Counted from the first letter of the stretch, positions 1-64,000 are shown. The stretch: DNA of 64,000 nt from a virus (IMGVR_UViG_3300008952_000019:1-64000); one strand, 5' to 3'. Notes: generated from the sequence alone by a model not told the origin. Translations and numbers: made by a program.

Positions 1-911
1 AGTTGCTAACTTTATATAATCCTTCTATTGATATTAATGCAACAGATAATCCTTTTGAATGGACTAGATTATCTATTGTAGAATTAACAGCAGTACAATG
101 GACAAATAGATCTATACCTACCGGTGCAGAAGATATGATCGATATTGCTACGTTAACATTTACAATGCCTATACATTTATCTGTACCATCTAGAGTAAGC
201 AGACAAACACTTATTCATACTATTATGTCTACTATTTTAACGGCAAAAAATAAAACTGAAATGGAGACATTTAGTTCTACAGGTACAATTAGTGGTGCAC
301 CAACAAATTATATGGTAACTACATTTAAAGATAGATCTGTTAGTTTATCGGGATCTACATTAACATTATTAAATGAAGACGGATCTGCAACAACAACTAC
401 TTGGACAAAGTTATTAGAAGAACGATCAGCAGAATTAAGAACAGGTATTAGCCAAGTAAAATTAATGGATGCAAATATAGAAAGTGAAGCAAATTTTCAA
501 GTATATGGTACATTATCATCCATTTCAAATCAAGAAATAACTGTAACTATAGATGCTAGTACTTTACCTACTAATTCTGCTAATACAGGAACAGTAAATA
601 ACATTGTAGATCCTACATATCAAGGACCGTTAAATTACGGATTACCCGAATCATCAACAGGGCAACGATACATTGTAACTAATGATGTACCTACAGGTGG
701 AAATTGGTGGGGCAATGTTATCGCACATAAAAATGACATAATAGAATTCGACGGAACCAATTGGGTCAGATCTTTTGATGCTAGTGAGACATCAACAACA
801 AAATTTACAACAAATTCAAATGATAGTACAAGATGGGTATGGAATGGTAATGAATGGAAAAATGCTACTGAAAGAATATATCCTGCCGGATATTGGAGAT
901 TATATCTATGA
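1..911 (+). CDS. T4-like gp15-type tail sheath stabilizer/completion protein, C-terminal part
   Basis: This is the C-terminal part of a tail completion protein that in T4-like phages caps the contractile sheath at the proximal end of the tail. The reading frame is open to the left edge, so the true start lies outside the window; the TTG at position 3 is probably an internal codon. The visible protein carries segments I associate with cyanomyophage gp15: an NPS.(D/E)I..TDN..(D/E)WT.L..VELT start, a W.(N/S)R(T/S)IP.G.(E/D)..IDIATLTFTMPI stretch at about residues 33-57, and an ending of the form DIIEFDGTNWV...W.WNG.EW...YPAGYWRL. The assignment rests on remembered family patterns. Its TGA overlaps the ATG of the Nudix gene (ATGA), so the two are probably translationally coupled. 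Confidence 0.72.
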   Translation, partial: LLTLYNPSIDINATDNPFEWTRLSIVELTAVQWTNRSIPTGAEDMIDIATLTFTMPIHLSVPSRVSRQTLIHTIMSTILTAKNKTEMETFSSTGTISGAPTNYMVTTFKDRSVSLSGSTLTLLNEDGSATTTTWTKLLEERSAELRTGISQVKLMDANIESEANFQVYGTLSSISNQEITVTIDASTLPTNSANTGTVNNIVDPTYQGPLNYGLPESSTGQRYIVTNDVPTGGNWWGNVIAHKNDIIEFDGTNWVRSFDASETSTTKFTTNSNDSTRWVWNGNEWKNATERIYPAGYWRLYL

Positions 912-1384
912 TTAATGGCGTAGGAGCCATTTTTCTTTCCCTACCTACCAGTAGAATATTACTCCAAATGCGATCAAAAAATGTTAGTCATTCAGGCACT
1001 TGGGCATTTTGGGGAGGTAAAGCAGAAAAAGGCGAACAACCTTTAGAAACATTACACCGAGAATTAGACGAAGAAATGGGGACAAATATTCCTAATTACT
1101 TTAATATAGTTCCATTACATGTATTCGAATCAAAAAACGGTTTTAATTACAAAACATTTATAGTAACAGTATTTAGAGAATTTGTACCTGAATTAAATGG
1201 CGAATCTAGTGGCTATTGTTGGGTAGATATAGGTTCGTGGCCTAAGCCATTACATAGTGGTGCTAAATTAGTCTTTTACGATAAATCGTCTATAGATAAA
1301 ATAAAGACAGTAGCAACTAATTTAAAAGATAAACGTCCCGATGCAAAGTGGATGGGTAAACAACAAAAACCTATAAAAGTTTAG
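908..1384 (+). CDS. Nudix hydrolase
   Basis: Predicted Nudix-fold pyrophosphohydrolase of 158 aa, acting on a nucleoside-diphosphate-linked substrate that cannot be named from sequence. The complete Nudix box G-x5-E-x7-RE-L-x-EE-x-G is present as GKAEKGEQPLETLHRELDEE followed by MG, which supplies the Mg2+-binding glutamates. I chose the ATG at 908 over an in-frame TTG at 893: GGAG at 895-898 lies nine bases upstream and the ATG overlaps the stop of the gp15-like gene. The 3' end overlaps the opposing gene by 14 bp. Phage Nudix enzymes are common as nucleotide-pool or RNA-cap enzymes; which applies here is unknown. The protein is about the size of a single-domain Nudix enzyme with a basic C-terminal tail. 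Confidence 0.9.
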   Translation: MINGVGAIFLSLPTSRILLQMRSKNVSHSGTWAFWGGKAEKGEQPLETLHRELDEEMGTNIPNYFNIVPLHVFESKNGFNYKTFIVTVFREFVPELNGESSGYCWVDIGSWPKPLHSGAKLVFYDKSSIDKIKTVATNLKDKRPDAKWMGKQQKPIKV

Positions 1385-2120
1385 GCCGTCGTATTTTAAG
1401 AAAAAGATCATACATTTTTTGTAAAGGTAATCCGGGTCGTAATGATTTTAAAGTTGTTGTTGCCTTGGCATAATCTTCTAATTGTGTAGTAAGAGGTATT
1501 TGTTTAATAGACACATTTTTATCTGTAACAAATCTTACGTAACACAACGGATCTCCCCTTTTAATATCGATAACTGCATTATCTGTAACAATTTCATAAG
1601 CAAAATCCAATGGACGAACCCAACTATAGATATTAAATGCTCCACATATACTTCTTAAATATTTAAAATAAGGTAGTTTATGCATGTGTAAAAAAGGAGA
1701 TACTTGTTCCATATGCAAATCTTTTTCGTCTGTTACAAATAATTGGGGGAAAGAAAAGCTAACCAATGGATTATTATTTTTATTTAATTTCAATCTACCA
1801 TTAAATTTTCCATCCGGTGTGTCATCTGCTTTATAATCTCCGCTCCATTCGTGTTTTCTTTCATCAAACACTATATATTGACTTGTAATATTTTCTTTGT
1901 TTACAGTTATTTTTGCATCTGTATTGCTTACTTTTTTATATGCAAATTTAACATGCAAGGGAGATCGTAAAACATACCAATTTTTTAAATAACTAGTAAA
2001 TGCAGGGCAAAATCTAAACGCAGCATCTATATCTTTATATACGTCTGTATATAATGATTCTGGTTCAGTATATGCAAGTGCAGTTTCAGCTCTTGCTGGT
2101 GTCCATCCTACTTCAATCAT
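1371..2120 (-). CDS. Unknown protein, possible paralogue of the gene at 36145-36873
   Basis: A 249-aa soluble protein without signal peptide or membrane segment; I do not recognise a named family with confidence. It has an N-terminal CPAF motif followed by a hydrophobic strand (YVLRSPLHVKF), and a C-terminal half with alternating strands ending in a conserved-looking DIKRGDPLCYVRF element. The protein at 36145-36873 shows the same order (CPG...GYIVPMWHDLEI, then FIKAGTPIAHLIPL), so the two may be diverged members of one beta-rich family, perhaps DUF6065-like; this is tentative. The ATG overlaps the stop of the DUF6445-like oxygenase gene by 8 bp, which points to one transcript with the oxygenases. 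It may work with, or present a substrate to, those enzymes (inference). Confidence 0.6.
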   Translation of the reverse strand: MIEVGWTPARAETALAYTEPESLYTDVYKDIDAAFRFCPAFTSYLKNWYVLRSPLHVKFAYKKVSNTDAKITVNKENITSQYIVFDERKHEWSGDYKADDTPDGKFNGRLKLNKNNNPLVSFSFPQLFVTDEKDLHMEQVSPFLHMHKLPYFKYLRSICGAFNIYSWVRPLDFAYEIVTDNAVIDIKRGDPLCYVRFVTDKNVSIKQIPLTTQLEDYAKATTTLKSLRPGLPLQKMYDLFLKIRRPKLL

Positions 2121-2871
2121 CTTGTGGTTTTAATTCTACTTCAAATTCAGATTCTAAAAAACAAACTTGGGCTATTCTAGGATAATCTTTAAATGCATTA
2201 TCTGTGTGATATGCTGCGTGAAATAAATATCCAGGGTATAATATGCATCTATTATATGCCATTGGTATTACTTCTTCTAAAGCCCAATACCTATCCCAAT
2301 CATCATGATAATAAACAGATCCATCTTCTGCAGGCATAAATGCTTCGGTACCAATAACGTGATCTTCTAATTCATTATCTTCATCTACTAATCTAATATC
2401 ATTTGCATATTTTGATCTATATATACCAGTTCCGCCGTTGCATTCTTCATTTGTATTAAAAAATATAGACGCCGCTACGGTATTTAATCCGTCTGTATGT
2501 ACTCTATTTCCTACTGCATTTACTGGTTGATCTTCTATCCATTGAAAACAGTTTGATATAAAAGGATATGTTTTATCTACTAATGTAAAATCATAATAAT
2601 GTGATACGATGCTATTAATGACATAAACAAAAGGTGGTTCATCAAAAAATGACATCGAATGCCTACAGTCGTAATATTGCTTAAAATTTAATGTATCGGG
2701 AGTATGTTTCCATATGGGCACAGGAGAAGAAAGAATAAGATCTTTTATATTATCAGGTTTTTTATAAAAATTATCTATAATTAATATAAGAGAATCATCT
2801 GCTAGTTTAACTTTTTGAATATTTAATTCTTCGTTAATTGCAAATAATTCTAATGGTTTAAATCGTTTCAT
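2113..2871 (-). CDS. DUF6445-like putative 2-oxoglutarate/Fe(II) oxygenase
   Basis: Predicted cupin-fold non-haem iron oxygenase of 252 aa. Visible features are HTD in RVHTDGLN (the HxD iron ligands), followed about 18 residues later by a GGTGIYR motif, a distal His in PGYLFHAAYH, and an Arg in YPRIAQVCF suited to binding 2-oxoglutarate. This order and the Tyr/Pro-rich C-terminus recall the DUF6445 family, which in bacteria is often found beside tryptophan halogenases. I chose the ATG at 2871: the ORF extends to 2919, but that extension (a run of lysines) lies wholly inside the upstream gene, and a purine-rich AAGAAG lies before 2871. The start overlaps the upstream gene by 14 bp. The substrate is unknown; hydroxylation of a protein or small molecule is likely from the fold. 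Confidence 0.72.
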   Translation of the reverse strand: MKRFKPLELFAINEELNIQKVKLADDSLILIIDNFYKKPDNIKDLILSSPVPIWKHTPDTLNFKQYYDCRHSMSFFDEPPFVYVINSIVSHYYDFTLVDKTYPFISNCFQWIEDQPVNAVGNRVHTDGLNTVAASIFFNTNEECNGGTGIYRSKYANDIRLVDEDNELEDHVIGTEAFMPAEDGSVYYHDDWDRYWALEEVIPMAYNRCILYPGYLFHAAYHTDNAFKDYPRIAQVCFLESEFEVELKPQDD

Positions 2872-3535
2872 TTTTTTCTTTTTCTTCTTTAGTCGCGGAT
2901 CCCCATACATCACAACCAATGTTAAATGTTATACCATATTTTGTTTCTTTTTTTATAATTTGATTTGCTTGATGATATAACCAACCTGGCCACAGTAATA
3001 CAAGACCTTCTCTACTCTCATAAGTCATTACTTCTTGTTTATATTGATTTAAACTATATAAAGTTAATGAAGAAACATCATTTAGATAATATATACCTGA
3101 TATAAAACTATTTGCATGATTATGTATATCATGATAATTATATTGTTCTGTTATATTAACCCAACAACTCTGTATCCATACTTCTTTTCGATGATCTAGT
3201 CCTTGTGTTGCTCCTTCTTTATGCATCATTTGTTGATTAAGACCATTGTCTGCTAGTAACTCATCTGCATAAAATTGTGCTCGTTTTAAGATCTCTGATA
3301 TTAATAAAGAAAATTTAGAATATACTGGATTTTCTTCTTCATCTTTAAGACGAATATGAATATCATCTATTGTATAGTATGATGTATAACCAAATGGAAA
3401 TTTTCTAGGACAAGTTGCCCTTCCTTCTATATCTAATTCTTTTATTTCTTCACATGCTTTAATTAATTCAGAGTTGTCTATATCATCTATATAATCTTTA
3501 AAAATAGTTATAGGAAATATATCTTCAAGTGGCAT
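2858..3535 (-). CDS. TIGR02466-like putative 2OG-Fe(II) oxygenase
   Basis: A 225-aa protein resembling the phage-associated putative 2OG-Fe(II) oxygenases of the TIGR02466 type. The family-like core is W.N....YN.HDIHNHANSFISG.YYL, where the closely spaced histidines should include iron ligands, followed by a strand-rich segment and LLWPGWLYHQAN, which supplies the distal His. The usual Arg that binds the 2OG carboxylate is not obvious; KKETKYGITFNIG stands at the place where family members have R.SISFN, so activity needs checking. It starts at the ATG at 3535, overlapping the previous gene by 11 bp, and overlaps the DUF6445-like gene downstream. Two different predicted oxygenases in tandem suggest sequential or paired hydroxylations (inference). 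Confidence 0.75.
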   Translation of the reverse strand: MPLEDIFPITIFKDYIDDIDNSELIKACEEIKELDIEGRATCPRKFPFGYTSYYTIDDIHIRLKDEEENPVYSKFSLLISEILKRAQFYADELLADNGLNQQMMHKEGATQGLDHRKEVWIQSCWVNITEQYNYHDIHNHANSFISGIYYLNDVSSLTLYSLNQYKQEVMTYESREGLVLLWPGWLYHQANQIIKKETKYGITFNIGCDVWGSATKEEKEKNETI

Positions 3536-3935
3536 CGTAGTATGCTGACATTAATGTTATTTTATTATCATCGTCAAATTCTATTATTAATTGAGGATGT
3601 TTAAGATTACTACTAGTATCAAAATCTTTTTCGGCTATTAACTTATTACCTATTTCTGTTATTGTGGCACTCTCCGGAATCCCATTTTCGTCTTCTTCTG
3701 GTGGTTCGTCGGGACCATTTTCGGGTTTTGCTACATACTTTCCTCTGTTAGTTCGTAAAGCATTAGTAGAAAATTTTGTTACATCTTGTCCAGAAACATG
3801 AATCTGGCCTTCACTAAAATTAACTGTCCTATCTTTAAAATAATTTAAAAATTCTTCATTTTCGTCTTCAGTAAAATTACCCGCACCTTTATTTAGTAAT
3901 ATCCTGACTCTCTTGAAAATCTGTTTCTTGGTCAT
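3525..3935 (-). CDS. Unknown small acidic protein
   Basis: A 136-aa protein that I do not recognise. It has a basic N-terminus (MTKKQIFKRVRI), a central acidic proline-rich linker (PDEPPEEDENG at about residues 77-87) and a C-terminal half ending with short hydrophobic strands (PQLIIEFDDDNKITLMSAYY). There is no signal peptide or membrane helix. It overlaps the gene upstream by 47 bp and the oxygenase gene downstream by 11 bp. The upstream overlap is long, so the start at 3935 is uncertain, but no later ATG keeps a reasonable protein. Its place between oxygenase and fibre genes suggests a virion accessory or chaperone, without direct evidence. Confidence 0.55.
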   Translation of the reverse strand: MTKKQIFKRVRILLNKGAGNFTEDENEEFLNYFKDRTVNFSEGQIHVSGQDVTKFSTNALRTNRGKYVAKPENGPDEPPEEDENGIPESATITEIGNKLIAEKDFDTSSNLKHPQLIIEFDDDNKITLMSAYYDAT

Positions 3936-4668
3936 ATCCTATTAACTCCCATGCATCTCTATATTTTTCTGAAGGCAATTCGTCAACATTAAATACTTCT
4001 GAATATGCCCATTTATTTTTTTCTGGTATGTAAGATAATTTAGCAATTAATTCTTCTAATTCTATTCTTAAATTTACTGGTGTTATAATTATAACAGAAT
4101 TATCTTGTTTTTTCAATAAAATTCTTTTATTTGCATATTTTAATTTAAACATTTCTTCTTTTTTACTATAACTATTTTCTCCACTTATAGAATATATTAT
4201 TTTTTGAGATTGCTGATGCCAACCATAAAAATAATTATAATTTTCATTTTTATCTAATATATCAGGTTGTGGAATAAATTTATTATTCCACGCCGAAGTG
4301 TTTAGAATAAAAGAAACATTAAAACCACTCAATACTCTAGTAGATATAAAAGGCCCAGCTCCTAATTCACACCCTAAAACTTCGGTTTCAGGATCTATAT
4401 TATCTAAAGCATCGTATGTTTTTTGAAATATAGGGTCATGTGATTTATAAGGTAAAACATTTGGCCAATATCTATCTATATCGGCTATTGTTTCTACTTC
4501 AGTTAAATCTACTTTAAAATCTTTAAAATATTTTTGTAATTCAATTAATCTATCATTATCTTCTTCTTTTATTTCTATATCTAATTTTTCTATTTCTTTA
4601 TTTAAAGAAGACTGTAAATTTTTTTGAAATATATTTTTTGCTTTTTCTATATTAATTTGTATAGGCAT
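3889..4668 (-). CDS. Unknown protein with charged N-terminal helix
   Basis: A 259-aa protein with no family I can name. The first 60 residues are rich in Lys, Glu and Ile and should form a long helix or coiled coil (MPIQINIEKAKNIFQKNLQ...), a start seen in several phage tail-associated proteins. The middle holds a GCELGAGPFISTRVLSG segment and an aromatic stretch (YNYFYGWHQQSQ). The C-terminus is helical and acidic. The ATG at 4668 is one base from the stop of the 851-aa fibre gene upstream, so it is probably co-translated with that structural gene. A fibre-assembly or chaperone role is possible from the position only. Confidence 0.55.
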   Translation of the reverse strand: MPIQINIEKAKNIFQKNLQSSLNKEIEKLDIEIKEEDNDRLIELQKYFKDFKVDLTEVETIADIDRYWPNVLPYKSHDPIFQKTYDALDNIDPETEVLGCELGAGPFISTRVLSGFNVSFILNTSAWNNKFIPQPDILDKNENYNYFYGWHQQSQKIIYSISGENSYSKKEEMFKLKYANKRILLKKQDNSVIIITPVNLRIELEELIAKLSYIPEKNKWAYSEVFNVDELPSEKYRDAWELIGYDQETDFQESQDITK

Positions 4669-4669
4669 T

Positions 4670-7225
4670 TTACCACCATTTAATAATAGTTACATGATTT
4701 GTGGTAACAGGCGAAGTTCCGCCCGGGGACGGAGCACTAGCATCTATAATACCTGTCATAGAAGCTCTAACAAGATCTCCTGCTTGATTTCTTTGTAATA
4801 TGTTTGCTCTTGTATAATATAATGTATGATTATCCCATGCATGAGGTAAAGGATAATTAGGAAATACAGTTGCCCAGGTACCTTCAAAATATTCGTTGTT
4901 CCAATATTTAGTTTGTAAAGTACTAGTTGCTGAAGTTTCTTTTGTTTGCGATACTGTCATTGGATCAAAATCTGCATCTGTACCGGTACCAAGATCTACA
5001 TTAGTGGCATCATTTTCTAATCGCCAAGTATCAACATCTCCTTGTTTATCAGTAAGGGCCCATGTCCAGTACGCTACTTCTTTTCTATGGGAATTATTGT
5101 CAAAAATTTCAGTTTCGGCTCTATCTTCGTATCTAGTACCATATCTATATTCGTATCTATATTCGTATCTATACTCTTGTCGTGCCGAAACTCTATATGT
5201 ATATTCTGATCGAGTAGTACCTCTTGCCACATATCTACCTTGAGCTCTTCGAGACAATTCGTGTCGAGATCTCCACCACATCCATCCGTCTCTCCATCTA
5301 AACCAACCATCGACATATCTGTATGCGTCTCGATAAGCATAACGAGTTTCAGCTCGAGCAGTTGCACTATATCTATACTCTAGTCTAGCGGTGGCTCTAG
5401 CAGTAGCCCTAGCGGCATTTCTTTGTATTAATCGTTGTGATTGCCTTTCTGTATGTCTAGATACACTTGTTTGATAACTAATGTCATTAACATCTACTGT
5501 TGTATCTAGCTGTGTATACGAAAACAAAGGAGTCGAAGTTAGTTCTGCATCTACTTTGTCAGATTCTGCTTTGAATTTGTCATATGTCATATCTTCAATA
5601 TAATCATTAACATCTATGGCATCTAATATTAACCAATCAGTAGTTATTCCGCGAGTAGTTCGCTGAGACATTAAATTTATGTATGCTTTGTATTCTTCTA
5701 TAAACGATTTTACACCATCGGATGTAATCCTAGTTTTATTATCTAAAGTAAATGTGTAATTAGAATATGTATAGGGCAATTTATTGAAACCGTATACTTC
5801 GCCTAACTCTATTTTGTCTAATGTAGTATCTAAAAAACTACCTAATTCTTCTGCTACTGTTTTAAAATCTACAGTGGTTCCGCCTGTTCGGTAATCAACT
5901 ACCTCTTCAACGTCAGCAACAAAATGTATACTAGGCGTAAGCGGTCCTATATCATATTTAATTTTACCTATATGTTGTACCGTTCCATCAGTGTACAAAT
6001 GATCTTCCCAATTACCATGCGGTGTTGCAGCATTTTCGGTTGAACCATTTGTTCTCCAACAATGCCCGTACTTACCATACGAATCATCCGAATATAAACC
6101 ATCATAATCGTTAAATTCAGAAGTGCTTGAACCTGAAGTACAAGGATTCATAGCACCTAAACCTGTAATCGGAGGTTCAGGCTGATTAGACGATTGGGTA
6201 TCTGCGTGAACTGTTAATCCTACACGAATATTTTGAGGAAGAGAATGAGGTATCTGAATTAACATATAACCATTTGCATTCTTAAATTTTATGCCTGTTT
6301 TCCAAAAATAATTTTTACCTGTAAAAGAACCTGACCCCGGATCGGAGTTATGAAAAGTAGCACCATTTAATCTACTTAATACTTCAGGATAGTTACCAGG
6401 GCTTGTATTTGCTACCGGATCCACAAAATGATTTTGGGATGCAGTAAATTCTGTTGAGTATGCTGGAGAATTGGTAGTTTTAACTCCAGCATTCCATTGT
6501 ATAATTTGTCTCCCCCCTATATTACCTTCTACTGTTCTAAACACCCAGCGATAATTATAACCAACATTAGGTGTATGATTATTGAACACATTATAAGGAT
6601 AAACGCTACGAGATTGTGCTTGTTGCGTTTCTGACGAAAATGCTGCATATCCTCCCAACCATCCTCCCCAATATCCAGATTTAGTATATTTTATATCTGT
6701 CATAGGATGTAAAGTACTACCTTGCCTAAAACCAGTATTAGAAAAAAATAATACAATTTTTTCTGGATTTAAGTTTTCGATTTCCCACGTATATTGTTGA
6801 CCTGAAGAATGTTTAATAAAAAAACCATCATTGAAATCAAAAGTACAATGTACCTCTCCTTGCCATGTTTTTTCGCTACCGGAACCTATATCGATAGTTT
6901 TTTCTACAATCGGTATTGGGTTTTCGTCATCTATGACATTTCCGTTATACAATCGAACTTTCATTCGAGATTGAGTCCAGCCACTATTTTGATCATATAA
7001 ACCAACTACTTCAATATGTTCGGATCTAACATACCATGTTAATTTTGATAACATACTATCGTTAGGAGTACCAAAAAATGCTTGCCTAAATTTATGATTA
7101 TCATAAAAATCTAATTGATAAAAAGATGCTGGATCCCATTGTTGACTGTTAGTTTGAGTGTTAGGATCAAAATAATCTTTGTAAGAAATATGAACTCTTT
7201 CTGCTTGTCGAATTTCTCTAGACAT
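4670..7225 (-). CDS. Large virion/tail protein with Arg/Tyr-rich tetrapeptide-repeat region
   Basis: An 851-aa predicted tail or adhesin protein. Residues 1-580 look like a beta-rich structural protein with many Trp, Tyr, Asn and Gly. Residues about 588-707 form an extraordinary region with an Arg roughly every fourth residue (units such as AARATARATAR, YRYEYRYEYRY) and a Trp cluster (WFRWRDGWMWWRSR) in its middle. The last 140 residues return to ordinary fibre-like composition and contain RASMTGIIDA, close to the NASMTGIITV end of the 463-aa protein at 9791-11182. The start ATG overlaps the stop of the gene upstream by one base (TAATG). No enzymatic domain was recognised. The basic aromatic region might bind an acidic polymer such as surface polysaccharide or DNA (inference). 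Confidence 0.75.
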   Translation of the reverse strand: MSREIRQAERVHISYKDYFDPNTQTNSQQWDPASFYQLDFYDNHKFRQAFFGTPNDSMLSKLTWYVRSEHIEVVGLYDQNSGWTQSRMKVRLYNGNVIDDENPIPIVEKTIDIGSGSEKTWQGEVHCTFDFNDGFFIKHSSGQQYTWEIENLNPEKIVLFFSNTGFRQGSTLHPMTDIKYTKSGYWGGWLGGYAAFSSETQQAQSRSVYPYNVFNNHTPNVGYNYRWVFRTVEGNIGGRQIIQWNAGVKTTNSPAYSTEFTASQNHFVDPVANTSPGNYPEVLSRLNGATFHNSDPGSGSFTGKNYFWKTGIKFKNANGYMLIQIPHSLPQNIRVGLTVHADTQSSNQPEPPITGLGAMNPCTSGSSTSEFNDYDGLYSDDSYGKYGHCWRTNGSTENAATPHGNWEDHLYTDGTVQHIGKIKYDIGPLTPSIHFVADVEEVVDYRTGGTTVDFKTVAEELGSFLDTTLDKIELGEVYGFNKLPYTYSNYTFTLDNKTRITSDGVKSFIEEYKAYINLMSQRTTRGITTDWLILDAIDVNDYIEDMTYDKFKAESDKVDAELTSTPLFSYTQLDTTVDVNDISYQTSVSRHTERQSQRLIQRNAARATARATARLEYRYSATARAETRYAYRDAYRYVDGWFRWRDGWMWWRSRHELSRRAQGRYVARGTTRSEYTYRVSARQEYRYEYRYEYRYGTRYEDRAETEIFDNNSHRKEVAYWTWALTDKQGDVDTWRLENDATNVDLGTGTDADFDPMTVSQTKETSATSTLQTKYWNNEYFEGTWATVFPNYPLPHAWDNHTLYYTRANILQRNQAGDLVRASMTGIIDASAPSPGGTSPVTTNHVTIIKWW
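5142..5177 (-). repeat. 12-bp tandem repeat encoding EYRY units
   Basis: Two perfect copies of TATCTATATTCG (plus-strand reading) followed by a third copy with mismatches. Read on the coding strand they give EYRY units at about residues 683-694 of the 851-aa protein. The 12-bp length keeps the frame, so copy-number change would lengthen or shorten the Arg/Tyr region without a frameshift. Confidence 0.85.
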
Positions 7226-9111
7226 TAAATATACTCAAGTTGAAATGTTTGAAAATTAGTTGCCATTTCTGTGCATGTATTTGTCCAACTATTTATTGTA
7301 GGCTGCACCATTTTTATTCTAGCTAAAACTCTAATAGGTGCTCCAGATGATGCTACATCTGAATACAATATACCTTTTACAGAATTAACTCCAGAAGATG
7401 GAAATATAGAAATTGGTTGTAATCCACCTTCATCTTTAACATATTCTGCAGAAATTGCTAACTTAACTGTTTCATTTGCCAAATCTTGGAGCCATCCATA
7501 AACATAAAGTGTCATATCTTCAGCATTTGTATATCCTAATACTTGACCTGCAGGTATTGCTAATGAAAACGAAGATGTTATTTCTATGACGTGTATTTTA
7601 CCTTTGGTAGCATCGGGATCTCTAAATATTATTCTTGCAGGACTTAATACAGATAAAATTGCATCTTGATAATTTCTTAATTCAAGTGTGTATATTCCAG
7701 AAGATAATGTTTCTACAAATGAATAATTTTCTTTAGCATTAGGCCATAATCCGCCTAACCATTCTACGTCTTCTGTTGATGTAGGAGGTGGAGACCATAT
7801 AAAACCTGTGCCTGCCGGATTTTGTGTTAAATAATGTCCTGGACTTCCGGCATTATCTATTATTACTTCATTAATACCAACAGAATCATTCTGCATCATA
7901 GATAAAGAAACATAATCATTACCTAAAATAACTGTATTACTACTTAAATCTAATGTATTTGCTAATTTAGGTACAGTAATAGAACCATTTAATATTTGAG
8001 TACCTGTTATATTATTAGCCGGAAGAGTAAAATTAGTATTTGTAATTGTAAATGCTGTTGCTCCATTAATTGAAGTTAATATATCAGGTGCATTTAATAC
8101 AGTTGTTATACCAGTAAAAGAAAGTTGTCGTTCTAATTTATCTGCGGTTATTGAATAATCTTGTAATTTGTCTGTGCCAATACTATCATCTGCAAATGTT
8201 GTATTAGACATTGTACCAGTAATCAATCCACTTAAAACAAAATTAGAATAGTCTACTTGTGTAAGTTGAAAATTGCCCGAGCCGTCTGACTCTAAAAAGT
8301 AATTTTGACTATGACCAGGATCAGAACTATTTTGTATTTTTAATTCATTATATCCAACACTTGCGGCACCCGGTGCGTCATTTGCAAACTGTAAATTAAC
8401 AGGAGTCGAACCTTTAAGAAATTCAAATCTATCTAATACCTCATTCCATTGAATTTTTGCTACATCATTGGTCGGGCCCCTGTTAATATCTATTCCGGCA
8501 ACTCCTGCTGAAACTCCAGGACCAGTTTCGTCATCATTAATAACTATTACATTATCTTTAACAAGTAAATTTTGAGTATCAACTTCAGTGGTTGTTCCTT
8601 CTGTTTTTAAATTACCCGTTACAGTAATATTTGTAACTGTCAAATCTGTAGGAAATGTTATTGTTGCCGATCCTGATAAATCTAATGTTGTAGATAATTT
8701 AGGTCCTGTTATAGTACCATTTGCAATATCACTATCTGTTATTGTTAAATTTGTAATCATATCGCTTGTTATTGTATTTGAAGCAATATGATTTGCAGGT
8801 ATAGGACCTGTAATAGCACTATAATTTATGGGATACGCACCAGGAGCTTCCCAAGATAATGCTCCTGTACTAGAAACTTGCAAAAATTTATTTGCATCAC
8901 CTGATGTAAAAGTTAAATTTAATTCTCTACTAGTAATACTATTTTCAGGTAATGTAAGAGTATGAGATGATATATCAAGAGTTGTATGTATTTTATCTGA
9001 TGTAATAGAACCAGTTGCTAAATCTACCGATTGAATAGAAGCATCGTTTATTTTGGCACCTGTTACAGCACTATCTGCTAATAAATTTGTAGTTATTTTA
9101 GTTAATGGCAT
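7225..9111 (-). CDS. Tail fibre protein, 628 aa
   Basis: A modular tail fibre protein. Residues 1-180 contain repeats typical of phage fibres (ADSAVTGAKI, NGTITGPKL, NSITSREL), thin beta units that trimerise into a shaft. Residues about 180-240 hold a TEVDTQNLLVKDNVIVIND...GVAGIDINRG module also recognisable in the fibre gene at 18426-19169. The C-terminal 190 residues (from EDVEWLGGLWPNA) look like a globular fibre end seen in other marine phage fibres, with LYVYGWLQDLANETVKLAIS and a late VRVLARIKMVQ-type strand. I chose the ATG at 9111 because it overlaps the upstream stop (TAATG); six more N-terminal codons are open. The ligand is unknown. Confidence 0.82.
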   Translation of the reverse strand: MPLTKITTNLLADSAVTGAKINDASIQSVDLATGSITSDKIHTTLDISSHTLTLPENSITSRELNLTFTSGDANKFLQVSSTGALSWEAPGAYPINYSAITGPIPANHIASNTITSDMITNLTITDSDIANGTITGPKLSTTLDLSGSATITFPTDLTVTNITVTGNLKTEGTTTEVDTQNLLVKDNVIVINDDETGPGVSAGVAGIDINRGPTNDVAKIQWNEVLDRFEFLKGSTPVNLQFANDAPGAASVGYNELKIQNSSDPGHSQNYFLESDGSGNFQLTQVDYSNFVLSGLITGTMSNTTFADDSIGTDKLQDYSITADKLERQLSFTGITTVLNAPDILTSINGATAFTITNTNFTLPANNITGTQILNGSITVPKLANTLDLSSNTVILGNDYVSLSMMQNDSVGINEVIIDNAGSPGHYLTQNPAGTGFIWSPPPTSTEDVEWLGGLWPNAKENYSFVETLSSGIYTLELRNYQDAILSVLSPARIIFRDPDATKGKIHVIEITSSFSLAIPAGQVLGYTNAEDMTLYVYGWLQDLANETVKLAISAEYVKDEGGLQPISIFPSSGVNSVKGILYSDVASSGAPIRVLARIKMVQPTINSWTNTCTEMATNFQTFQLEYI

Positions 9112-9782
9112 TATCCAAATACCCTCCAAGTACTTCCATTATATACTAGACCAAAATTTAAAACAGCGGTATTGACAACTAAGTCGTCAGCAACATCCAT
9201 AATTGTACTACCATTTCTACTTACAGTTAATGGATAATCTTGAAAATGTCCGCCTGCATCAACAACTCTGATAGTATCGTTTTGGTTAGGTGAAGCAGGT
9301 AATGTCATTGTAACTTGTCCATTTGTTGTATCCACTTGAACTGATTGCCCTGCATATGCCGTAAATGGGGAATCAGTATCGCTTTTATAATCAAATCCAC
9401 CGGGATCAAACGAAGTAAAACTTAAACCGCCTGCGCCATTTGTTGTTAATGCTTGACCTATTGTACCATCAGTGACATTTAATTCATCTATTCCTATTGT
9501 ATTTGCACTTACTGTTGTAATATTAATAGGCGATGCTTCAATATACTTTACTAGTACTCTAGATCCGGACGGCGGTGCTTCAGTAAATACAACTTTTGTT
9601 CCGGCAGTATTGATTCCATATGCCGCAGTAGGTTCTTGTGTTAGACCGTCTATAGAAACAAATAGTTGTTTTTGATCTACTACTGTAAATGTTAAAGTAA
9701 ATTCAGTATCACTGCCAGTACCTGTAAAAATATCTTGTTGTACTTCGGCAGTATCTATTTGCTTCTTCTTTAAAAATTTCAT
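9111..9782 (-). CDS. Tail fibre/virion protein with RNG C-terminal module
   Basis: A 223-aa fibre protein. Residues 15-85 form a TGTGSDTEFTLTF...FVSIDGLTQEPTAAY...VVFTEAPPSGSRVLVKY module that recurs in several fibre genes of this window. The C-terminal 85 residues form a second recurring module (VQVDTTNGQVTMTLPASP...IRVVDAGG...VSRNGSTIMD...YNGSTWRV), also found at the ends of the proteins at 34846-35268 and 11184-15044. Nine bases separate it from the 463-aa gene upstream, and its stop overlaps the ATG of the 628-aa fibre gene. It is likely a short fibre or collar-type component. Confidence 0.78.
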   Translation of the reverse strand: MKFLKKKQIDTAEVQQDIFTGTGSDTEFTLTFTVVDQKQLFVSIDGLTQEPTAAYGINTAGTKVVFTEAPPSGSRVLVKYIEASPINITTVSANTIGIDELNVTDGTIGQALTTNGAGGLSFTSFDPGGFDYKSDTDSPFTAYAGQSVQVDTTNGQVTMTLPASPNQNDTIRVVDAGGHFQDYPLTVSRNGSTIMDVADDLVVNTAVLNFGLVYNGSTWRVFG

Positions 9783-9790
9783 AATTTATC

Positions 9791-11182
9791 TTACGCCGGT
9801 TGGTCCCTTACTGTTATAATTCCTGTCATAGAAGCATTAACATTATGTATATATGAATATGCACCTGGTACCAGTGGTACAGTCCATTTTAATTCGCCCG
9901 GATCAGCAATAGTTGGATTATTATTTCCTGCTGCTAAACCATGCGAGGTATCTAAAGGAACTAGGCCTGGATCTTTTAATGTAAACCCTATACTTTCAGG
10001 GCTCATTACATGAAAATATACTATATCACCTGCATCTATAGTAATAGAAGGATTTTCTCCATTAACAGGTCCTAATCTATCAATACCATCTATAACAAAT
10101 GCATCAGTGCCAATTCCAAAAACATGAAAATGAAATTCTCGTGCTTCCCATGTTGCACTCCCAGCAGAACCATGAAAAGATTTATTATGGTCCCAGCCTA
10201 CTTCTAATGGAGTTCGTCCCCATAAATTATTTGCTACACAAACATATAAGAACCATTTTCCTGCATGATTTCCTACTTTAATTTCCCCTATTTTACCTTT
10301 TTTATTATGTTCTGGTGCCTTATCACCTTCCACATATTTGCCCCCAGCAGGTTCTTCAATATTTTCTTGAGGTATTGTACCATCGCCTGTTTCGGCTGTA
10401 ATTACATTTTCTTGTAAAGTAAAAGAATATTTATCCCATTGAGTATGACCGCCAAATAATCTTTCAGCAGAATTTATAGGTGAAAGAAGAGCTCGTTGCC
10501 TATAATTACTTTGTTGGGTAGAGATATCACCTATAAAATCTCTATAATATTTAAAATCATACCAATATTCTATTCGAGGATTACTATTATCTTTTAAAGA
10601 TATTCTAGCACCATATGTTCGCGAACCAAAAAAATCTTTAAATTCCGAATATGCACCTGATGTTGCAGTACCGTATTCCCATGGATGAGCTCCCATAATT
10701 TCAATGTCACCCGGTGATACTGCTGACTCAGGAATAGCCTGTATATATCTAGGAACAACAACTGCCGAAAGGATTGAATAAACTTGTGTTCCTTGGGCAG
10801 GTTGCGTATGAGGTATTGTTATATTCTTATACCCTTTATACCAACCTCCTCCTGGTAAAGCATTACAAGCCTCTTTATCTAGAATTGATTCATCAGCAAG
10901 CCAATGGCCACCTGCATTTAGACAATTAGTTTTGGTCGTAATATAATTATCATTTGTATCTTTAAGTACACTTCCGCCGTCTAATGCATCCATACAAAAA
11001 TAACATCCACCTGCTTTCTTTCCTTCTTTGTTGTCTCCTATCCATATCGAACTGTCACTTAAAAATAAATGTCTAACTTTTTTTTCTGCCGAACCCAAAT
11101 CATATACTTCAGTTGTTTCAGGTAAAATGTGTCCTGTTTGTGTACCTGATGATTGTCTAAGATTTTTTAAATCTTGTGCCAT
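9791..11182 (-). CDS. Virion protein with degenerate cupredoxin-like C-terminal domain
   Basis: A 463-aa structural protein. Residues 1-45 are a fibre-type segment (GHILPETTEVYDLGSAEKKVRHLFLSD). Residues about 55-115 contain a cysteine-rich stretch (CYFCMDALDGG, then TNCLNAGGHW and EACNALPGGGW) resembling a small disulfide or metal knuckle. The last 100 residues have a cupredoxin-like layout (ITIDAGDIVYFHV...GFTLKDP...WTVPLVPGAYSYIHNVNASMTGIITV), but the usual copper-binding Cys is absent. It therefore looks like a copperless relative of the domain in the protein at 59367-62327. It lies one base from the protease gene upstream. The function is probably structural. Confidence 0.7.
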   Translation of the reverse strand: MAQDLKNLRQSSGTQTGHILPETTEVYDLGSAEKKVRHLFLSDSSIWIGDNKEGKKAGGCYFCMDALDGGSVLKDTNDNYITTKTNCLNAGGHWLADESILDKEACNALPGGGWYKGYKNITIPHTQPAQGTQVYSILSAVVVPRYIQAIPESAVSPGDIEIMGAHPWEYGTATSGAYSEFKDFFGSRTYGARISLKDNSNPRIEYWYDFKYYRDFIGDISTQQSNYRQRALLSPINSAERLFGGHTQWDKYSFTLQENVITAETGDGTIPQENIEEPAGGKYVEGDKAPEHNKKGKIGEIKVGNHAGKWFLYVCVANNLWGRTPLEVGWDHNKSFHGSAGSATWEAREFHFHVFGIGTDAFVIDGIDRLGPVNGENPSITIDAGDIVYFHVMSPESIGFTLKDPGLVPLDTSHGLAAGNNNPTIADPGELKWTVPLVPGAYSYIHNVNASMTGIITVRDQPA

Positions 11183-11183
11183 A

Positions 11184-14100
11184 TTAATTCTCCGCTATTA
11201 CCCAACCATTAGTAGCATCATAATAAACTAATGTAAGACCTGCTCTTGATGAAGTAATTTCTAAATCTTGGGCAGTTCCTTGGATATTTTTACCATTTCT
11301 TGCTACTGTTATTTTATTTGTATTACTATTGCCTGCTGCATCTACTACCCTGATATAATTACCTGTTACAGGACTTGCCGGCAATGTAATAGTTACTGTA
11401 TTACTTGTAGTATCAACAAGATATTGGGCACCTACAGTTGCTGAAAGATTTGATGTTGCTGTTGTCCAGCCGGCTTTTGCAATTAAATTACCAGGAACAG
11501 TTAATGTGCTACCGTCATAATAATAACCTAATTCATCACCTTCACCTATTGTAAATGAATAATTATGTGTAGTAGAAGTATAACCATTACTAGCAGTAAC
11601 AGTAAAACTATATACATTCGATGTTTCATATGTACCTAATGTACCTGTTAATTTTCCTGTACGTTTACTAAAAGTTAATTCAGAAGGTAAATTACCAATT
11701 AATGTATAATCTGTCTCGCCTATATTTTCATTTGCCCAAGATGTTATTGTTGCTGATAAATCTTGATTTATAACAACACCTGAATAAAATGTAGCAAAAT
11801 TAGTCGCTGAAGTTGCCCAAGTTGTATTCCAATCTGCTATTTGGTAATTAGGACTAAAACCTATTCTATTAGGTGTTATAGTTGTCGGAGTATATTCTAT
11901 ATGAAATAAATTACCTTGTCCTATAGGCGCCGCTTGAACAGTAACACCATCAGGATTATTCCATTTTAATCGCCATTTTCTTGTGTTATCGTTAGCGCCT
12001 CCGTTTTGGTAATCTACATTCCAGGCACCTGTAACTCCTGCGTGTCCGCTGACAGTTACACCATCCATTTTTAATAAGCCATCTGTCGAATCATGAGTTG
12101 TTAAATTAGCTGGCGTCGATGTTGTTCCTGTTTTTAATACCGATGCATATACATTACTGCCACCTATTTGTCCGTTTGCATTTGCTTGTCGATTTAATAA
12201 AGTTATTTCTACTTGATCAGATGTAGTATTACTAGTAACAACATGCCAATCATTTAGTACCCAAGGATCTGTTCCTAAAATACTACCTGGATCCATACCT
12301 ACAGGATTCATAGAATAAATATCAGGATCTAATCCTGCCCCTCCTGTTGTTCCGTTTAATTGTATCCAATCGTCTGCCTTAAGACCATGATCGGGCCATG
12401 TTATCATTATAGAACCAGAACCTGATGTAGTCTTTAACGGATTATCAGGTAATTTTATTTTAGATGCTATTTTAGTAATTTTATCTATCGCAGTTGCTCC
12501 ATATGTATTCCATGTTGTTACAGACGAAGGCACAGATACTGCATTATTTGAAATATTTTGAGCATGGACATAACCATAAAATTCTTCAGCCAGTACATAC
12601 GGAAACATAGGTTCTCCGGAATATGCATTTCCTGATGTTTCAATTGTTGCAAAATATGCATAGGTTCCGTTAGGAAATTCAGGTGTTACGCAATCTCTAC
12701 CATTATATTGATCTAAGTGTCTATTAGATACTGTACTATCATATATATAATCTTCTATAAAAGTACCTAACGGATTAGATCCATCAACTGCTGGTCCCCA
12801 TGTTGTATTACTTTCAGGAGAATAAGAACCTGCGGTAACTCTAACAGAACAAGTTCTTGCACCGTCAGTAGAAGGATCATATTCACTTGCAGTTTTTAAC
12901 CTCCATCCTGGTATCATTTTTGTAATACCACTAGATGAATTATTTGCAGTAGTATGACCAAAAGGACCATATATGGGATAACCATCTAATGCCCAACCTA
13001 TAATTGGCGAATGATTAGGAGTACCAGATGTATATATATCATTTAATTCCGATCGTAATGTAGGAGAAGCTGTTTTATAATTGTATCTAAAATCTGAAGT
13101 ACAAAAACCATAATTTGTGTCCTTAGTACTACCATCTTTATCAAATGCATTTTTATGCCATACATTACCACCGGTATTAGTTTCCATTTGTGCATTAGCG
13201 GTATGCCAACTATCGTTATCTCTTTTATTAAAAATAGGCACACCATTTACACTTATTCCGACCATACCAACCGGAGTTACAGTTTTAGTACCTGTATTTT
13301 TAAGAGGAGTTCTTGCTATTGCTTTAATATAACTTTTATCAGCAGGAACATATCCTGCTCCTGATGATCCAGGAAACGGACCTGTGGCATGTTCTGCTAT
13401 ACCTGAAAAATATGTATAAATGTAATCATTATCATATTTTATTGTTTGTATTAATGCATTACCTGTGTCAGATACTCCTCCGACACTATCTGTATGTGAT
13501 CCTTTTTCTCCTCGTTGTCTGATCCAAGACGTAAAATGTAAACTAGAACTAGACGATGCGATTAACCAATTTTTAATTTCTTCCGGAGTTCCGCCTGTGT
13601 TTGCTGCTTCTATTCTATTTTGATGTATTTTATTGCATACAACACCTGCAATTAAAGGAGACGAATAAGATGTTCCTGCTTGACCCGTAGTTGTACCCCA
13701 ATTACCTCCTCCAGCATCATACCAACCCATAGTATTTAAATCTTGCCCAGGTGCCGAAATTGTTACTGATGACCCATAATTAGAAAAATAAGCCATTTCC
13801 CATTTTCCGCCCGAAGCCTGTACACCATTTTCATTATAACCACCTAACGAATCGAATTTTAATGCACCAACAGTAATTGTATTTGCTACGGTATTTTCCC
13901 AATGAGGACCTGACATTCTAGCAGGTTCTATTACTCTTGCATCTATAGGTCCTTGAAATTGTGCTTCTAAATTAACTATTTTATTGAATCCATTTGCGGC
14001 TGCTATACAAACATGAACACCAGCCTCTGTTAATTGACGCATTACATCATCTGTATCATCAGTGGCATCATTAGGATCATCAAAATCTACAAACAAATCA

Positions 14101-15044
14101 TTTGGAGCAACAGGCGAATTTGCAATAGAATAATTAACAACAGAAGGTACATCTGTTCCTTTACCGTTATGCCATGTAAGAACTGCATTTAATCCTAGTA
14201 AAATATCTGATGTCCAACCTGAATTTGCTCCAGTTCCTAACAAATCCATTACTTTACAAGCAAATATATTTGCTTGTTTTGCTATTCCAGCAAATCTTCC
14301 TGCAGCAAATTGGGCACAATGAGTACCATGACCTTGGGTATCTTCATTATTCCAATCCTTATTGTTAGCCATTGCAATAGTACCATAAATAGGATGATTA
14401 TATTGGCCTCCTTGAGTTAAATTAAAACCTGGTAATGGCTTAACTCTATTACTGTCAATATCATTTAACATATCAGGATGAGCAGACCCTATTGTAGGAT
14501 TTAAAACAGCCGGTGTCCATGTGCTATTACCTAATCCTACTGCCTCGCATCCATATTGATCTTTATATGCAGTATTACCACATGTACCAAACCCACATTG
14601 AGTAGTCCCTTGACTAGCTCCTGCTCTAGCACCAGCAACGCCAGAATCAACAATAACTAGATCAACATTATCCAATCCATCATATTTGTAACTATATTCA
14701 CCATTTGAATTGGCGGAAAAATCCTCTTTAGACATAGCATCTAAATGCCAATAATAATAAGAACCACTTAATGCTAATGCGGTTTGTTTGCCGCTGGTAA
14801 AATTTTCTATAATAGGAGCATCTGTTGTAGTAGTACCCATATCAGCACATGCTATTTGTTGTTCGCTATCTTTTCTAATTCTTATTATATCTGTATGATC
14901 TATCCAAGTTTGTAATTCGACATCATCGTCTGTATCTGCAATTATTCTATTTAAGTTATCTAATTTTACAGGATTAGAAATGTTAAGATCACTAATAACT
15001 TCATCTAATGTCGGCCCTTCTTTTATTTTTAAAATATATCTCAT
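11184..15044 (-). CDS. Subtilisin-like serine protease fused to YHYH and fibre domains
   Basis: A 1286-aa mosaic. Residues about 125-500 are a peptidase S8 (subtilase) domain with the complete triad in order: Asp133 in DLVIVDSG, His239 in GHGTHCA and Ser459 in GTSYSSP, with oxyanion Asn351 in AAANG. Residues about 570-820 match the YHYH domain (IIGWALDGYPIYGPFG, then HLDQYNGRD...PNGTYAYF). Residues about 1100-1168 resemble a putative-Ig/cadherin-like repeat (NLPSELTFSKRTGKLTG), and residues 1207-1286 are the RNG fibre-end module. Residues 1-70 resemble a protease prodomain. There is no signal peptide, which suits a virion-borne enzyme. The ATG at 15044 overlaps the upstream stop (ATGA). It may cleave host surface proteins or process fibres (inference). 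Confidence 0.85.
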   Translation of the reverse strand: MRYILKIKEGPTLDEVISDLNISNPVKLDNLNRIIADTDDDVELQTWIDHTDIIRIRKDSEQQIACADMGTTTTDAPIIENFTSGKQTALALSGSYYYWHLDAMSKEDFSANSNGEYSYKYDGLDNVDLVIVDSGVAGARAGASQGTTQCGFGTCGNTAYKDQYGCEAVGLGNSTWTPAVLNPTIGSAHPDMLNDIDSNRVKPLPGFNLTQGGQYNHPIYGTIAMANNKDWNNEDTQGHGTHCAQFAAGRFAGIAKQANIFACKVMDLLGTGANSGWTSDILLGLNAVLTWHNGKGTDVPSVVNYSIANSPVAPNDLFVDFDDPNDATDDTDDVMRQLTEAGVHVCIAAANGFNKIVNLEAQFQGPIDARVIEPARMSGPHWENTVANTITVGALKFDSLGGYNENGVQASGGKWEMAYFSNYGSSVTISAPGQDLNTMGWYDAGGGNWGTTTGQAGTSYSSPLIAGVVCNKIHQNRIEAANTGGTPEEIKNWLIASSSSSLHFTSWIRQRGEKGSHTDSVGGVSDTGNALIQTIKYDNDYIYTYFSGIAEHATGPFPGSSGAGYVPADKSYIKAIARTPLKNTGTKTVTPVGMVGISVNGVPIFNKRDNDSWHTANAQMETNTGGNVWHKNAFDKDGSTKDTNYGFCTSDFRYNYKTASPTLRSELNDIYTSGTPNHSPIIGWALDGYPIYGPFGHTTANNSSSGITKMIPGWRLKTASEYDPSTDGARTCSVRVTAGSYSPESNTTWGPAVDGSNPLGTFIEDYIYDSTVSNRHLDQYNGRDCVTPEFPNGTYAYFATIETSGNAYSGEPMFPYVLAEEFYGYVHAQNISNNAVSVPSSVTTWNTYGATAIDKITKIASKIKLPDNPLKTTSGSGSIMITWPDHGLKADDWIQLNGTTGGAGLDPDIYSMNPVGMDPGSILGTDPWVLNDWHVVTSNTTSDQVEITLLNRQANANGQIGGSNVYASVLKTGTTSTPANLTTHDSTDGLLKMDGVTVSGHAGVTGAWNVDYQNGGANDNTRKWRLKWNNPDGVTVQAAPIGQGNLFHIEYTPTTITPNRIGFSPNYQIADWNTTWATSATNFATFYSGVVINQDLSATITSWANENIGETDYTLIGNLPSELTFSKRTGKLTGTLGTYETSNVYSFTVTASNGYTSTTHNYSFTIGEGDELGYYYDGSTLTVPGNLIAKAGWTTATSNLSATVGAQYLVDTTSNTVTITLPASPVTGNYIRVVDAAGNSNTNKITVARNGKNIQGTAQDLEITSSRAGLTLVYYDATNGWVIAEN

Positions 15045-17176
15045 GCTAATACCTCTGTTGTGTTAACCGCAGCAAACCATTTTATATTTTCTCCGCCTTT
15101 TCCTTGGACTCTAATACGTAATGCATTATTAGCATTTAATGCATCTACTGTGCAATCATATGTAGAATCTGTTCTACCTAATATTGTTTTCATAATTGTT
15201 CCAAGAATAGATGTTGTACCGGTTGTGTTTATAATACATCCTTTAAAATTCCATGATGCAGTTTTTTCATTGCCTGCCGACATACCATATCGCTGTGCTA
15301 CTATCATAATATCAAATGCTATTGCAGTACCATTTGCTAATACTAATCTAGAATCAGTAACATTTTTAATAAATATTTCTGTTAAATCGGCATTATCTAC
15401 CGCTGTAATTCCTTTATATAAATAAATTCCTTGTTTAGTATCGCCAGTTGAAGAAAGATTTGCACCAACAGTTTGAATGATGTCTGTGTCAGTTGTTATT
15501 GATTGACCATCTATTTTTAAATTATCTACAGTCAACGATCCGTTTATACTGTGATCTCCTGCTTCGTCTAATAATTTTATCCATGCAGTATTATGTGAAT
15601 AATACGGAGTAGCAGAATCGTCGGCAATAGCAAACATACCGTCATATGTAGTTGCATTAGGAAGACCTGCAAAATTTGTAAAAGTATTACTAAAAAAACT
15701 TTTACCTGTAGTTACAATATTAGCAGCACCAAATTCAGCATGACCAGTTCCTGCTGGTCTAATAACAATATTGCCATTAGTTGTTGATGTTGTAATTTCT
15801 CTTGCTAATACATCTAAATCGCCGCCTAACTGAGGTGTAAGATCGTCTTTAATATCCGATAAACCTGAACCGCCACCGCCACCGCCTCCCGTCGGAGCAT
15901 CTACCCATTGGACACCTGAACCTGTAGATTCTAACATTTGTCCTGAGGTACCATAGTTTGATGGCGTGTCTGTTAATCCTGTTAATGTTGTTGTAACTGT
16001 TGCTTCGTTCGAATTAATCCATTTACTACCATCCCACCTTAAAATTTGGTCACCTTGTGCTGATGATATTGTTACATCAGATAATGCATTTATACTTAAC
16101 CCAGAAATACTAGTTAAATAGCCTACTGCCCCATGGTCTCCCCATCCGTGGGCAGTATCCCAATTGGTTGCATTGTCGGTTACTATACTATAACTTCCGG
16201 CAACAGATCCTCGTTTCATTAATCCAACTGAGGTAAAATCACTATCATCTAAATATGTTTTTGTTCCTAAAACAGTATTAACTCTATCATCTGTATAATA
16301 TAAATTACTTGAGCCTTCGTCAATATTATCTGTTGTTGCAACTAATGATATAGTACTTGTAACTTTATTCCAACTTAAAGGAGCAGTTGCAACAATATCT
16401 CTAAAATCTATACCTGTTGCATTACTATTAACTCTTGCAAAAAAGTTGGCTTTGTTTGTATAATTAGTCGGAGTATCAGATAAACCAGTTAAAGTGGTTA
16501 CTCCTCCTGAGCCACCACTTTTATCACCTATAATCCAATTACCATTACTATATTCTAATATTTTACCATTTGATGCTCCGGTAGTCACAACATCTGTCAA
16601 TCCTGATAATGTTGTACCCGAAGTAGATGTAGTAGGAATCCAATTTGTTCCATTCCATGCAAGAACTTGACTAACTGTGGGTGCAAGAGATGTTGTATCT
16701 ACATCACCCAAAGAATCAATACTACTAGACGAATTTAAATATAATCCTGCATGATTGCCCCAACTAAATGCGGTATCCCAACTTGTTATTTTTGTAGCAT
16801 TTATACCTGCTGCTACGTGAGCAGAAAATACAGGATCTGTTTCAGCAGGAGCAGAATATGTATTATTAATAGTTATTGAATCATTTGAATTATCAGTTGT
16901 TATAGTAACATTAGAACCAGCAACAAATGTTAATGTATCAGTTGCAGTATCTGCCACTAAATTTGATTGGCCTGACACAGAAACTGTTTCAAATAAATTT
17001 TGGATTGTACCTCCACCACTACTAGATGCAGATACTAACTTTCCACCAGCAGTAGAACCGTCTCCTACATATAATTTAGGATTAGATTCGCTAACGTCAA
17101 TTACTATTAATTCACCTATCGAAGGAGTGTAATTTGTTCTATTACTAGCTGTACCTCTTTTAAACTGAATTGCCAT
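15041..17176 (-). CDS. Tail fibre protein with Mtd_N-like N-terminus, 711 aa
   Basis: A modular fibre. Residues 1-50 (MAIQFKRGTASNRTNYTPSIGEL...LYVGDGSTAGGKL) match the major-tropism-determinant N-terminal type of domain, which attaches fibres to the particle. Residues about 60-108 are one copy of the VSGQ module. The middle carries about five LxDV...GQxLxWNGxxW units and WGNHAGLYL/WGDHGAVGYLT linkers. The C-terminal 250 residues begin with LTPQLGGDLDVLAREI and end in a globular beta domain. Its ATG lies 20 nt downstream of an AATAAATA octamer, so it may start its own late transcript. Confidence 0.83.
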   Translation of the reverse strand: MAIQFKRGTASNRTNYTPSIGELIVIDVSESNPKLYVGDGSTAGGKLVSASSSGGGTIQNLFETVSVSGQSNLVADTATDTLTFVAGSNVTITTDNSNDSITINNTYSAPAETDPVFSAHVAAGINATKITSWDTAFSWGNHAGLYLNSSSSIDSLGDVDTTSLAPTVSQVLAWNGTNWIPTTSTSGTTLSGLTDVVTTGASNGKILEYSNGNWIIGDKSGGSGGVTTLTGLSDTPTNYTNKANFFARVNSNATGIDFRDIVATAPLSWNKVTSTISLVATTDNIDEGSSNLYYTDDRVNTVLGTKTYLDDSDFTSVGLMKRGSVAGSYSIVTDNATNWDTAHGWGDHGAVGYLTSISGLSINALSDVTISSAQGDQILRWDGSKWINSNEATVTTTLTGLTDTPSNYGTSGQMLESTGSGVQWVDAPTGGGGGGGSGLSDIKDDLTPQLGGDLDVLAREITTSTTNGNIVIRPAGTGHAEFGAANIVTTGKSFFSNTFTNFAGLPNATTYDGMFAIADDSATPYYSHNTAWIKLLDEAGDHSINGSLTVDNLKIDGQSITTDTDIIQTVGANLSSTGDTKQGIYLYKGITAVDNADLTEIFIKNVTDSRLVLANGTAIAFDIMIVAQRYGMSAGNEKTASWNFKGCIINTTGTTSILGTIMKTILGRTDSTYDCTVDALNANNALRIRVQGKGGENIKWFAAVNTTEVLA

Positions 17177-17195
17177 TAATTATTCCTTCATCAAA

Positions 17196-17203
17196 TATTT
17201 ATT
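17196..17203 (-). promoter_or_regulatory. Candidate T4-type late promoter (AATAAATA)
   Basis: AATAAATA on the minus strand in the 27-bp gap before the 711-aa fibre gene, one base from the T4 late consensus TATAAATA. Distance and orientation suit the gene starting at 17176. Confidence 0.45.
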
Positions 17204-18076
17204 TTAATCAGGTATTATACCAAAATCTATATTTAGATCATTTAAATTTGCACTAGTTAAATTTAATGATGTTATTATATCATCTAATTTTTTAGGTGCC
17301 CATTCTGCTCCTGTCCAAGTTAAAACTCTATTAAGACTAGGAGCAACTGATTGAGTATCTACATCATTTAGATCATTAATCGTTTGAACTGCATTACTTT
17401 TATCTGTATCAGGTATCCATTTTGCACCGTTCCATTTTAGTACGTTACCTATCCCTACACCATAATTTTCAGTATCTATATCATTTAAGTCATTAATTCC
17501 AAAAGAACCTATAGATAATGTTACTGGACTATATTCAGTGCCCGACCATGCAAGATACTGGCCAGACGTAGGAGACACTTCTCCTACGTCTGTTAAAGAT
17601 GATGTAGCAAATAAAGGAACTGCGGTTAAGTAACCTACTGTTCTATGATCTCCCCAACTATTCGCTGCTTCTGCTTTTGTAGCAACATTTGTAACACCAT
17701 CTATTGTTCCTGTTAATTGTATATTTGCATTTATATCTAAGACGGATGTAGACGCATCCCATGAAAATTTTTCAGTACCATCTAATGTCATTTTAATTGA
17801 TGTTGTGTCTATAGTTATATTATTAGAACCATTAACAATAACATTTGCATTACCTAATGTTGCAGTAGAAACTTTTGTATCTATTTCTGCTTTACTATAT
17901 AAACTTAAATTTGTCCTTGCCGCCGAAGCAGTTGATCCACCAGTACCGCCGGCATTAATAGTTAATCCGTTGGTTCCTGTAAAATTAGAAGCATCCAAAT
18001 AAAATGAAGGTACTTGACCTCCAAATCTAGTAGCATCTCCTGCTACCCTAACTGCTCCTTTTAATCTACTTGCCAT
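17204..18076 (-). CDS. Tail fibre protein, 290 aa
   Basis: A 290-aa fibre protein. It begins MASRLKGAVRVAGDATRFGGQ, followed by FYLDASNFTGTNGLTINAGGTGG and a TRxNLSLYSKAEID linker of the kind seen in phage fibre shafts. The second half has a SWGDHRTVGYLTAV linker and three LNDV/LxW repeats (NRVLTWTGAEWAP, GNVLKWNGAKWIP, GQYLAWSGTEYSP) shared with the 711-aa fibre next door, so the two likely arose by module duplication. The C-terminus ends abruptly after the last repeat without a globular head, which suggests a shaft or connector. Confidence 0.8.
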   Translation of the reverse strand: MASRLKGAVRVAGDATRFGGQVPSFYLDASNFTGTNGLTINAGGTGGSTASAARTNLSLYSKAEIDTKVSTATLGNANVIVNGSNNITIDTTSIKMTLDGTEKFSWDASTSVLDINANIQLTGTIDGVTNVATKAEAANSWGDHRTVGYLTAVPLFATSSLTDVGEVSPTSGQYLAWSGTEYSPVTLSIGSFGINDLNDIDTENYGVGIGNVLKWNGAKWIPDTDKSNAVQTINDLNDVDTQSVAPSLNRVLTWTGAEWAPKKLDDIITSLNLTSANLNDLNIDFGIIPD

Positions 18077-18086
18077 TCATAATTCC

Positions 18087-18401
18087 TTATACATCTGTAT
18101 ATGATGCGGTTGCACTAATTGTACCTGTACCTGCTATACCTATTAACGAATCTGTGGGATCTAATAATAATTTTTCTGTATCAAATGTTAATGTATCTGT
18201 TGCGTTTATCTCTGCAGATTTTATAATAGTATTATCATCACCAGCAGATCCGCCCCCGGGTACTGCATAAACTGTAATTGTATCTGTATTTGATATATTT
18301 GTATTACAAAAAAATAAACAAGTAACCGCCCTCACTTTTCCGGAGGTACCGGTAATTATTGTTGTATTAGAATTTGCTACTACTGTCGATGCTAAAGCCA
18401 T
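18087..18401 (-). CDS. Small virion-associated protein, 104 aa
   Basis: A small beta-rich protein with alternating Thr/Val/Ile strands (NTTIITGTSGKVRAVTCLFFCNT, DTITVYAVPGGG, TDTLTFDTEKLLLDP). It has no signal peptide and no family I can name. Similar short proteins accompany fibre genes in marine phages and are probably fibre tips, connectors or capsid decorations. An AATAAATA octamer lies 17 nt upstream of its start. The gap to the 290-aa fibre gene downstream is 10 bp. Confidence 0.65.
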   Translation of the reverse strand: MALASTVVANSNTTIITGTSGKVRAVTCLFFCNTNISNTDTITVYAVPGGGSAGDDNTIIKSAEINATDTLTFDTEKLLLDPTDSLIGIAGTGTISATASYTDV

Positions 18402-18418
18402 AGATGTCTCTTTTACTA

Positions 18419-18426
18419 TATTTATT
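18419..18426 (-). promoter_or_regulatory. Candidate T4-type late promoter (AATAAATA)
   Basis: Minus-strand AATAAATA just upstream of the 104-aa gene, at the end of the 247-aa fibre gene. One mismatch to the T4 late octamer; spacing to the ATG at 18401 is suitable. Confidence 0.45.
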
Positions 18427-19169
18427 TAAAATAAGAGAGCGTTAACTAATGCTTTTCTATCAACATATGCTTTATTTGCAGCATGATCGTCTTGGGTAGG
18501 ATCTCCTGAAAGTGTTAATGCTCCTGTCATTGTATCTCCGACTTTTAATACATTAGAAGAGGCTGCACCAGTTACGGCGCCTTCTATATTTGTTAATATT
18601 GTTTCCCCTCCTGTTGTCCATTTATCTGTCGAATCATCCCATAAAAATGATTTATCTGTTTCTGTTCCTCGTTCTACAGTAAATCCTGCTGAACCCGAGC
18701 CTCCGTCTACTCCTGCTCCTTGTTCATTAGAATTTACAGTAAGAGTGTTTGATTGTACAGATAAAGAAGAAAATACATTACTTACTGTTTGGTCTTGTCC
18801 GCCTAATATTTGTAATGTACCTGAAACAACAAGATTACCTGGTGTTTGTAAATCGCCTGTTAATTTGCTGGTACTAATAGATTTGTCAGGTATAGTATGA
18901 AGTTGGACAGGTCTAGTTAAATGTAAAATTTGTATTTGTGTAGTACTTGCAGGAACATTTAATATTTTTAAATTTGAATCTTCGTTTAACGTATAATCTA
19001 ATTCAGGTTGTTGCGTAAGTCCGTTAAAATTTACAAGAATTGCTCTTGAAGTTAAGGGTTTCGGTACACTTAACGCATAAATAGAAGTAACACCATCCGA
19101 GGTGTAACTATCAAATGTAAAAGCAGTATTGTGTAATCTATTTTCAACATCAAAACCAATATAAGCCAT
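18426..19169 (-). CDS. Tail fibre protein, 247 aa
   Basis: A fibre protein. Residues 20-90 form a VNFNGLTQQPELDYTLNEDSNLKI module of the same kind as in the 223-aa protein at 9111. Residues about 125-200 carry a TVNSNEQGAGVDGG...GFTVERG module shared with the 628-aa fibre at 7225. The end (GDTMTGALTLSGDPTQDDHAANKAYVD) is a classic phage fibre repeat found in lambda- and T4-like side fibres. It is the first gene of the minus-strand block left of the halogenase, with a perfect late-promoter octamer 22 nt upstream. Confidence 0.82.
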   Translation of the reverse strand: MAYIGFDVENRLHNTAFTFDSYTSDGVTSIYALSVPKPLTSRAILVNFNGLTQQPELDYTLNEDSNLKILNVPASTTQIQILHLTRPVQLHTIPDKSISTSKLTGDLQTPGNLVVSGTLQILGGQDQTVSNVFSSLSVQSNTLTVNSNEQGAGVDGGSGSAGFTVERGTETDKSFLWDDSTDKWTTGGETILTNIEGAVTGAASSNVLKVGDTMTGALTLSGDPTQDDHAANKAYVDRKALVNALLF

Positions 19170-19191
19170 TTTACTCTCGTTTAATTATTAA

Positions 19192-19199
19192 TATTTATA
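19192..19199 (-). promoter_or_regulatory. T4-type late promoter (TATAAATA) in divergent gap
   Basis: A perfect minus-strand TATAAATA in the 37-bp gap between the 247-aa fibre gene (-) and the halogenase gene (+). It points left and lies 22 nt before the ATG at 19169. Its last base overlaps the halogenase ribosome binding site (AAGGA at 19199-19203 on the plus strand). Confidence 0.65.
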
Positions 19200-19206
19200 A
19201 GGAATT

Positions 19207-20925
19207 ATGGAAAAGAAAAAAATCATCATCATCGGCGGGGGTACCGCTGGTGCTAGTGCAGCGGTATTTCTTCAGGCTAAATTAGGAAAAGCATGTGACA
19301 TAGAAGTATTAACATCAAAAAACATACCTATTGTCGGAGTCGGTGAAGCAACCGTAGGTAACATTAATCAATTTTTAGAAGCATGTGATTTAGAACCTGA
19401 AAAAATTTGTTTAGATGATGCAAGGGGCTCTATTAAATATTCTGTTCATTGTAAAAATTGGTACAAAGACAATCATTCTTATTTTACTCCAATCGGTTTA
19501 TTTGCTATGGAATATCATGATTTTTATACATTTGCTCGGCCTATAAAAGAATATTGGGAAAGTTGGTGCGGTTTAAATTTAGGACTTAACAGTAAAGCTC
19601 CATTTTTAAAACATGAATATTGGCATACAAATATACCTAAGGTATGGCGAGAATATGCATATAATATTGATGCAAGTTTATTAGGAAAAAAATTATTAGA
19701 TGTAGCAATTGAAAGAGGGGCAATAATAAATGATGTTAAAATTAGCGAAGTCAAAATTATAGATACTGATAAAATAGATTACTTGATCACAGATGATGGT
19801 AAAAAAATAGAAGGTGATTTTTTTGTTGATTGTAGTGGGTTTAAACGACTAATCCCTAATGCATGTGGTTATACTCCTAAAAAATTTAATGAGGATAATA
19901 AAAATAATAGAGCATGGGCAACAAGAATAGATTATGTAGATAGAACCGACGAATTATCCTATTTAAGTTGTGTTGAATGTCAAGCAATGGATGCAGGCTG
20001 GCGTTGGCAAATAGGTTTACGTGATAGAATAGGAACTGGTTATGTGTTTTGTACTGATTATATTTCAGAAGAAGATGCACTACAAGAATTTAAAGATAGT
20101 TTTGAAGGCGATAGAATTAAAGATGATCAGTGCCAATTAATTAAGTTTAACACAGAATGCTATGAAAAGCAAGCAGGTACTAACTGGATTACATGTGGTT
20201 TATCTGCAGGATTTGTAGAACCATTAGAAAGTACAAGTATATTTTTTATGCATAACAATTTAATGGCATTCTTGTCATTAATAAAACAAAATAGATTACC
20301 TAAAGATATTCAAATGTTAGGTATGGAAACATGGGATGTTAGTGACGAACCTGTTCATTATTTCTTTGATTGGAATAACGAAAAAATAGATTTATATAAT
20401 ACATATGCAACAGACACATTTAAATCTACAGTAAATTATGTAGGAGCTCATTACGCATTTAATAAAAATAATAAATCCAAATACTGGGACGATTGGGCAG
20501 AAAAAAGAGAAAAATATGTTAGTATCGGAAGTGAAGTAATGAATTACAAACAACAACATTTATTCTTTTCTAGGCCTGCATATAGCATATTAGCTGCAGG
20601 TAATAATATGGGGACGGAAATAGAAGGATGGGATTTATCAAAAGTATTTGTAAGTAAACGACAAGAAAGTGCTTGGGAATCCGGGCAACTTAAAACCGAA
20701 AGGGAAATTCTAGAAGACAGAACACCTAAGGAATATTTATATGTACTTAGAAATTATTTAGGTAGAATGACTCATCGAACATGGTTAAACGATATATTTA
20801 GTGACCACGCATATGATATTATAGATCAATACAAATGGTTAGATCATTATGAAGAATTAAATAAAGAAGAGTTATTATCATCTAAAAATTATATTCATAA
20901 TATGACGACAGATAATTTATCTTAA
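19207..20925 (+). CDS. Flavin-dependent tryptophan halogenase
   Basis: A 572-aa FADH2-dependent halogenase that should use O2 and halide to halogenate an indole or phenol ring. Visible features: the FAD-binding GxGxxG as IIGGGTAGASAA (residues 8-19), VGVGEATVGNI (43-53), the Lys of the HOCl tunnel as K77 in SIKYSV, and the catalytic Glu-Ser pair E341-S342 in EPLESTSI. The family WxWxIP motif appears as WRWQIG (265-270), with Gly instead of Pro. The length is slightly above the usual 510-540 aa. ATG 19207 follows AAGGA. It is the only plus-strand gene between 1.4 kb and the right edge, and no flavin reductase gene is visible. Substrate unknown; free tryptophan or a virion peptide are both possible. 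Confidence 0.9.
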   Translation: MEKKKIIIIGGGTAGASAAVFLQAKLGKACDIEVLTSKNIPIVGVGEATVGNINQFLEACDLEPEKICLDDARGSIKYSVHCKNWYKDNHSYFTPIGLFAMEYHDFYTFARPIKEYWESWCGLNLGLNSKAPFLKHEYWHTNIPKVWREYAYNIDASLLGKKLLDVAIERGAIINDVKISEVKIIDTDKIDYLITDDGKKIEGDFFVDCSGFKRLIPNACGYTPKKFNEDNKNNRAWATRIDYVDRTDELSYLSCVECQAMDAGWRWQIGLRDRIGTGYVFCTDYISEEDALQEFKDSFEGDRIKDDQCQLIKFNTECYEKQAGTNWITCGLSAGFVEPLESTSIFFMHNNLMAFLSLIKQNRLPKDIQMLGMETWDVSDEPVHYFFDWNNEKIDLYNTYATDTFKSTVNYVGAHYAFNKNNKSKYWDDWAEKREKYVSIGSEVMNYKQQHLFFSRPAYSILAAGNNMGTEIEGWDLSKVFVSKRQESAWESGQLKTEREILEDRTPKEYLYVLRNYLGRMTHRTWLNDIFSDHAYDIIDQYKWLDHYEELNKEELLSSKNYIHNMTTDNLS

Positions 20926-21542
20926 GGTAAGCCTGAACCAGGATCTTCTATGCTATAATCATCTTTAGCAGTTTTAGCAACAATTTCTTTTGATTGTCCC
21001 CAACCATGGAGTGCTTTAACTTCTGGTATAGATGAATCTAATCCTAATGCACAATCCCATTTAACCGGATCTGGCCAATCATCAGGATGTTTTCTAGCAA
21101 GCAGAGCAGCTTTCATTTCGTCTTCTCTAGCATTAGATTTTGCACGAGTATCAGCTCTTTTGTCTAATTGTGCAACAACATCTGCATGTGTATAATCATT
21201 ACCATTAATAGTAAGAGCTTTTTCTAATCGCCAAGCGGCATTTTGCATTCGTTGATTTGCTTCACTTTTTACCATGTGAGCTAATTGTAAAAATTCTGAC
21301 ACTCGACTTGGCCATTCATCCTCTGACCAAATTCGTTCTAGTTCTGTCTTTGCATCATCATCAGACCAACCTGGAAATCTATCAAATATAATAGGTGGAT
21401 TTTCTGATTTATTAATACCATACCTTTGTGGTAAACTTAATGTTTGGTCAACATTTTGATGCAGGTTTGCTGGAATATCATATTCACCTCCATCGTGAAT
21501 TTGTTTTCCTATTTGTCTAGAGTCAAAATCAATCTTTGCCAT
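20922..21542 (-). CDS. Unknown helical protein, 206 aa
   Basis: A 206-aa mostly helical, charged protein that I do not recognise. It begins MAKIDFDSRQIGKQIHDGGEYDIP. The middle is rich in Arg, Glu and Ala (NAAWRLEKAL, VVAQLDKRADTRAKSNAREDEMKAALL) and suggests a helical bundle, followed by a Trp-rich DDWPDPVKWDCALGL segment. It converges on the halogenase with a 4-bp overlap of ends and has strong late-promoter-like octamers upstream. A role in fibre assembly is possible from context only. Confidence 0.65.
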   Translation of the reverse strand: MAKIDFDSRQIGKQIHDGGEYDIPANLHQNVDQTLSLPQRYGINKSENPPIIFDRFPGWSDDDAKTELERIWSEDEWPSRVSEFLQLAHMVKSEANQRMQNAAWRLEKALTINGNDYTHADVVAQLDKRADTRAKSNAREDEMKAALLARKHPDDWPDPVKWDCALGLDSSIPEVKALHGWGQSKEIVAKTAKDDYSIEDPGSGLP

Positions 21543-21629
21543 TTCTAATCCTTTTGCTACAAGTATTTATCAATTGCTTTTATTTATATCATTAAAAATT
21601 TGCAATCATCTTTATTATATTTATACCTT
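21543..21629 (-). promoter_or_regulatory. Intergenic late-promoter cluster
   Basis: An 87-bp gap holding three minus-strand late-type octamers: GATAAATA at 21564-21571, TATAAATA at 21581-21588 and TATAAATA at 21618-21625. All point toward the 206-aa gene. It is the longest gene-free stretch in the window, and I saw no terminator hairpin in it. Several promoter copies here suggest a strong late transcript entering the 206-aa gene. Confidence 0.6.
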
Positions 21630-23600
21630 TTAGAAGATTGGCACAAGACACGGATATGTCGTTGTATGTGCCATAAGGTTTAAGCTTCTTCCAACTTGGT
21701 TTTCTTTCCATGATGCAGTAGTACCGTCATGCGGTGATACTTGATACCAAATAGTTGCCGAATGAGCATTTGTACTAGATCGGGGATCATTATCACAATC
21801 ATCCCAATTACAACCATCTAATATTATAAAATCTTTCTCACCAAATGCACTCACAGTATAACCATGAGTTGTATCATTTTCACTCATACCAGGTGCGTAT
21901 GCATTTTTAGTTTTGTCTATAATAAAACTTCGAATTCCGCAGCCTAAACCAGTATATTGGCAAAAATGCATTACACGTCGTCTATCTCTACTCATTACAA
22001 TACGTTGTCCATATGGTCCTGAATCTCTTCCATATGTTGGATTATTTAATGTTTGAGAATCTAAATTACTGAAAGATCCTTTTAAAGATAATACCGCGAC
22101 AAATTCTGCTCCGGTTCCGCCTGCACTAGAATTATCAACAGTAACAGTTGGATGAGGTTCGACACTAAAATCATAATAACTGCCGCCGCTGGTAATTGTT
22201 GTTCCTGTTACTCGACCACCTGATACTGTACATGTTGCAGTTGCTTGGGTACCGTTTACTGTATCTCCTGGTGCTGCAATAGTTAATATTGGAGCTGAAG
22301 TATAACCTGTTCCTGGTTTAGTACAAATAATATCATATACAACATTACTTGATCTATCACCTTGTACCTGATTTGCCATTACCCGCCATTTATTATCTAT
22401 TTTACCTAAATAATAACCACTATTTAAATTCATCATAGTACCATAAACTTCACCATCATCTGTCATAGTAATTTTAGCACATCGCTGGGCTTCAACAGAA
22501 CCTGAACTCCACCCCGAGCCCCATGCAAAATTTACATATACTGCATTTTCTTCTTTTAATACATCTTCCAAAACAGTTAATCTATCAATTTTAGGAACAT
22601 TTTTCCAAATTTTCATTAAATAATCATTTGCGCCATCTGCCTTTTGATGAATTACTGTGAGTTCCTGTCTTGGTTTATTGTATGTCATAGTACCATATGC
22701 TTCGGCTGGTCCTGATGCCTCATTCATATTAATTTGATACATAGTAGGTGAACCTTTAAATTCTGAAATTGCCCAAGAATCTAGGCTTGCCCATGTTACA
22801 TGAGTACCTGGCATCCATTTTTCTCTTAAATGAATCCATTTACCTTGTAATTTCATATACGATTGCCTATGTTCTATTTCACATGATCCTGCTTCTATAT
22901 TTTCATACCTAAATTTATCCCCATAATCTCGACCTCTAACCATAGGATGTCCACCTTGGCCAAGTCTAATTCTATAATGGCCGCATTCGCCTACTGCATC
23001 TGTTCTACTAGGATGTTGGGTGCTGGTCGTAGTGTTACCTGACGAAGCATAACATTGTGTTTTTAAATAACAATGATTATTGTTCCAACCTTGATTATGT
23101 AATGTATTCCATGAATATACACCAGCACTTGCTCCGCCATCTCCACCTGTATGCCAGTGTCCGCCTTGGTCTTTATATCCTCTACGTTCATATGGTCTTA
23201 AATATTGATCATATGATATACTACCCATTGTATAATTTGAATGGCCGCTCCATACTGCGAATTGAGGGCTAGCATCTTCTCTTATTTGTTTATTATTTTC
23301 ATAATTAGTATATGTTCCCATTTGACCATCTGATCGTACCTGTTGCTGAACATGAATACCTCCTCCTAATGGGGATATCTCAGTCGTCGATGTAGATTGC
23401 GTTGCTCGTTCTCTATCAAGACCACCTTCATTTAATTCAGTACTATCTAGATTAACACGATTTTTAGCCATATGCCTAGGGTTACTTTCTACCTGATCTA
23501 ATGTTTTTGATAACATGTTAACATCAGGCGAAGACGCTGTATTTGCTAAAGTATTAACTCTATCTATTAATTTTTGTTTTATCTCATTAAAAGTTGCCAT
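21630..23600 (-). CDS. Tandem paralogue family, member 1 (656 aa, with inserted domain)
   Basis: First of four adjacent paralogues of a family I cannot name. The N-terminal 50 residues follow the family pattern (KQKLIDRVNTLANTA...MLSKTLDQVE). The body has FAVWSGHSNYTMGSISYDQYLRP, then NNHCYLKTQCYASSG, then TDAVGECGHYRIRLG, all conserved in the other three, and the protein ends with YPCLVPIF. Residues about 423-503 are an insertion absent from the others, a PGTGYTSAPILTI...GGRVTGTTITSGGSYY unit of the beta-rich type common in phage fibres. The body is rich in Trp, Tyr, His, Gly and Cys. It is probably a receptor-binding or virion surface protein. Confidence 0.75.
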   Translation of the reverse strand: MATFNEIKQKLIDRVNTLANTASSPDVNMLSKTLDQVESNPRHMAKNRVNLDSTELNEGGLDRERATQSTSTTEISPLGGGIHVQQQVRSDGQMGTYTNYENNKQIREDASPQFAVWSGHSNYTMGSISYDQYLRPYERRGYKDQGGHWHTGGDGGASAGVYSWNTLHNQGWNNNHCYLKTQCYASSGNTTTSTQHPSRTDAVGECGHYRIRLGQGGHPMVRGRDYGDKFRYENIEAGSCEIEHRQSYMKLQGKWIHLREKWMPGTHVTWASLDSWAISEFKGSPTMYQINMNEASGPAEAYGTMTYNKPRQELTVIHQKADGANDYLMKIWKNVPKIDRLTVLEDVLKEENAVYVNFAWGSGWSSGSVEAQRCAKITMTDDGEVYGTMMNLNSGYYLGKIDNKWRVMANQVQGDRSSNVVYDIICTKPGTGYTSAPILTIAAPGDTVNGTQATATCTVSGGRVTGTTITSGGSYYDFSVEPHPTVTVDNSSAGGTGAEFVAVLSLKGSFSNLDSQTLNNPTYGRDSGPYGQRIVMSRDRRRVMHFCQYTGLGCGIRSFIIDKTKNAYAPGMSENDTTHGYTVSAFGEKDFIILDGCNWDDCDNDPRSSTNAHSATIWYQVSPHDGTTASWKENQVGRSLNLMAHTTTYPCLVPIF

Positions 23601-23612
23601 TCTAATTCCTTT

Positions 23613-25433
23613 TTAATATAGTGGTACTAATGCCGGATAATGTGTGTTCTGCGGTACACGTTCCGACATTGTCCTTGACATTTCACTACGAAACCAAATA
23701 CCAGTATTATGATCTTGTCTATGGATATATAACCTATAAGAACAATCAATACCATTACCGTCCCTTGAGTAACTAGCAACAAACCCTTCTTCACCAAATG
23801 GTCCCCATTGACATCCGTCACTTGAATCTCTAACATACCAAGCTATTTGCCATCTGCTAAATCGCTTATCTATAATCCATGATGCCATTCCGGCGCCTCT
23901 ATAATAATATGGTGTTTGTAATATAACATTTTTATGGTTTCTACTCATAATGTTAACATGACCGCAACCTGCAGATGTTCCGTTAGGATGTTCGCCACCT
24001 TCTTCTCGGCCTCTAATGTTAGCACAATATAGATGGTCCACTACTTCTGGTCTATTATCATAGCCTATTATATTTTCATTACGCCATTCGTCTTGACCTT
24101 TAAAACCCCTTGAAGCAGCCGTTTTACTAAAAGTAGGTACAAAACCCCAATTATAATGATCATCGTCTGTTACACCATCTATAGTATATCGTGTACATTT
24201 ATGCAACGAATGACAATAATTGTGAAGTACACTCCAATAAATATCTCCATTATCAACCATACATATTTTAATACCTTGATAACTTTCTGCTCTATCAGGT
24301 TGAAATAATGTTCGAGAAAAAGTAGAACGATCATTTACAAGGTATTCTAAACCAATACTTGAAATATTGTGACCACCTCTATGACCTCCATCTTCTATTC
24401 TTGATCTAATAGTTTTTGCAGTCGAATCATTAAGTGCTGTCGCTAAATTTGTTTGTAAGTTAATATCAGGTATATTTTTATAAATTTTAGTATCAAAATG
24501 ATATCCTGTTTGTGAATCCTGATCTTGTATAGCTGTATTTTGATTAACAACCGCCAATTCTTTTCGTGTAAAATTATGTGTAAGAGTGCCATACGAAGCA
24601 ATATTACCATTTGTGGTCGGTTTTTGAGAATAATCTGCGTTAGCACCAGGTAATATTCGTCTATTTCTCATTCTTATAGTTTGATTTTGATAAATCAAAT
24701 ATGTATATTTGTCTGTCGGTTCATAGTTACCTGTTTCTACTTGTTCATTTCTATATTCGTGGACAGGACCAATACTACTTGCTTGGTTACTAGAATTACA
24801 CCAAAATCTAACTGCTAAAGGTGCCGCACTACCAGTAACTAAATTACTATTGCCTAACGGTCCGCACGAATCTGCACCATTATTAAAACAATGACTGGAT
24901 GTTGTTCTAGAAGCAGTATTAAAATAACAATTATTACTGTTCCATCCAGTACATGTGTTTCTTTGTCCTGTTGACCAAGGTCCCCATTGCCCGCCAGCTC
25001 CGTGACCATAATGATGACACCATGCCCATCTACTATGTGCATGAGGTTCACATGTTTCATCATATATTGTAATACCACAGGACCATCCATTATGAGAAGT
25101 ATATATACCAAATTGAGCAGGTGGACTATTTCTACCCATACCGCCTCTACCTAAATTCCAACTAGGCATTGCTTGATGAGGTACCTGTTGTTGATCATAC
25201 CTAACAGGTTCATTTGTGGTAGCATCAACTCTTTTCGGGCCTCCAGTGTACGAAGTATCATCCCTAATTTGTTTATTTAGAACTTCTAAAGATTTAGAAA
25301 GATATGTTAATTCTTTTGGAGTTGTTGTAGATTCTGCACCTAAGGCATTAATTTTATCTATTAATTTACCTTTTACTGTAGTTTCTTTTCTTCCTACTAA
25401 TTCATCTAGCCGTTCACTTTGTGATCTTGCCAT
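23613..25433 (-). CDS. Tandem paralogue family, member 2 (606 aa)
   Basis: Second paralogue. The N-terminus is about 12 residues longer than in the sisters (MARSQSERLDELVGRKETTVKGKLIDKINALG...LSKSLEVL). The core motifs are AQFGIYTSHNGWSCGITIYDETCEPHAHSRW, NNCYFNTASRTTSSHCF and NSNLVTGSAAPLAVRF; here the GELGHYR motif of the sisters is replaced. It ends YPALVPLY. It is very rich in His, Asn, Trp and Gly and has no signal peptide. Twelve bases separate it from member 1 downstream and from member 3 upstream. The divergence of the GHYR motif suggests specialisation toward another ligand (inference). Confidence 0.74.
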   Translation of the reverse strand: MARSQSERLDELVGRKETTVKGKLIDKINALGAESTTTPKELTYLSKSLEVLNKQIRDDTSYTGGPKRVDATTNEPVRYDQQQVPHQAMPSWNLGRGGMGRNSPPAQFGIYTSHNGWSCGITIYDETCEPHAHSRWAWCHHYGHGAGGQWGPWSTGQRNTCTGWNSNNCYFNTASRTTSSHCFNNGADSCGPLGNSNLVTGSAAPLAVRFWCNSSNQASSIGPVHEYRNEQVETGNYEPTDKYTYLIYQNQTIRMRNRRILPGANADYSQKPTTNGNIASYGTLTHNFTRKELAVVNQNTAIQDQDSQTGYHFDTKIYKNIPDINLQTNLATALNDSTAKTIRSRIEDGGHRGGHNISSIGLEYLVNDRSTFSRTLFQPDRAESYQGIKICMVDNGDIYWSVLHNYCHSLHKCTRYTIDGVTDDDHYNWGFVPTFSKTAASRGFKGQDEWRNENIIGYDNRPEVVDHLYCANIRGREEGGEHPNGTSAGCGHVNIMSRNHKNVILQTPYYYRGAGMASWIIDKRFSRWQIAWYVRDSSDGCQWGPFGEEGFVASYSRDGNGIDCSYRLYIHRQDHNTGIWFRSEMSRTMSERVPQNTHYPALVPLY

Positions 25434-25445
25434 GTTAAAATTCCT

Positions 25446-26870
25446 TTAAATATTTAATGGTACTAAACAAGGGTAATTTGTAGTGTACCATCCTGAATTA
25501 TCTAATTGATTTCCGGTATCTGTCTCTGCCCATGTCCCATCAGGTTTTTGTATGTAACAAATTATAGATTGCTCACCAGGAAAATCCCAGTTATGATTCC
25601 GTGAAATTACAAAATCCGAATCTCCATACGGACCTACTTGAGCACCATGAGTTTGACTTTCCCAGTTATATCCTTGTTGATATTCACTTCGCGATTTAGA
25701 TACAATAAAACTTATAATTCCTCTTTGATATTGATAAAAAGGAATAAAAAGAAAAATATTCTTTTTATCTCTACTTTGTACTAACATATGTCCATGAGCA
25801 GAATCAGAATCATAACCATATGTTGTACTACCAATTTGACGTGATGCATGAGTACCGTATGTTAATTGTGTGTCTCCTGTATCTCTAGTCAATTTAGCAA
25901 TATGTAAAAATGCATTAGGTTCATGGGTAGTTATCATAATAGCACCGTCATCGACTAATACAATTTTATTATTACCAAATGTTTCTGCTGAACCTGAATT
26001 ATATCCGTCATTTAATGTAAAATCTAATGATTTAGCCGGAGTTGATCCTGCTTCTGCAGCAGTTAATATTCCACTAAGATCTGTGTTTCTATCAATACTT
26101 GCAATATTGTAATAGAGTTTTATTGTAAATGTTTGTGTAGATCCTTTTCTATTACAAAATGCTATTTCTTGTCGTGTTTTATTAAATGAAACTGCACCTT
26201 TAGCACTTTGAGAATTGTTATTTGTATTATATTCTGATAGTGGAGTTTGATCATAAGATAACCATCTTAGTCTTAGTTCTACTGTAGTATCTAGATATCG
26301 TAAATAGCATTCTTTACTATCTAGCTCGGCATTACCTACATTTAAATTTTCTACTTTAATCTGAATACCATCATTATTTTGTCTTGCCGATTCTAGAGCT
26401 CTATAACCAGTTACTAATCTATAATGGCCTAGTTCTCCTACTGCTGTAGTTCCACATATATAACATTCTGCTCCCGACGGAGCATGATCATTACATCGAT
26501 ACCAACAATGATTGCCTGCATATTGTTCTCTTTGACCACCTGAATAAATACCATTCCAACAACCGTCTGCCGAATCTGAATAACTACTATGCCAATATGC
26601 TCGCGAGCGGATTGGTACTGCCATTTCGTCGACAATAGTCATTCCGCCGCCATGGCTATGATGGGAAGACCAAATACCGTACTCAGGTCTATTTGCTCTA
26701 TAATGATAATCAGGTGCAGGTTCTACTTTCGTTTCTTCATCTACGCCCTTATCTAATGTTTTTAAGGCATCAGATAATAATATAGTATCACTAGCATCAG
26801 TTGCTGCTGTGTCTGCTAATGTACTAATTCTATCTAATAATGCGTCTTTTGCCGCTTTAATAGTTGCCAT
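25446..26870 (-). CDS. Tandem paralogue family, member 3 (474 aa)
   Basis: Third and shortest paralogue. N-terminus MATIKAAKDALLDRISTLADTAATDASDTILLSDALKTL; core PEYGIWSSHHSHGGGMTIVDEM, GNHCWYRCNDHAPSGAECYICGT, TAVGELGHYRLVTG; mid-region IKLYYNIASIDRNTDLSGIL, which corresponds to KIYKNIPDINLQTNL in member 2; end NYPCLVPLNI. Closely spaced Cys residues (CWYRCN, ECYICG) may form disulfides or bind metal. It best represents the minimal family fold: helical anchor, beta body, fixed C-terminal PCLVPL. Confidence 0.75.
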   Translation of the reverse strand: MATIKAAKDALLDRISTLADTAATDASDTILLSDALKTLDKGVDEETKVEPAPDYHYRANRPEYGIWSSHHSHGGGMTIVDEMAVPIRSRAYWHSSYSDSADGCWNGIYSGGQREQYAGNHCWYRCNDHAPSGAECYICGTTAVGELGHYRLVTGYRALESARQNNDGIQIKVENLNVGNAELDSKECYLRYLDTTVELRLRWLSYDQTPLSEYNTNNNSQSAKGAVSFNKTRQEIAFCNRKGSTQTFTIKLYYNIASIDRNTDLSGILTAAEAGSTPAKSLDFTLNDGYNSGSAETFGNNKIVLVDDGAIMITTHEPNAFLHIAKLTRDTGDTQLTYGTHASRQIGSTTYGYDSDSAHGHMLVQSRDKKNIFLFIPFYQYQRGIISFIVSKSRSEYQQGYNWESQTHGAQVGPYGDSDFVISRNHNWDFPGEQSIICYIQKPDGTWAETDTGNQLDNSGWYTTNYPCLVPLNI

Positions 26871-26883
26871 ATTTAATCACCTT

Positions 26884-28437
26884 CTAATAAGTTAACCCGT
26901 CTCTATGTATCGGAGCACATGCCGGATATTGGGTTGAGTGTCCTGCTGCATCCATTTCATATCCTACCCAATAAGATTCAAAATGTCCCTTACCATTTTG
27001 GAATGCAATTCTTGATGTTTTATTATATCCGCCCCAGTCATTCCAGTCATTAGATACATGGAGATAAAAATCTGCATCTCTAAATGGAGCTACCTGTACA
27101 CCAAAACTTGTATGATAATTCCATAATTCTGGATATTCTCTAGACATATCTCTTGAAATAATCCAACCGCATGATCCGCCTCCATAATAATAATAAGGAC
27201 CATACATTGCTACATTACGTTTATTTCTACTTTGAACAATCCTAGGACCGCATCCTTCGTTATTATGATCGCTATAACATCCATCATTTTGTTGACAATA
27301 TTGAGTTTGTCTGGTTTCTGCACGGATTGCTCTATCATCTCTTTGTCTTACTAATCTATATAAAGTATAAGAAGTATATGCATTTTGTGTCATTGCAAAA
27401 ATGCAACCATTATCTACTAATGTACATTTCATTGTCCAATGTGAACCTCTGTATGCACCATTCATTCCATAAATCCAATTAAAATATAAATTTTTAGCAG
27501 ATTTATCGTCTAATACTTTTTCTAAATTTGTTGAACCATCTATCTGTTGAATACCATAATATATTCTGCAACGAATTCTATTTACACCGTTACCTTCCAT
27601 CGTTTCGTAAAAACCACCATTTGTAATACCTAAATAATGATGACTGTTTACGGCGGCTTGATGAGAACTTGCAAGATCAATTACAGGAGTAGCAGGATTC
27701 AAAAATACTGCTTCTTTACGTTTTCTATTATATGATGTAGATCCTTTAGTCATGCCTGTATTACCAGGTATGTCTTTTGTAGATGTTGCAGTTGCTTTAC
27801 CATGAAGTGTCATAAATCTATTTTGAAGAGCTAATTTCTCTCTAACATATGATACATAATATCTATTATCTCGTACTTCCCAAGAACCTATCTGCCCCAT
27901 TTCTCGTCGCCTAAAATCACCTATGTGATGATTATAATACCCTATAGTACCTGCGGCGCCCATTTTAAGCCTATAATGTCCTAGCTCACCTACTGCATCT
28001 GTTCCGTTAATATAACAATGACTTGTGGAAGCATAACATGCAGTATCTAACCAACAATGATTTCCGCCATGATGAAATGATTGAATATCGGCCCAACCAT
28101 GATGACCATAATTTCCATCACATCCTGATGTACAATGATACCCCATATATTTTCTTGAATCATATATTTCTAAATTACTATCATATACGGCCGAGCCACC
28201 GCCAGTATGAGAGTGATTAGAATTTCTACCACTCCAAATAACAAACTCAGGATCTCGTTCAAAGTATAATTCTTGAGGACCTGTAGGTCGTTTACTAAAA
28301 ATTTTATCTTCAGGTACGATTTCCTGAACATTATTTAATGATTTAGCCAATTGAGATAGCTCTGTTGCATTTGCTGTTGCAACTTTATTGTCAATTTGGT
28401 CTAAAAGTGTTTGTTTTGTTGTCGATCCTGTTGCCAT
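26884..28437 (-). CDS. Tandem paralogue family, member 4 (517 aa)
   Basis: Fourth paralogue, nearest the 1970-aa fibre gene. N-terminus MATGSTTKQTLLDQIDNKVATANATELSQLAKSLNNV; core PEFVIWSGRNSNHSHTGGGSAVYDSN, GNHCWLDTACYASTSHCYINGT, DAVGELGHYRLKMG; mid-region RIYYGIQQIDGSTNLEKVL; end QYPACAPIHRDGLTY, the least conserved C-terminus of the four. An AAGGA lies upstream of the ATG at 28437. The order (long fibre, then four exchangeable paralogues) suggests a fibre followed by a set of receptor-binding variants or stacked tip proteins (inference). Confidence 0.75.
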   Translation of the reverse strand: MATGSTTKQTLLDQIDNKVATANATELSQLAKSLNNVQEIVPEDKIFSKRPTGPQELYFERDPEFVIWSGRNSNHSHTGGGSAVYDSNLEIYDSRKYMGYHCTSGCDGNYGHHGWADIQSFHHGGNHCWLDTACYASTSHCYINGTDAVGELGHYRLKMGAAGTIGYYNHHIGDFRRREMGQIGSWEVRDNRYYVSYVREKLALQNRFMTLHGKATATSTKDIPGNTGMTKGSTSYNRKRKEAVFLNPATPVIDLASSHQAAVNSHHYLGITNGGFYETMEGNGVNRIRCRIYYGIQQIDGSTNLEKVLDDKSAKNLYFNWIYGMNGAYRGSHWTMKCTLVDNGCIFAMTQNAYTSYTLYRLVRQRDDRAIRAETRQTQYCQQNDGCYSDHNNEGCGPRIVQSRNKRNVAMYGPYYYYGGGSCGWIISRDMSREYPELWNYHTSFGVQVAPFRDADFYLHVSNDWNDWGGYNKTSRIAFQNGKGHFESYWVGYEMDAAGHSTQYPACAPIHRDGLTY

Positions 28438-28448
28438 ATTTTATCCTT

Positions 28449-31400
28449 CTATGGTGTGTTCGGGTCCCCAGTGCCTGCTACCCTGTCGTTATCTAATGTA
28501 GACATTATACCGGCTATTAATTGTTGTGTTACAAAATTATCTTCAAAATAACCTCTAGATATTAAAGTATTTTCAGTTGTAACTGTACCAGCATATTGCG
28601 GTTCGCCTTCTGTTGTGTCAAATGTAACCTTACCACTGGCTGCCTTTAAATTTAAGTTGTTAGTTGATTCAGTTGTTGTACTTATGGTATTGCCGGAAAT
28701 GTCAACGGTACCTATTGTTGCTGTATTTACCTCTAGAGCGTTCTCACCACCACCTAACTGATTAGTTATATATGTTTTTATTGCTTTTTCAGTAACCAAT
28801 GCATTATCCGAATTACCACTTAATGTTCCATCTGTGGAAAATTCATCAATGGTTGCACCATACCCTGCAAATTGTAATGCTCCTAATTTTAATTGTTGTA
28901 ATCCATTTAATGAAAATTGTTCAGCATTTAATGTTGCAGTACCTGTTGCCTGTTGTACTGAAAATAATCCGCCAACACTAAAGTTACCATCTTGGTCAGT
29001 TGATGTAAAGAATACTCTACCTCCGCAATGACCTTGAGTTTCGTTGGTCGGATTTGATGGCTGAGTTGGTGTACCAGGATAATTTGATGTTACAAATGTT
29101 CCTGTACCTACATCTAAAAAGTCATGACCTGTTAATCTACAACTAGAATATTCTTCTCTAAATTGTATTGATGAATTATGAACAGGTGCTTTTGATGCCA
29201 CCATTGATGGCGATATTTGTACTCTACCAGTACCGTTTGAGCCCCCTGAATTAACGTATCCGATAGTATTAACAACTTGATAGTATGTTGGGTCGCCTGC
29301 TATTTCTAAATTAGAACCATCCTTTGGTTCGCGTTGTAATCCTGTTACTTCTAGATATGATCCAGTTTGAGGTACTTCGGCAAAGCCATCTCCACTTACG
29401 ATTGCAACGGTAGTACCCGGAGTTGTTGCACCACTTGTCATACCTGTCGGATAACCGCCGCCACCTGAAGTTCGTGTCCATACTGGTACACCATTTTTAA
29501 TTCTTATTGTACTATTAACTGCTTGAGATCCTAAAGTAATTAAAGGATCAGTAATAGTTACAGTAGTAGGTGGATTACTAGCATCATAACCCGATCCTGG
29601 ATTTACTATTAAAAGTTGTTCTATATCACTTAACGATGAAACCTGACACCGTATGAATGCTGCATCAGTTGGTGCAGATCCGCCTGATAATGTGACTGCT
29701 GGTTCAATTTCATAAACAGAAGTTGTATCAGGAACTGCCGTTGCACTTCCGGTCATAGAAATCCATTGGCCATCTAATGTTGCGACTTTAGAAGCATTAT
29801 CATAATCTTTAACAATAGCATATTGTCCGCCACCTGTTCCGCTTAAAAGGTTACATACCATACCATTAATTGCATCATCTGCTATTGTATTAGCAGTTGC
29901 AGTTAATGTAAGGGTAGCATCGCCCGAAGTTGGATTAGTACCACCTTGAGCATTACCTGTGTATCTATTAAGATTAGATACATTGTTTATCATATCAATT
30001 CTATTTATACCCCCATTAACATGTGCTGCCGTAAATGTAGCCGCTCCGCCTGCAGCAGTGGTTCCTGCATCATTATCACCTGCAGCAGTAAATGATACAG
30101 TAGCATTAGAATAATTTTCTCCTGCGTAACTCCATTCTATTCGTTGGACTTGGCCAGTAGATTCATTTACAACAACCCTATAAGGTACAGACTCGCCTGT
30201 TCTATTATCTATTTGTCCTGTTTTTTGTGTTAAAATTGCTTCTGAGGCATAATGTCCTTCAGATATTGAACCATAATTACCATACGAATTATTACCATTT
30301 GCAGAACGTATAATACCACCATGGGTAGTTGCATAACCTACATGGCAATAATATGTAAACACCGAGACTGCCTCGATTCTTCCTTTATTTGTTGCAAATA
30401 AACCAAAGCCGTTTGAATTAATCTGTGTAAAATCATTTGTACAAAAACTTGCATATCTTCCATTAGGTGCATGTGTACCATCACAATAAATACCACCTCC
30501 TCCGTCATTAATTGAACAGCAATTCTGAATAAATGGAGATTTAAGATTAACCTCACCATTAGGATCTAACTGAAAACATACTCCTTTGATTGTAGGTTCT
30601 GTATGAGGATTACCTACACCTATAACAGTACCGCCTAGACCTCTGAATGTGAACCCTCTAACAGTTATAGCATCGTTGCAATAAAACATAGCACATTCAT
30701 TATTTGCTATACCGCTCCCTAACATTGATATACCTACGCCGTTGCCACCATCATCTTCCATGTTAGGCTCAATAAATGTTGTACGCATTTCAGTGCCGAA
30801 AATACCGACTCCTGCTGGAATTGTAATAGGTAAAAATTCTTTAAATACACCTGGTGCACACTTAATTTGATCACCTGTTCTAGCTCTTGCACATGCATAT
30901 CTTATTGTTTTAAATGCTGCACTTGGATTTTTACCCCATGTAATAACACCTGTTACTTGATTATCAGAATCAACTTTTACACCATTTAATACTTCTCGCC
31001 AACCTTCATTAATAGCACCTGATTCTGCATTCGCAGGTTCTACACCTACACGTTCTTTTATAGCCATATAAACTTTATATTTTACAGCAGAACTATTATA
31101 ATTAGCAGAAGTTGTACTATCATCTTTTCCGTACAATCTATCTTTTCCATAATATATATGAACTGTATTGGATGGGTTCTGAGCTGTTGTTTGTGCTATT
31201 GGAGCCGAAGGTGATATTTTAACCCATGGTGCTCCTGCTACTGCATTTGTCATTGGTGCTACTGTATCTGCATTAGTTGTATCTTTACATTTATACCAAT
31301 CCATTGTTGCAGGAGTCGGCGCTGTATCTACATGTGATACTATTTCACCTATAGTATAAGTTCCGCCTGACTGCCATGCAGGAGGAGCCCATCGAGTAAC

Positions 31401-34361
31401 CTGACCTGGAAGATAAGTTGCAGTAGAACTATAATCCTGAACAGCTACGCCAGAACTAGAACTACCGGACGCTTGTGACGCGACTGCATTGGATATAATA
31501 GTTGCCTGACTAGATGTTATATCGTTAAATGCTGTAGTTGCATTAGCTGAAGCATTTGTTATTGCAGGATACGTTATTGCGGTACCTACAGAAGTATTAT
31601 TTTTAACTGCATCTTCTATAACTTGTAAATTTGTATCTACTATTGTAGTTTCTGCACTTGTTCCTGCGGTTCCTGAAGTATCTTGGGTTACTGCAGATTG
31701 TTCTGGATTCCAAGAAGTATTTTCTTCAATACAATACTTAAATACATCTGCCATATAATTATATGCTAATCCGGTAACTACTCTATGATTTGCAGGTATC
31801 TGAGATGCTCCGCCATCAAAAAATGAGTTAGCAGATATTATAGTACCAAAATCACCACCATACATTAAATCATAACACATAGCATCAACAAAATATTTTG
31901 TGTCTCGTGTACATTTTGTTGCATCATGAACATAACTAGCACTACCTGCAACAGATGCTACCGCCGCCGATATAATTGTAGTTTGATCCGTTGTAACTTC
32001 TGTATGTGCAGTTATATAAGTTGAAGTAGCAACATCTACCGCTGTAGGGGCCGGAATTCCTGCGGCACTATTAGCAGTAATTGCATCTTCTATAATTTGT
32101 ACTAAACTTGAACATATTGTGCCTTCTGCGGCTGTTGCGGGTGTACCAAGTATATCTTGTGTTTCGGTATTTCCTGTTTGAGGAGTTACTGTTGTTTCTT
32201 GAACAATATCACTTGCAATTGATGCTAAATGATCGTATGCTAATACAGTTACATTTCTTTCTGTTGGAGTTGTTAATTGAGAAACACCTCCATCAAAAAA
32301 TGATTTAGCCATTATTGTCATTGCAGTATCGCCACCGTACATTAAATCATAAGTTAAAGCATCAACAATATAACCCGAATCTCTTGTACATTTTGCTTCA
32401 TCGTATGTTGAAAAGTGAGAGGCATAATTTTGTGTTACCCACGCATTTACATCTGCGGCTATAAAATCTTTGTTTGCTTGTAATTGGTCACCACCATTTT
32501 TTCTATCTGTCCAATCTGATCTACCTGTATTAAAATCTGGAAAAGTCAAAGCATTAGCACTACTAAGACCATTATCCATAATATCTTTAATTTCTGCATA
32601 GGCGGCAACTACTGCGGTTTCTGCCGCACCAGTTACATTAGCTAATGCTTTAACAGCAGTTTCGGAATGGTCAATTGCATCTTGAACTCGTACTATATCT
32701 GAAGAAGTTGCATACAGGCTATAATTCATTCTAATACCAGTAATAACTGCCATATAATTTGAGCCAATTGCCATATCATTTTTTGCGGCATCAACAACAT
32801 AACCTAAATCTCTTGTACATAAATCTTGTTCTGCTTGTGTCATTGCACTAATATAATCTTCTACCCAAGCATTTACTTCTGCGGCTATAAAGTTTTTATT
32901 TGCCTGCATTTGTGCTACTGCATTTTGTTTATTTTGGGTAGCACCAAAGGCTGGCAATGTTACAGGATTTGCTGCGGCATGACCGTTGTTTATAATATCT
33001 GTTACTTCATTAAACCCGTTTGTTACGTCTGTTAGTATTGAATTTACTGTTTTAACACTATTAATATCTACAGTTGCTAACTTTGCATGATTAATGGCTC
33101 CTAACACTCTTATTCTATCAGCGGTTGTTACAGATACACCATATTGCATTCTATGACCAACTATGGTTTGCATATAATTTGTGCCTATTGCCATATCATA
33201 TTTTGAAGCATTTAACACATATCCTAAGTCTCTTGTACATAATGTTTGTTCATTACTTGTCATAGCTCCTGTTGACGTTACACCTGGGCTATAAGTAAGA
33301 TTTTCTTCGTCTTCACCTTTATGAGCGTCTACATACCAAGTGTATGATTCGTCATCTGGATCCCAATGTACAGGATGACCTTGACCTTCGTCTGCTCTTA
33401 GTTTCCACCCTTTTTGACCAACATTTAATGCTACATTAGTACTTGTACGTATCATTATATCACCAGGAGAATTCATTACAATTTGTGTATCTCCAGCTGA
33501 TAATGTTTCCCAAAATGTTGTGTTTGGCGGTTTTGTTGTAGCAGATCCGTCACCTAAATGTTCGTCTTTACAAACATATGAACTATTTGTTTCTTTAACA
33601 ACATCACCTAAATAATACGTTACACTATCGGCCCAATCACCTATAAATTTAAAACCTGAATTTAACTGGTCCCAATAGGTTGAATTAACTATTGTTTGAT
33701 TATAAGTTGGAGAACTGCTATCTCCATCTTGTACTGTAGGAGAATTACCTGTAGTATCTGCGTTTGCAACATATGTATATCCGTTTCGTCTAATTACACT
33801 ACCTGGTTTATATGCAGTACCTGAGTTATAATCTCCCATTACTGTAAATCCAGTAGTTACAATCTCCCAATTAGCAGTATCGGTAGGTAGATTTTCTTTT
33901 GTATCTTGTTTTGCAGTATATGTGTAACCACCATAAGTTACAACATCACCTGTTTGGTATTGTTTACTATTAATATAGGAATCTTCGAATTCTAGACCTG
34001 GTACAAACAGTACCCATTTTGCATTGTCAGTAACAAAACCTGAATTTGCATCAGCATCTGATGTATGATGTGTTTTACAAATATATAAATTAGAACCCCA
34101 CCTAACTACATCATTTAATTTATATGCCGTACCTGCTTGCCATGCTGGTGTGGTTGTATTATATGAAAAACTTTCTGTATGTAACGACCAATAAGAATTA
34201 CTATCTAAATCTGTATAAAATGCTGCATCAGCAGTATGGTTAACTACACATACATAAGTGTTAGCCCCATACTTAATAATGTCATCTATAATATATGCGG
34301 TGCCTGTAACCCAGTCACCTTTCCATTTGAACTTCAGTCGTCCTAAAATAAAATCAGCCAT
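28449..34361 (-). CDS. Giant tail fibre with carbohydrate-binding-like repeats and beta-helix, 1970 aa
   Basis: A 1970-aa adhesin-type fibre. Residues about 13-290 hold five units of the chitin/carbohydrate-binding ChtBD3-like pattern (W..GTAY..(N/D)DVV.(W/Y)G..Y.C...H), and a sixth lies near 1015-1075. Residues about 370-950 contain four diverged repeats of roughly 140 aa, each with CTRD(L/S/T)..Y.(V/L)(D/N)A...(D/Y)D..(I/Y)G (at about 374, 512, 657, 815). Residues about 1150-1360 look like a right-handed beta-helix of the pectate-lyase type (GVGIFGTEMRTTFIEP, CNDAITVRGFTFRGLGG). The C-terminal 500 residues are beta-rich and end with a fibre-type ALVTEKAIKTYITNQLGGGE segment and a short tail. 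An AATAAATA octamer lies 27 nt upstream. Likely a polysaccharide-binding or depolymerising fibre. Confidence 0.84.
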   Translation of the reverse strand: MADFILGRLKFKWKGDWVTGTAYIIDDIIKYGANTYVCVVNHTADAAFYTDLDSNSYWSLHTESFSYNTTTPAWQAGTAYKLNDVVRWGSNLYICKTHHTSDADANSGFVTDNAKWVLFVPGLEFEDSYINSKQYQTGDVVTYGGYTYTAKQDTKENLPTDTANWEIVTTGFTVMGDYNSGTAYKPGSVIRRNGYTYVANADTTGNSPTVQDGDSSSPTYNQTIVNSTYWDQLNSGFKFIGDWADSVTYYLGDVVKETNSSYVCKDEHLGDGSATTKPPNTTFWETLSAGDTQIVMNSPGDIMIRTSTNVALNVGQKGWKLRADEGQGHPVHWDPDDESYTWYVDAHKGEDEENLTYSPGVTSTGAMTSNEQTLCTRDLGYVLNASKYDMAIGTNYMQTIVGHRMQYGVSVTTADRIRVLGAINHAKLATVDINSVKTVNSILTDVTNGFNEVTDIINNGHAAANPVTLPAFGATQNKQNAVAQMQANKNFIAAEVNAWVEDYISAMTQAEQDLCTRDLGYVVDAAKNDMAIGSNYMAVITGIRMNYSLYATSSDIVRVQDAIDHSETAVKALANVTGAAETAVVAAYAEIKDIMDNGLSSANALTFPDFNTGRSDWTDRKNGGDQLQANKDFIAADVNAWVTQNYASHFSTYDEAKCTRDSGYIVDALTYDLMYGGDTAMTIMAKSFFDGGVSQLTTPTERNVTVLAYDHLASIASDIVQETTVTPQTGNTETQDILGTPATAAEGTICSSLVQIIEDAITANSAAGIPAPTAVDVATSTYITAHTEVTTDQTTIISAAVASVAGSASYVHDATKCTRDTKYFVDAMCYDLMYGGDFGTIISANSFFDGGASQIPANHRVVTGLAYNYMADVFKYCIEENTSWNPEQSAVTQDTSGTAGTSAETTIVDTNLQVIEDAVKNNTSVGTAITYPAITNASANATTAFNDITSSQATIISNAVASQASGSSSSGVAVQDYSSTATYLPGQVTRWAPPAWQSGGTYTIGEIVSHVDTAPTPATMDWYKCKDTTNADTVAPMTNAVAGAPWVKISPSAPIAQTTAQNPSNTVHIYYGKDRLYGKDDSTTSANYNSSAVKYKVYMAIKERVGVEPANAESGAINEGWREVLNGVKVDSDNQVTGVITWGKNPSAAFKTIRYACARARTGDQIKCAPGVFKEFLPITIPAGVGIFGTEMRTTFIEPNMEDDGGNGVGISMLGSGIANNECAMFYCNDAITVRGFTFRGLGGTVIGVGNPHTEPTIKGVCFQLDPNGEVNLKSPFIQNCCSINDGGGGIYCDGTHAPNGRYASFCTNDFTQINSNGFGLFATNKGRIEAVSVFTYYCHVGYATTHGGIIRSANGNNSYGNYGSISEGHYASEAILTQKTGQIDNRTGESVPYRVVVNESTGQVQRIEWSYAGENYSNATVSFTAAGDNDAGTTAAGGAATFTAAHVNGGINRIDMINNVSNLNRYTGNAQGGTNPTSGDATLTLTATANTIADDAINGMVCNLLSGTGGGQYAIVKDYDNASKVATLDGQWISMTGSATAVPDTTSVYEIEPAVTLSGGSAPTDAAFIRCQVSSLSDIEQLLIVNPGSGYDASNPPTTVTITDPLITLGSQAVNSTIRIKNGVPVWTRTSGGGGYPTGMTSGATTPGTTVAIVSGDGFAEVPQTGSYLEVTGLQREPKDGSNLEIAGDPTYYQVVNTIGYVNSGGSNGTGRVQISPSMVASKAPVHNSSIQFREEYSSCRLTGHDFLDVGTGTFVTSNYPGTPTQPSNPTNETQGHCGGRVFFTSTDQDGNFSVGGLFSVQQATGTATLNAEQFSLNGLQQLKLGALQFAGYGATIDEFSTDGTLSGNSDNALVTEKAIKTYITNQLGGGENALEVNTATIGTVDISGNTISTTTESTNNLNLKAASGKVTFDTTEGEPQYAGTVTTENTLISRGYFEDNFVTQQLIAGIMSTLDNDRVAGTGDPNTP

Positions 34362-34387
34362 TCGACCATTCCTTATGTAATTTAATA

Positions 34388-34395
34388 TATTTATT
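34388..34395 (-). promoter_or_regulatory. Candidate T4-type late promoter (AATAAATA)
   Basis: Minus-strand AATAAATA in the 47-bp gap upstream of the 1970-aa fibre gene, one mismatch to the T4 late octamer. Position and orientation fit the ATG at 34361. Confidence 0.5.
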
Positions 34396-34408
34396 TAAAA
34401 TATACTTT

Positions 34409-34846
34409 TTAAACCGCAGTGGATCCACCTGTTGAGGCGTACACAAAATCTTGTTTATATCTTGCTACTAATTTACCTGCAGAATTCAAATAATAAAATA
34501 ATTTTAAGTTATCAAATCTAAACTGTTCATGATTTCTATTACCTATATTTGTTTCATGGGCTGCTCTACCTGTTTCTGATGTACCAGTTTGCCACATGTT
34601 GTAATCAGTACCATCATCTGTTTTACCTTCTAACATATCTTCTATGCCGTTAAAAGAAAAACCATCATCATTTGTAAGCTCAATAGATTCTGTACCATTC
34701 ATTAATACTCTTGTGTATGTTAATAATCCGTCTGAGTCTCTTTTTAGTGCATGATAAGCATATTGATCTGATATTTGATTAACTTGACCTGATCCGGTAA
34801 CAGAACTACTCGATGGACTTAAAAAATCTGAAAGATAAATTGCCAT
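34409..34846 (-). CDS. Small fibre/virion protein, 145 aa
   Basis: A 145-aa protein starting MAIYLSDFLSPSSSSVTGSGQ. I chose this ATG because it overlaps the stop of the upstream gene (TAATG); five further N-terminal codons are open. The body has beta-like strands (LLTYTRVLMNGTESIEL) and a C-terminal FDNLKLFYYLNSAGKLVARYKQDFVY segment. I do not recognise a family, but similar small proteins precede long fibres in marine myoviruses, so a fibre connector or tip is likely. Confidence 0.68.
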   Translation of the reverse strand: MAIYLSDFLSPSSSSVTGSGQVNQISDQYAYHALKRDSDGLLTYTRVLMNGTESIELTNDDGFSFNGIEDMLEGKTDDGTDYNMWQTGTSETGRAAHETNIGNRNHEQFRFDNLKLFYYLNSAGKLVARYKQDFVYASTGGSTAV

Positions 34847-35268
34847 TAAAATACTCTCCATGTCGAACCATTATACGATAAACCAAATGATGCATTATTA
34901 TAATCTACAATCATATCATCTGCTAAATCCATAATAGTATTTCCATTTCTTAAAACTGTAACATTTAAACTTGCAAAATTGCCGCCGCCATCAGATATGT
35001 GAACTGCATCACCGGTGTTAGGCGAAGCAGGTAATGTTACATTAATAGGATTAGATCTAGTATCAACTTGAACATTATCACCTGCAGCGATAGTAAAATC
35101 CGAATTTTTATATGTTACAGTCGGTTGAGCACCGTGCAATGTTTTAAAAACTAAATTACCTGAACCGTCGGTCGCAACGGCATCTCCGGCTGTGGCCGAA
35201 TTTGTTGTGCTAAGTGTCGATGCTGTTACTGAATTATCTGAAATTAACCCTGTAGTTTTTAAAGCCAT
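34846..35268 (-). CDS. Small fibre protein with RNG C-terminal module, 140 aa
   Basis: A 140-aa fibre protein. Residues 1-55 are a shaft-like start (MALKTTGLISDNSVTASTLS...AVATDGSGNLVFKTL). Residues about 57-140 are the RNG module (VQVDTRSNPINVTLPASPNTGDAVHISDGG...VLRNGNTIMDLADDMIVD...YNGSTWRVF), nearly the same as the end of the 223-aa protein at 9111-9782, 25 kb away. It reads as one shaft plus one head module, the smallest version of this architecture here. A GATAAATA octamer lies 23 nt upstream. Confidence 0.78.
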   Translation of the reverse strand: MALKTTGLISDNSVTASTLSTTNSATAGDAVATDGSGNLVFKTLHGAQPTVTYKNSDFTIAAGDNVQVDTRSNPINVTLPASPNTGDAVHISDGGGNFASLNVTVLRNGNTIMDLADDMIVDYNNASFGLSYNGSTWRVF

Positions 35269-35291
35269 TATTCATCCTGTACTCCGTATAA

Positions 35292-35299
35292 TATTTATC
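35292..35299 (-). promoter_or_regulatory. Candidate late promoter (GATAAATA)
   Basis: Minus-strand GATAAATA overlapping the end of the DUF401-like gene and pointing to the fibre gene that starts at 35268. It may separate fibre transcription from the enzyme cassette upstream. Confidence 0.4.
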
Positions 35300-36164
35300 G
35301 TACAAGCAAGAATGAGACGGTTATAATAACTGAACAAAGGAACACAACAAAGGTATAATACGTAATTAGGGGAGTTTTAAAATACATTTTACCTATTATA
35401 AAACATTTATGGGTGGGACTTAGCATATAACCTGCATAATCTATAGCAAAAAACATAGGAAGATATTGAACGCCAAAGATACTTGTAAGAATAGCAGTAA
35501 ATGCAGCAAAGCGAGATGAAGATCCTAATAAAAAACTACCGGCAAATCCTAACCAAGCACCTGTAATAAGAGACCATTCGTTGTTTTCGATATATCCTTT
35601 AATTTCATTTGTATAAGATTTGATGTAATTTCCTAAAATAATAACTAAAGCAACCGCAATTAATAATTTCCAATTAACCCAATTTACTTTATTAAATTTT
35701 TGTATAGGATTAGCCCATACAACATCTTCATCTTTTAAAAAATAAAATACTAATATTAACGGAAGAACTATACCAATAGTAGCAAGTGGCCCCATTATAT
35801 ACATAAACTCTGTATATGTCAATCCTAAAACTGCCATCGGTATAATAACAGATTTCTCTAAAGGCGACCACAAATAGTAATGATGTGTACTGAGATAATC
35901 TATAATACCATACCATTTACGTTTATCATCCTTGGGTGCCATAGTATCCAAAATACCTGCAGATACTGATACTCGACCAGGTATAGGTAATACACCACAT
36001 ACAGAACTAATTATAATAATAAATAACCTATTGGATTTTATATATTTGTTTAAAAAATTTAATGTTGGATACACCCAACCTTTACGTTGAATATATGCTG
36101 AGATAATCATGATAGCTGCCAAATATATAATATACCATTGATTATTAAATATTATTTCTAACAT
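35295..36164 (-). CDS. DUF401-like integral membrane protein (transporter-like)
   Basis: A 289-aa polytopic membrane protein with about eight hydrophobic segments and a very hydrophobic N-terminus (WYIIYLAAIMIISAYI). It carries two motifs I associate with DUF401 proteins of the ion-transporter (citrate-transporter-like) superfamily: LPIPGRVSVSAGILD after the second helix, and LSPTHKCFIIGKMYF near the C-terminus. It is shorter than typical DUF401 proteins (about 400 aa), as if reduced to the core. Its start overlaps the gene upstream by 20 bp, so it belongs to the same cassette as the U32-methyltransferase fusion. It probably sits in the host inner membrane; the substrate is unknown. Confidence 0.7.
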   Translation of the reverse strand: MLEIIFNNQWYIIYLAAIMIISAYIQRKGWVYPTLNFLNKYIKSNRLFIIIISSVCGVLPIPGRVSVSAGILDTMAPKDDKRKWYGIIDYLSTHHYYLWSPLEKSVIIPMAVLGLTYTEFMYIMGPLATIGIVLPLILVFYFLKDEDVVWANPIQKFNKVNWVNWKLLIAVALVIILGNYIKSYTNEIKGYIENNEWSLITGAWLGFAGSFLLGSSSRFAAFTAILTSIFGVQYLPMFFAIDYAGYMLSPTHKCFIIGKMYFKTPLITYYTFVVFLCSVIITVSFLLVR

Positions 36165-36873
36165 GATTTTCGTATAGTCTTTTAATTATATGTCTAGGAT
36201 ATTGGAAAGAAAAGTAATTTAAATATTTTCTTTTCTTTAGCCAGAGCTTATCGTTCTTAGTTTGATCTCGTACTATAACATCATAACTTTTCTCTGTCAA
36301 TGGAATTAAATGTGCAATAGGGGTTCCTGCTTTTATAAAAGTAGTTCCATTAGGGTAATTCCAGTATCCTTGAATATTTACTTCTGTACTATAACCAGGA
36401 TCTAAAATACCTATGCAACATTCAAAATCTATAAATTCTGTGTATGATATAGGTACCATTAAAAACTTAACACCTTTAGGTGCCATGACATGCCATGGGG
36501 TATTAACTTTAACAATATCAGGCCAACTCCATGGTCGCTTAGGTAAATGTTTTCCTATTTTATCACCTAGCTGTAAACTAACTGTATCTTTACCTAAAAA
36601 CTCATTTATAGACCTATCAGGTACTGACCACTTTTCCCTTGATATTTCAAGATCATGCCACATAGGAACAATATAACCAGTCGTAAACAGATGGAAAATT
36701 CCAGGACATCTAGTTATATGCTGAAAACTAGTTTTTTCATTTTTTTGTGATATTAAGAAGTCTTTTCTTGCTTCATTAACCCATGAGGGGGTAAATTCTT
36801 TTGCAGGTTGTATAGGAAATGATTCTGCTAATCCTTCTACAGATGAAAAAAATTCAATAGCATTTTTACCCAT
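36145..36873 (-). CDS. Unknown protein, possible paralogue of the gene at 1371-2120
   Basis: A 242-aa soluble protein with an order of motifs similar to the protein at 1371-2120: a CPGIF element, a GYIVPMWHDLEI strand, then IKVNTPWHVMAPKGVKFLMVPI-type strands and a late TTFIKAGTPIAHLIPL element. It fits a beta-barrel-like fold and may be a DUF6065-type family member, which I cannot verify. It overlaps the neighbouring genes by 8 bp (upstream) and 20 bp (downstream), so it is part of a tight operon with the U32-methyltransferase and the membrane protein. Copies in both enzyme cassettes suggest a shared accessory role (inference). Confidence 0.6.
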   Translation of the reverse strand: MGKNAIEFFSSVEGLAESFPIQPAKEFTPSWVNEARKDFLISQKNEKTSFQHITRCPGIFHLFTTGYIVPMWHDLEISREKWSVPDRSINEFLGKDTVSLQLGDKIGKHLPKRPWSWPDIVKVNTPWHVMAPKGVKFLMVPISYTEFIDFECCIGILDPGYSTEVNIQGYWNYPNGTTFIKAGTPIAHLIPLTEKSYDVIVRDQTKNDKLWLKKRKYLNYFSFQYPRHIIKRLYENHVRNNI

Positions 36874-38503
36874 GATTAATTACCATTATATATATTCCGT
36901 TCCACCAACCGGTAAGATCTTCTAAATCATTTAATAATACTTTATTATATATATTTTTTAATCCTGCGGTTTCTATTGCTCTATCTGCACTTTGTACAAC
37001 ACCGTCTATGTTTGCATCATCAAAAATACATATAACACTTTCAGCAAAAGAATTTTTATAATATTGGATTGCATTTTCTAACAATTCTAACGGTGCATCA
37101 TATAAAAATAAATCAACATTTTGTATTTCTGTTACATTTACATCAAACATATCGCTGTCAAAAATAGTTACTTGATTGCTTCCTTTTATTAATTTAATAT
37201 TTTTAATAAATTCTTCTTTTGAATTTTTAGGTAAAGTTAATTCTTTTCGTTGAGGTTGTATTTGTTCTTTCCAATTATCAACACATGTGACTTTTATTTT
37301 ATTATTAAAAAGAGCAGAACTTGCGGTTGCTCCTAAGAATGATCCTATTTCTAAATAATGTTTAGAATGTTTTGCAAGAGCATTAATTAAATCCAAGACT
37401 CGAGGTGATGTAAACCCTTCAACATTTATTATAACATCTTTATCTACAGAGTCAACCAATTCTTTTGTAACTAATCTAACCTTAGGATGTGATTGTTTTC
37501 CGGATTTTATATCATATACTCTATCACAATAATGACAATCCCAACATTCAAATTTACACGTTTTTATTTTTTTACGCCATACATTTATCGGAGCGTCAAC
37601 TAAATTAGTATCTTCTATATATTCATTAAATGTATCAAATAATATTTCTTTATTTTCAACATAATTTTTTACTATGTGCATAGTTTCATTTAATCTTGCA
37701 GCAGATTCTCTACCATGCATTTTAATAACATCTACATATTCTAATAATTCGTCCCAATCTTCTCGCCAAGGAGGAAAATTTGCAGTTTTTAATGGAACAG
37801 AAGGATCCTCATAATCCCATTTATCACAAGATACTCTAGATATAGGATCAGAAAAATATTGCGGACCTGACATTCTTGCATTATTAAATTCATAATGTTC
37901 ATCCATCATAGGGCAATTACCTAAACATCCTTCATTTGCTAATAAAGATAACTTAACACCAACGTATTCTTTAGCACGTTTCATTTCTTTTAACTTATCA
38001 TGATCTCGCATTAAATCACGATCTAAATTAACATAGTTAAATCCTGCTTCACCCAATTTAACAACCTCGCGTGGTTCTGTTACGTTCCGTAATATTGTAT
38101 TTTTAATTTCTAATTTTGGAAAATCTTTTTGAATTAATCCTGTAGCAAGCCAATGTGTATGTGGTATAGTGACACTTTGGACTAATCCTGTATTATATAT
38201 TTCAGTAAAATTATCTATCCATATATCTAAATTTTGTTGGGTAGGTCGTATTAATGTATTATTAAATGTTGCAGATAAAGGTATACCTGTTTCTTTAGAT
38301 ACATGAAGAGCAGAGGATATAATTTGTCTACTATCATCTTTTGATTTAAAAACATCGCCCATTGCATCTTGTATAAAGGGAGGCACACGGCAAGTAAAAT
38401 ATATATCATATATATATTTTTTATATGTTTTTAAAAATAAAATGTATTCATTAAATTGATTCTCCGCTAATTTTGGATTTAACGGAAGGCTGAAAATTTT
38501 CAT
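36866..38503 (-). CDS. Peptidase-U32-like protein fused to class I methyltransferase
   Basis: A 545-aa two-domain protein. Residues 1-330 resemble the U32 family (TIM-barrel proteins such as UbiU/UbiV and RlhA, several of which act in hydroxylation rather than proteolysis): ANEGCLGNCP at about 189-198 is the family signature, and Cys at 193, 197, 226, 316, 320, 323 and 326 could bind an iron-sulfur cluster. Residues about 355-545 are a class I SAM-dependent methyltransferase of the Methyltransf_24 type, with HYLEIGSFLGATASSAL as motif I and CVDNW as motif II. I know of no standard enzyme with this domain pair. It overlaps the coiled-coil gene by 53 bp. The substrate is unknown. Confidence 0.75.
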   Translation of the reverse strand: MKIFSLPLNPKLAENQFNEYILFLKTYKKYIYDIYFTCRVPPFIQDAMGDVFKSKDDSRQIISSALHVSKETGIPLSATFNNTLIRPTQQNLDIWIDNFTEIYNTGLVQSVTIPHTHWLATGLIQKDFPKLEIKNTILRNVTEPREVVKLGEAGFNYVNLDRDLMRDHDKLKEMKRAKEYVGVKLSLLANEGCLGNCPMMDEHYEFNNARMSGPQYFSDPISRVSCDKWDYEDPSVPLKTANFPPWREDWDELLEYVDVIKMHGRESAARLNETMHIVKNYVENKEILFDTFNEYIEDTNLVDAPINVWRKKIKTCKFECWDCHYCDRVYDIKSGKQSHPKVRLVTKELVDSVDKDVIINVEGFTSPRVLDLINALAKHSKHYLEIGSFLGATASSALFNNKIKVTCVDNWKEQIQPQRKELTLPKNSKEEFIKNIKLIKGSNQVTIFDSDMFDVNVTEIQNVDLFLYDAPLELLENAIQYYKNSFAESVICIFDDANIDGVVQSADRAIETAGLKNIYNKVLLNDLEDLTGWWNGIYIMVINHG

Positions 38504-39230
38504 CTAATTTTAATAATTGTTTTTCTATTTCTAACTTAGGCATTTGAACATTGCTTAAATCTAAATGCTTTTGTACATCAGATTCTATTTGTTTATTAAT
38601 ATTACCTATAGTAGAATTAAGTAATCCTGCAAACTTAATTGCACCTTGTAAAGTTTCTAATTGATCATTTTCATTCATTAATAAAATAGATTCCATTTGC
38701 CCTGAACCTATTCTACCATACGAAATAATATCCATGGCTGCTTGCTTTGCCATACGAGCCTTCCAATATGTTGTCTCTTCTTCTGAATTATGTTCAATAG
38801 ATTTTTTTAGTATGTCAAGATTATTTGCTAGTTCTTTTACATGGTTTAAGTAATCTTGAATTTCTCGTTTACCTTGTTCTAATTTACATAACATAAATTC
38901 AATATCTTGAGTAACATCTTCATGTTCAATTGTTAACAATTCTTTTTTTAGCTCATCATTTGAATTTTCAATATCTCTTAAAAGAATTTTACTTTGTACT
39001 TTTGCTTTTCTAATTTTAAAATAAGTTCCTCTATAATTATTGTATCTAGTTTCTAATTCCATCATACATTGTTGTAATTTTTTATAAGGTGTTAATCCTG
39101 TATTAACAACAAAATTTCTAGAAGAATACGATGTTTGACCATTATCAAAATTTCTAGCAGATTTAAGAATTTCCTGGTCAAACGAATCTAGACTTAAATC
39201 TTTTTTTATAAAATTATCTATATCTAACAT
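38451..39230 (-). CDS. Coiled-coil protein of unknown function, 259 aa
   Basis: A 259-aa strongly helical protein. Residues about 50-165 are rich in Glu, Lys, Leu and Ile in heptad-like spacing (VQSKILLRDIENSNDELKKELL, LNHVKELANNLDILKKSIEH), which suggests a long coiled coil. A second helical stretch (ETLQGAIKFAGLLNSTIGNINKQIE) follows. I saw no catalytic motif. It sits two bases from the gene upstream. Possible roles are a scaffold for the neighbouring enzymes or a virion assembly chaperone; there is no direct evidence for either. Confidence 0.65.
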   Translation of the reverse strand: MLDIDNFIKKDLSLDSFDQEILKSARNFDNGQTSYSSRNFVVNTGLTPYKKLQQCMMELETRYNNYRGTYFKIRKAKVQSKILLRDIENSNDELKKELLTIEHEDVTQDIEFMLCKLEQGKREIQDYLNHVKELANNLDILKKSIEHNSEEETTYWKARMAKQAAMDIISYGRIGSGQMESILLMNENDQLETLQGAIKFAGLLNSTIGNINKQIESDVQKHLDLSNVQMPKLEIEKQLLKLDENFQPSVKSKISGESI

Positions 39231-39232
39231 GA

Positions 39233-40168
39233 TTAAAAATTGAGTTTGTTTCCAAAATAAGGATTGATAATATCAGGCAAATATTTAGCATCACCTGTGC
39301 CAGGATCTGAATATGTCATTGTTTTTCCATCGGAGCCCGAAAACCATGCCATTCTTGTACCTTTCCAGTATTCACTAAATTCGCCATCAGGTCTAATACC
39401 ATCGTGGGCTCTACCTAATTCTATTGCTTGCTCTGTTGGCATCATAATACCAAAGTAATCTTCATATAAAACATTTAATTCTTTAATAGTAGTGCATGAT
39501 TCAAACTTTTTTAACAATAATTGTGATTCAACTAATGTTGTAGAAAGTTTATCTTGAAATGCTTCTGCTTTTTCTAATATTTTATTTGATAAGGCAGTCT
39601 TATCAAATTCTCGTTCTTTCGCAATATAATCTAAAAATGGTGTTTTATGAGATTCATCATCACCATACGTTAACCATTCTCTTGCTTCATGTTTTTGTAT
39701 TTCCCAAGTTGATGCTTCTAGTTCAGATACATTTCTAATATATTTTAATCGTTTACTATATTCTGCTTCAATAATTTCTTTAGCAAATTTATACATGAAA
39801 CTAATAACATATCCTTTTAATTCATCTGTAAATTCTACTTTAGTTTTTAATGCATCAGGATCAGCATCTGTGTATGCAACAAGTTTATCACCTGTTGTCG
39901 AATCTTTCCATACTTTTATTTCATCTCGTATATCTCCAAAAAACGGAGGACCATATAATGCTTCTTCATAACTTATTTCTTCATATGATCGAGGTAAAAA
40001 CGGTTTTATTGTTTGAAGAAGTGTGTCTCCTATTTCAACACATTCTACTCCCATTAATTTATATAAAGAATCGCATAATAAATTATCATCATGAACTATA
40101 GAATTTGTTAAATATTCTTTTATAGATAATTCATCTATAATAATATATCGTAGTTTGATATCACTCAT
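39233..40168 (-). CDS. Unknown protein with DUF4376-like helical segment, 311 aa
   Basis: A 311-aa protein. Residues about 145-215 show the pattern STWEIQKHEAREWLTYG...TPFLDYIAKERE...LSNKILEKAEAF, which resembles the helical domain of DUF4376-type and other phage tail-fibre-associated proteins. The N-terminal part has short strands (RYIIIDELSIKEYL) and an acidic YEEISYEEALYGPPFFGD segment. The C-terminus (AWFSGSDGKTMTYSDPG) is beta-like. One base separates it from the fibre gene upstream, so it may be a fibre-associated or assembly protein transcribed together with it. Confidence 0.6.
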   Translation of the reverse strand: MSDIKLRYIIIDELSIKEYLTNSIVHDDNLLCDSLYKLMGVECVEIGDTLLQTIKPFLPRSYEEISYEEALYGPPFFGDIRDEIKVWKDSTTGDKLVAYTDADPDALKTKVEFTDELKGYVISFMYKFAKEIIEAEYSKRLKYIRNVSELEASTWEIQKHEAREWLTYGDDESHKTPFLDYIAKEREFDKTALSNKILEKAEAFQDKLSTTLVESQLLLKKFESCTTIKELNVLYEDYFGIMMPTEQAIELGRAHDGIRPDGEFSEYWKGTRMAWFSGSDGKTMTYSDPGTGDAKYLPDIINPYFGNKLNF

Positions 40169-40169
40169 A

Positions 40170-41324
40170 TTAAGTACCTGCGTCTACACCTGCTTCAGAA
40201 TAAACAATAGATGCTGCAGCAGTTGAACATGTTCCAGATGATTGTCCAAAATGACTTTTAGGTTGAGATTTGGCACCTAATGTTACTTCAGTATCTGTTG
40301 AATATGTTAATTTAAGAGTATGATTGTTTTGGTTACCATCATAATGCCCCATTACGTATCCTTGGTCTTGCCCCATTTGACAATTTTCTTCGCCGTACGA
40401 TCTAACTTTAGCAAAAGTTAAAATACTTGCACCATTAACATCAGATATTTTATGCCAATTAGCAGTTACATTTGCTCCGTCTCCATGATAATGATGGTCG
40501 TGTTTTGAACTTAACGACTTTGTTGTAGCTCCTGTAAATGCATAATCCATTCCACCACTTGTCCATGTGTCTGTTGCGTATGTAAAATACCGTCTATTAT
40601 CTGTTGCAACATTATTCCAAGATATAAGTTGGCCATAACATGATCCTGTGCCGACACCTGATACTCCTAAGTTTGAAGATATTGTAAACATTGATTCAGT
40701 AGCAAAATGCATTTTATTTGTTTCATTACTATTGTGAGCAAAATAACCATCTTGCCCAATAATATTAGCAAATCCTACGCCATCGCCGATGCTAAAACTA
40801 AAATTCCATCCTCCATGCCCGCCAAAATCCGAAGCAGAACCATATTCGATACCCTCACCACCTGGGTCATTTCCTACATATCCATATGGTGCAGTATTTG
40901 AAGAATGTGTTCCACTACCACTATTTCTACCTTGACCTGTTGCTAAACTATATGTACTTAAATTTGTTCCAGAACCGCTGTGACCGTTTGCTGAAAGATA
41001 GGCATTCCAATGACTCATTGATCCTACATTATATGATGCTTCATTATCTAATTGTTCACCACAATAAATTGTTACATCTGTCGAATGCCATGTTTTATTA
41101 AGACTTCGCCAAGCAATACTACCTTTGTAACCACCTGCTAGAAAGCCATGAGTATATATTGTTCTATATCTCCATCCCGATAAAGTTGTTAATGATTCGG
41201 GATTACCTGGATATGCCCAATAAGTAGATGTACCTGTACTTCGTAATTCAGATCCTACTGAAGAAATATTAGGTGGAGGAACTCCGTCCTCATATTGTGC
41301 TCTTGTTCTTGAGTAAATTCCCAT
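40170..41324 (-). CDS. Virion/adhesin-like protein, 384 aa
   Basis: A 384-aa Gly/Ser/Asn/His-rich beta protein with no recognised family, probably a fibre tip or adhesin. It starts MGIYSRTRAQYEDGVPPPNISSVGSELRSTG and contains aromatic strands (YRTIYTHGFLAGGYKGSIAWRS) and a His cluster (SSKHDHHYHGDGANVTANWHK at about 270-290) that could bind metal. Its composition recalls the four paralogues at 21630-28437, but I saw no shared ordered motifs. Its ATG overlaps the stop of the upstream gene (TAATG). Confidence 0.7.
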   Translation of the reverse strand: MGIYSRTRAQYEDGVPPPNISSVGSELRSTGTSTYWAYPGNPESLTTLSGWRYRTIYTHGFLAGGYKGSIAWRSLNKTWHSTDVTIYCGEQLDNEASYNVGSMSHWNAYLSANGHSGSGTNLSTYSLATGQGRNSGSGTHSSNTAPYGYVGNDPGGEGIEYGSASDFGGHGGWNFSFSIGDGVGFANIIGQDGYFAHNSNETNKMHFATESMFTISSNLGVSGVGTGSCYGQLISWNNVATDNRRYFTYATDTWTSGGMDYAFTGATTKSLSSKHDHHYHGDGANVTANWHKISDVNGASILTFAKVRSYGEENCQMGQDQGYVMGHYDGNQNNHTLKLTYSTDTEVTLGAKSQPKSHFGQSSGTCSTAAASIVYSEAGVDAGT

Positions 41325-41707
41325 TATACTTCTTCTAACATAAATTTGTATTTTTTACCAGTTTTTTTATTAATTAAAAATAAATCATTAGCACCTTCTT
41401 GGAATACCCAAGAACCTTTAGTGCCATCTATTTCATTGCCTGCTTTGTTAGGTCGATCATTACTCATAATTAAATCAGCTACACTTATATCATTACAATA
41501 TATATCTGTTGCATGTATATTACCATTTACTGTTAGTTCATATCCTGCTTGTTGTGTGGCTGTGTTAACAGTTAAACTATCTAACATCATAGTCGTATCT
41601 GTTACCCATGTTCCGGTATAAACTTGACCGCCGCCGCCAGTCAGATCTATTTTATTATTATTACTAGGATCTCTAGGTCTTATTTCATCTACGTATAATG
41701 TACTCAT
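41324..41707 (-). CDS. Small fibre protein with MSTL-type N-terminus, 127 aa
   Basis: A 127-aa fibre protein. It begins MSTLYVDEIRPRDPSNNNKIDLTGGGG, the short N-terminal tag found in variant form on four other proteins of this region, probably a virion-attachment peptide. The rest has VNTATQQAGYELTVNGNIHATDIYCNDISV, a fibre-shaft repeat, and a compact GSWVFQEGANDLFLINKKTGKKYKF end. A plausible role is a connector between the particle and the 384-aa protein encoded downstream. Confidence 0.72.
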   Translation of the reverse strand: MSTLYVDEIRPRDPSNNNKIDLTGGGGQVYTGTWVTDTTMMLDSLTVNTATQQAGYELTVNGNIHATDIYCNDISVADLIMSNDRPNKAGNEIDGTKGSWVFQEGANDLFLINKKTGKKYKFMLEEV

Positions 41708-41715
41708 ATTAATAT

Positions 41716-42210
41716 TTATTGCCTATATAAAATGTATTTTAAAGATGCTCCTAAGTTTTCACCATCAAAATTAGTATATGATCCTTGATCTCCCCAATGA
41801 AAACTTCCTGAATCTATACCACCATTAAGGACTAATATACAATTTGTAGCATACGTTGATGTTATAACAAAATAACCTGTTGCAGACATATATGCAGTCA
41901 TATTTTGATCATTAGTAATACCACTAGAATATGCTCCAAGACCTTGTCTAGAACCACAAATAACAGTTTGATCGGTTGTACCTGAGTTTTTAAGAAAAAT
42001 CCTGAGCCTAGATGTATTTGAAGTATTTCCATCCTCTGATATTGCAGTATGCCCGTTTACCCATAACAAATAATCATTGTATCCGGTTAAATCTATAGAA
42101 GTTTGTAATAAATCAACATTAGACCCTGAACCTGTTCCACCATCTGATACTATATTATTTTTTAAAATAATATTTCCAAAATTAATTGCTATAGACCTAT
42201 TTTTACTCAT
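41716..42210 (-). CDS. Small virion protein, 164 aa
   Basis: A 164-aa beta-rich protein. I chose the ATG at 42210 (MSKNRSIAINFGNI) because it overlaps the upstream stop (TAATG); eight more codons are open. Residues about 30-60 (TSIDLTGYNDYLLWVNGHTAIS) and the end (SFHWGDQGSYTNFDGENLGASLKYILY) look like a jelly-roll domain. No family recognised; likely a fibre head or tip component. Confidence 0.66.
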   Translation of the reverse strand: MSKNRSIAINFGNIILKNNIVSDGGTGSGSNVDLLQTSIDLTGYNDYLLWVNGHTAISEDGNTSNTSRLRIFLKNSGTTDQTVICGSRQGLGAYSSGITNDQNMTAYMSATGYFVITSTYATNCILVLNGGIDSGSFHWGDQGSYTNFDGENLGASLKYILYRQ

Positions 42211-42542
42211 TAATAACTCCTGATTGAAATCCAATCATCTATTGATAATGTAAAAGATAATTTAATATGAGAACTTTTTGTTCCGGCGGTACTCGCAGCT
42301 ATCCAACTAGTACCTGCATCATCAACCGCGTTTCCGCTCTGAAAATCATAATATATACCTGTTGTATTTGAATACGTTCCTCGACTATCAATAATTTCGG
42401 GTATCATTAAGACACCATTATAAAACATATCGATATTTCCTGCTAAATGATTTATAGGAAAATATTGTTTTGTTATATCTGTTATTCTAAAATGTACAAC
42501 CCTTGGGTCATACGCTGATTGTGCAATGGTTATTACTGGCAT
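42210..42542 (-). CDS. Small fibre-associated protein, 110 aa
   Basis: A 110-aa protein with strands in the pattern NIDMFYNGVLMIPEIIDSRGTY, a short version of the FVSIDGLTQEP/VFLNGVKL module of the fibre genes here. No signal peptide. Its start overlaps the stop of the 1084-aa gene (TAATG), and its stop overlaps the start of the 164-aa gene. It is likely a small structural subunit or connector. Confidence 0.65.
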   Translation of the reverse strand: MPVITIAQSAYDPRVVHFRITDITKQYFPINHLAGNIDMFYNGVLMIPEIIDSRGTYSNTTGIYYDFQSGNAVDDAGTSWIAASTAGTKSSHIKLSFTLSIDDWISIRSY

Positions 42543-45500
42543 TACGTTATATCACCTGTTATTGTTCCATAATTATTTATAGTAGAATTTGTTCCCGGAT
42601 CTATTGCTTTACCATCAGGCCCTGCTTCTCCGCCGGCCGCTCCTGCTTGTGTTACACCTGTAGATCCTGTTGCTCCAGATTGACTGTCTGTAACGATTGT
42701 AACTGTATTTTCAGTATTATTATAAGTTAATTGAGCTCCATTACCACCTGTACCACCTAATGCTCCGTCTCCTGCAGGTACACTATTGGAATTAGCATTA
42801 GTATTAAGAACACTCACATCTCCTTGTTCTGTTGCAGTAAAAGGAAATGAAGTACCGTCAAATATAGGAGATTGCCCACCATTACCTCCAGGGCTTCCAT
42901 CTATAACTGCAATACCCGGATCCCATATTCGTCTTTTAAGATAATAAGTAACTTTGTTTTGATAATATCCTGAACCAGGCGGATTACCTGTAGTCGTACC
43001 TACAGCATATCCTTCGCCAAAAGTAGTATTTAAAGACCCATCTTGATTGCGATATATTTCATATTGGTATTGATCAGGATTAATAGTACTATATTCTGTT
43101 CCTTCAATTGTTACTGTTTTTCCGGGCCTATTGTCCCATGGAAAAAATTGTGCCATTTGTTGTTGGGCAGTTAATGTGTTACTTGTACTATAATCTTCCC
43201 ATAATAATCCGGATGAAGGTGAGGCCGCGGTTCTTCGTCTTACTTGTCGTCTGACCATATAATATAATCCTCCTCCAAAGAATTCTGTAGAAGCACTCCA
43301 CGCTGCAGATACATCATATTCCCATTCACCTGATATCCAATATGCTCCCCAATCACCGAATTGACCACCTTGCGTAGCAGCAGGATAGGTAGAACTATTC
43401 CAAACCACATTACCTACTCCAAAATATATTTTAAAATAGCCTGTAGTAAAACTTGCAAAATCTACTCGATTTTCAGCGCCAGGAGCTGTTTGATATCTTA
43501 AGTAATTAGATGAATTCCATGCTGACCAAGAACCTGCAGAAACTGCATCGCCCCAACTAGCTTGATGACGATGATAAGACATAGGTCCGTAATGAGCTGT
43601 ATAATGATATCCACTAATATCATGCAACCCTGTACCTAAAGAATACGCATCAGTCGACATATCGGCCTGATAAGAACCCCATGTAGTACTCCAGCCAGGG
43701 CCTGCACCACCGGCGCCCCCGCCACCTCCTCCACCGAATCCTTTTATAATAGTACCATAATTTTCAACAACAGAAGTTGGTGTTGCATAATTTAATTTAA
43801 TAGCCGGACCTCCAATTAATCCTATAGAACCAACATTTGGTGAGCCTTCGGTGTATGTTGGTGCTGACCAAGAACCAGCAGTATATGTACCTAAAGCCCC
43901 GCCGGCCCCGCCGGCCCCTGCAATTACACCTTGATTATGAATTGTAATATAATTATTACCTATATCTGTTATGTCTATTGCAGGATTAGATGTAGATGTA
44001 GAATACACAATTACTCCTGATGGTATTCCAATAAATGCGTGATACGGTGTGAAACCGTTCCAATTATATGTAGTATTCATTAATGTAGGATTAAAAACAT
44101 AATTAGCAGTATTAGAAGTAATAAGTTCAAAATAAATGTATCGATTAGAACTTAGATCATTTTTAATATCGTGAAGGGCTGTATTAAATTTAACATTAGT
44201 AATAGATGCAGAATTGTTTATTCGATTGGAAGCAATTCCAGAAAAAGACGAAGTTAATCCTATGTTATTAACATTTGATATATCTAATAATGTATTAACA
44301 GGTGTTAAAGAATTCCAACCATCTGCTGAATAGACAGACGAAACATTATAAGTAGTTGTTCCTTGGGCAACTTTATCTCTATGTATAAACAATCTATCTG
44401 TCATAGTAAAAGTTCCATCTGATAAAATTATATCTAAATACGATCCTGATGCTAATAATGTTGTTTGTAAAATACCGTATCTATCTAAAGATGATTCTAT
44501 TGTTACATAACCATTAACTGGTGCTTGACTATCCCAATTAAATGTGGTCATTTGGGTAGTTAAATTTGTTATCTGTTGTGTTACCTTATATCTGAATATA
44601 AAAACAGGATCTGTTATAGTATTAACAGTTTCATCTGTAATAATAAAAACTTCAGAATTAGCAGGTAAATTTGTAGAATTTTGTATACCAACATCTGTGA
44701 CGGTAGCACCTTCAGCTCTTCGACAATTAATAATTCCATCTATTTTAGCAGTACCATTCCACCCATTCGTTGAAAAATGTGTTTGTAAATTATAAGAAGG
44801 TGTTTTTAACATTTCTCTAGTTAAATATATTGCTCCATCGACATCTTCATGAGGATCATAACCATAATATGTTTTATTATCCAATTGAATTTCTAAAGAA
44901 TTACCTAACGCAGGTAATGCATCAATCATTACTGCATAATTACCAACTTTTATTGTTAATTGTGCAATTACTTTTTGATTTATTTGCCAACCGGCTAATA
45001 CTAGTTTAGCCTTTAAATTATAATTAAAATCACCGTCAACTATAGTATCTGTAAACAAAAAATAACCTGGATCATCTTGCAATGGCGGACTTCGTCTAGG
45101 AATATAGCTACTAGGTTTTTGGATTTCCATTAAAAGTATTCTGATACCGTTTCTTATAGATATTTGACCATTACTCCCATTTGTACCATTTTTAATAGCA
45201 AACGAATAACTAAATTTTTCATGGTGGCCATTAGGATAAATTGTTGTAGTACTTGGTGTTGTATCTATAGTTTGTATAGATGTTGTTGTCCATTTTTCAC
45301 CATCATTATATTGTCCGTTATATTCTATTTCTTGCCCTTCAATACTACTATCTGCAAATAAATTAGTCCATAAAATATCTGTTTGGGTAGAAATAAAAGC
45401 TGACTGATTAGATGGAGATGCATAATAATTTGCGCCTTCGGCTATTTGTTGCATAACAACAGATGTGGTTTGTGGTGTTGCCCTCCATATTGAAACATAA

Positions 45501-45796
45501 GAATGACTATCATCCGGAGTACCCGAAACTGTTCTATGTGTAAAAAATACTTGTATATAAATGTAACTATCTTTTTTCTGTAATCTAAAATCCATTGGAG
45601 GAGTTGAATATACATTAGTCCATTTAGAATTTTGTACTCCCCTATCTGTATTTGTTTGGTCAGAATAAGATTTTACTTGAAGTATCTGACTAGCATGATG
45701 ATCATCTTGAGAAGTTGCAGGTAATGAAAAAACACCATTAGATATTGTTATAAGTGTATTATCTTTTAAGTTTTTAATTATATCTGCTTTAATCAT
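42542..45796 (-). CDS. Glycine-rich adhesin/tail fibre, 1084 aa
   Basis: A 1084-aa receptor-binding type protein. The N-terminal 170 residues are beta-rich, with TPPMDFRLQKKDSYIYIQVFF. The middle (about 225-600) has repeated units of the form YNLxTxFxxxGWNGxxxVxxxI (NYNLKAKLVLAGWQINQKV, YNLQTHFSTNGWNGTAKI, YNVSSVYSADGWNSLTPV). The C-terminal part has NQGVIAGAGGAGG and NYGTIIKGFGGGGGGGAGG, polyglycine stretches like those of phage adhesins that form polyglycine helices, and ends in NSTINNYGTITGDIT. The same C-terminal architecture ends the 2505-aa protein. It overlaps the gene upstream (ATGA). Confidence 0.8.
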   Translation of the reverse strand: MIKADIIKNLKDNTLITISNGVFSLPATSQDDHHASQILQVKSYSDQTNTDRGVQNSKWTNVYSTPPMDFRLQKKDSYIYIQVFFTHRTVSGTPDDSHSYVSIWRATPQTTSVVMQQIAEGANYYASPSNQSAFISTQTDILWTNLFADSSIEGQEIEYNGQYNDGEKWTTTSIQTIDTTPSTTTIYPNGHHEKFSYSFAIKNGTNGSNGQISIRNGIRILLMEIQKPSSYIPRRSPPLQDDPGYFLFTDTIVDGDFNYNLKAKLVLAGWQINQKVIAQLTIKVGNYAVMIDALPALGNSLEIQLDNKTYYGYDPHEDVDGAIYLTREMLKTPSYNLQTHFSTNGWNGTAKIDGIINCRRAEGATVTDVGIQNSTNLPANSEVFIITDETVNTITDPVFIFRYKVTQQITNLTTQMTTFNWDSQAPVNGYVTIESSLDRYGILQTTLLASGSYLDIILSDGTFTMTDRLFIHRDKVAQGTTTYNVSSVYSADGWNSLTPVNTLLDISNVNNIGLTSSFSGIASNRINNSASITNVKFNTALHDIKNDLSSNRYIYFELITSNTANYVFNPTLMNTTYNWNGFTPYHAFIGIPSGVIVYSTSTSNPAIDITDIGNNYITIHNQGVIAGAGGAGGALGTYTAGSWSAPTYTEGSPNVGSIGLIGGPAIKLNYATPTSVVENYGTIIKGFGGGGGGGAGGAGPGWSTTWGSYQADMSTDAYSLGTGLHDISGYHYTAHYGPMSYHRHQASWGDAVSAGSWSAWNSSNYLRYQTAPGAENRVDFASFTTGYFKIYFGVGNVVWNSSTYPAATQGGQFGDWGAYWISGEWEYDVSAAWSASTEFFGGGLYYMVRRQVRRRTAASPSSGLLWEDYSTSNTLTAQQQMAQFFPWDNRPGKTVTIEGTEYSTINPDQYQYEIYRNQDGSLNTTFGEGYAVGTTTGNPPGSGYYQNKVTYYLKRRIWDPGIAVIDGSPGGNGGQSPIFDGTSFPFTATEQGDVSVLNTNANSNSVPAGDGALGGTGGNGAQLTYNNTENTVTIVTDSQSGATGSTGVTQAGAAGGEAGPDGKAIDPGTNSTINNYGTITGDIT
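42574..42581 (-). promoter_or_regulatory. Possible internal late promoter (TATAAATA)
   Basis: A perfect minus-strand TATAAATA inside the last codons of the 1084-aa gene, 32 nt before the ATG of the 110-aa gene. It may be a chance match in AT-rich coding DNA. Confidence 0.3.
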
Positions 45797-46788
45797 TGCT
45801 GAATTTCCTGAAAAACAAAAGTAACTCCTTGGGATGATTTTACCTCTGCAAATGCTTCAATGGTTTCTATAGAAGAATATGTTCTACGTCTAACCCTAAA
45901 ATTATACCAGTCAACAGAATCAATGGCTGTAACAACAGGAGCACCAACACTTTCAATTTGATAATCATATCCATTAAAAAGCAAAGGTACTATTTGTAAA
46001 ACAGACCACAACGAATTACCAGTATCGTATGTTGATGTGATACCATCAGGGTTTGTCCATATTGTTGTACCACTTGCCCCTGTTCCACCTTCTTGTATAA
46101 TTCCTTGATTTGCAATAGGATTTTGTGCTGATAACATAGTTTCACTTACTCTAAAATTGCCCCATGTATAATCGGACCATGCACTTGTAGTAGGTGTACC
46201 TGCTTGAGGGTCAGATCTTTGTATATCTGTAACAGTATAATCTAAATTATTAGCTACATATAAACCATACATCGGATAACTTGTAGGTGATGTATCTACA
46301 TATTGCATAGTAATAGGTTGAGTTCTGTATGCATTTGCATTAGTATCGGCGGCATCGTATGTAATTTTTGTTAGTACATTTTTAGGATTAAACTCCTCCA
46401 TTTTAGAAGATGCTCCTGTTACTCTATTAAGATATACAGTACCAAATGATCTGCCTGTAGATGAAGATGCTTTAATTGTTAAAACAAAACTTATTGTTAG
46501 ATGTAAATAATTTGTTGGTAATACATTAATTTCTCTAAAAGGTGTAAATGTAACTGGTACCGGTAAGCCTACATCTGATGTTGATTTAGCATCTATTAAT
46601 ACGCCTTCGTCATTTTTTGTAAAAATTTGATAATGATGAAACTGGACTACATGGCCTTTATGATGCGAATCAGTAACTGGCATAGGGTTAGGAAATTCAA
46701 ATACCCCTGTTTCTGAATTAGTTGAACCTAATGTAGGATTATTTGATTGTAGTTCACTTTCTATTTTGTTTACTTTTAAAGTTGACAT
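45793..46788 (-). CDS. Fibre protein with MSTLKVNKI N-terminus, 331 aa
   Basis: A 331-aa fibre protein beginning MSTLKVNKIESELQSNNPTLGSTNSETGVFEFPN, the recurring N-terminal tag. The rest is a beta domain (FREINVLPTNYLHLTISFVLTIKASSSTGRSFGTVYLNRV, then YNFRVRRRTYSSIETIEAFAEV) of the same kind as the N-terminal domains of the 1084-aa and 2505-aa proteins. It may be an anchoring or trimerisation partner for these giants. Its stop overlaps the ATG of the 1084-aa gene. Confidence 0.74.
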   Translation of the reverse strand: MSTLKVNKIESELQSNNPTLGSTNSETGVFEFPNPMPVTDSHHKGHVVQFHHYQIFTKNDEGVLIDAKSTSDVGLPVPVTFTPFREINVLPTNYLHLTISFVLTIKASSSTGRSFGTVYLNRVTGASSKMEEFNPKNVLTKITYDAADTNANAYRTQPITMQYVDTSPTSYPMYGLYVANNLDYTVTDIQRSDPQAGTPTTSAWSDYTWGNFRVSETMLSAQNPIANQGIIQEGGTGASGTTIWTNPDGITSTYDTGNSLWSVLQIVPLLFNGYDYQIESVGAPVVTAIDSVDWYNFRVRRRTYSSIETIEAFAEVKSSQGVTFVFQEIQQ

Positions 46789-46796
46789 AATATTAT

Positions 46797-49700
46797 TTAC
46801 GTATAAGATGTGTTAGATCTTCTCCTTGCTTTAAAATAATGATATGTTCTTGTACCGTTTCCATGTGGTACAGTATGAAATGTTGAACTTGTACCAGGTA
46901 TAACTCCATTTTCTGCTTCGAATTCGTATTCTACATTATTAATTAAAAAAGGAGATGTGTACGTAAGTGTCATTAATGGGTATATGGTTTGCATATTTAT
47001 AGTAACTATTGTTCCTGTAGGATTCAAATGGACTATACTTGCAGGCAGACTTGTGTCTCCATAAACATTTTGAGTTAAAATTTCTCCTATATTTGTTACA
47101 GATGAGTTATGGATTATGTTACCGTTGCCGTCTACTGGAAATGCTCCTCGATGTATTGCAAACCACCATACACTACTATCACCGGCAATCCCATCAGAGC
47201 CCCAACCCGACCATGCTCCCCAGGCAGTATTTACATATGTGTCATCATATTGTGTACCTATAACTTTTGATCCTGTGTCGTTAAAAGTTATTTGGTTTAT
47301 ATTTGTATTTGCTCCACTATTACCTTTTATAATATATCCTGCTATACCGGCGGCTCCTCCTAAGGCTCCGCCCGAACCGGCAGTTCCGGCATTACCTGGA
47401 AATCCAATATATCCTCCGTCGCCGCCGTTTCCTGCCTGATCATTACCGTTACTTGTATTATCATTTCCATCTGTTCCAATGGTACCGTTTGTTAATGCAA
47501 CATTATGGCCCATACCTGTTCCACCATTACCACCTGTACCTGCATTAACTGTTGTTGCTGGTCTTCTTCTTATGGCATATCTAGTAATAGATCTATATGG
47601 ATCCCATACATCCCATCCACTACCTGCACTATAACTATTACTATTGCTAGTATCGACATCATATTGATATTGCGATTCAGTAAAACCATAAAATTCTCCT
47701 GTTCCATTACCTGAAGTTCCATAGGCAGAATTATCTGTAGTACCTGCATAATAATTACTTCTGCCATCCCAACCTTTACTACCATCTTGTGATATAGACT
47801 GATCACATATAGCATTCCAAAATGCAGCATTATCAGATTGAAATTGTGAATTCATATATTGTGTAAGATAACCATATGTACTACCATTCCATCTAATAAA
47901 CCCATCTATTGTTTGCAAATTTCCATAATGTCCTGTGGTAAAATTATTAATACTATAAGTAAATCCATAGTTGGTTGAAGTATCAGATGCATTTGATTCT
48001 GATGAGATATTCCATCCAGACCATGTTCCCCAGCCTGCTGTATCATTGCCGGCGCCGCCGCCTCCGCCGCCTCCGCCGCCGCCTTTAATTACGCCATTTG
48101 AAAGGTTATTAACAGTTAATGTAGAACCTTCTAATATAGAATAATTAAAATATATTCCAGTTCCTCCTGCTCCTCCTTGGTCACCTGGTTGTCCCTGATA
48201 TGTTGATCCTGCTCCGTTTGCTCCTGCGGCACCATAAATATTTCCACTATTGTTTATTGTTATAGTAGTTCCTTTTTCCCAATTATAAACTGCAAGATCT
48301 TGTCCTGTTATTATTGCAGGATTAGCCGGGTCATTTGAATAAACATTAACACCTTGATCTATATCTACTGTAAGATATCCTTGTTTAGAAAGATCCCATC
48401 CTGCAGATATCGCTTCTGTTTGTAAATTATAATTTTGAACATCAGTTGAAATAGTTAAGGTTAATTGTTGTTCTGGTCCGGTTGTAATATTCACTGTTTT
48501 GTATAAACTAAAAGATGAATTAACATTATCTACTGATCGTATTTTATAAGTGAATGTATCACCATACCATGCAGTAAAATCTTGATATAACAATACTTCT
48601 GAAGTTGTAGTCGATCCATTTAACATATGAGTAGTTCCATCATGTGTTGTGATTTCATAATTAGTTACAAATGGTACTGATGACCAATCTAATCGTACAC
48701 CTAAAATAGTATTGCCTACTCCGTCGGTTGTAGTAAATTCAGTTGCTGTAAAAGTTGCTGGTTGTTGTAAACTAAAATTAGTCGAAAATTGATGTTCAAA
48801 ATATGTTATCATTCCTTCTGCACCTTGATCATTAGTTGCAGAAATACCAAAATATACATAATCGCCAGGATTACCTGAAATTTCAACTGACATTGGAGTA
48901 TCTTCGCCTCCAGGATCTGTAATAGTTTGATTGACAGTTGTTGGATTTATTGTAACATCTTTATATAAAGTATAATAGTCAACAGCTTCGCCTATATATG
49001 CTTGTGTCCAAGAAATAATTATATAGTGACCTCTATCAGATACTGAATGTGCTAAAGCTGATGGTGTAAACGGATCTGGTTCGGGCGGAATTTCATATCT
49101 AATAATTACTGTACCAGAACCTCCGGCGCCACCATGTTGTGTATTATCACCTGAGTAATTTGTATATCCAGTAACTAATTGTCGACCTGGTTCAGAAGAT
49201 GCTCCTCCGCCTCCACTACCACTTCCGTCTCTTCCTGCTCCTGGTGTTTGACGATAGGCAGCTCCCCATATAGTTATTGCATTACCTACAGAGCCTCCAT
49301 GACCGCCTCCATATGTTACAGTTTCGGTTCCTTCAGAACCATCACCTCCCCAAGCATGTACTGTTCCTGGCCATGCAATATGTGGATAACTATTATGACC
49401 CCATCTCCAAGGAGCCAAAGCTCCACTAGAACCACCGCCGCCTCCGCCATAATATCTAGTAACCCCATCTCTGTATGTGTTAGTAAGACCAGGTCCTCCA
49501 CTACCTCCGTGACCTGCATGTCCGTTATACGGAGCTCCGACAACAGATGGAAGTGACCAATATCCTTGTGTTCCTGCACCACCGATGCCTCCACCTCCTC
49601 CGGCTGCTTCTGCTTCATGTCTTATTTTTAAATATGTAGTATAAACATTAGATGTATACCATTTTACTGGAATTCCTTGGGCTCCATCAAAACCTGTTCC

Positions 49701-52700
49701 GTAACCCATAGTACTATTTTGAATAGAGTTACCTGGTTCTCCGCGCCACGGAGGCCAAAGCCACCAATTATTTAATATATAACTCTGTAAATTTGCAGCT
49801 CCGTACGCATCAGTTTCGTTCCAACTACCTCCAGCAGTATATGTTTTTCTACCTCCGCCGGCCCCTCCGCCGCCGCAACCGCCATGTTGGCCATCTGCCA
49901 TTACATAAGTAAAACCATCTCCTGCGGTTTTATTTCCTTGATTAGATTTATATTGTATATATGGCTGAGCATGTTCATGTTGAGATCCTGTACCAGCAGG
50001 AGTGCTAATATGATCGTAAAACATATTACCACCGCCTCCACCGCCCATAGCAGTAAGCAATGTGCCTAATTTAGTATCTCCACCTCTTTGAGGATCTTGC
50101 GGAAATCTATTATGTTCTCGAAAACTAGAATATAGTGTATCATTTTCATCTAAATTTGGATTTGCTCCTGCACCACCTGTACCAACTGTTACAGGAATAT
50201 TAGCAGCAGACATTGAATAACTAGTTTCATGAACTAGTCCTCCGGCGCCTCCGCCGCCCCCACGAGCAATACCACCTCCACCTCCACCTCCGACCATAAA
50301 AACGTCAGCCGTTATATTAAAAGGTAATACAAATGTACCGTCAGATGTAAATGTGTGACCATAATACGACTGTCCATTTACAACATATAATATTTCATGA
50401 TTACCTCCTCTAGGTCTAACTAAAGCAGGTTCCGATAACCCTGACCAATTCGATGTTCCTATTATATTTCTTGATCTAATTTTAAAAAAATACCATGCCA
50501 TGTCATCGAATAAATTTGCAGGAATAGTATCTGTATATTGTCCTGTTATTCTAATAATTTTAGATCCAACCATATAAGCAGATTTTGAAAATTCTATTTC
50601 ATATTCTTCTGCACCACTAACAGGAGTCCATGTAGCAACCATGGCTCCTGCATATATATCACTTGCAACTAAAGTCAATCCAGTAGGAGTTGCAGGTGTT
50701 CTTCCTGTAGGTTTAGCATATCGAATTACAAGAGTACCGGATGCTCCACTTGCAGCCGAGCAAGGAAAATATCCACCGCCACCGCCGTCGCCTGGGCCTG
50801 CTCCAGCAGTTGCATTAGAACAATAAGGTGAGGAATGCCACCTTTCGGGTAAATCTCTTCCACCTCGACCATGTCCTGCTTGGCCATCTCCTAATCCTGC
50901 CCATGTCGAATCATGAAAATATGTGTAACCTCCAACTGTTACGTCATCATATATCAATAATCCTCCCGTTCCGCCACCTCCATGAGCATAATTTTTATCA
51001 AGCCCAGTAGCATAATCATTTATTCCGGGAGGTCCTCCGTCACCACCATGATATTCGTCATAATATGTAGGTGATCCATTAATGTAAGGATCTCCATTTA
51101 CTGCATTATCTGTAATGTACGCATCTTCACCTGCTCCCCCTGCTCCACCACCACCGCCTCCAGAATTTGGGAAATATCCTTTTCCTCCTGAATAGCCTGG
51201 TCCGTAGTTATAAGTAGAAAATTGTGTTGAAATTCCACCGCTCCCCATTGTTACATTAGTCGGATATGTATCTGTCTGAGGAGTATTTCCATAATAAGGG
51301 GCTCCTGCCCCACCTCCTCCTTGACCTCCTGGCCTACCATCCCATTCTGCTGAATGGCTTCCTTGAGCATTGTCGGTTGTTCCACCTCCGCCTCCACCTA
51401 ATACTTCATATGATATTTGCATAGAAGTTGTTCCACCGGAAGTATATGCAGTAAAAGACGTACCATCTACAGGAAAATAAAAATTATCATCTGTATATAA
51501 TTCTAATCGATTAGGAATTGTTTTTGTTAACGTGCCGCCGGAAGTATATGCAGTAAAAGACGTACCATCTAATGCAGTTGTCAATCCTACATCTGTATAT
51601 AAATCTATTGTATTTGCATCTATTTTTTTGACATAATATGTGTTATCATTTAATTCTGTAGTGCCAACAACACCTGTTATAACTATAGGATCTGCATCAA
51701 CAAAAGGATGAGCATTAACGGTTAATTGAACGCTTGGTGTTAATTGAACTACTGCATCTATAGTATCTGTTGTAACAACTTGTGCTACATTTTTTACATA
51801 ATAAGAATTATTGTTTAATTCTGTTGTTCCAACTACGTTAGTAATTGTTAAATGATTTCCATCATAATAATTTTTAGTACTAACATTATCATGATTTTGC
51901 ATTTTTAATTGGATAACAGGAGTTAATTGATGAATACCAGTAATAGTATCTGTTACTAAAGGTCCTTCTATTTTTGTTATTCCTCCATCATTTCCTTGCG
52001 TTGTGTTACCTGTATTAGTATCAGAAGTTCCACTTGTTCCGCCTTGACCAATTGTAATAGAATAAGTTCCTGGGTTTAATCTAACGCCTGTTATTTCGGC
52101 ATAACCTCCGCCTCCACCGCCGCCGCCAAATCCAGCTCCTCCTCCGCCTCCACCAACAAGAAGCATATCAACATTCCATGAATTATCTAGTGTAAACGTA
52201 TTAGTAATATTTGGATCATATACAAATGTGTGTCCGTGCCATACTATATCATTTTTAGTATATTCAACCTCTTGACCACCTGTAAAGTTAAATCCATGAC
52301 TACTAACGACACTTGACTCTATAGAATCTCCTATAGAATTTACCGCAGTAACTTTATACCAATAAGGTATCCAATTAGTTACTACATGATCATAAAACAC
52401 ATCTGTTATACCTGCTACTATTATAGGATTATTAGCAAATAACGAATCAGTACCTATAGTTACTTTATATGTTACAGCTCCGTCTGATTCATTCCAAAAT
52501 AATCTAATATTACCGTTTGTATTTGTAGTTTGTAAATTAGTAGGCTGAAACGGAACTCCCGAAACAGAGGTTATTAGCGTATTTTCATCTGTGTTTATAG
52601 TATAATCTATTCCTGATTGTTTAGTATACGCAATACCTGCAGGACCAGGTTCTGACCAGCCACTATAATTATAACCTGTCCCACCTTGTTGTCCTATTGC

Positions 52701-54314
52701 TCCGCCTGCACCAGCAGAAATACCTCCAAATCCAGACCAATAACCTGCAGCTCCTGGTGCATCTCTTGTTGCAGTTCCTCCCCACCAAGGTCCTAATCCG
52801 CCTATTTGTCCATATGCACCTGCACTACCCCAGGATCCATCTGATTCTGGATACCATGTACCTGATGTAAATAACGGAGGATGCCATCCTGAGGACAGCT
52901 CACCTGTCCAATAAAAATTAGGATTAGGAGTTGAAGTTGAATGAGGCATAACACCATCGCCATTAGCAGATAATCCAAAAGGTTGTCCACCTCCACCAAA
53001 TATACCATTATTATTCCATAGAGCTCCTGAAGTTGCAGCACCACCGCCACCGCCACCTTTTACTTTATGTTGCCCTTCTACTGTTATGTTAGAAGATCCT
53101 AAGAATATTGCACTTCCGCCACTCTGACCTATATGTCCTGGACCAAAATATCCATTAGAACTTTTATTTGCACCTCTATCAAACCTAGATAATTCTTTTT
53201 TCCAACCAACATAATTTCCAAAATAAGCATACAACCCGCCAGTTACAGGTTCATTGGGATTATTTAAAAAATCCCATTCTCTTGTATCATAAGGACTTGT
53301 ATTCCAATTAGGACCATATCCTTGAGGTGGACCAGAATCATGTATAGGTACTGCTCCCGCACCTCCATGGCCCCATACGTGTCCTCTAATTGTAATTTTA
53401 GTAGATGATCCTCCGGGCAACGAACCTACAGTTATAGCGTATTTGTCAACACTAGGTGCAATAATATATGTATCTTCCGCAACAACAACTTTAGCATTAA
53501 CCTTTGTTAGTCCGTCCCAGCCATACGTTGTCATTTTTGCATTTAAATCATAACCTGTTAATAAATCTTGAGTAATAATATCTGTAAAATTAAATACACC
53601 ATCAATAACTGTACCAGTAGTAGATGGTGACCTATCAATTTCCATTGCAGTTATAATAATTTGAGAATTTTCTGCAATGCCTATTTCATTTGAATCTCCT
53701 GCCGAAGTTGTTCCACATATACCATGTAAATGATATTTAGGTGTAAGAGAAAGAGATTGCTTATCTAATAAAGATATTGTTAAAGGAGGATATCTATGTG
53801 TGGTTTCTTTATTTGCAGGAACATCAACAAAACCTATCGGAATACCTGGCGAATGTTGGGTGCTTGAATTACTTCCTGCATCAGTATATACTGTATTAGA
53901 CATCATGTCTTGTTCTAATCTATATATTTCTTGGACTTGGGCTCCTTCAGTCACAAAAAAACGACCACTAGCTCCGCCGGTAGATCCTGATACATTTAAA
54001 GCATTAATAACAGGAACAAAAGTGATATGAACTAAAACATAATTATTAATATTTGATAAGGTTATTAATCCAGTAGATGTACGAAATAATTCGTCTGGAA
54101 TACCCGGAACAGGAGTACCTGCCGATTGGTCTCTTTTAGTAGTAATTTTAACATCAACGTCTATTACTTCTATTTTTGTTTGGATTATTTGATTAAGATG
54201 AGAATGATCTGTCCATGAAAAGTTTTCTCCTAACGCCCAGCCAATATAATTTGCGTCAGCAACAACATTTCCTTGAGAATCAAGAATTTTATCTGTTTTA
54301 AGAATACTAGACAT
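46797..54314 (-). CDS. Giant glycine-rich fibre with Fn3-like domains, 2505 aa
   Basis: The largest gene in the window. The N-terminus MSSILKTDKILDSQGNVVAD is the recurring fibre tag. The body alternates Fn3-like domains (PTNLQTTNTNGNIRLFW, TPTGLTLVASDIYAGAMVATW, PSALAHSVSDRGHYIIISW) with glycine-rich units of the type HTF...DMLLVGGGGGGAGFGGGGGGGG. Two of the latter share the order (H)TF..DGTF/NTFTL, then a poly-Gly block, then TVGTGG/TIGQGG. The C-terminus repeats the NSGNIYGAAGANGAG...NGVIKGGGGGGGGGG arrangement of the 1084-aa adhesin. It holds an in-frame 34-bp direct repeat. A side-fibre or adhesin role is most likely. Confidence 0.82.
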   Translation of the reverse strand: MSSILKTDKILDSQGNVVADANYIGWALGENFSWTDHSHLNQIIQTKIEVIDVDVKITTKRDQSAGTPVPGIPDELFRTSTGLITLSNINNYVLVHITFVPVINALNVSGSTGGASGRFFVTEGAQVQEIYRLEQDMMSNTVYTDAGSNSSTQHSPGIPIGFVDVPANKETTHRYPPLTISLLDKQSLSLTPKYHLHGICGTTSAGDSNEIGIAENSQIIITAMEIDRSPSTTGTVIDGVFNFTDIITQDLLTGYDLNAKMTTYGWDGLTKVNAKVVVAEDTYIIAPSVDKYAITVGSLPGGSSTKITIRGHVWGHGGAGAVPIHDSGPPQGYGPNWNTSPYDTREWDFLNNPNEPVTGGLYAYFGNYVGWKKELSRFDRGANKSSNGYFGPGHIGQSGGSAIFLGSSNITVEGQHKVKGGGGGGAATSGALWNNNGIFGGGGQPFGLSANGDGVMPHSTSTPNPNFYWTGELSSGWHPPLFTSGTWYPESDGSWGSAGAYGQIGGLGPWWGGTATRDAPGAAGYWSGFGGISAGAGGAIGQQGGTGYNYSGWSEPGPAGIAYTKQSGIDYTINTDENTLITSVSGVPFQPTNLQTTNTNGNIRLFWNESDGAVTYKVTIGTDSLFANNPIIVAGITDVFYDHVVTNWIPYWYKVTAVNSIGDSIESSVVSSHGFNFTGGQEVEYTKNDIVWHGHTFVYDPNITNTFTLDNSWNVDMLLVGGGGGGAGFGGGGGGGGYAEITGVRLNPGTYSITIGQGGTSGTSDTNTGNTTQGNDGGITKIEGPLVTDTITGIHQLTPVIQLKMQNHDNVSTKNYYDGNHLTITNVVGTTELNNNSYYVKNVAQVVTTDTIDAVVQLTPSVQLTVNAHPFVDADPIVITGVVGTTELNDNTYYVKKIDANTIDLYTDVGLTTALDGTSFTAYTSGGTLTKTIPNRLELYTDDNFYFPVDGTSFTAYTSGGTTSMQISYEVLGGGGGGTTDNAQGSHSAEWDGRPGGQGGGGAGAPYYGNTPQTDTYPTNVTMGSGGISTQFSTYNYGPGYSGGKGYFPNSGGGGGGAGGAGEDAYITDNAVNGDPYINGSPTYYDEYHGGDGGPPGINDYATGLDKNYAHGGGGTGGLLIYDDVTVGGYTYFHDSTWAGLGDGQAGHGRGGRDLPERWHSSPYCSNATAGAGPGDGGGGGYFPCSAASGASGTLVIRYAKPTGRTPATPTGLTLVASDIYAGAMVATWTPVSGAEEYEIEFSKSAYMVGSKIIRITGQYTDTIPANLFDDMAWYFFKIRSRNIIGTSNWSGLSEPALVRPRGGNHEILYVVNGQSYYGHTFTSDGTFVLPFNITADVFMVGGGGGGGIARGGGGGAGGLVHETSYSMSAANIPVTVGTGGAGANPNLDENDTLYSSFREHNRFPQDPQRGGDTKLGTLLTAMGGGGGGNMFYDHISTPAGTGSQHEHAQPYIQYKSNQGNKTAGDGFTYVMADGQHGGCGGGGAGGGRKTYTAGGSWNETDAYGAANLQSYILNNWWLWPPWRGEPGNSIQNSTMGYGTGFDGAQGIPVKWYTSNVYTTYLKIRHEAEAAGGGGGIGGAGTQGYWSLPSVVGAPYNGHAGHGGSGGPGLTNTYRDGVTRYYGGGGGGSSGALAPWRWGHNSYPHIAWPGTVHAWGGDGSEGTETVTYGGGHGGSVGNAITIWGAAYRQTPGAGRDGSGSGGGGASSEPGRQLVTGYTNYSGDNTQHGGAGGSGTVIIRYEIPPEPDPFTPSALAHSVSDRGHYIIISWTQAYIGEAVDYYTLYKDVTINPTTVNQTITDPGGEDTPMSVEISGNPGDYVYFGISATNDQGAEGMITYFEHQFSTNFSLQQPATFTATEFTTTDGVGNTILGVRLDWSSVPFVTNYEITTHDGTTHMLNGSTTTSEVLLYQDFTAWYGDTFTYKIRSVDNVNSSFSLYKTVNITTGPEQQLTLTISTDVQNYNLQTEAISAGWDLSKQGYLTVDIDQGVNVYSNDPANPAIITGQDLAVYNWEKGTTITINNSGNIYGAAGANGAGSTYQGQPGDQGGAGGTGIYFNYSILEGSTLTVNNLSNGVIKGGGGGGGGGGAGNDTAGWGTWSGWNISSESNASDTSTNYGFTYSINNFTTGHYGNLQTIDGFIRWNGSTYGYLTQYMNSQFQSDNAAFWNAICDQSISQDGSKGWDGRSNYYAGTTDNSAYGTSGNGTGEFYGFTESQYQYDVDTSNSNSYSAGSGWDVWDPYRSITRYAIRRRPATTVNAGTGGNGGTGMGHNVALTNGTIGTDGNDNTSNGNDQAGNGGDGGYIGFPGNAGTAGSGGALGGAAGIAGYIIKGNSGANTNINQITFNDTGSKVIGTQYDDTYVNTAWGAWSGWGSDGIAGDSSVWWFAIHRGAFPVDGNGNIIHNSSVTNIGEILTQNVYGDTSLPASIVHLNPTGTIVTINMQTIYPLMTLTYTSPFLINNVEYEFEAENGVIPGTSSTFHTVPHGNGTRTYHYFKARRRSNTSYT
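51436..51469 (-). repeat. 34-bp direct repeat, copy 1
   Basis: First copy of a 34-bp identical sequence inside the 2505-aa gene. It encodes DGTSFTAYTSGG plus flanking bases and lies 102 bp (34 codons) from copy 2, in the same frame. Confidence 0.88.
51538..51571 (-). repeat. 34-bp direct repeat, copy 2
   Basis: Second identical copy. The surrounding 50-70 codons are also repeated in diverged form (VVGTTELN..NS/TYYVK), so this is a recent partial duplication or conversion inside an older repeat array. Confidence 0.88.
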
Positions 54315-54324
54315 ATTATATCCA

Positions 54325-55098
54325 TCACTGTTGTTCTACTGCTATTTCTTCTGCAGACATTAATGATATCCATGTACCACTCCAATTAGCAGAACTACTG
54401 CTAGAATGATTAACATATGTTGTATTTCCTGCTTCTGCCCAACCATGCAAGGCATATGTTCTTGTAGTTAGATTATTAGCATCTGTATAAAGAGAAAATC
54501 TCATCTGACCCATATCATTACTATCATATGCAGCTTGGGCTCTATATGCAAAATGAACTGGTCGTCTACCTGAACTTCCTGATCCTAACGGAGCAACATA
54601 TGTAGTATTTGTTATATCATAAAATGCAAAATGAAATAACACATTTGTATTAGTCCAATTTGCATTCAATTCTATTGTTAAATGAATTTTAGATGTTGCA
54701 ACTAATGGTGTTATTGTTACTCTATGATGGTTACCTCCATCAGAATATGTTCCTTCTGATAAATCGGCAGTTGTTTCTGTATCTACTGTAGGATATATTA
54801 TTGTATAAAGATTTGTCCATTGTGCTACCTTTTTTTGCAATAACATACCTGGAGCAATAATAGATCCTAAATCATAACCTTTGAATTTGTTTCCTGTAGG
54901 CATATTAATTATGCCTGTAGATGTATCTGCTTCTAAAGTTGCTAAAGATGTTATTTTAGGGGTTGATACATCTGTAGATGCAGTTATAGAATCTGTATTT
55001 AAACCGAATCCTTGATGCAAATTCCATTTTGTTCCTGTTGAAGATAAAACAGTATTACCTGTTAAATCTTCTATTTTATTAACTTTTAATGTACTCAT
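54325..55098 (-). CDS. Fibre protein with MSTLKVNKI N-terminus, 257 aa
   Basis: A 257-aa fibre protein starting MSTLKVNKIEDLTGNTVLSSTGTKW. Residues 30-75 are shaft-like (SITASTDVSTPKITSLATLEAD). The rest is a beta domain with TPLVATSKIHLTIELNANWTNTNVLFHFAFYDI, a pattern found in marine phage fibres next to long adhesins. It ends in EEIAVEQQ. The ATG overlaps the stop of the gene upstream (ATGA). It probably forms a short fibre or attaches the 2505-aa giant. Confidence 0.74.
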   Translation of the reverse strand: MSTLKVNKIEDLTGNTVLSSTGTKWNLHQGFGLNTDSITASTDVSTPKITSLATLEADTSTGIINMPTGNKFKGYDLGSIIAPGMLLQKKVAQWTNLYTIIYPTVDTETTADLSEGTYSDGGNHHRVTITPLVATSKIHLTIELNANWTNTNVLFHFAFYDITNTTYVAPLGSGSSGRRPVHFAYRAQAAYDSNDMGQMRFSLYTDANNLTTRTYALHGWAEAGNTTYVNHSSSSSANWSGTWISLMSAEEIAVEQQ

Positions 55099-55322
55099 AC
55101 GATTGTCAATGTTCCGCCATTACCTACCGTTATAGTTTTATTGCTAGGTATAGTTAAAGGTCCTATCATCAACGAATTTGAATTACCAGGGGTAGATATA
55201 TCTTCTGTTGCAGTTGCTATTCCTGAAACTAAAAATGGTGACATAGTTGTCATATCTGTTGTTTCGGTTTCAGAAGATACAATATTTCTATTAGTTGTTG
55301 CTAAATCTAATCCTCTACTCAT
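55095..55322 (-). CDS. Very small fibre-type protein, 75 aa
   Basis: A 75-aa protein starting MSRGLDLATTNRNIV. I chose the ATG at 55322 because it overlaps the upstream stop (ATGA); eleven more codons are open upstream. The end (MIGPLTIPSNKTITVGNGGTLTIV) matches the last strand module of the 1261-aa fibre (VGPLTMSEQVTIEGTVTVI), so it looks like a fibre end module standing alone. Confidence 0.65.
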   Translation of the reverse strand: MSRGLDLATTNRNIVSSETETTDMTTMSPFLVSGIATATEDISTPGNSNSLMIGPLTIPSNKTITVGNGGTLTIV

Positions 55323-55567
55323 GATGTTACAGCTCCTGTTGTTACTTTTACCCAACTACCATTAACATAAATTTGTATTTCGTTAGAAGTAGAATTATAA
55401 ATCATCATTCCGTTTGTTGCAGTTAATGCATCTCTAGTAGAATTAGGTATTTCTGCTAATTTAATTGTGTTTGTAATTACAGTATCTGCACTAGAAATTT
55501 TAGATATAACTACATTACTTGTGCTATCTGTATGTGTAATTTCGTTTACTAATATTTTGCTTGCCAT
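55319..55567 (-). CDS. Small fibre protein with NEI tag, 82 aa
   Basis: An 82-aa protein beginning MASKILVNEITHTDSTSNVVI, a variant of the recurring N-terminal tag. It ends with RDALTATNGMMIYNSTSNEIQIYVNGSWVKVTTGA, the common fibre module also seen near the N-terminus of the 1261-aa protein (PAEGIIRYNTNTGKFEGYS). It overlaps genes on both sides (TAATG upstream, ATGA downstream). Probably a minor fibre or collar component. Confidence 0.68.
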   Translation of the reverse strand: MASKILVNEITHTDSTSNVVISKISSADTVITNTIKLAEIPNSTRDALTATNGMMIYNSTSNEIQIYVNGSWVKVTTGAVTS

Positions 55568-58500
55568 TATATCACCGTTACTGTTCCTTCAATTGTTACT
55601 TGTTCTGACATTGTTAAAGGTCCGACTAATGCAGTATTTTTATTAGAGGCACCATACGTACTTACTGTACTTATCGTGTCATCATTTTGGTATTGATATG
55701 GAATTATTGTAAAATCACCATCAAGACTTGCGTTCATCATACCACCTGTTACGGAATTGGCACTAGGAACTAAGGCTTGTGAAACAGAGGTTTGAAGATG
55801 TTTTACTAATATTTTTTGACCATTAACTAATGCATCCGTAAAATTTAATGTATTATTGCCTACTGTATAATCACTTACAGGAAGTATTACGTTATTTTTT
55901 ATAACTAATACACTTTCTTTAGTCGGTGGTGTAGCAGACAGAGCCATGCTTGTTTCTCCACCTGCAGCAGTCATAGAATCTTCAATAAAATTTTGTACAA
56001 TATTAGCAGATCTAGGTTTAAATGCCATTATTTCAACTTCATCTCCTACATTTAAAATAAAACCCAAATCTATTTTAAAAGTATTAGCATTTAATGTGTA
56101 ATCAGATCCTGATAATTTAACACCATTTAAAAATACCTCAAAATGTCCGTTTGTTAATGCCGAAGAACTATTTACTGTTGTTTCTCCTCCAGCAGCAGTA
56201 TAAGTAGATTTACTATAAATCGCTAATGTCGAATCAGTCGATGTAACAGTTCTTGTTGCAATAATTTCAAAAGAATCACCATTAGTTAAAGTAACATTAT
56301 TTAAAAATACACGATATGGTGCTTGTGTAGCGGTTGCAGTATAATCCGAACCTTTTAATTTGGCACCTTTGTGATAACATTCTACATAACCTGTAGCATA
56401 AGGTTCTGCAAGATCAAAATATGTTTCACTGCCTGTTGCAGTCCATTCTTGTTTGAAGTATATAACATTAGCACTTACTAATTTACCACCTTGGTTAACC
56501 ATATCAATTGTATCACCTAGTCTTGCGGCAGTTGCTAATCTAATAGTTGAACCATCTAAAGAATCAAAATCGTCTTGGAGTAATTTAATACCGTTTAAAA
56601 ATACATCTACGTTACCAGGAGCATATGAAAAATTAAATACATCTTTAGTAGTTTCGTTTATTACTTCTGAATACCGTGTAATAGTAGTACCAGATGCTGT
56701 ATTAACCCATTTATCAGCTGAACTATTATAAATTAATGTATCTCCATCTCCTAAAGCACTTATTTCAGAATCTGACAGTTGGGCGACTGTAGTAACTGCA
56801 TCTCCTAATTCAAATTGGCCTGTGTTTGCATTATATGATAAAATTTTTCCATCTGCTAAACCTGTTACTGCATCAACATTACCTAATGTGTTTAAATTTA
56901 TTGGTTCTGCTTTCCATGTTGTATCACTGGCATCATATACTAATCCGTAACCCGAAAGTAATGTTCCGGTTGTGCTTACATTACCTAAATCTCCTAATGC
57001 TCCGCCTAGCGGAGTTTCTGTGTTTACTGAAGATACATAATAAGGTTTTCCTGATTTAAAATAAACTGTTCCTCCTGTTGTAGGTTGGGTCGGAGGCGTT
57101 TGTAAATCTGTTTCTAAATGTATACCTAATTGGGCAGTTAATGGAGCTCCGTGAGGAACATATAATGGTTTATTAAGTCCGTCTTGGACAATTATTGGAT
57201 CAGACGATTCTGATTCTTGTTGATTAATAACAAATTTACCACTTGGGGCACTTGTACCTATACCTACTCTACCTTCGCTATAATAGATGCTACCTAAAAT
57301 TGTGCCTGCCAACCATTGTGATGCAATATCTTTTAATACAAATGTTTTATTTAAATCATCCCATACTATTGTCCATCCTTCTCTAGTACTATCTAATACA
57401 CCAGTTTGAATATCAGATAATTGGTTAAAAGTTTGTGATGTTATATCTGTTAAATAACCTGCACTTGCGTGATTACCCCAACCATGGGCAGTAACTCCTA
57501 ATTGTGAATTAGATAGTACCCCAGGATCGATTTCTAAAGTATCACTAGTTGTTATTATAGCATTACCAGAACTAGTTGTTATACCTGTTCCGGCAGTAAT
57601 AGATGTTAACCCTGTAACCCATTGTAATGCAGATCCGTTTGTACTTAAATATTGCCCATTAGTTCCTGTTCCTACATCTAATTCAGAAATAGTTATAGAA
57701 TTTGCAGGTAGATCTAATCTACCACCATTATTAACTAATGTTACACCATTTCCTGCACCAATTTGAGTATCTGTTCCTAAAACAATTTTTTCTACTTGTA
57801 AACCATCAGCACTAGATTTTATAGTTACAGGATTTGCGCCTCCTAATATCATTGCAGGAGGCATAGATAATATACCATTTGATTCTGTTATTAAGTTAGA
57901 ACCTAGATCTAAAGTATTAGCAAAAACAGTTCTCCATGGTAATGTTTCTGCTCCTATATTATAAGTTCCTGATACACCAGGTATAATATTTTCTCCAACA
58001 GATGTTAATGATACAGATATTGTTATTTCTTTATCGCCTGATGCATTATCTGTTGTAATACCTATACCTGCACCTTCAATAAATTCTAATGATCTAGAAC
58101 TATCCATAGATATTACAGGTTGTCCACTAACTATTATTGTTTTTAGATAATCTGTAAAACCTACTTTTAATACACCTGTACTAGTTTCTGTTAATGTATA
58201 ACCTTCTGTAACATCAAATTCTAAACTTTTAGCATTAACAAATGTTTGATTGTTATATATAAAATCTGCAGATGCTGGTGATATCCATGTTAATCCCCCT
58301 GATGATCCTAAACCTAGTACTTGACCAGCAGTACCTGATCCTCCTCCTATATCCATTTGAGGAATTCCTACACCGTTTGGAGCAATAGCACTTGTTGTAG
58401 AAAATGTTACTCCCATAAATCTAACTTTTACGATTGCATTGTATACAGGAGCATTTACAAATGTTAATGTTGTTCCATCAACCGAATATGCATTATCAGC

Positions 58501-59352
58501 ACCCGGGTTTTGTACTATTCCATTTACTGTTATTAAAAGTTGATTGGCCGAAGCTGCAGACTGAGAAAGTGTATATACTTTAGTAGTTGCGTCACCATAA
58601 AATGTATCTACATAATATGTACTTTGAGACAATTTTATAGGAGTTATACTTCCATCTGCAACGGTTGCTTGAACTGTATCCATATTAAGATAAGTTACAG
58701 TAACATCCATTCCATTAGGTATATTGCCACTAAATACTAATTTTGACGGAGCAGTACCGACAATAGTATATGATGCCGGTGGTTGATATAAATTATCTAC
58801 AAATACTAAAATATCTGTAGGTGACGGGGGGACTCTAGTTAATGTAAATTCTGAAGTTGAACCATCAGCAGAAAAAGTATCTACAGATAAATTTGCTTGA
58901 GTCGTAGTTGCTAATGTAAGTTTACCCGTTGAGGCATCAGTTGTAAGTTGTATACCCGAACCAGCAATAAATTCAACTTCTCCTGAGGGAGGAACATTTA
59001 AATTAGACTGTCCTGAAACTGTTATAGTTTCAAATCCGCCTTTAGCAGGGATGAACGTGCCAGTAGAATGTTCATACTTAAGAACATCACCGTCTACTAA
59101 ACCTGTTTCGTTAACATCTCCTAAATCGAGAATATTACCGCCACCAATAGATGTCCAAATAGAATTAGTTAAATCATTGGGGTTTTTAGAATATCCTTCA
59201 AATTTACCAGTATTAGTATTATATCGTATAATACCTTCTGCTGGACTAGAAGGTCGTTGGGCAGTTGTACCAGTAGGAACTGTCAATCCTTCTGTTCCAC
59301 GAATAACTGGATCTATTTTTATTGTTTTTCCTGAAACATATGTTCTGCTCAT
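55567..59352 (-). CDS. Large modular tail fibre, 1261 aa
   Basis: A 1261-aa fibre of repeated modules. Residues 1-75 (MSRTYVSGKTIKIDPVIRGTEGLTVP...PAEGIIRYNTNTGKFEGYS) form the attachment domain. VSGQ modules lie near residues 108-155 and 405-455. Two FTLTRVPPSPTDILVFVDNLYQPPASYTI-type units follow the first of them. A SGTYNIGAETLPWRTVFANTLDLGS unit, typical of T4-like gp10/gp12-type fibres, lies in the middle. The C-terminal 330 residues hold four related units of about 65 aa (NVDVFLNGIKL, YVECYHKGAKL, HFEVFLNGVKL, VLVIKNNVIL). An AAGGA ribosome binding site precedes the ATG. Confidence 0.82.
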   Translation of the reverse strand: MSRTYVSGKTIKIDPVIRGTEGLTVPTGTTAQRPSSPAEGIIRYNTNTGKFEGYSKNPNDLTNSIWTSIGGGNILDLGDVNETGLVDGDVLKYEHSTGTFIPAKGGFETITVSGQSNLNVPPSGEVEFIAGSGIQLTTDASTGKLTLATTTQANLSVDTFSADGSTSEFTLTRVPPSPTDILVFVDNLYQPPASYTIVGTAPSKLVFSGNIPNGMDVTVTYLNMDTVQATVADGSITPIKLSQSTYYVDTFYGDATTKVYTLSQSAASANQLLITVNGIVQNPGADNAYSVDGTTLTFVNAPVYNAIVKVRFMGVTFSTTSAIAPNGVGIPQMDIGGGSGTAGQVLGLGSSGGLTWISPASADFIYNNQTFVNAKSLEFDVTEGYTLTETSTGVLKVGFTDYLKTIIVSGQPVISMDSSRSLEFIEGAGIGITTDNASGDKEITISVSLTSVGENIIPGVSGTYNIGAETLPWRTVFANTLDLGSNLITESNGILSMPPAMILGGANPVTIKSSADGLQVEKIVLGTDTQIGAGNGVTLVNNGGRLDLPANSITISELDVGTGTNGQYLSTNGSALQWVTGLTSITAGTGITTSSGNAIITTSDTLEIDPGVLSNSQLGVTAHGWGNHASAGYLTDITSQTFNQLSDIQTGVLDSTREGWTIVWDDLNKTFVLKDIASQWLAGTILGSIYYSEGRVGIGTSAPSGKFVINQQESESSDPIIVQDGLNKPLYVPHGAPLTAQLGIHLETDLQTPPTQPTTGGTVYFKSGKPYYVSSVNTETPLGGALGDLGNVSTTGTLLSGYGLVYDASDTTWKAEPINLNTLGNVDAVTGLADGKILSYNANTGQFELGDAVTTVAQLSDSEISALGDGDTLIYNSSADKWVNTASGTTITRYSEVINETTKDVFNFSYAPGNVDVFLNGIKLLQDDFDSLDGSTIRLATAARLGDTIDMVNQGGKLVSANVIYFKQEWTATGSETYFDLAEPYATGYVECYHKGAKLKGSDYTATATQAPYRVFLNNVTLTNGDSFEIIATRTVTSTDSTLAIYSKSTYTAAGGETTVNSSSALTNGHFEVFLNGVKLSGSDYTLNANTFKIDLGFILNVGDEVEIMAFKPRSANIVQNFIEDSMTAAGGETSMALSATPPTKESVLVIKNNVILPVSDYTVGNNTLNFTDALVNGQKILVKHLQTSVSQALVPSANSVTGGMMNASLDGDFTIIPYQYQNDDTISTVSTYGASNKNTALVGPLTMSEQVTIEGTVTVI

Positions 59353-59366
59353 TCATAAATTCCTTA

Positions 59367-62327
59367 TTAATTTGTTCCCCATTGGGCATCACCTTGAAGC
59401 ACTTTCAGTTCGTCTCCTGCTGCAGGTGCAGGAACTAATCCAGCAGTACCAGCCGCACTAGCCGAAGCAGCACCAAACGGAAATAATGCAGTAATATCTA
59501 CTATTTTTATAACACCATTCATATTAGAATGGGCACCACATTGGTAAACGTAATCACCCGAAATAGTTTGTGGTACTGTCCAAAATACTAAATTATCTAC
59601 TTGCCCTTGGGCATTCGCTTCCGTAAACCATTGTTGAGACGTTGAATTCCAAAATCGCAATCCTGTATTATAATCATTTGTTGCACCAGTTACTCCTTCT
59701 CCGGTTGATGTTTTAATTCTAAATGGATGGCCACTACAATCTAAATCAAAACAATATGTATGTCCAGACATTAAATAAATTGTTGGACTTACCGCTGCGG
59801 TTACTCCATCTATTTTTTTCATAGTAGTTGTATCTAATGTTATATCTTCTATCACATAATCATATGTAGGAGTTGTTACTTTAAATGTTCTTGCCGCAAA
59901 TGACTTAGAATTGTATTGTATATCACTAGTATCGGGTAAAGAATTAGTAATTGTTATACTGTCATTGATAGTACTAGTAACTAGAGTTATACCAGTACCA
60001 GCAACCATAGTTAATGTATCTGCAGGATCACTTGCAGATATAGTACCTTGTCCTGCTACTGCAATATTTTTATATGTATCTTGGCTTGTTGCTGACGCAG
60101 AAATTATTACTTTATCGTTTGTAGCATCTGTTGTTAATGTTACATTTGACCCTGCTTCAAAAGTTAATGTATCTGTAGGTGTATCTGCTACAACATTAGT
60201 TTCGCCTGAAACTGCTATTGTTGTAAATGCAGTACTAGCATTTGCAGAGTTTGTAATAGTTATTTCGTCTGCTGAAGAATCTGAAGATATATTAATACCA
60301 GTTCCTGCAACAAAAGTTAAAACATCAGGTGCTTGATCTGCTACAACATCAGCAAAACCAGATACACTAATAGTACCAAATGCATTTGTAGACGACCCTC
60401 CACCCCCGGATGCAGTAGAATTAATTGTAACAGTTTTTGCAGACGAATCTGTTGCTATTATAACATTATCTCCAGCAACAAATGTTACTGTATCTTCTAC
60501 ACCACTTGCTATTATACTAGGTTGACCTGACACTGAAATTGTTTTAAACAAATTTGAAGCATCTTGAGAAATAGTTAACACATCTGCAGATATCGAAGTT
60601 GTAATACCTGTTCCGCCTAATATTGATAATGCATCTTCGGAACTGTTAGCAATAGCTGATCCTGCATCCGAAGTTATAGTTTTCCATAAATCTTGGGTAG
60701 TTCCGCTGCCTGATCCGCTACCGGTAGAATTAATTGTAATTGTATTTGTGCTTGCATCTAAAATAGTATCAACATTTGTGCCTCCGGCAAATATAAGTTC
60801 TTCTGTTACATCTGTAGCAGTTTTAGATCCACCTGTATCAGCAGTAACTTTATAAAATACACCTGTAGGCACTTCTGTTGATTTTGCTACCCGTAACCAT
60901 TCTCCACTATTACTTGTTGCAGAAAAATATAATTCGTTGTTTGCTACACCAACACAACCCGGATATGTACCAGCAGGTATAGCACTTTCTAAACCACTTT
61001 TTAAACTAAAACTATTTTTAAATAAAACATTATGAGGTACTATTAAATTACCACCAACAGTTAGATCCCCTAGAAATTCTGATTCTGTAGCTGTAATTTT
61101 AAATCTTGTATTACCTTGATTAGTAAAAGTAAATAAGGGTCTATTTATTACTGCTGCAGGTGTCCCATATGCATAATCTGTAACATCACTACCTCGTCTG
61201 ACAGTAAATTCCATCATAGAAGTAGTACCTGTATCTTTAGCAACAGCTACTTCTGATATAATATTAATAGGAGATATTGCTGAATTAGATTCTACTCCTC
61301 CCCGTAGTGCAGGAGCTAAAGATGATGTAGATGTCGAAGCATTAGATAATTCTAAAAAATCATCTGTTGCATCTGCTAATTTGCCCCTTAAAAATATTTC
61401 TTTATCTGTAGTACCAGGTTGATTAATAGTAATAGTATTACCAAATTGTAATGTATTTTGAAATATCAAACTTCCGGCAAATGTTAAATCTCCTGCTAAT
61501 GTAAAATCACCTGTATTTTTTACATAACCAGATTCTAAAGAAAATACATTATTTGATAAATCTAATCCTGTACCTGCGGTATAAGCAATAGCCGCAGCAT
61601 CTATAGTTATTTCATCATTTGTTTGAGAAACGGTTATGTTAGTGCCTCCTAAAATACTTCTAAATTGTAAAGCATTAGTAGTACTGTCTTTAGCATAAAA
61701 AACTTGGCCTTCGCCTGCGCCTCTATTTGATCCTAAATTTTCTTCACCTGTGTTTTCAACAAATTCTAATGCTCCTTCGGCAGTATTAACTCTTAAAAAT
61801 TTATGTTGTTGACCGGTAAATGTACTAGGAGTATCAGTTAATAATGTAAATTCTGAAACACCTGATCCGCCGCTGCTTCCAGCAGGCTTATCTACTGGTT
61901 GCCATTGGCTTGCACTTGAAACCCAATGAAGTATTTGACCATCAGTGGCACCTATAGTAACATCATTTAAATTAGTTAATGTTTGGGCTGTTATACTTGT
62001 TAAATAATTAAATGATGCATGATTACCCCAACTGTATGCAGTTTGAGCATTTGTTAATGTGTTTTGGGTATCAATAGTTAATGCTATTGATCCTGAAGCA
62101 GTAATAGGTCCACCTGTTAATCCAGTTCCTGTATCTATTTGTGTAACAGTACCTGTTCCTGTACCAACAAATTCACTATGTAATAACACTCTATGACCAC
62201 CTACAGTAGCACCATCATGTATTCGTATTGTATTAAGATCAGTATCTACAGTTACTTCACCTTGAGCTCCGGTAAATGTTGCGTGTTGGACTGTACTGCC
62301 TCTTCTAAATTTAACTTCTGTACTCAT
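59367..62327 (-). CDS. Tail fibre with Mtd_N-like start and plastocyanin-like copper domain, 986 aa
   Basis: A 986-aa fibre. Residues 1-50 (MSTEVKFRRGSTVQHATFTGAQGEV...IRIHDGATVGGHRVL) closely match the major-tropism-determinant N-terminal domain. The middle has WGNHASFNYLT and LNDVTIGATDGQILHW units, then five VSGQ modules between about 560 and 820. Residues about 845-944 are a cupredoxin: MSGHTYCFDLDCSGHPFRI...GDYVYQCGAHSNMNGVIKIVD. His867, Cys930, His933 and Met936 form a complete type-1 copper ligand set (numbers by counting, plus or minus a few). A C-terminal tail of about 40 residues follows. An electron-transfer or metal-binding role for the virion is possible (inference). Confidence 0.85.
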   Translation of the reverse strand: MSTEVKFRRGSTVQHATFTGAQGEVTVDTDLNTIRIHDGATVGGHRVLLHSEFVGTGTGTVTQIDTGTGLTGGPITASGSIALTIDTQNTLTNAQTAYSWGNHASFNYLTSITAQTLTNLNDVTIGATDGQILHWVSSASQWQPVDKPAGSSGGSGVSEFTLLTDTPSTFTGQQHKFLRVNTAEGALEFVENTGEENLGSNRGAGEGQVFYAKDSTTNALQFRSILGGTNITVSQTNDEITIDAAAIAYTAGTGLDLSNNVFSLESGYVKNTGDFTLAGDLTFAGSLIFQNTLQFGNTITINQPGTTDKEIFLRGKLADATDDFLELSNASTSTSSLAPALRGGVESNSAISPINIISEVAVAKDTGTTSMMEFTVRRGSDVTDYAYGTPAAVINRPLFTFTNQGNTRFKITATESEFLGDLTVGGNLIVPHNVLFKNSFSLKSGLESAIPAGTYPGCVGVANNELYFSATSNSGEWLRVAKSTEVPTGVFYKVTADTGGSKTATDVTEELIFAGGTNVDTILDASTNTITINSTGSGSGSGTTQDLWKTITSDAGSAIANSSEDALSILGGTGITTSISADVLTISQDASNLFKTISVSGQPSIIASGVEDTVTFVAGDNVIIATDSSAKTVTINSTASGGGGSSTNAFGTISVSGFADVVADQAPDVLTFVAGTGINISSDSSADEITITNSANASTAFTTIAVSGETNVVADTPTDTLTFEAGSNVTLTTDATNDKVIISASATSQDTYKNIAVAGQGTISASDPADTLTMVAGTGITLVTSTINDSITITNSLPDTSDIQYNSKSFAARTFKVTTPTYDYVIEDITLDTTTMKKIDGVTAAVSPTIYLMSGHTYCFDLDCSGHPFRIKTSTGEGVTGATNDYNTGLRFWNSTSQQWFTEANAQGQVDNLVFWTVPQTISGDYVYQCGAHSNMNGVIKIVDITALFPFGAASASAAGTAGLVPAPAAGDELKVLQGDAQWGTN

Positions 62328-62336
62328 TTTATTTCC

Positions 62337-64000
62337 TCAAACTACTGTTTGTCCTAAAAATTTATAAACTTTGCCTGTGTCATTTGAACCATAACCAGTT
62401 CTTGTTATGACATATAATTCTTTATTAATATCTTCTCCAAATCCTATAATAAATTCAGATAAACTAATTGCAATAGGATTTAATTGAGCTATCGAGTATA
62501 CTCCTGTTAGCGGTTCTTTTAAATAATATATAACACCCGATGCATCACTCCAATCCTTACTCCAATCTGCAAAAACATATTTTCCGATTAATTCTGTACA
62601 AGTAGATCCCCTATAAATATTTCCGCCTATAATAGATAATCCTTGGGTATGATCATATTCTGCCGCAGGAGATATCATTCCATTCATAAATGTCTGCACA
62701 TCAGTTCCTTCAGCAGTAGCAACAGAAATACCATGATTTAAATCATATACATTTGTACCTTCTTTAACACTCCACCCATGGTTTTCTCCTTTACCTACAA
62801 TTTTAATACTTTCTTTATTACTTTGCCCTACATCTCCTACCCATACTTTATTTGTTGTTTGGTCTATACTTATTTTATAAGGATTTCTAAATCCTCTAGC
62901 AAAAATTTCTTCTTTATTTGTTGAATGATCTTTATATGGATTATCAGTAGGTATTGAATACAATCCATATTCTGAAGAACCTTGATCAATGTTTATTCTT
63001 AAAATTTTTCCTAATAAACTAGTTTTACTTTGTCCATTTGCTTGTGCAGTTGCCTGACCATTGCCTCCATCACCTGTACCTATATACAAATAACCATCTG
63101 TTCCAAACGCTAGAGCTCCGCCATTATGTGTCGAAAATGGTTGATCGAATCGCATTATAATATCTTCTGTAGTACCCGATACATCGTCATTTGCTGGATC
63201 TGCTACTGTATATTTTGCTATAATACTTTCATGATCTATTCCTGCTCCTGATTTAGGTGCAGAATAATAAACAAAAACCCAACCATTAGAATTAAAGTTA
63301 GGATGAAATGCTAACCCTAGTAAACCTCGTTCATCATATGAACTTGTTAATGTTTGTATTTTAGACGATAAATCTAAAAATGGGGTTGACAAAAGTACCG
63401 CACCCTTGTATACTTTAATTTTGCCTCCTTGTTCAGCAATAAACAATCTAGTATCATGTCCTGTATTAGTTAATACTGTCGGTGCATTTAATCCTGAAGT
63501 TATTACAGGATCTATATTAACACCGACATCATCAGATATAAATCCAAAATCAGAACTAGATGTTGATAGTTGTAAATTACCATTATCTGTTGGCAATAAT
63601 CCTCTATCTTCTTTATTAAGTGTATAATCAGGTGTTTTTATTCTTATTAAATTTTCTTCACTTGTAATAACAATACCATCGCCTGCTATTAATCTTTTAA
63701 ATTCTAAATTAACATTACTTTTTGCTTTAAACACACCTATACCATCTGTATTGGTACCAGCATTACTTGCAGTATTTGCTTCTCCTCCGACAGCTCCTGG
63801 AGGTGTTTGCCATGTTAATGTACCGCTTCCGTCAGTCATTAAAAATTGGCCTGATGTACCGTCAGCACTAGGATATGAAATATCACTAATTTGTACTTTA
63901 CCGCCTGAGCCGGGTGTTAATTTTAAATTAGACGAAGGAGCCGATTTAATACCATGAGTATTAACATTTAAGTCTCCTCCTAAAACAGGGGTAGAATCAT
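62337..64000 (-). CDS. Tail fibre fused to glucose/sorbosone-dehydrogenase-like beta-propeller (5' truncated)
   Basis: The frame stays open to the right edge, so the N-terminus is missing; the Met at 63839 is internal. The visible start (TPVLGGDLNVNTHGIKS...GTSGQFLMTDGSGTLTWQTP) is a standard fibre shaft repeat. About 110 residues later begins a GSDH-type six-bladed propeller, as in PQQ-dependent soluble aldose dehydrogenases: APTVLTNTGHDTRLFIAEQGG, DERGLLGLAFHPNF, HNGGALAFGTDGYLYIGTGDGG, LLGKILRINID, ARGFRNPYKISID, GENHGW and GKYVFADW are all recognisable. The propeller runs to the end, so it is the C-terminal head of a fibre. It could bind or oxidise a surface sugar; activity is unproven. 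Confidence 0.83.
   Translation of the reverse strand, partial: DSTPVLGGDLNVNTHGIKSAPSSNLKLTPGSGGKVQISDISYPSADGTSGQFLMTDGSGTLTWQTPPGAVGGEANTASNAGTNTDGIGVFKAKSNVNLEFKRLIAGDGIVITSEENLIRIKTPDYTLNKEDRGLLPTDNGNLQLSTSSSDFGFISDDVGVNIDPVITSGLNAPTVLTNTGHDTRLFIAEQGGKIKVYKGAVLLSTPFLDLSSKIQTLTSSYDERGLLGLAFHPNFNSNGWVFVYYSAPKSGAGIDHESIIAKYTVADPANDDVSGTTEDIIMRFDQPFSTHNGGALAFGTDGYLYIGTGDGGNGQATAQANGQSKTSLLGKILRINIDQGSSEYGLYSIPTDNPYKDHSTNKEEIFARGFRNPYKISIDQTTNKVWVGDVGQSNKESIKIVGKGENHGWSVKEGTNVYDLNHGISVATAEGTDVQTFMNGMISPAAEYDHTQGLSIIGGNIYRGSTCTELIGKYVFADWSKDWSDASGVIYYLKEPLTGVYSIAQLNPIAISLSEFIIGFGEDINKELYVITRTGYGSNDTGKVYKFLGQTVV

Follow-up and report, generated by a model that had tools for sequence, protein, structure and literature searches.

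Putative halogenase and oxygenase genes accompany tail-fibre genes in a viral genome fragment

The window analysed here is a 64,000-nt stretch of a 91,448-base viral record from IMG/VR (G000), and all coordinates below are positions in that window unless stated otherwise. A block of fibre-like genes runs through its first part, with oxygenase genes and a halogenase gene on either side, an arrangement described in a first-pass annotation of this DNA and borne out here. The block includes a fibre protein in which the C-terminal part, starting near residue 401, is exchanged between relatives (7225..9129, minus strand; phrog_892 tail fibre match), and a tail fibre protein beside the halogenase (15041..17176, minus strand; Mtd_N and phrog_9729 tail fibre, E=2e-37). 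The halogenase gene itself is flanked on the left by the fibre-block gene 18426..19169 (minus strand) and on the right by 20922..21542 (minus strand), which occupy the same places in three related records (G001, G004 and G005) at 71–76% and 54–56% identity, respectively. Beyond these lie four consecutive genes encoding proteins of 656, 606, 474 and 517 aa (21630..28437, minus strand), with similar N-termini and 62–73% identity in relatives.

The proteins around the enzymes had been described as unusually rich in Trp, Tyr and His. Against a record mean of 7.7% for the three residues together, this holds for an 851-aa protein next to the first fibre gene (12.5%) and for the four genes at 21630–28437 (10–14%), but not for the proteins of 18426–19169 (4.5%), 15041–17176 (5.6%) and 7225–9129 (4.9%).

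Genes at 80–91 kb of G000 resemble a T4-like head block, and in sequence comparison its major capsid protein is closest to those of jumbo phages: Sinorhizobium phage Phosso (469 kb; 74%), Vibrio phage 2.275.O (349 kb; 69%) and Pseudomonas PA5oct (287 kb; 67%). On this single protein we place G000 among the marine jumbo phages, as part of a larger genome. A late-promoter scan with TATAAATA gave 9 matches where 19 were expected by chance, that is, fewer than expected.

The halogenase gene (19207..20925) is the sole plus-strand gene of the fibre block, and a conserved AAGGA box precedes its start. Family matches, PDB matches, motifs and synteny identify its product as a flavin-dependent halogenase of the tryptophan type: assignment to this family is confirmed by PF04820 (E=2e-71; 241.6 bits, cut-off 21) and phrog_2928 (E=5e-82), and the PDB matches, led by the thermophilic Th-Hal (5lv9, E=2.5e-49), include tryptophan halogenases and the viral enzyme VirX1. 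The protein has in common with bacterial PrnA, RebH and Th-Hal the FAD motif GxGxxG, which reads GGGTAG in the alignment with other copies, the catalytic lysine (K79 of PrnA) within SIKYSV and the catalytic glutamate (E346 of PrnA) within VEPLEST, all three being kept in four jumbo-phage copies. It differs from these bacterial enzymes in sitting inside a phage fibre block and in the WxWxIP motif, which has become WRWQIG in each of the four jumbo copies, with Trp-x-Trp-x-Ile intact and glycine in place of the proline, whereas the other 24 phage halogenase copies compared have the proline. Because of this replacement we filed the protein as a family-level homologue of tryptophan halogenases with putative activity. 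In a tree of 28 halogenases, the jumbo copies form a separate long branch, and fibre-linked copies largely cluster, requiring 4 label changes compared with 9.6 when labels are shuffled.

The place of the gene is conserved. Halogenase relatives in IMG/VR include three distinct lineages, G001, G004 and G005; two further records, G002 and G003, are near-identical to G004 in this region and were counted with it. In each lineage, the halogenase is a single plus-strand gene between homologues of 18426–19169 and 20922–21542, at ~70% identity, and the order of fibre genes on both sides is kept, except that 9791–11182 has no counterpart. A survey of relatives had been proposed as a check on the fibre linkage; for the halogenase it upholds that linkage, with the fibre neighbours conserved in all three lineages and no small-molecule genes found beside the halogenase in any of them. 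Among bacterial relatives, a search of genome contigs gave one Alteromonadaceae locus.

At the other end of the fibre block, six minus-strand genes (1371–7225) have reading frames that overlap or abut one another and the fibre gene 7225–9129, which suggests that this cassette and the adjoining fibre gene form one operon. The first gene (1371..2120) encodes a 249-aa phrog_17480 protein (E=6e-18). The second (2113..2871) encodes a 2OG-Fe(II) oxygenase-like DUF6445 protein that matches PF20043 over part of the profile (E=1.4e-8; 35.3 bits against 24) and phrog_1644 (E=1.3e-31), with H141-T-D143, H234 and R248 invariant in three copies; it probably starts at 2871 rather than at the first listed 2919, since its homologues begin at M17. 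The third (2858..3535) encodes a 2OG-FeII_Oxy_5 protein (PF13759, E=2.6e-15, 57 bits against a cut-off of 27; TIGR02466 also above its cut-off). The nearest solved relative of the latter is 2rg4, with which its invariant metal-site residues HNH 138–140 and H188 align, and its homologues in two near relatives of the window differ by a dN of 0.11 and a dS of 1.28. Both of the two 2OG/Fe(II) oxygenases initially called thus find support, 2858–3535 through PF13759 and TIGR02466 and 2113–2871 through DUF6445 and its HxD..H..R pattern. PDB sequence searches with the DUF6445 and phrog_17480 proteins gave no matches, and structure prediction for the DUF6445 protein from a 3-row alignment reached a pLDDT of 27.6, so that its fold is not confirmed by this route.

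The fourth gene (3525..3935; 136 aa) diverges fast, at 30–31% identity to the copies in the two near relatives, L011 and L012, and has no family in Pfam or PHROG; the fifth (3889..4668; 259 aa) is 58% identical to the L011 copy, with nothing above cut-off in the Pfam or PHROG search. The sixth (4670..7225) encodes the 851-aa protein, in which a stretch at about residues 600–702 is rich in Arg, Tyr and Trp, up to 50% over 60 residues; the L011 homologue has a similar composition (52%) with differing sequence and length. This protein has no match in cultured phages, and its structure prediction gave a pLDDT of 27 from a 2-row alignment. From its place and operon, it is a candidate adhesin and a candidate substrate of the neighbouring enzymes.

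Conventional roles for these enzymes, namely chlorination of free tryptophan as in pyrrolnitrin synthesis for the halogenase and DNA repair or 2OG signalling for the oxygenases, appear in the cyanophage literature, as statements or as suggestions (PMC2984593, PMC9964418, PMC3037559). We consider them very improbable here: the cassette oxygenases share an operon with fibre genes, not with repair genes, no other genes of pyrrolnitrin type were seen next to the halogenase, WxWxIP is altered to WxWxI-G in four of four jumbo copies, and the antibiotic idea is termed speculative by one of these papers itself (PMC2984593).

The cassette follows a different path of inheritance from the halogenase. All six genes are absent from G001, G004 and G005, records that are fragments but cover the cassette site; there, a NUDIX gene directly adjoins the homologue of fibre gene 7225–9129. 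L011 and L012, which are closer to the window (NUDIX gene 97% identical), do carry the cassette, with all six genes in L011 and the first four in L012 before the fragment ends. Viral searches gave few cassette relatives, and its behaviour as a unit is read from these two. Most genes flanking the cassette are 82–97% identical between the window and L011 and L012, and the next fibre gene 71%, whereas the cassette genes have diverged to 58–66% and the 136-aa gene to about 31%. Protein 7225–9129 is matched over its full length in L011 only; G001, G004 and G005 match about its first 400–440 residues, and the C-termini of these cassette-free relatives share another stretch among themselves. The match at the fibre tip therefore tracks the presence of the cassette, indicating that the two exchange together. 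Three relatives have the halogenase yet no oxygenase cassette, and we therefore reject one joint halogenase–oxygenase set in this virus group: the expectation that these genes would be conserved together in relatives gives way to separate inheritance (G001, G004 and G005 compared with L011 and L012).

Outside phages, DUF6445 and halogenase genes had been said to co-occur in bacteria, and this holds for Alteromonadaceae. In a family-level draw of 26 genomes around one Alteromonadaceae genome, DUF6445 was present in 15, and a halogenase lay within 1.5 kb in 11 of the 18 DUF6445 loci. The two genes stand side by side in these pairs, whereas they lie 16 kb apart in the window. At one Alteromonadaceae locus, L133, the halogenase is near SapC and TonB-receptor genes.

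Cultured phages offer a broader comparison. In about 11 of 18 halogenase-bearing genomes, with cyanophages and a pelagiphage counted together and Syn10 additional, a halogenase, sometimes a pair, lies directly or a few genes after tail-fibre or fibre-assembly genes, the fibre call in some cases coming from synteny with annotated relatives; in about 7 of 18 it lies away from fibre genes. In S-SRM01, the halogenase is between a tail fibre gene and an adhesin tip gene, and in S-CREM1 a row of nine 2OG/JmjC genes starts two genes beyond it. With oxygenase genes defined by phrog_81 and phrog_1644 and the weakest matches left out, a total of 46 occur no more than 8 kb from the 21 halogenase units, against 14.7 expected, a number reached in none of 20,000 random placements, uncorrected for kinship. 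The test speaks to clustering, not to the number of origins, which may be few, as these phages are kin and were selected because they carry halogenases. The oxygenase runs of cyanophages (phrog_81, phrog_1644, T4-GC 101/104/240 and others) belong to the same families as the cassette enzymes and are often tandem and beside fibre genes; the window cassette differs in being in a jumbo-like phage and in carrying its private 851-aa protein.

Such islands might also arise if permissive sites beside fibre genes gather exchangeable auxiliary genes with no functional tie to the fibres. Cyanophages have hyper-variable regions between structural genes (PMC2984593), and petE and gnd are likewise interspersed among the fibre-module genes of S-ShM2. 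When large open reading frames in the cultured genomes were used as a proxy for virion genes, neither halogenases nor oxygenases showed excess nearness to them, as this insertion account would allow. We nevertheless judge it to be on the doubtful side, given that the islands are mostly of one chemical class, as in the S-CREM1 row, that the halogenase keeps its place across lineages about 70% identical, that the cassette swaps together with a fibre tip and that DUF6445 and halogenase genes also pair in bacteria, outside phages.

It is quite unlikely, in our assessment, that the enzymes instead serve to make or modify a glycan or small molecule, such as a host surface polysaccharide, a fibre-bound glycan or a secondary metabolite. 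Iyer and others proposed such a role for the cluster of halogenase, 2OG enzymes and carbamoyltransferases in S-SSM6a (PMC7824862); the near-identical cluster of S-SSM7 has heptose and epimerase genes, and the SapC and TonB-receptor genes near the L133 halogenase point in the same direction. Yet in the window and its relatives the neighbours of the halogenase and of the cassette include no genes for making sugars or metabolites, and none are listed for the majority of cyanophage islands linked to fibres.

One of the cyanophage islands includes a halogenase of solved structure. The Syn10 protein encoded at L155:7944-9536 matches PDB 6QGM, VirX1, over 530 of 530 residues. Like the window halogenase, it belongs to PF04820, and its gene likewise adjoins tail-fibre and oxygenase, JmjC and DUF6445 genes: another halogenase gene and two tail-fibre genes of phrog_863 come before it, and 2OG_Oxy_5, JmjC_2, 2OG_Oxy_3 and DUF6445 genes come after. 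The JmjC_2 family includes protein hydroxylases. The Syn10/syn9 locus is distant from 19207–20925 (29% over 71% of the query), and VirX1 retains the WxWxIP-type proline, whereas the window protein, of putative activity, has glycine and falls on the separate long branch. VirX1 is entered without a natural product in a 2021 review, which describes a large, accessible active site and broad substrate scope (PMC8407142). No link between VirX1 and fibres was found in a literature search whose scope did not include the original VirX1 description.

We tentatively favour, as a quite possible account, that these are tailoring enzymes specific to fibre modules, probably acting on a fibre or adhesin protein. 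The kept place of the halogenase, the swapping of the cassette with a fibre tip, the clustering of oxygenases near halogenases, the position of VirX1 in a fibre-linked island and the DUF6445–halogenase pairs of Alteromonadaceae all argue for it. It is weakened by the separate inheritance of halogenase and oxygenases in the window's phage group, by the halogenases away from fibres in about 7 of 18 cultured genomes and by the ordinary nearness to large open reading frames. The joint modification system suggested by the first-pass annotation accordingly stands in part: fibre linkage of the halogenase, the cyanophage islands and the bacterial pairs support it, and the separate inheritance of halogenase and cassette does not. 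We prefer protein as the target in view of the association of the enzymes with fibre modules, the protein hydroxylases within JmjC_2 and the open site of VirX1.

Under this fibre-tailoring account, tail-fibre modules of marine T4-related phages would carry their own oxidative tailoring enzymes. The halogenase would belong permanently to a single fibre block, and the genes for the DUF6445 protein, the 2OG oxygenase, three more proteins and the 851-aa protein would move as an exchangeable cassette together with a fibre tip that suits them. Drawing on the host cell for reduced flavin, 2OG, iron and halide, the enzymes would add halogen or hydroxyl groups to side chains of freshly synthesized fibre or adhesin proteins, which may change their stability or receptor binding, and each enzyme set would be matched to its own fibre type. 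The wider generalization, that VirX1 and the cyanophage 2OG runs exist to halogenate and hydroxylate a phage's own tail fibres and that fibre-module enzymes do so in marine jumbo-like phages and Kyanoviridae alike, seems to us somewhat unlikely. Marine phage halogenases and 2OG oxygenases have so far been classed among auxiliary metabolic genes, their roles being speculative; the gene arrangement points to fibres as a concrete place to look. Virion protein data exist for S-SZBM1 and S-CREM1, those of S-SZBM1 having yielded no long tail fibre protein. If true, tailoring of this kind would be a new form of virion maturation, in which enzymes halogenate or hydroxylate the proteins that bind the receptor, and a source of protein-modifying enzymes.

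Further along the window lies a module known from beside cyanophage fibres. The gene 36866..38503 (minus strand) encodes a phrog_1458 protein (E=7e-160), the equivalent of cyanophage T4-GC 354, and is followed by phrog_1409, phrog_1604 and phrog_1417 genes (T4-GC 353, 352 and 351; 38451..41324, minus strand). These four families stand in the same order in the T4-GC 351–354 module of P-HM2, where it lies beside a tail fibre gene, and of S-ShM2, and 123 cyanophage records carry a phrog_1458 relative at about 43% identity. The gene had been called a U32–methyltransferase fusion. It is a real, conserved phrog_1458 gene, but no Pfam match was found in 36866–38503, PF01136 (Peptidase_U32) is silent in the G004, S-ShM2 and P-HM2 records, which carry homologues, and the methyltransferase part appears weakly and through homologues only, with PF13578 below cut-off at E=1e-4 in P-HM2 and 0.088 in S-ShM2. 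A search of the PDB by sequence gave no match for the window protein. The window phage has both the halogenase and phrog_1458, whereas phrog_1458 is absent from all 20 genomes chosen for a halogenase or DUF6445, in a scan where its profile matched in M. jannaschii only. In P-HM2, the phrog_1458 module occupies the slot that separates the tail fibre gene from gp13, and in Sf-CH11, Sf-FP1 and S-RIM44 this slot holds a halogenase and oxygenases instead; that one slot holds either set hints, with kinship uncorrected, at a link between the type of fibre and the type of enzyme.

Two further proteins of the window's fibre region carry recognizable domains. The fibre-like protein at 11184-15044 contains a YHYH domain (E = 8e-34) and, from a weak mycosin match, a possible subtilase-like stretch; only about 30% identity is left in its counterparts in the three relatives without the six-gene oxygenase cassette. 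In the second protein, at 62337-63839, the domain is that of glucose/sorbosone dehydrogenases (PF07995, E = 2e-39).

The phrog_1458 module, the equivalent of the cyanophage fibre module T4-GC 351-354, retains as its neighbour a DUF401 membrane protein (phrog_14035, window 35295-36164), which is 84% identical to the copy in the halogenase-carrying relative G004. The fibre-module genes T4-GC 353 and 354 of cyanophage S-ShM2 are separated by three 2OG genes and one DUF6445-like gene, with petE and gnd after them (locus L152, 4239-6915 and 9995-11785).

Additional genes were observed in the relatives. In G002, Pfam profiles identify one gene for heme oxygenase (PF01126, E = 1.4e-17) and another for ferredoxin-dependent bilin reductase (PF05996, E = 3.6e-19). 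Two 2OG oxygenase genes flank them, and this group adjoins a tail-sheath-like gene (loci L026-L023, joined coordinates 9053-11607, contig read in reverse). Close to the relatives' conserved fibre region are a glutamine synthetase gene, assigned by Pfam, and an ammonium-transporter-like gene, assigned by eye (L021 of G005, 775-1728; G001, reverse-joined 4135-5349).

Finally, searching the phages collection also returned matches to the halogenase family in four Campylobacter phage and two human faecal phage records.
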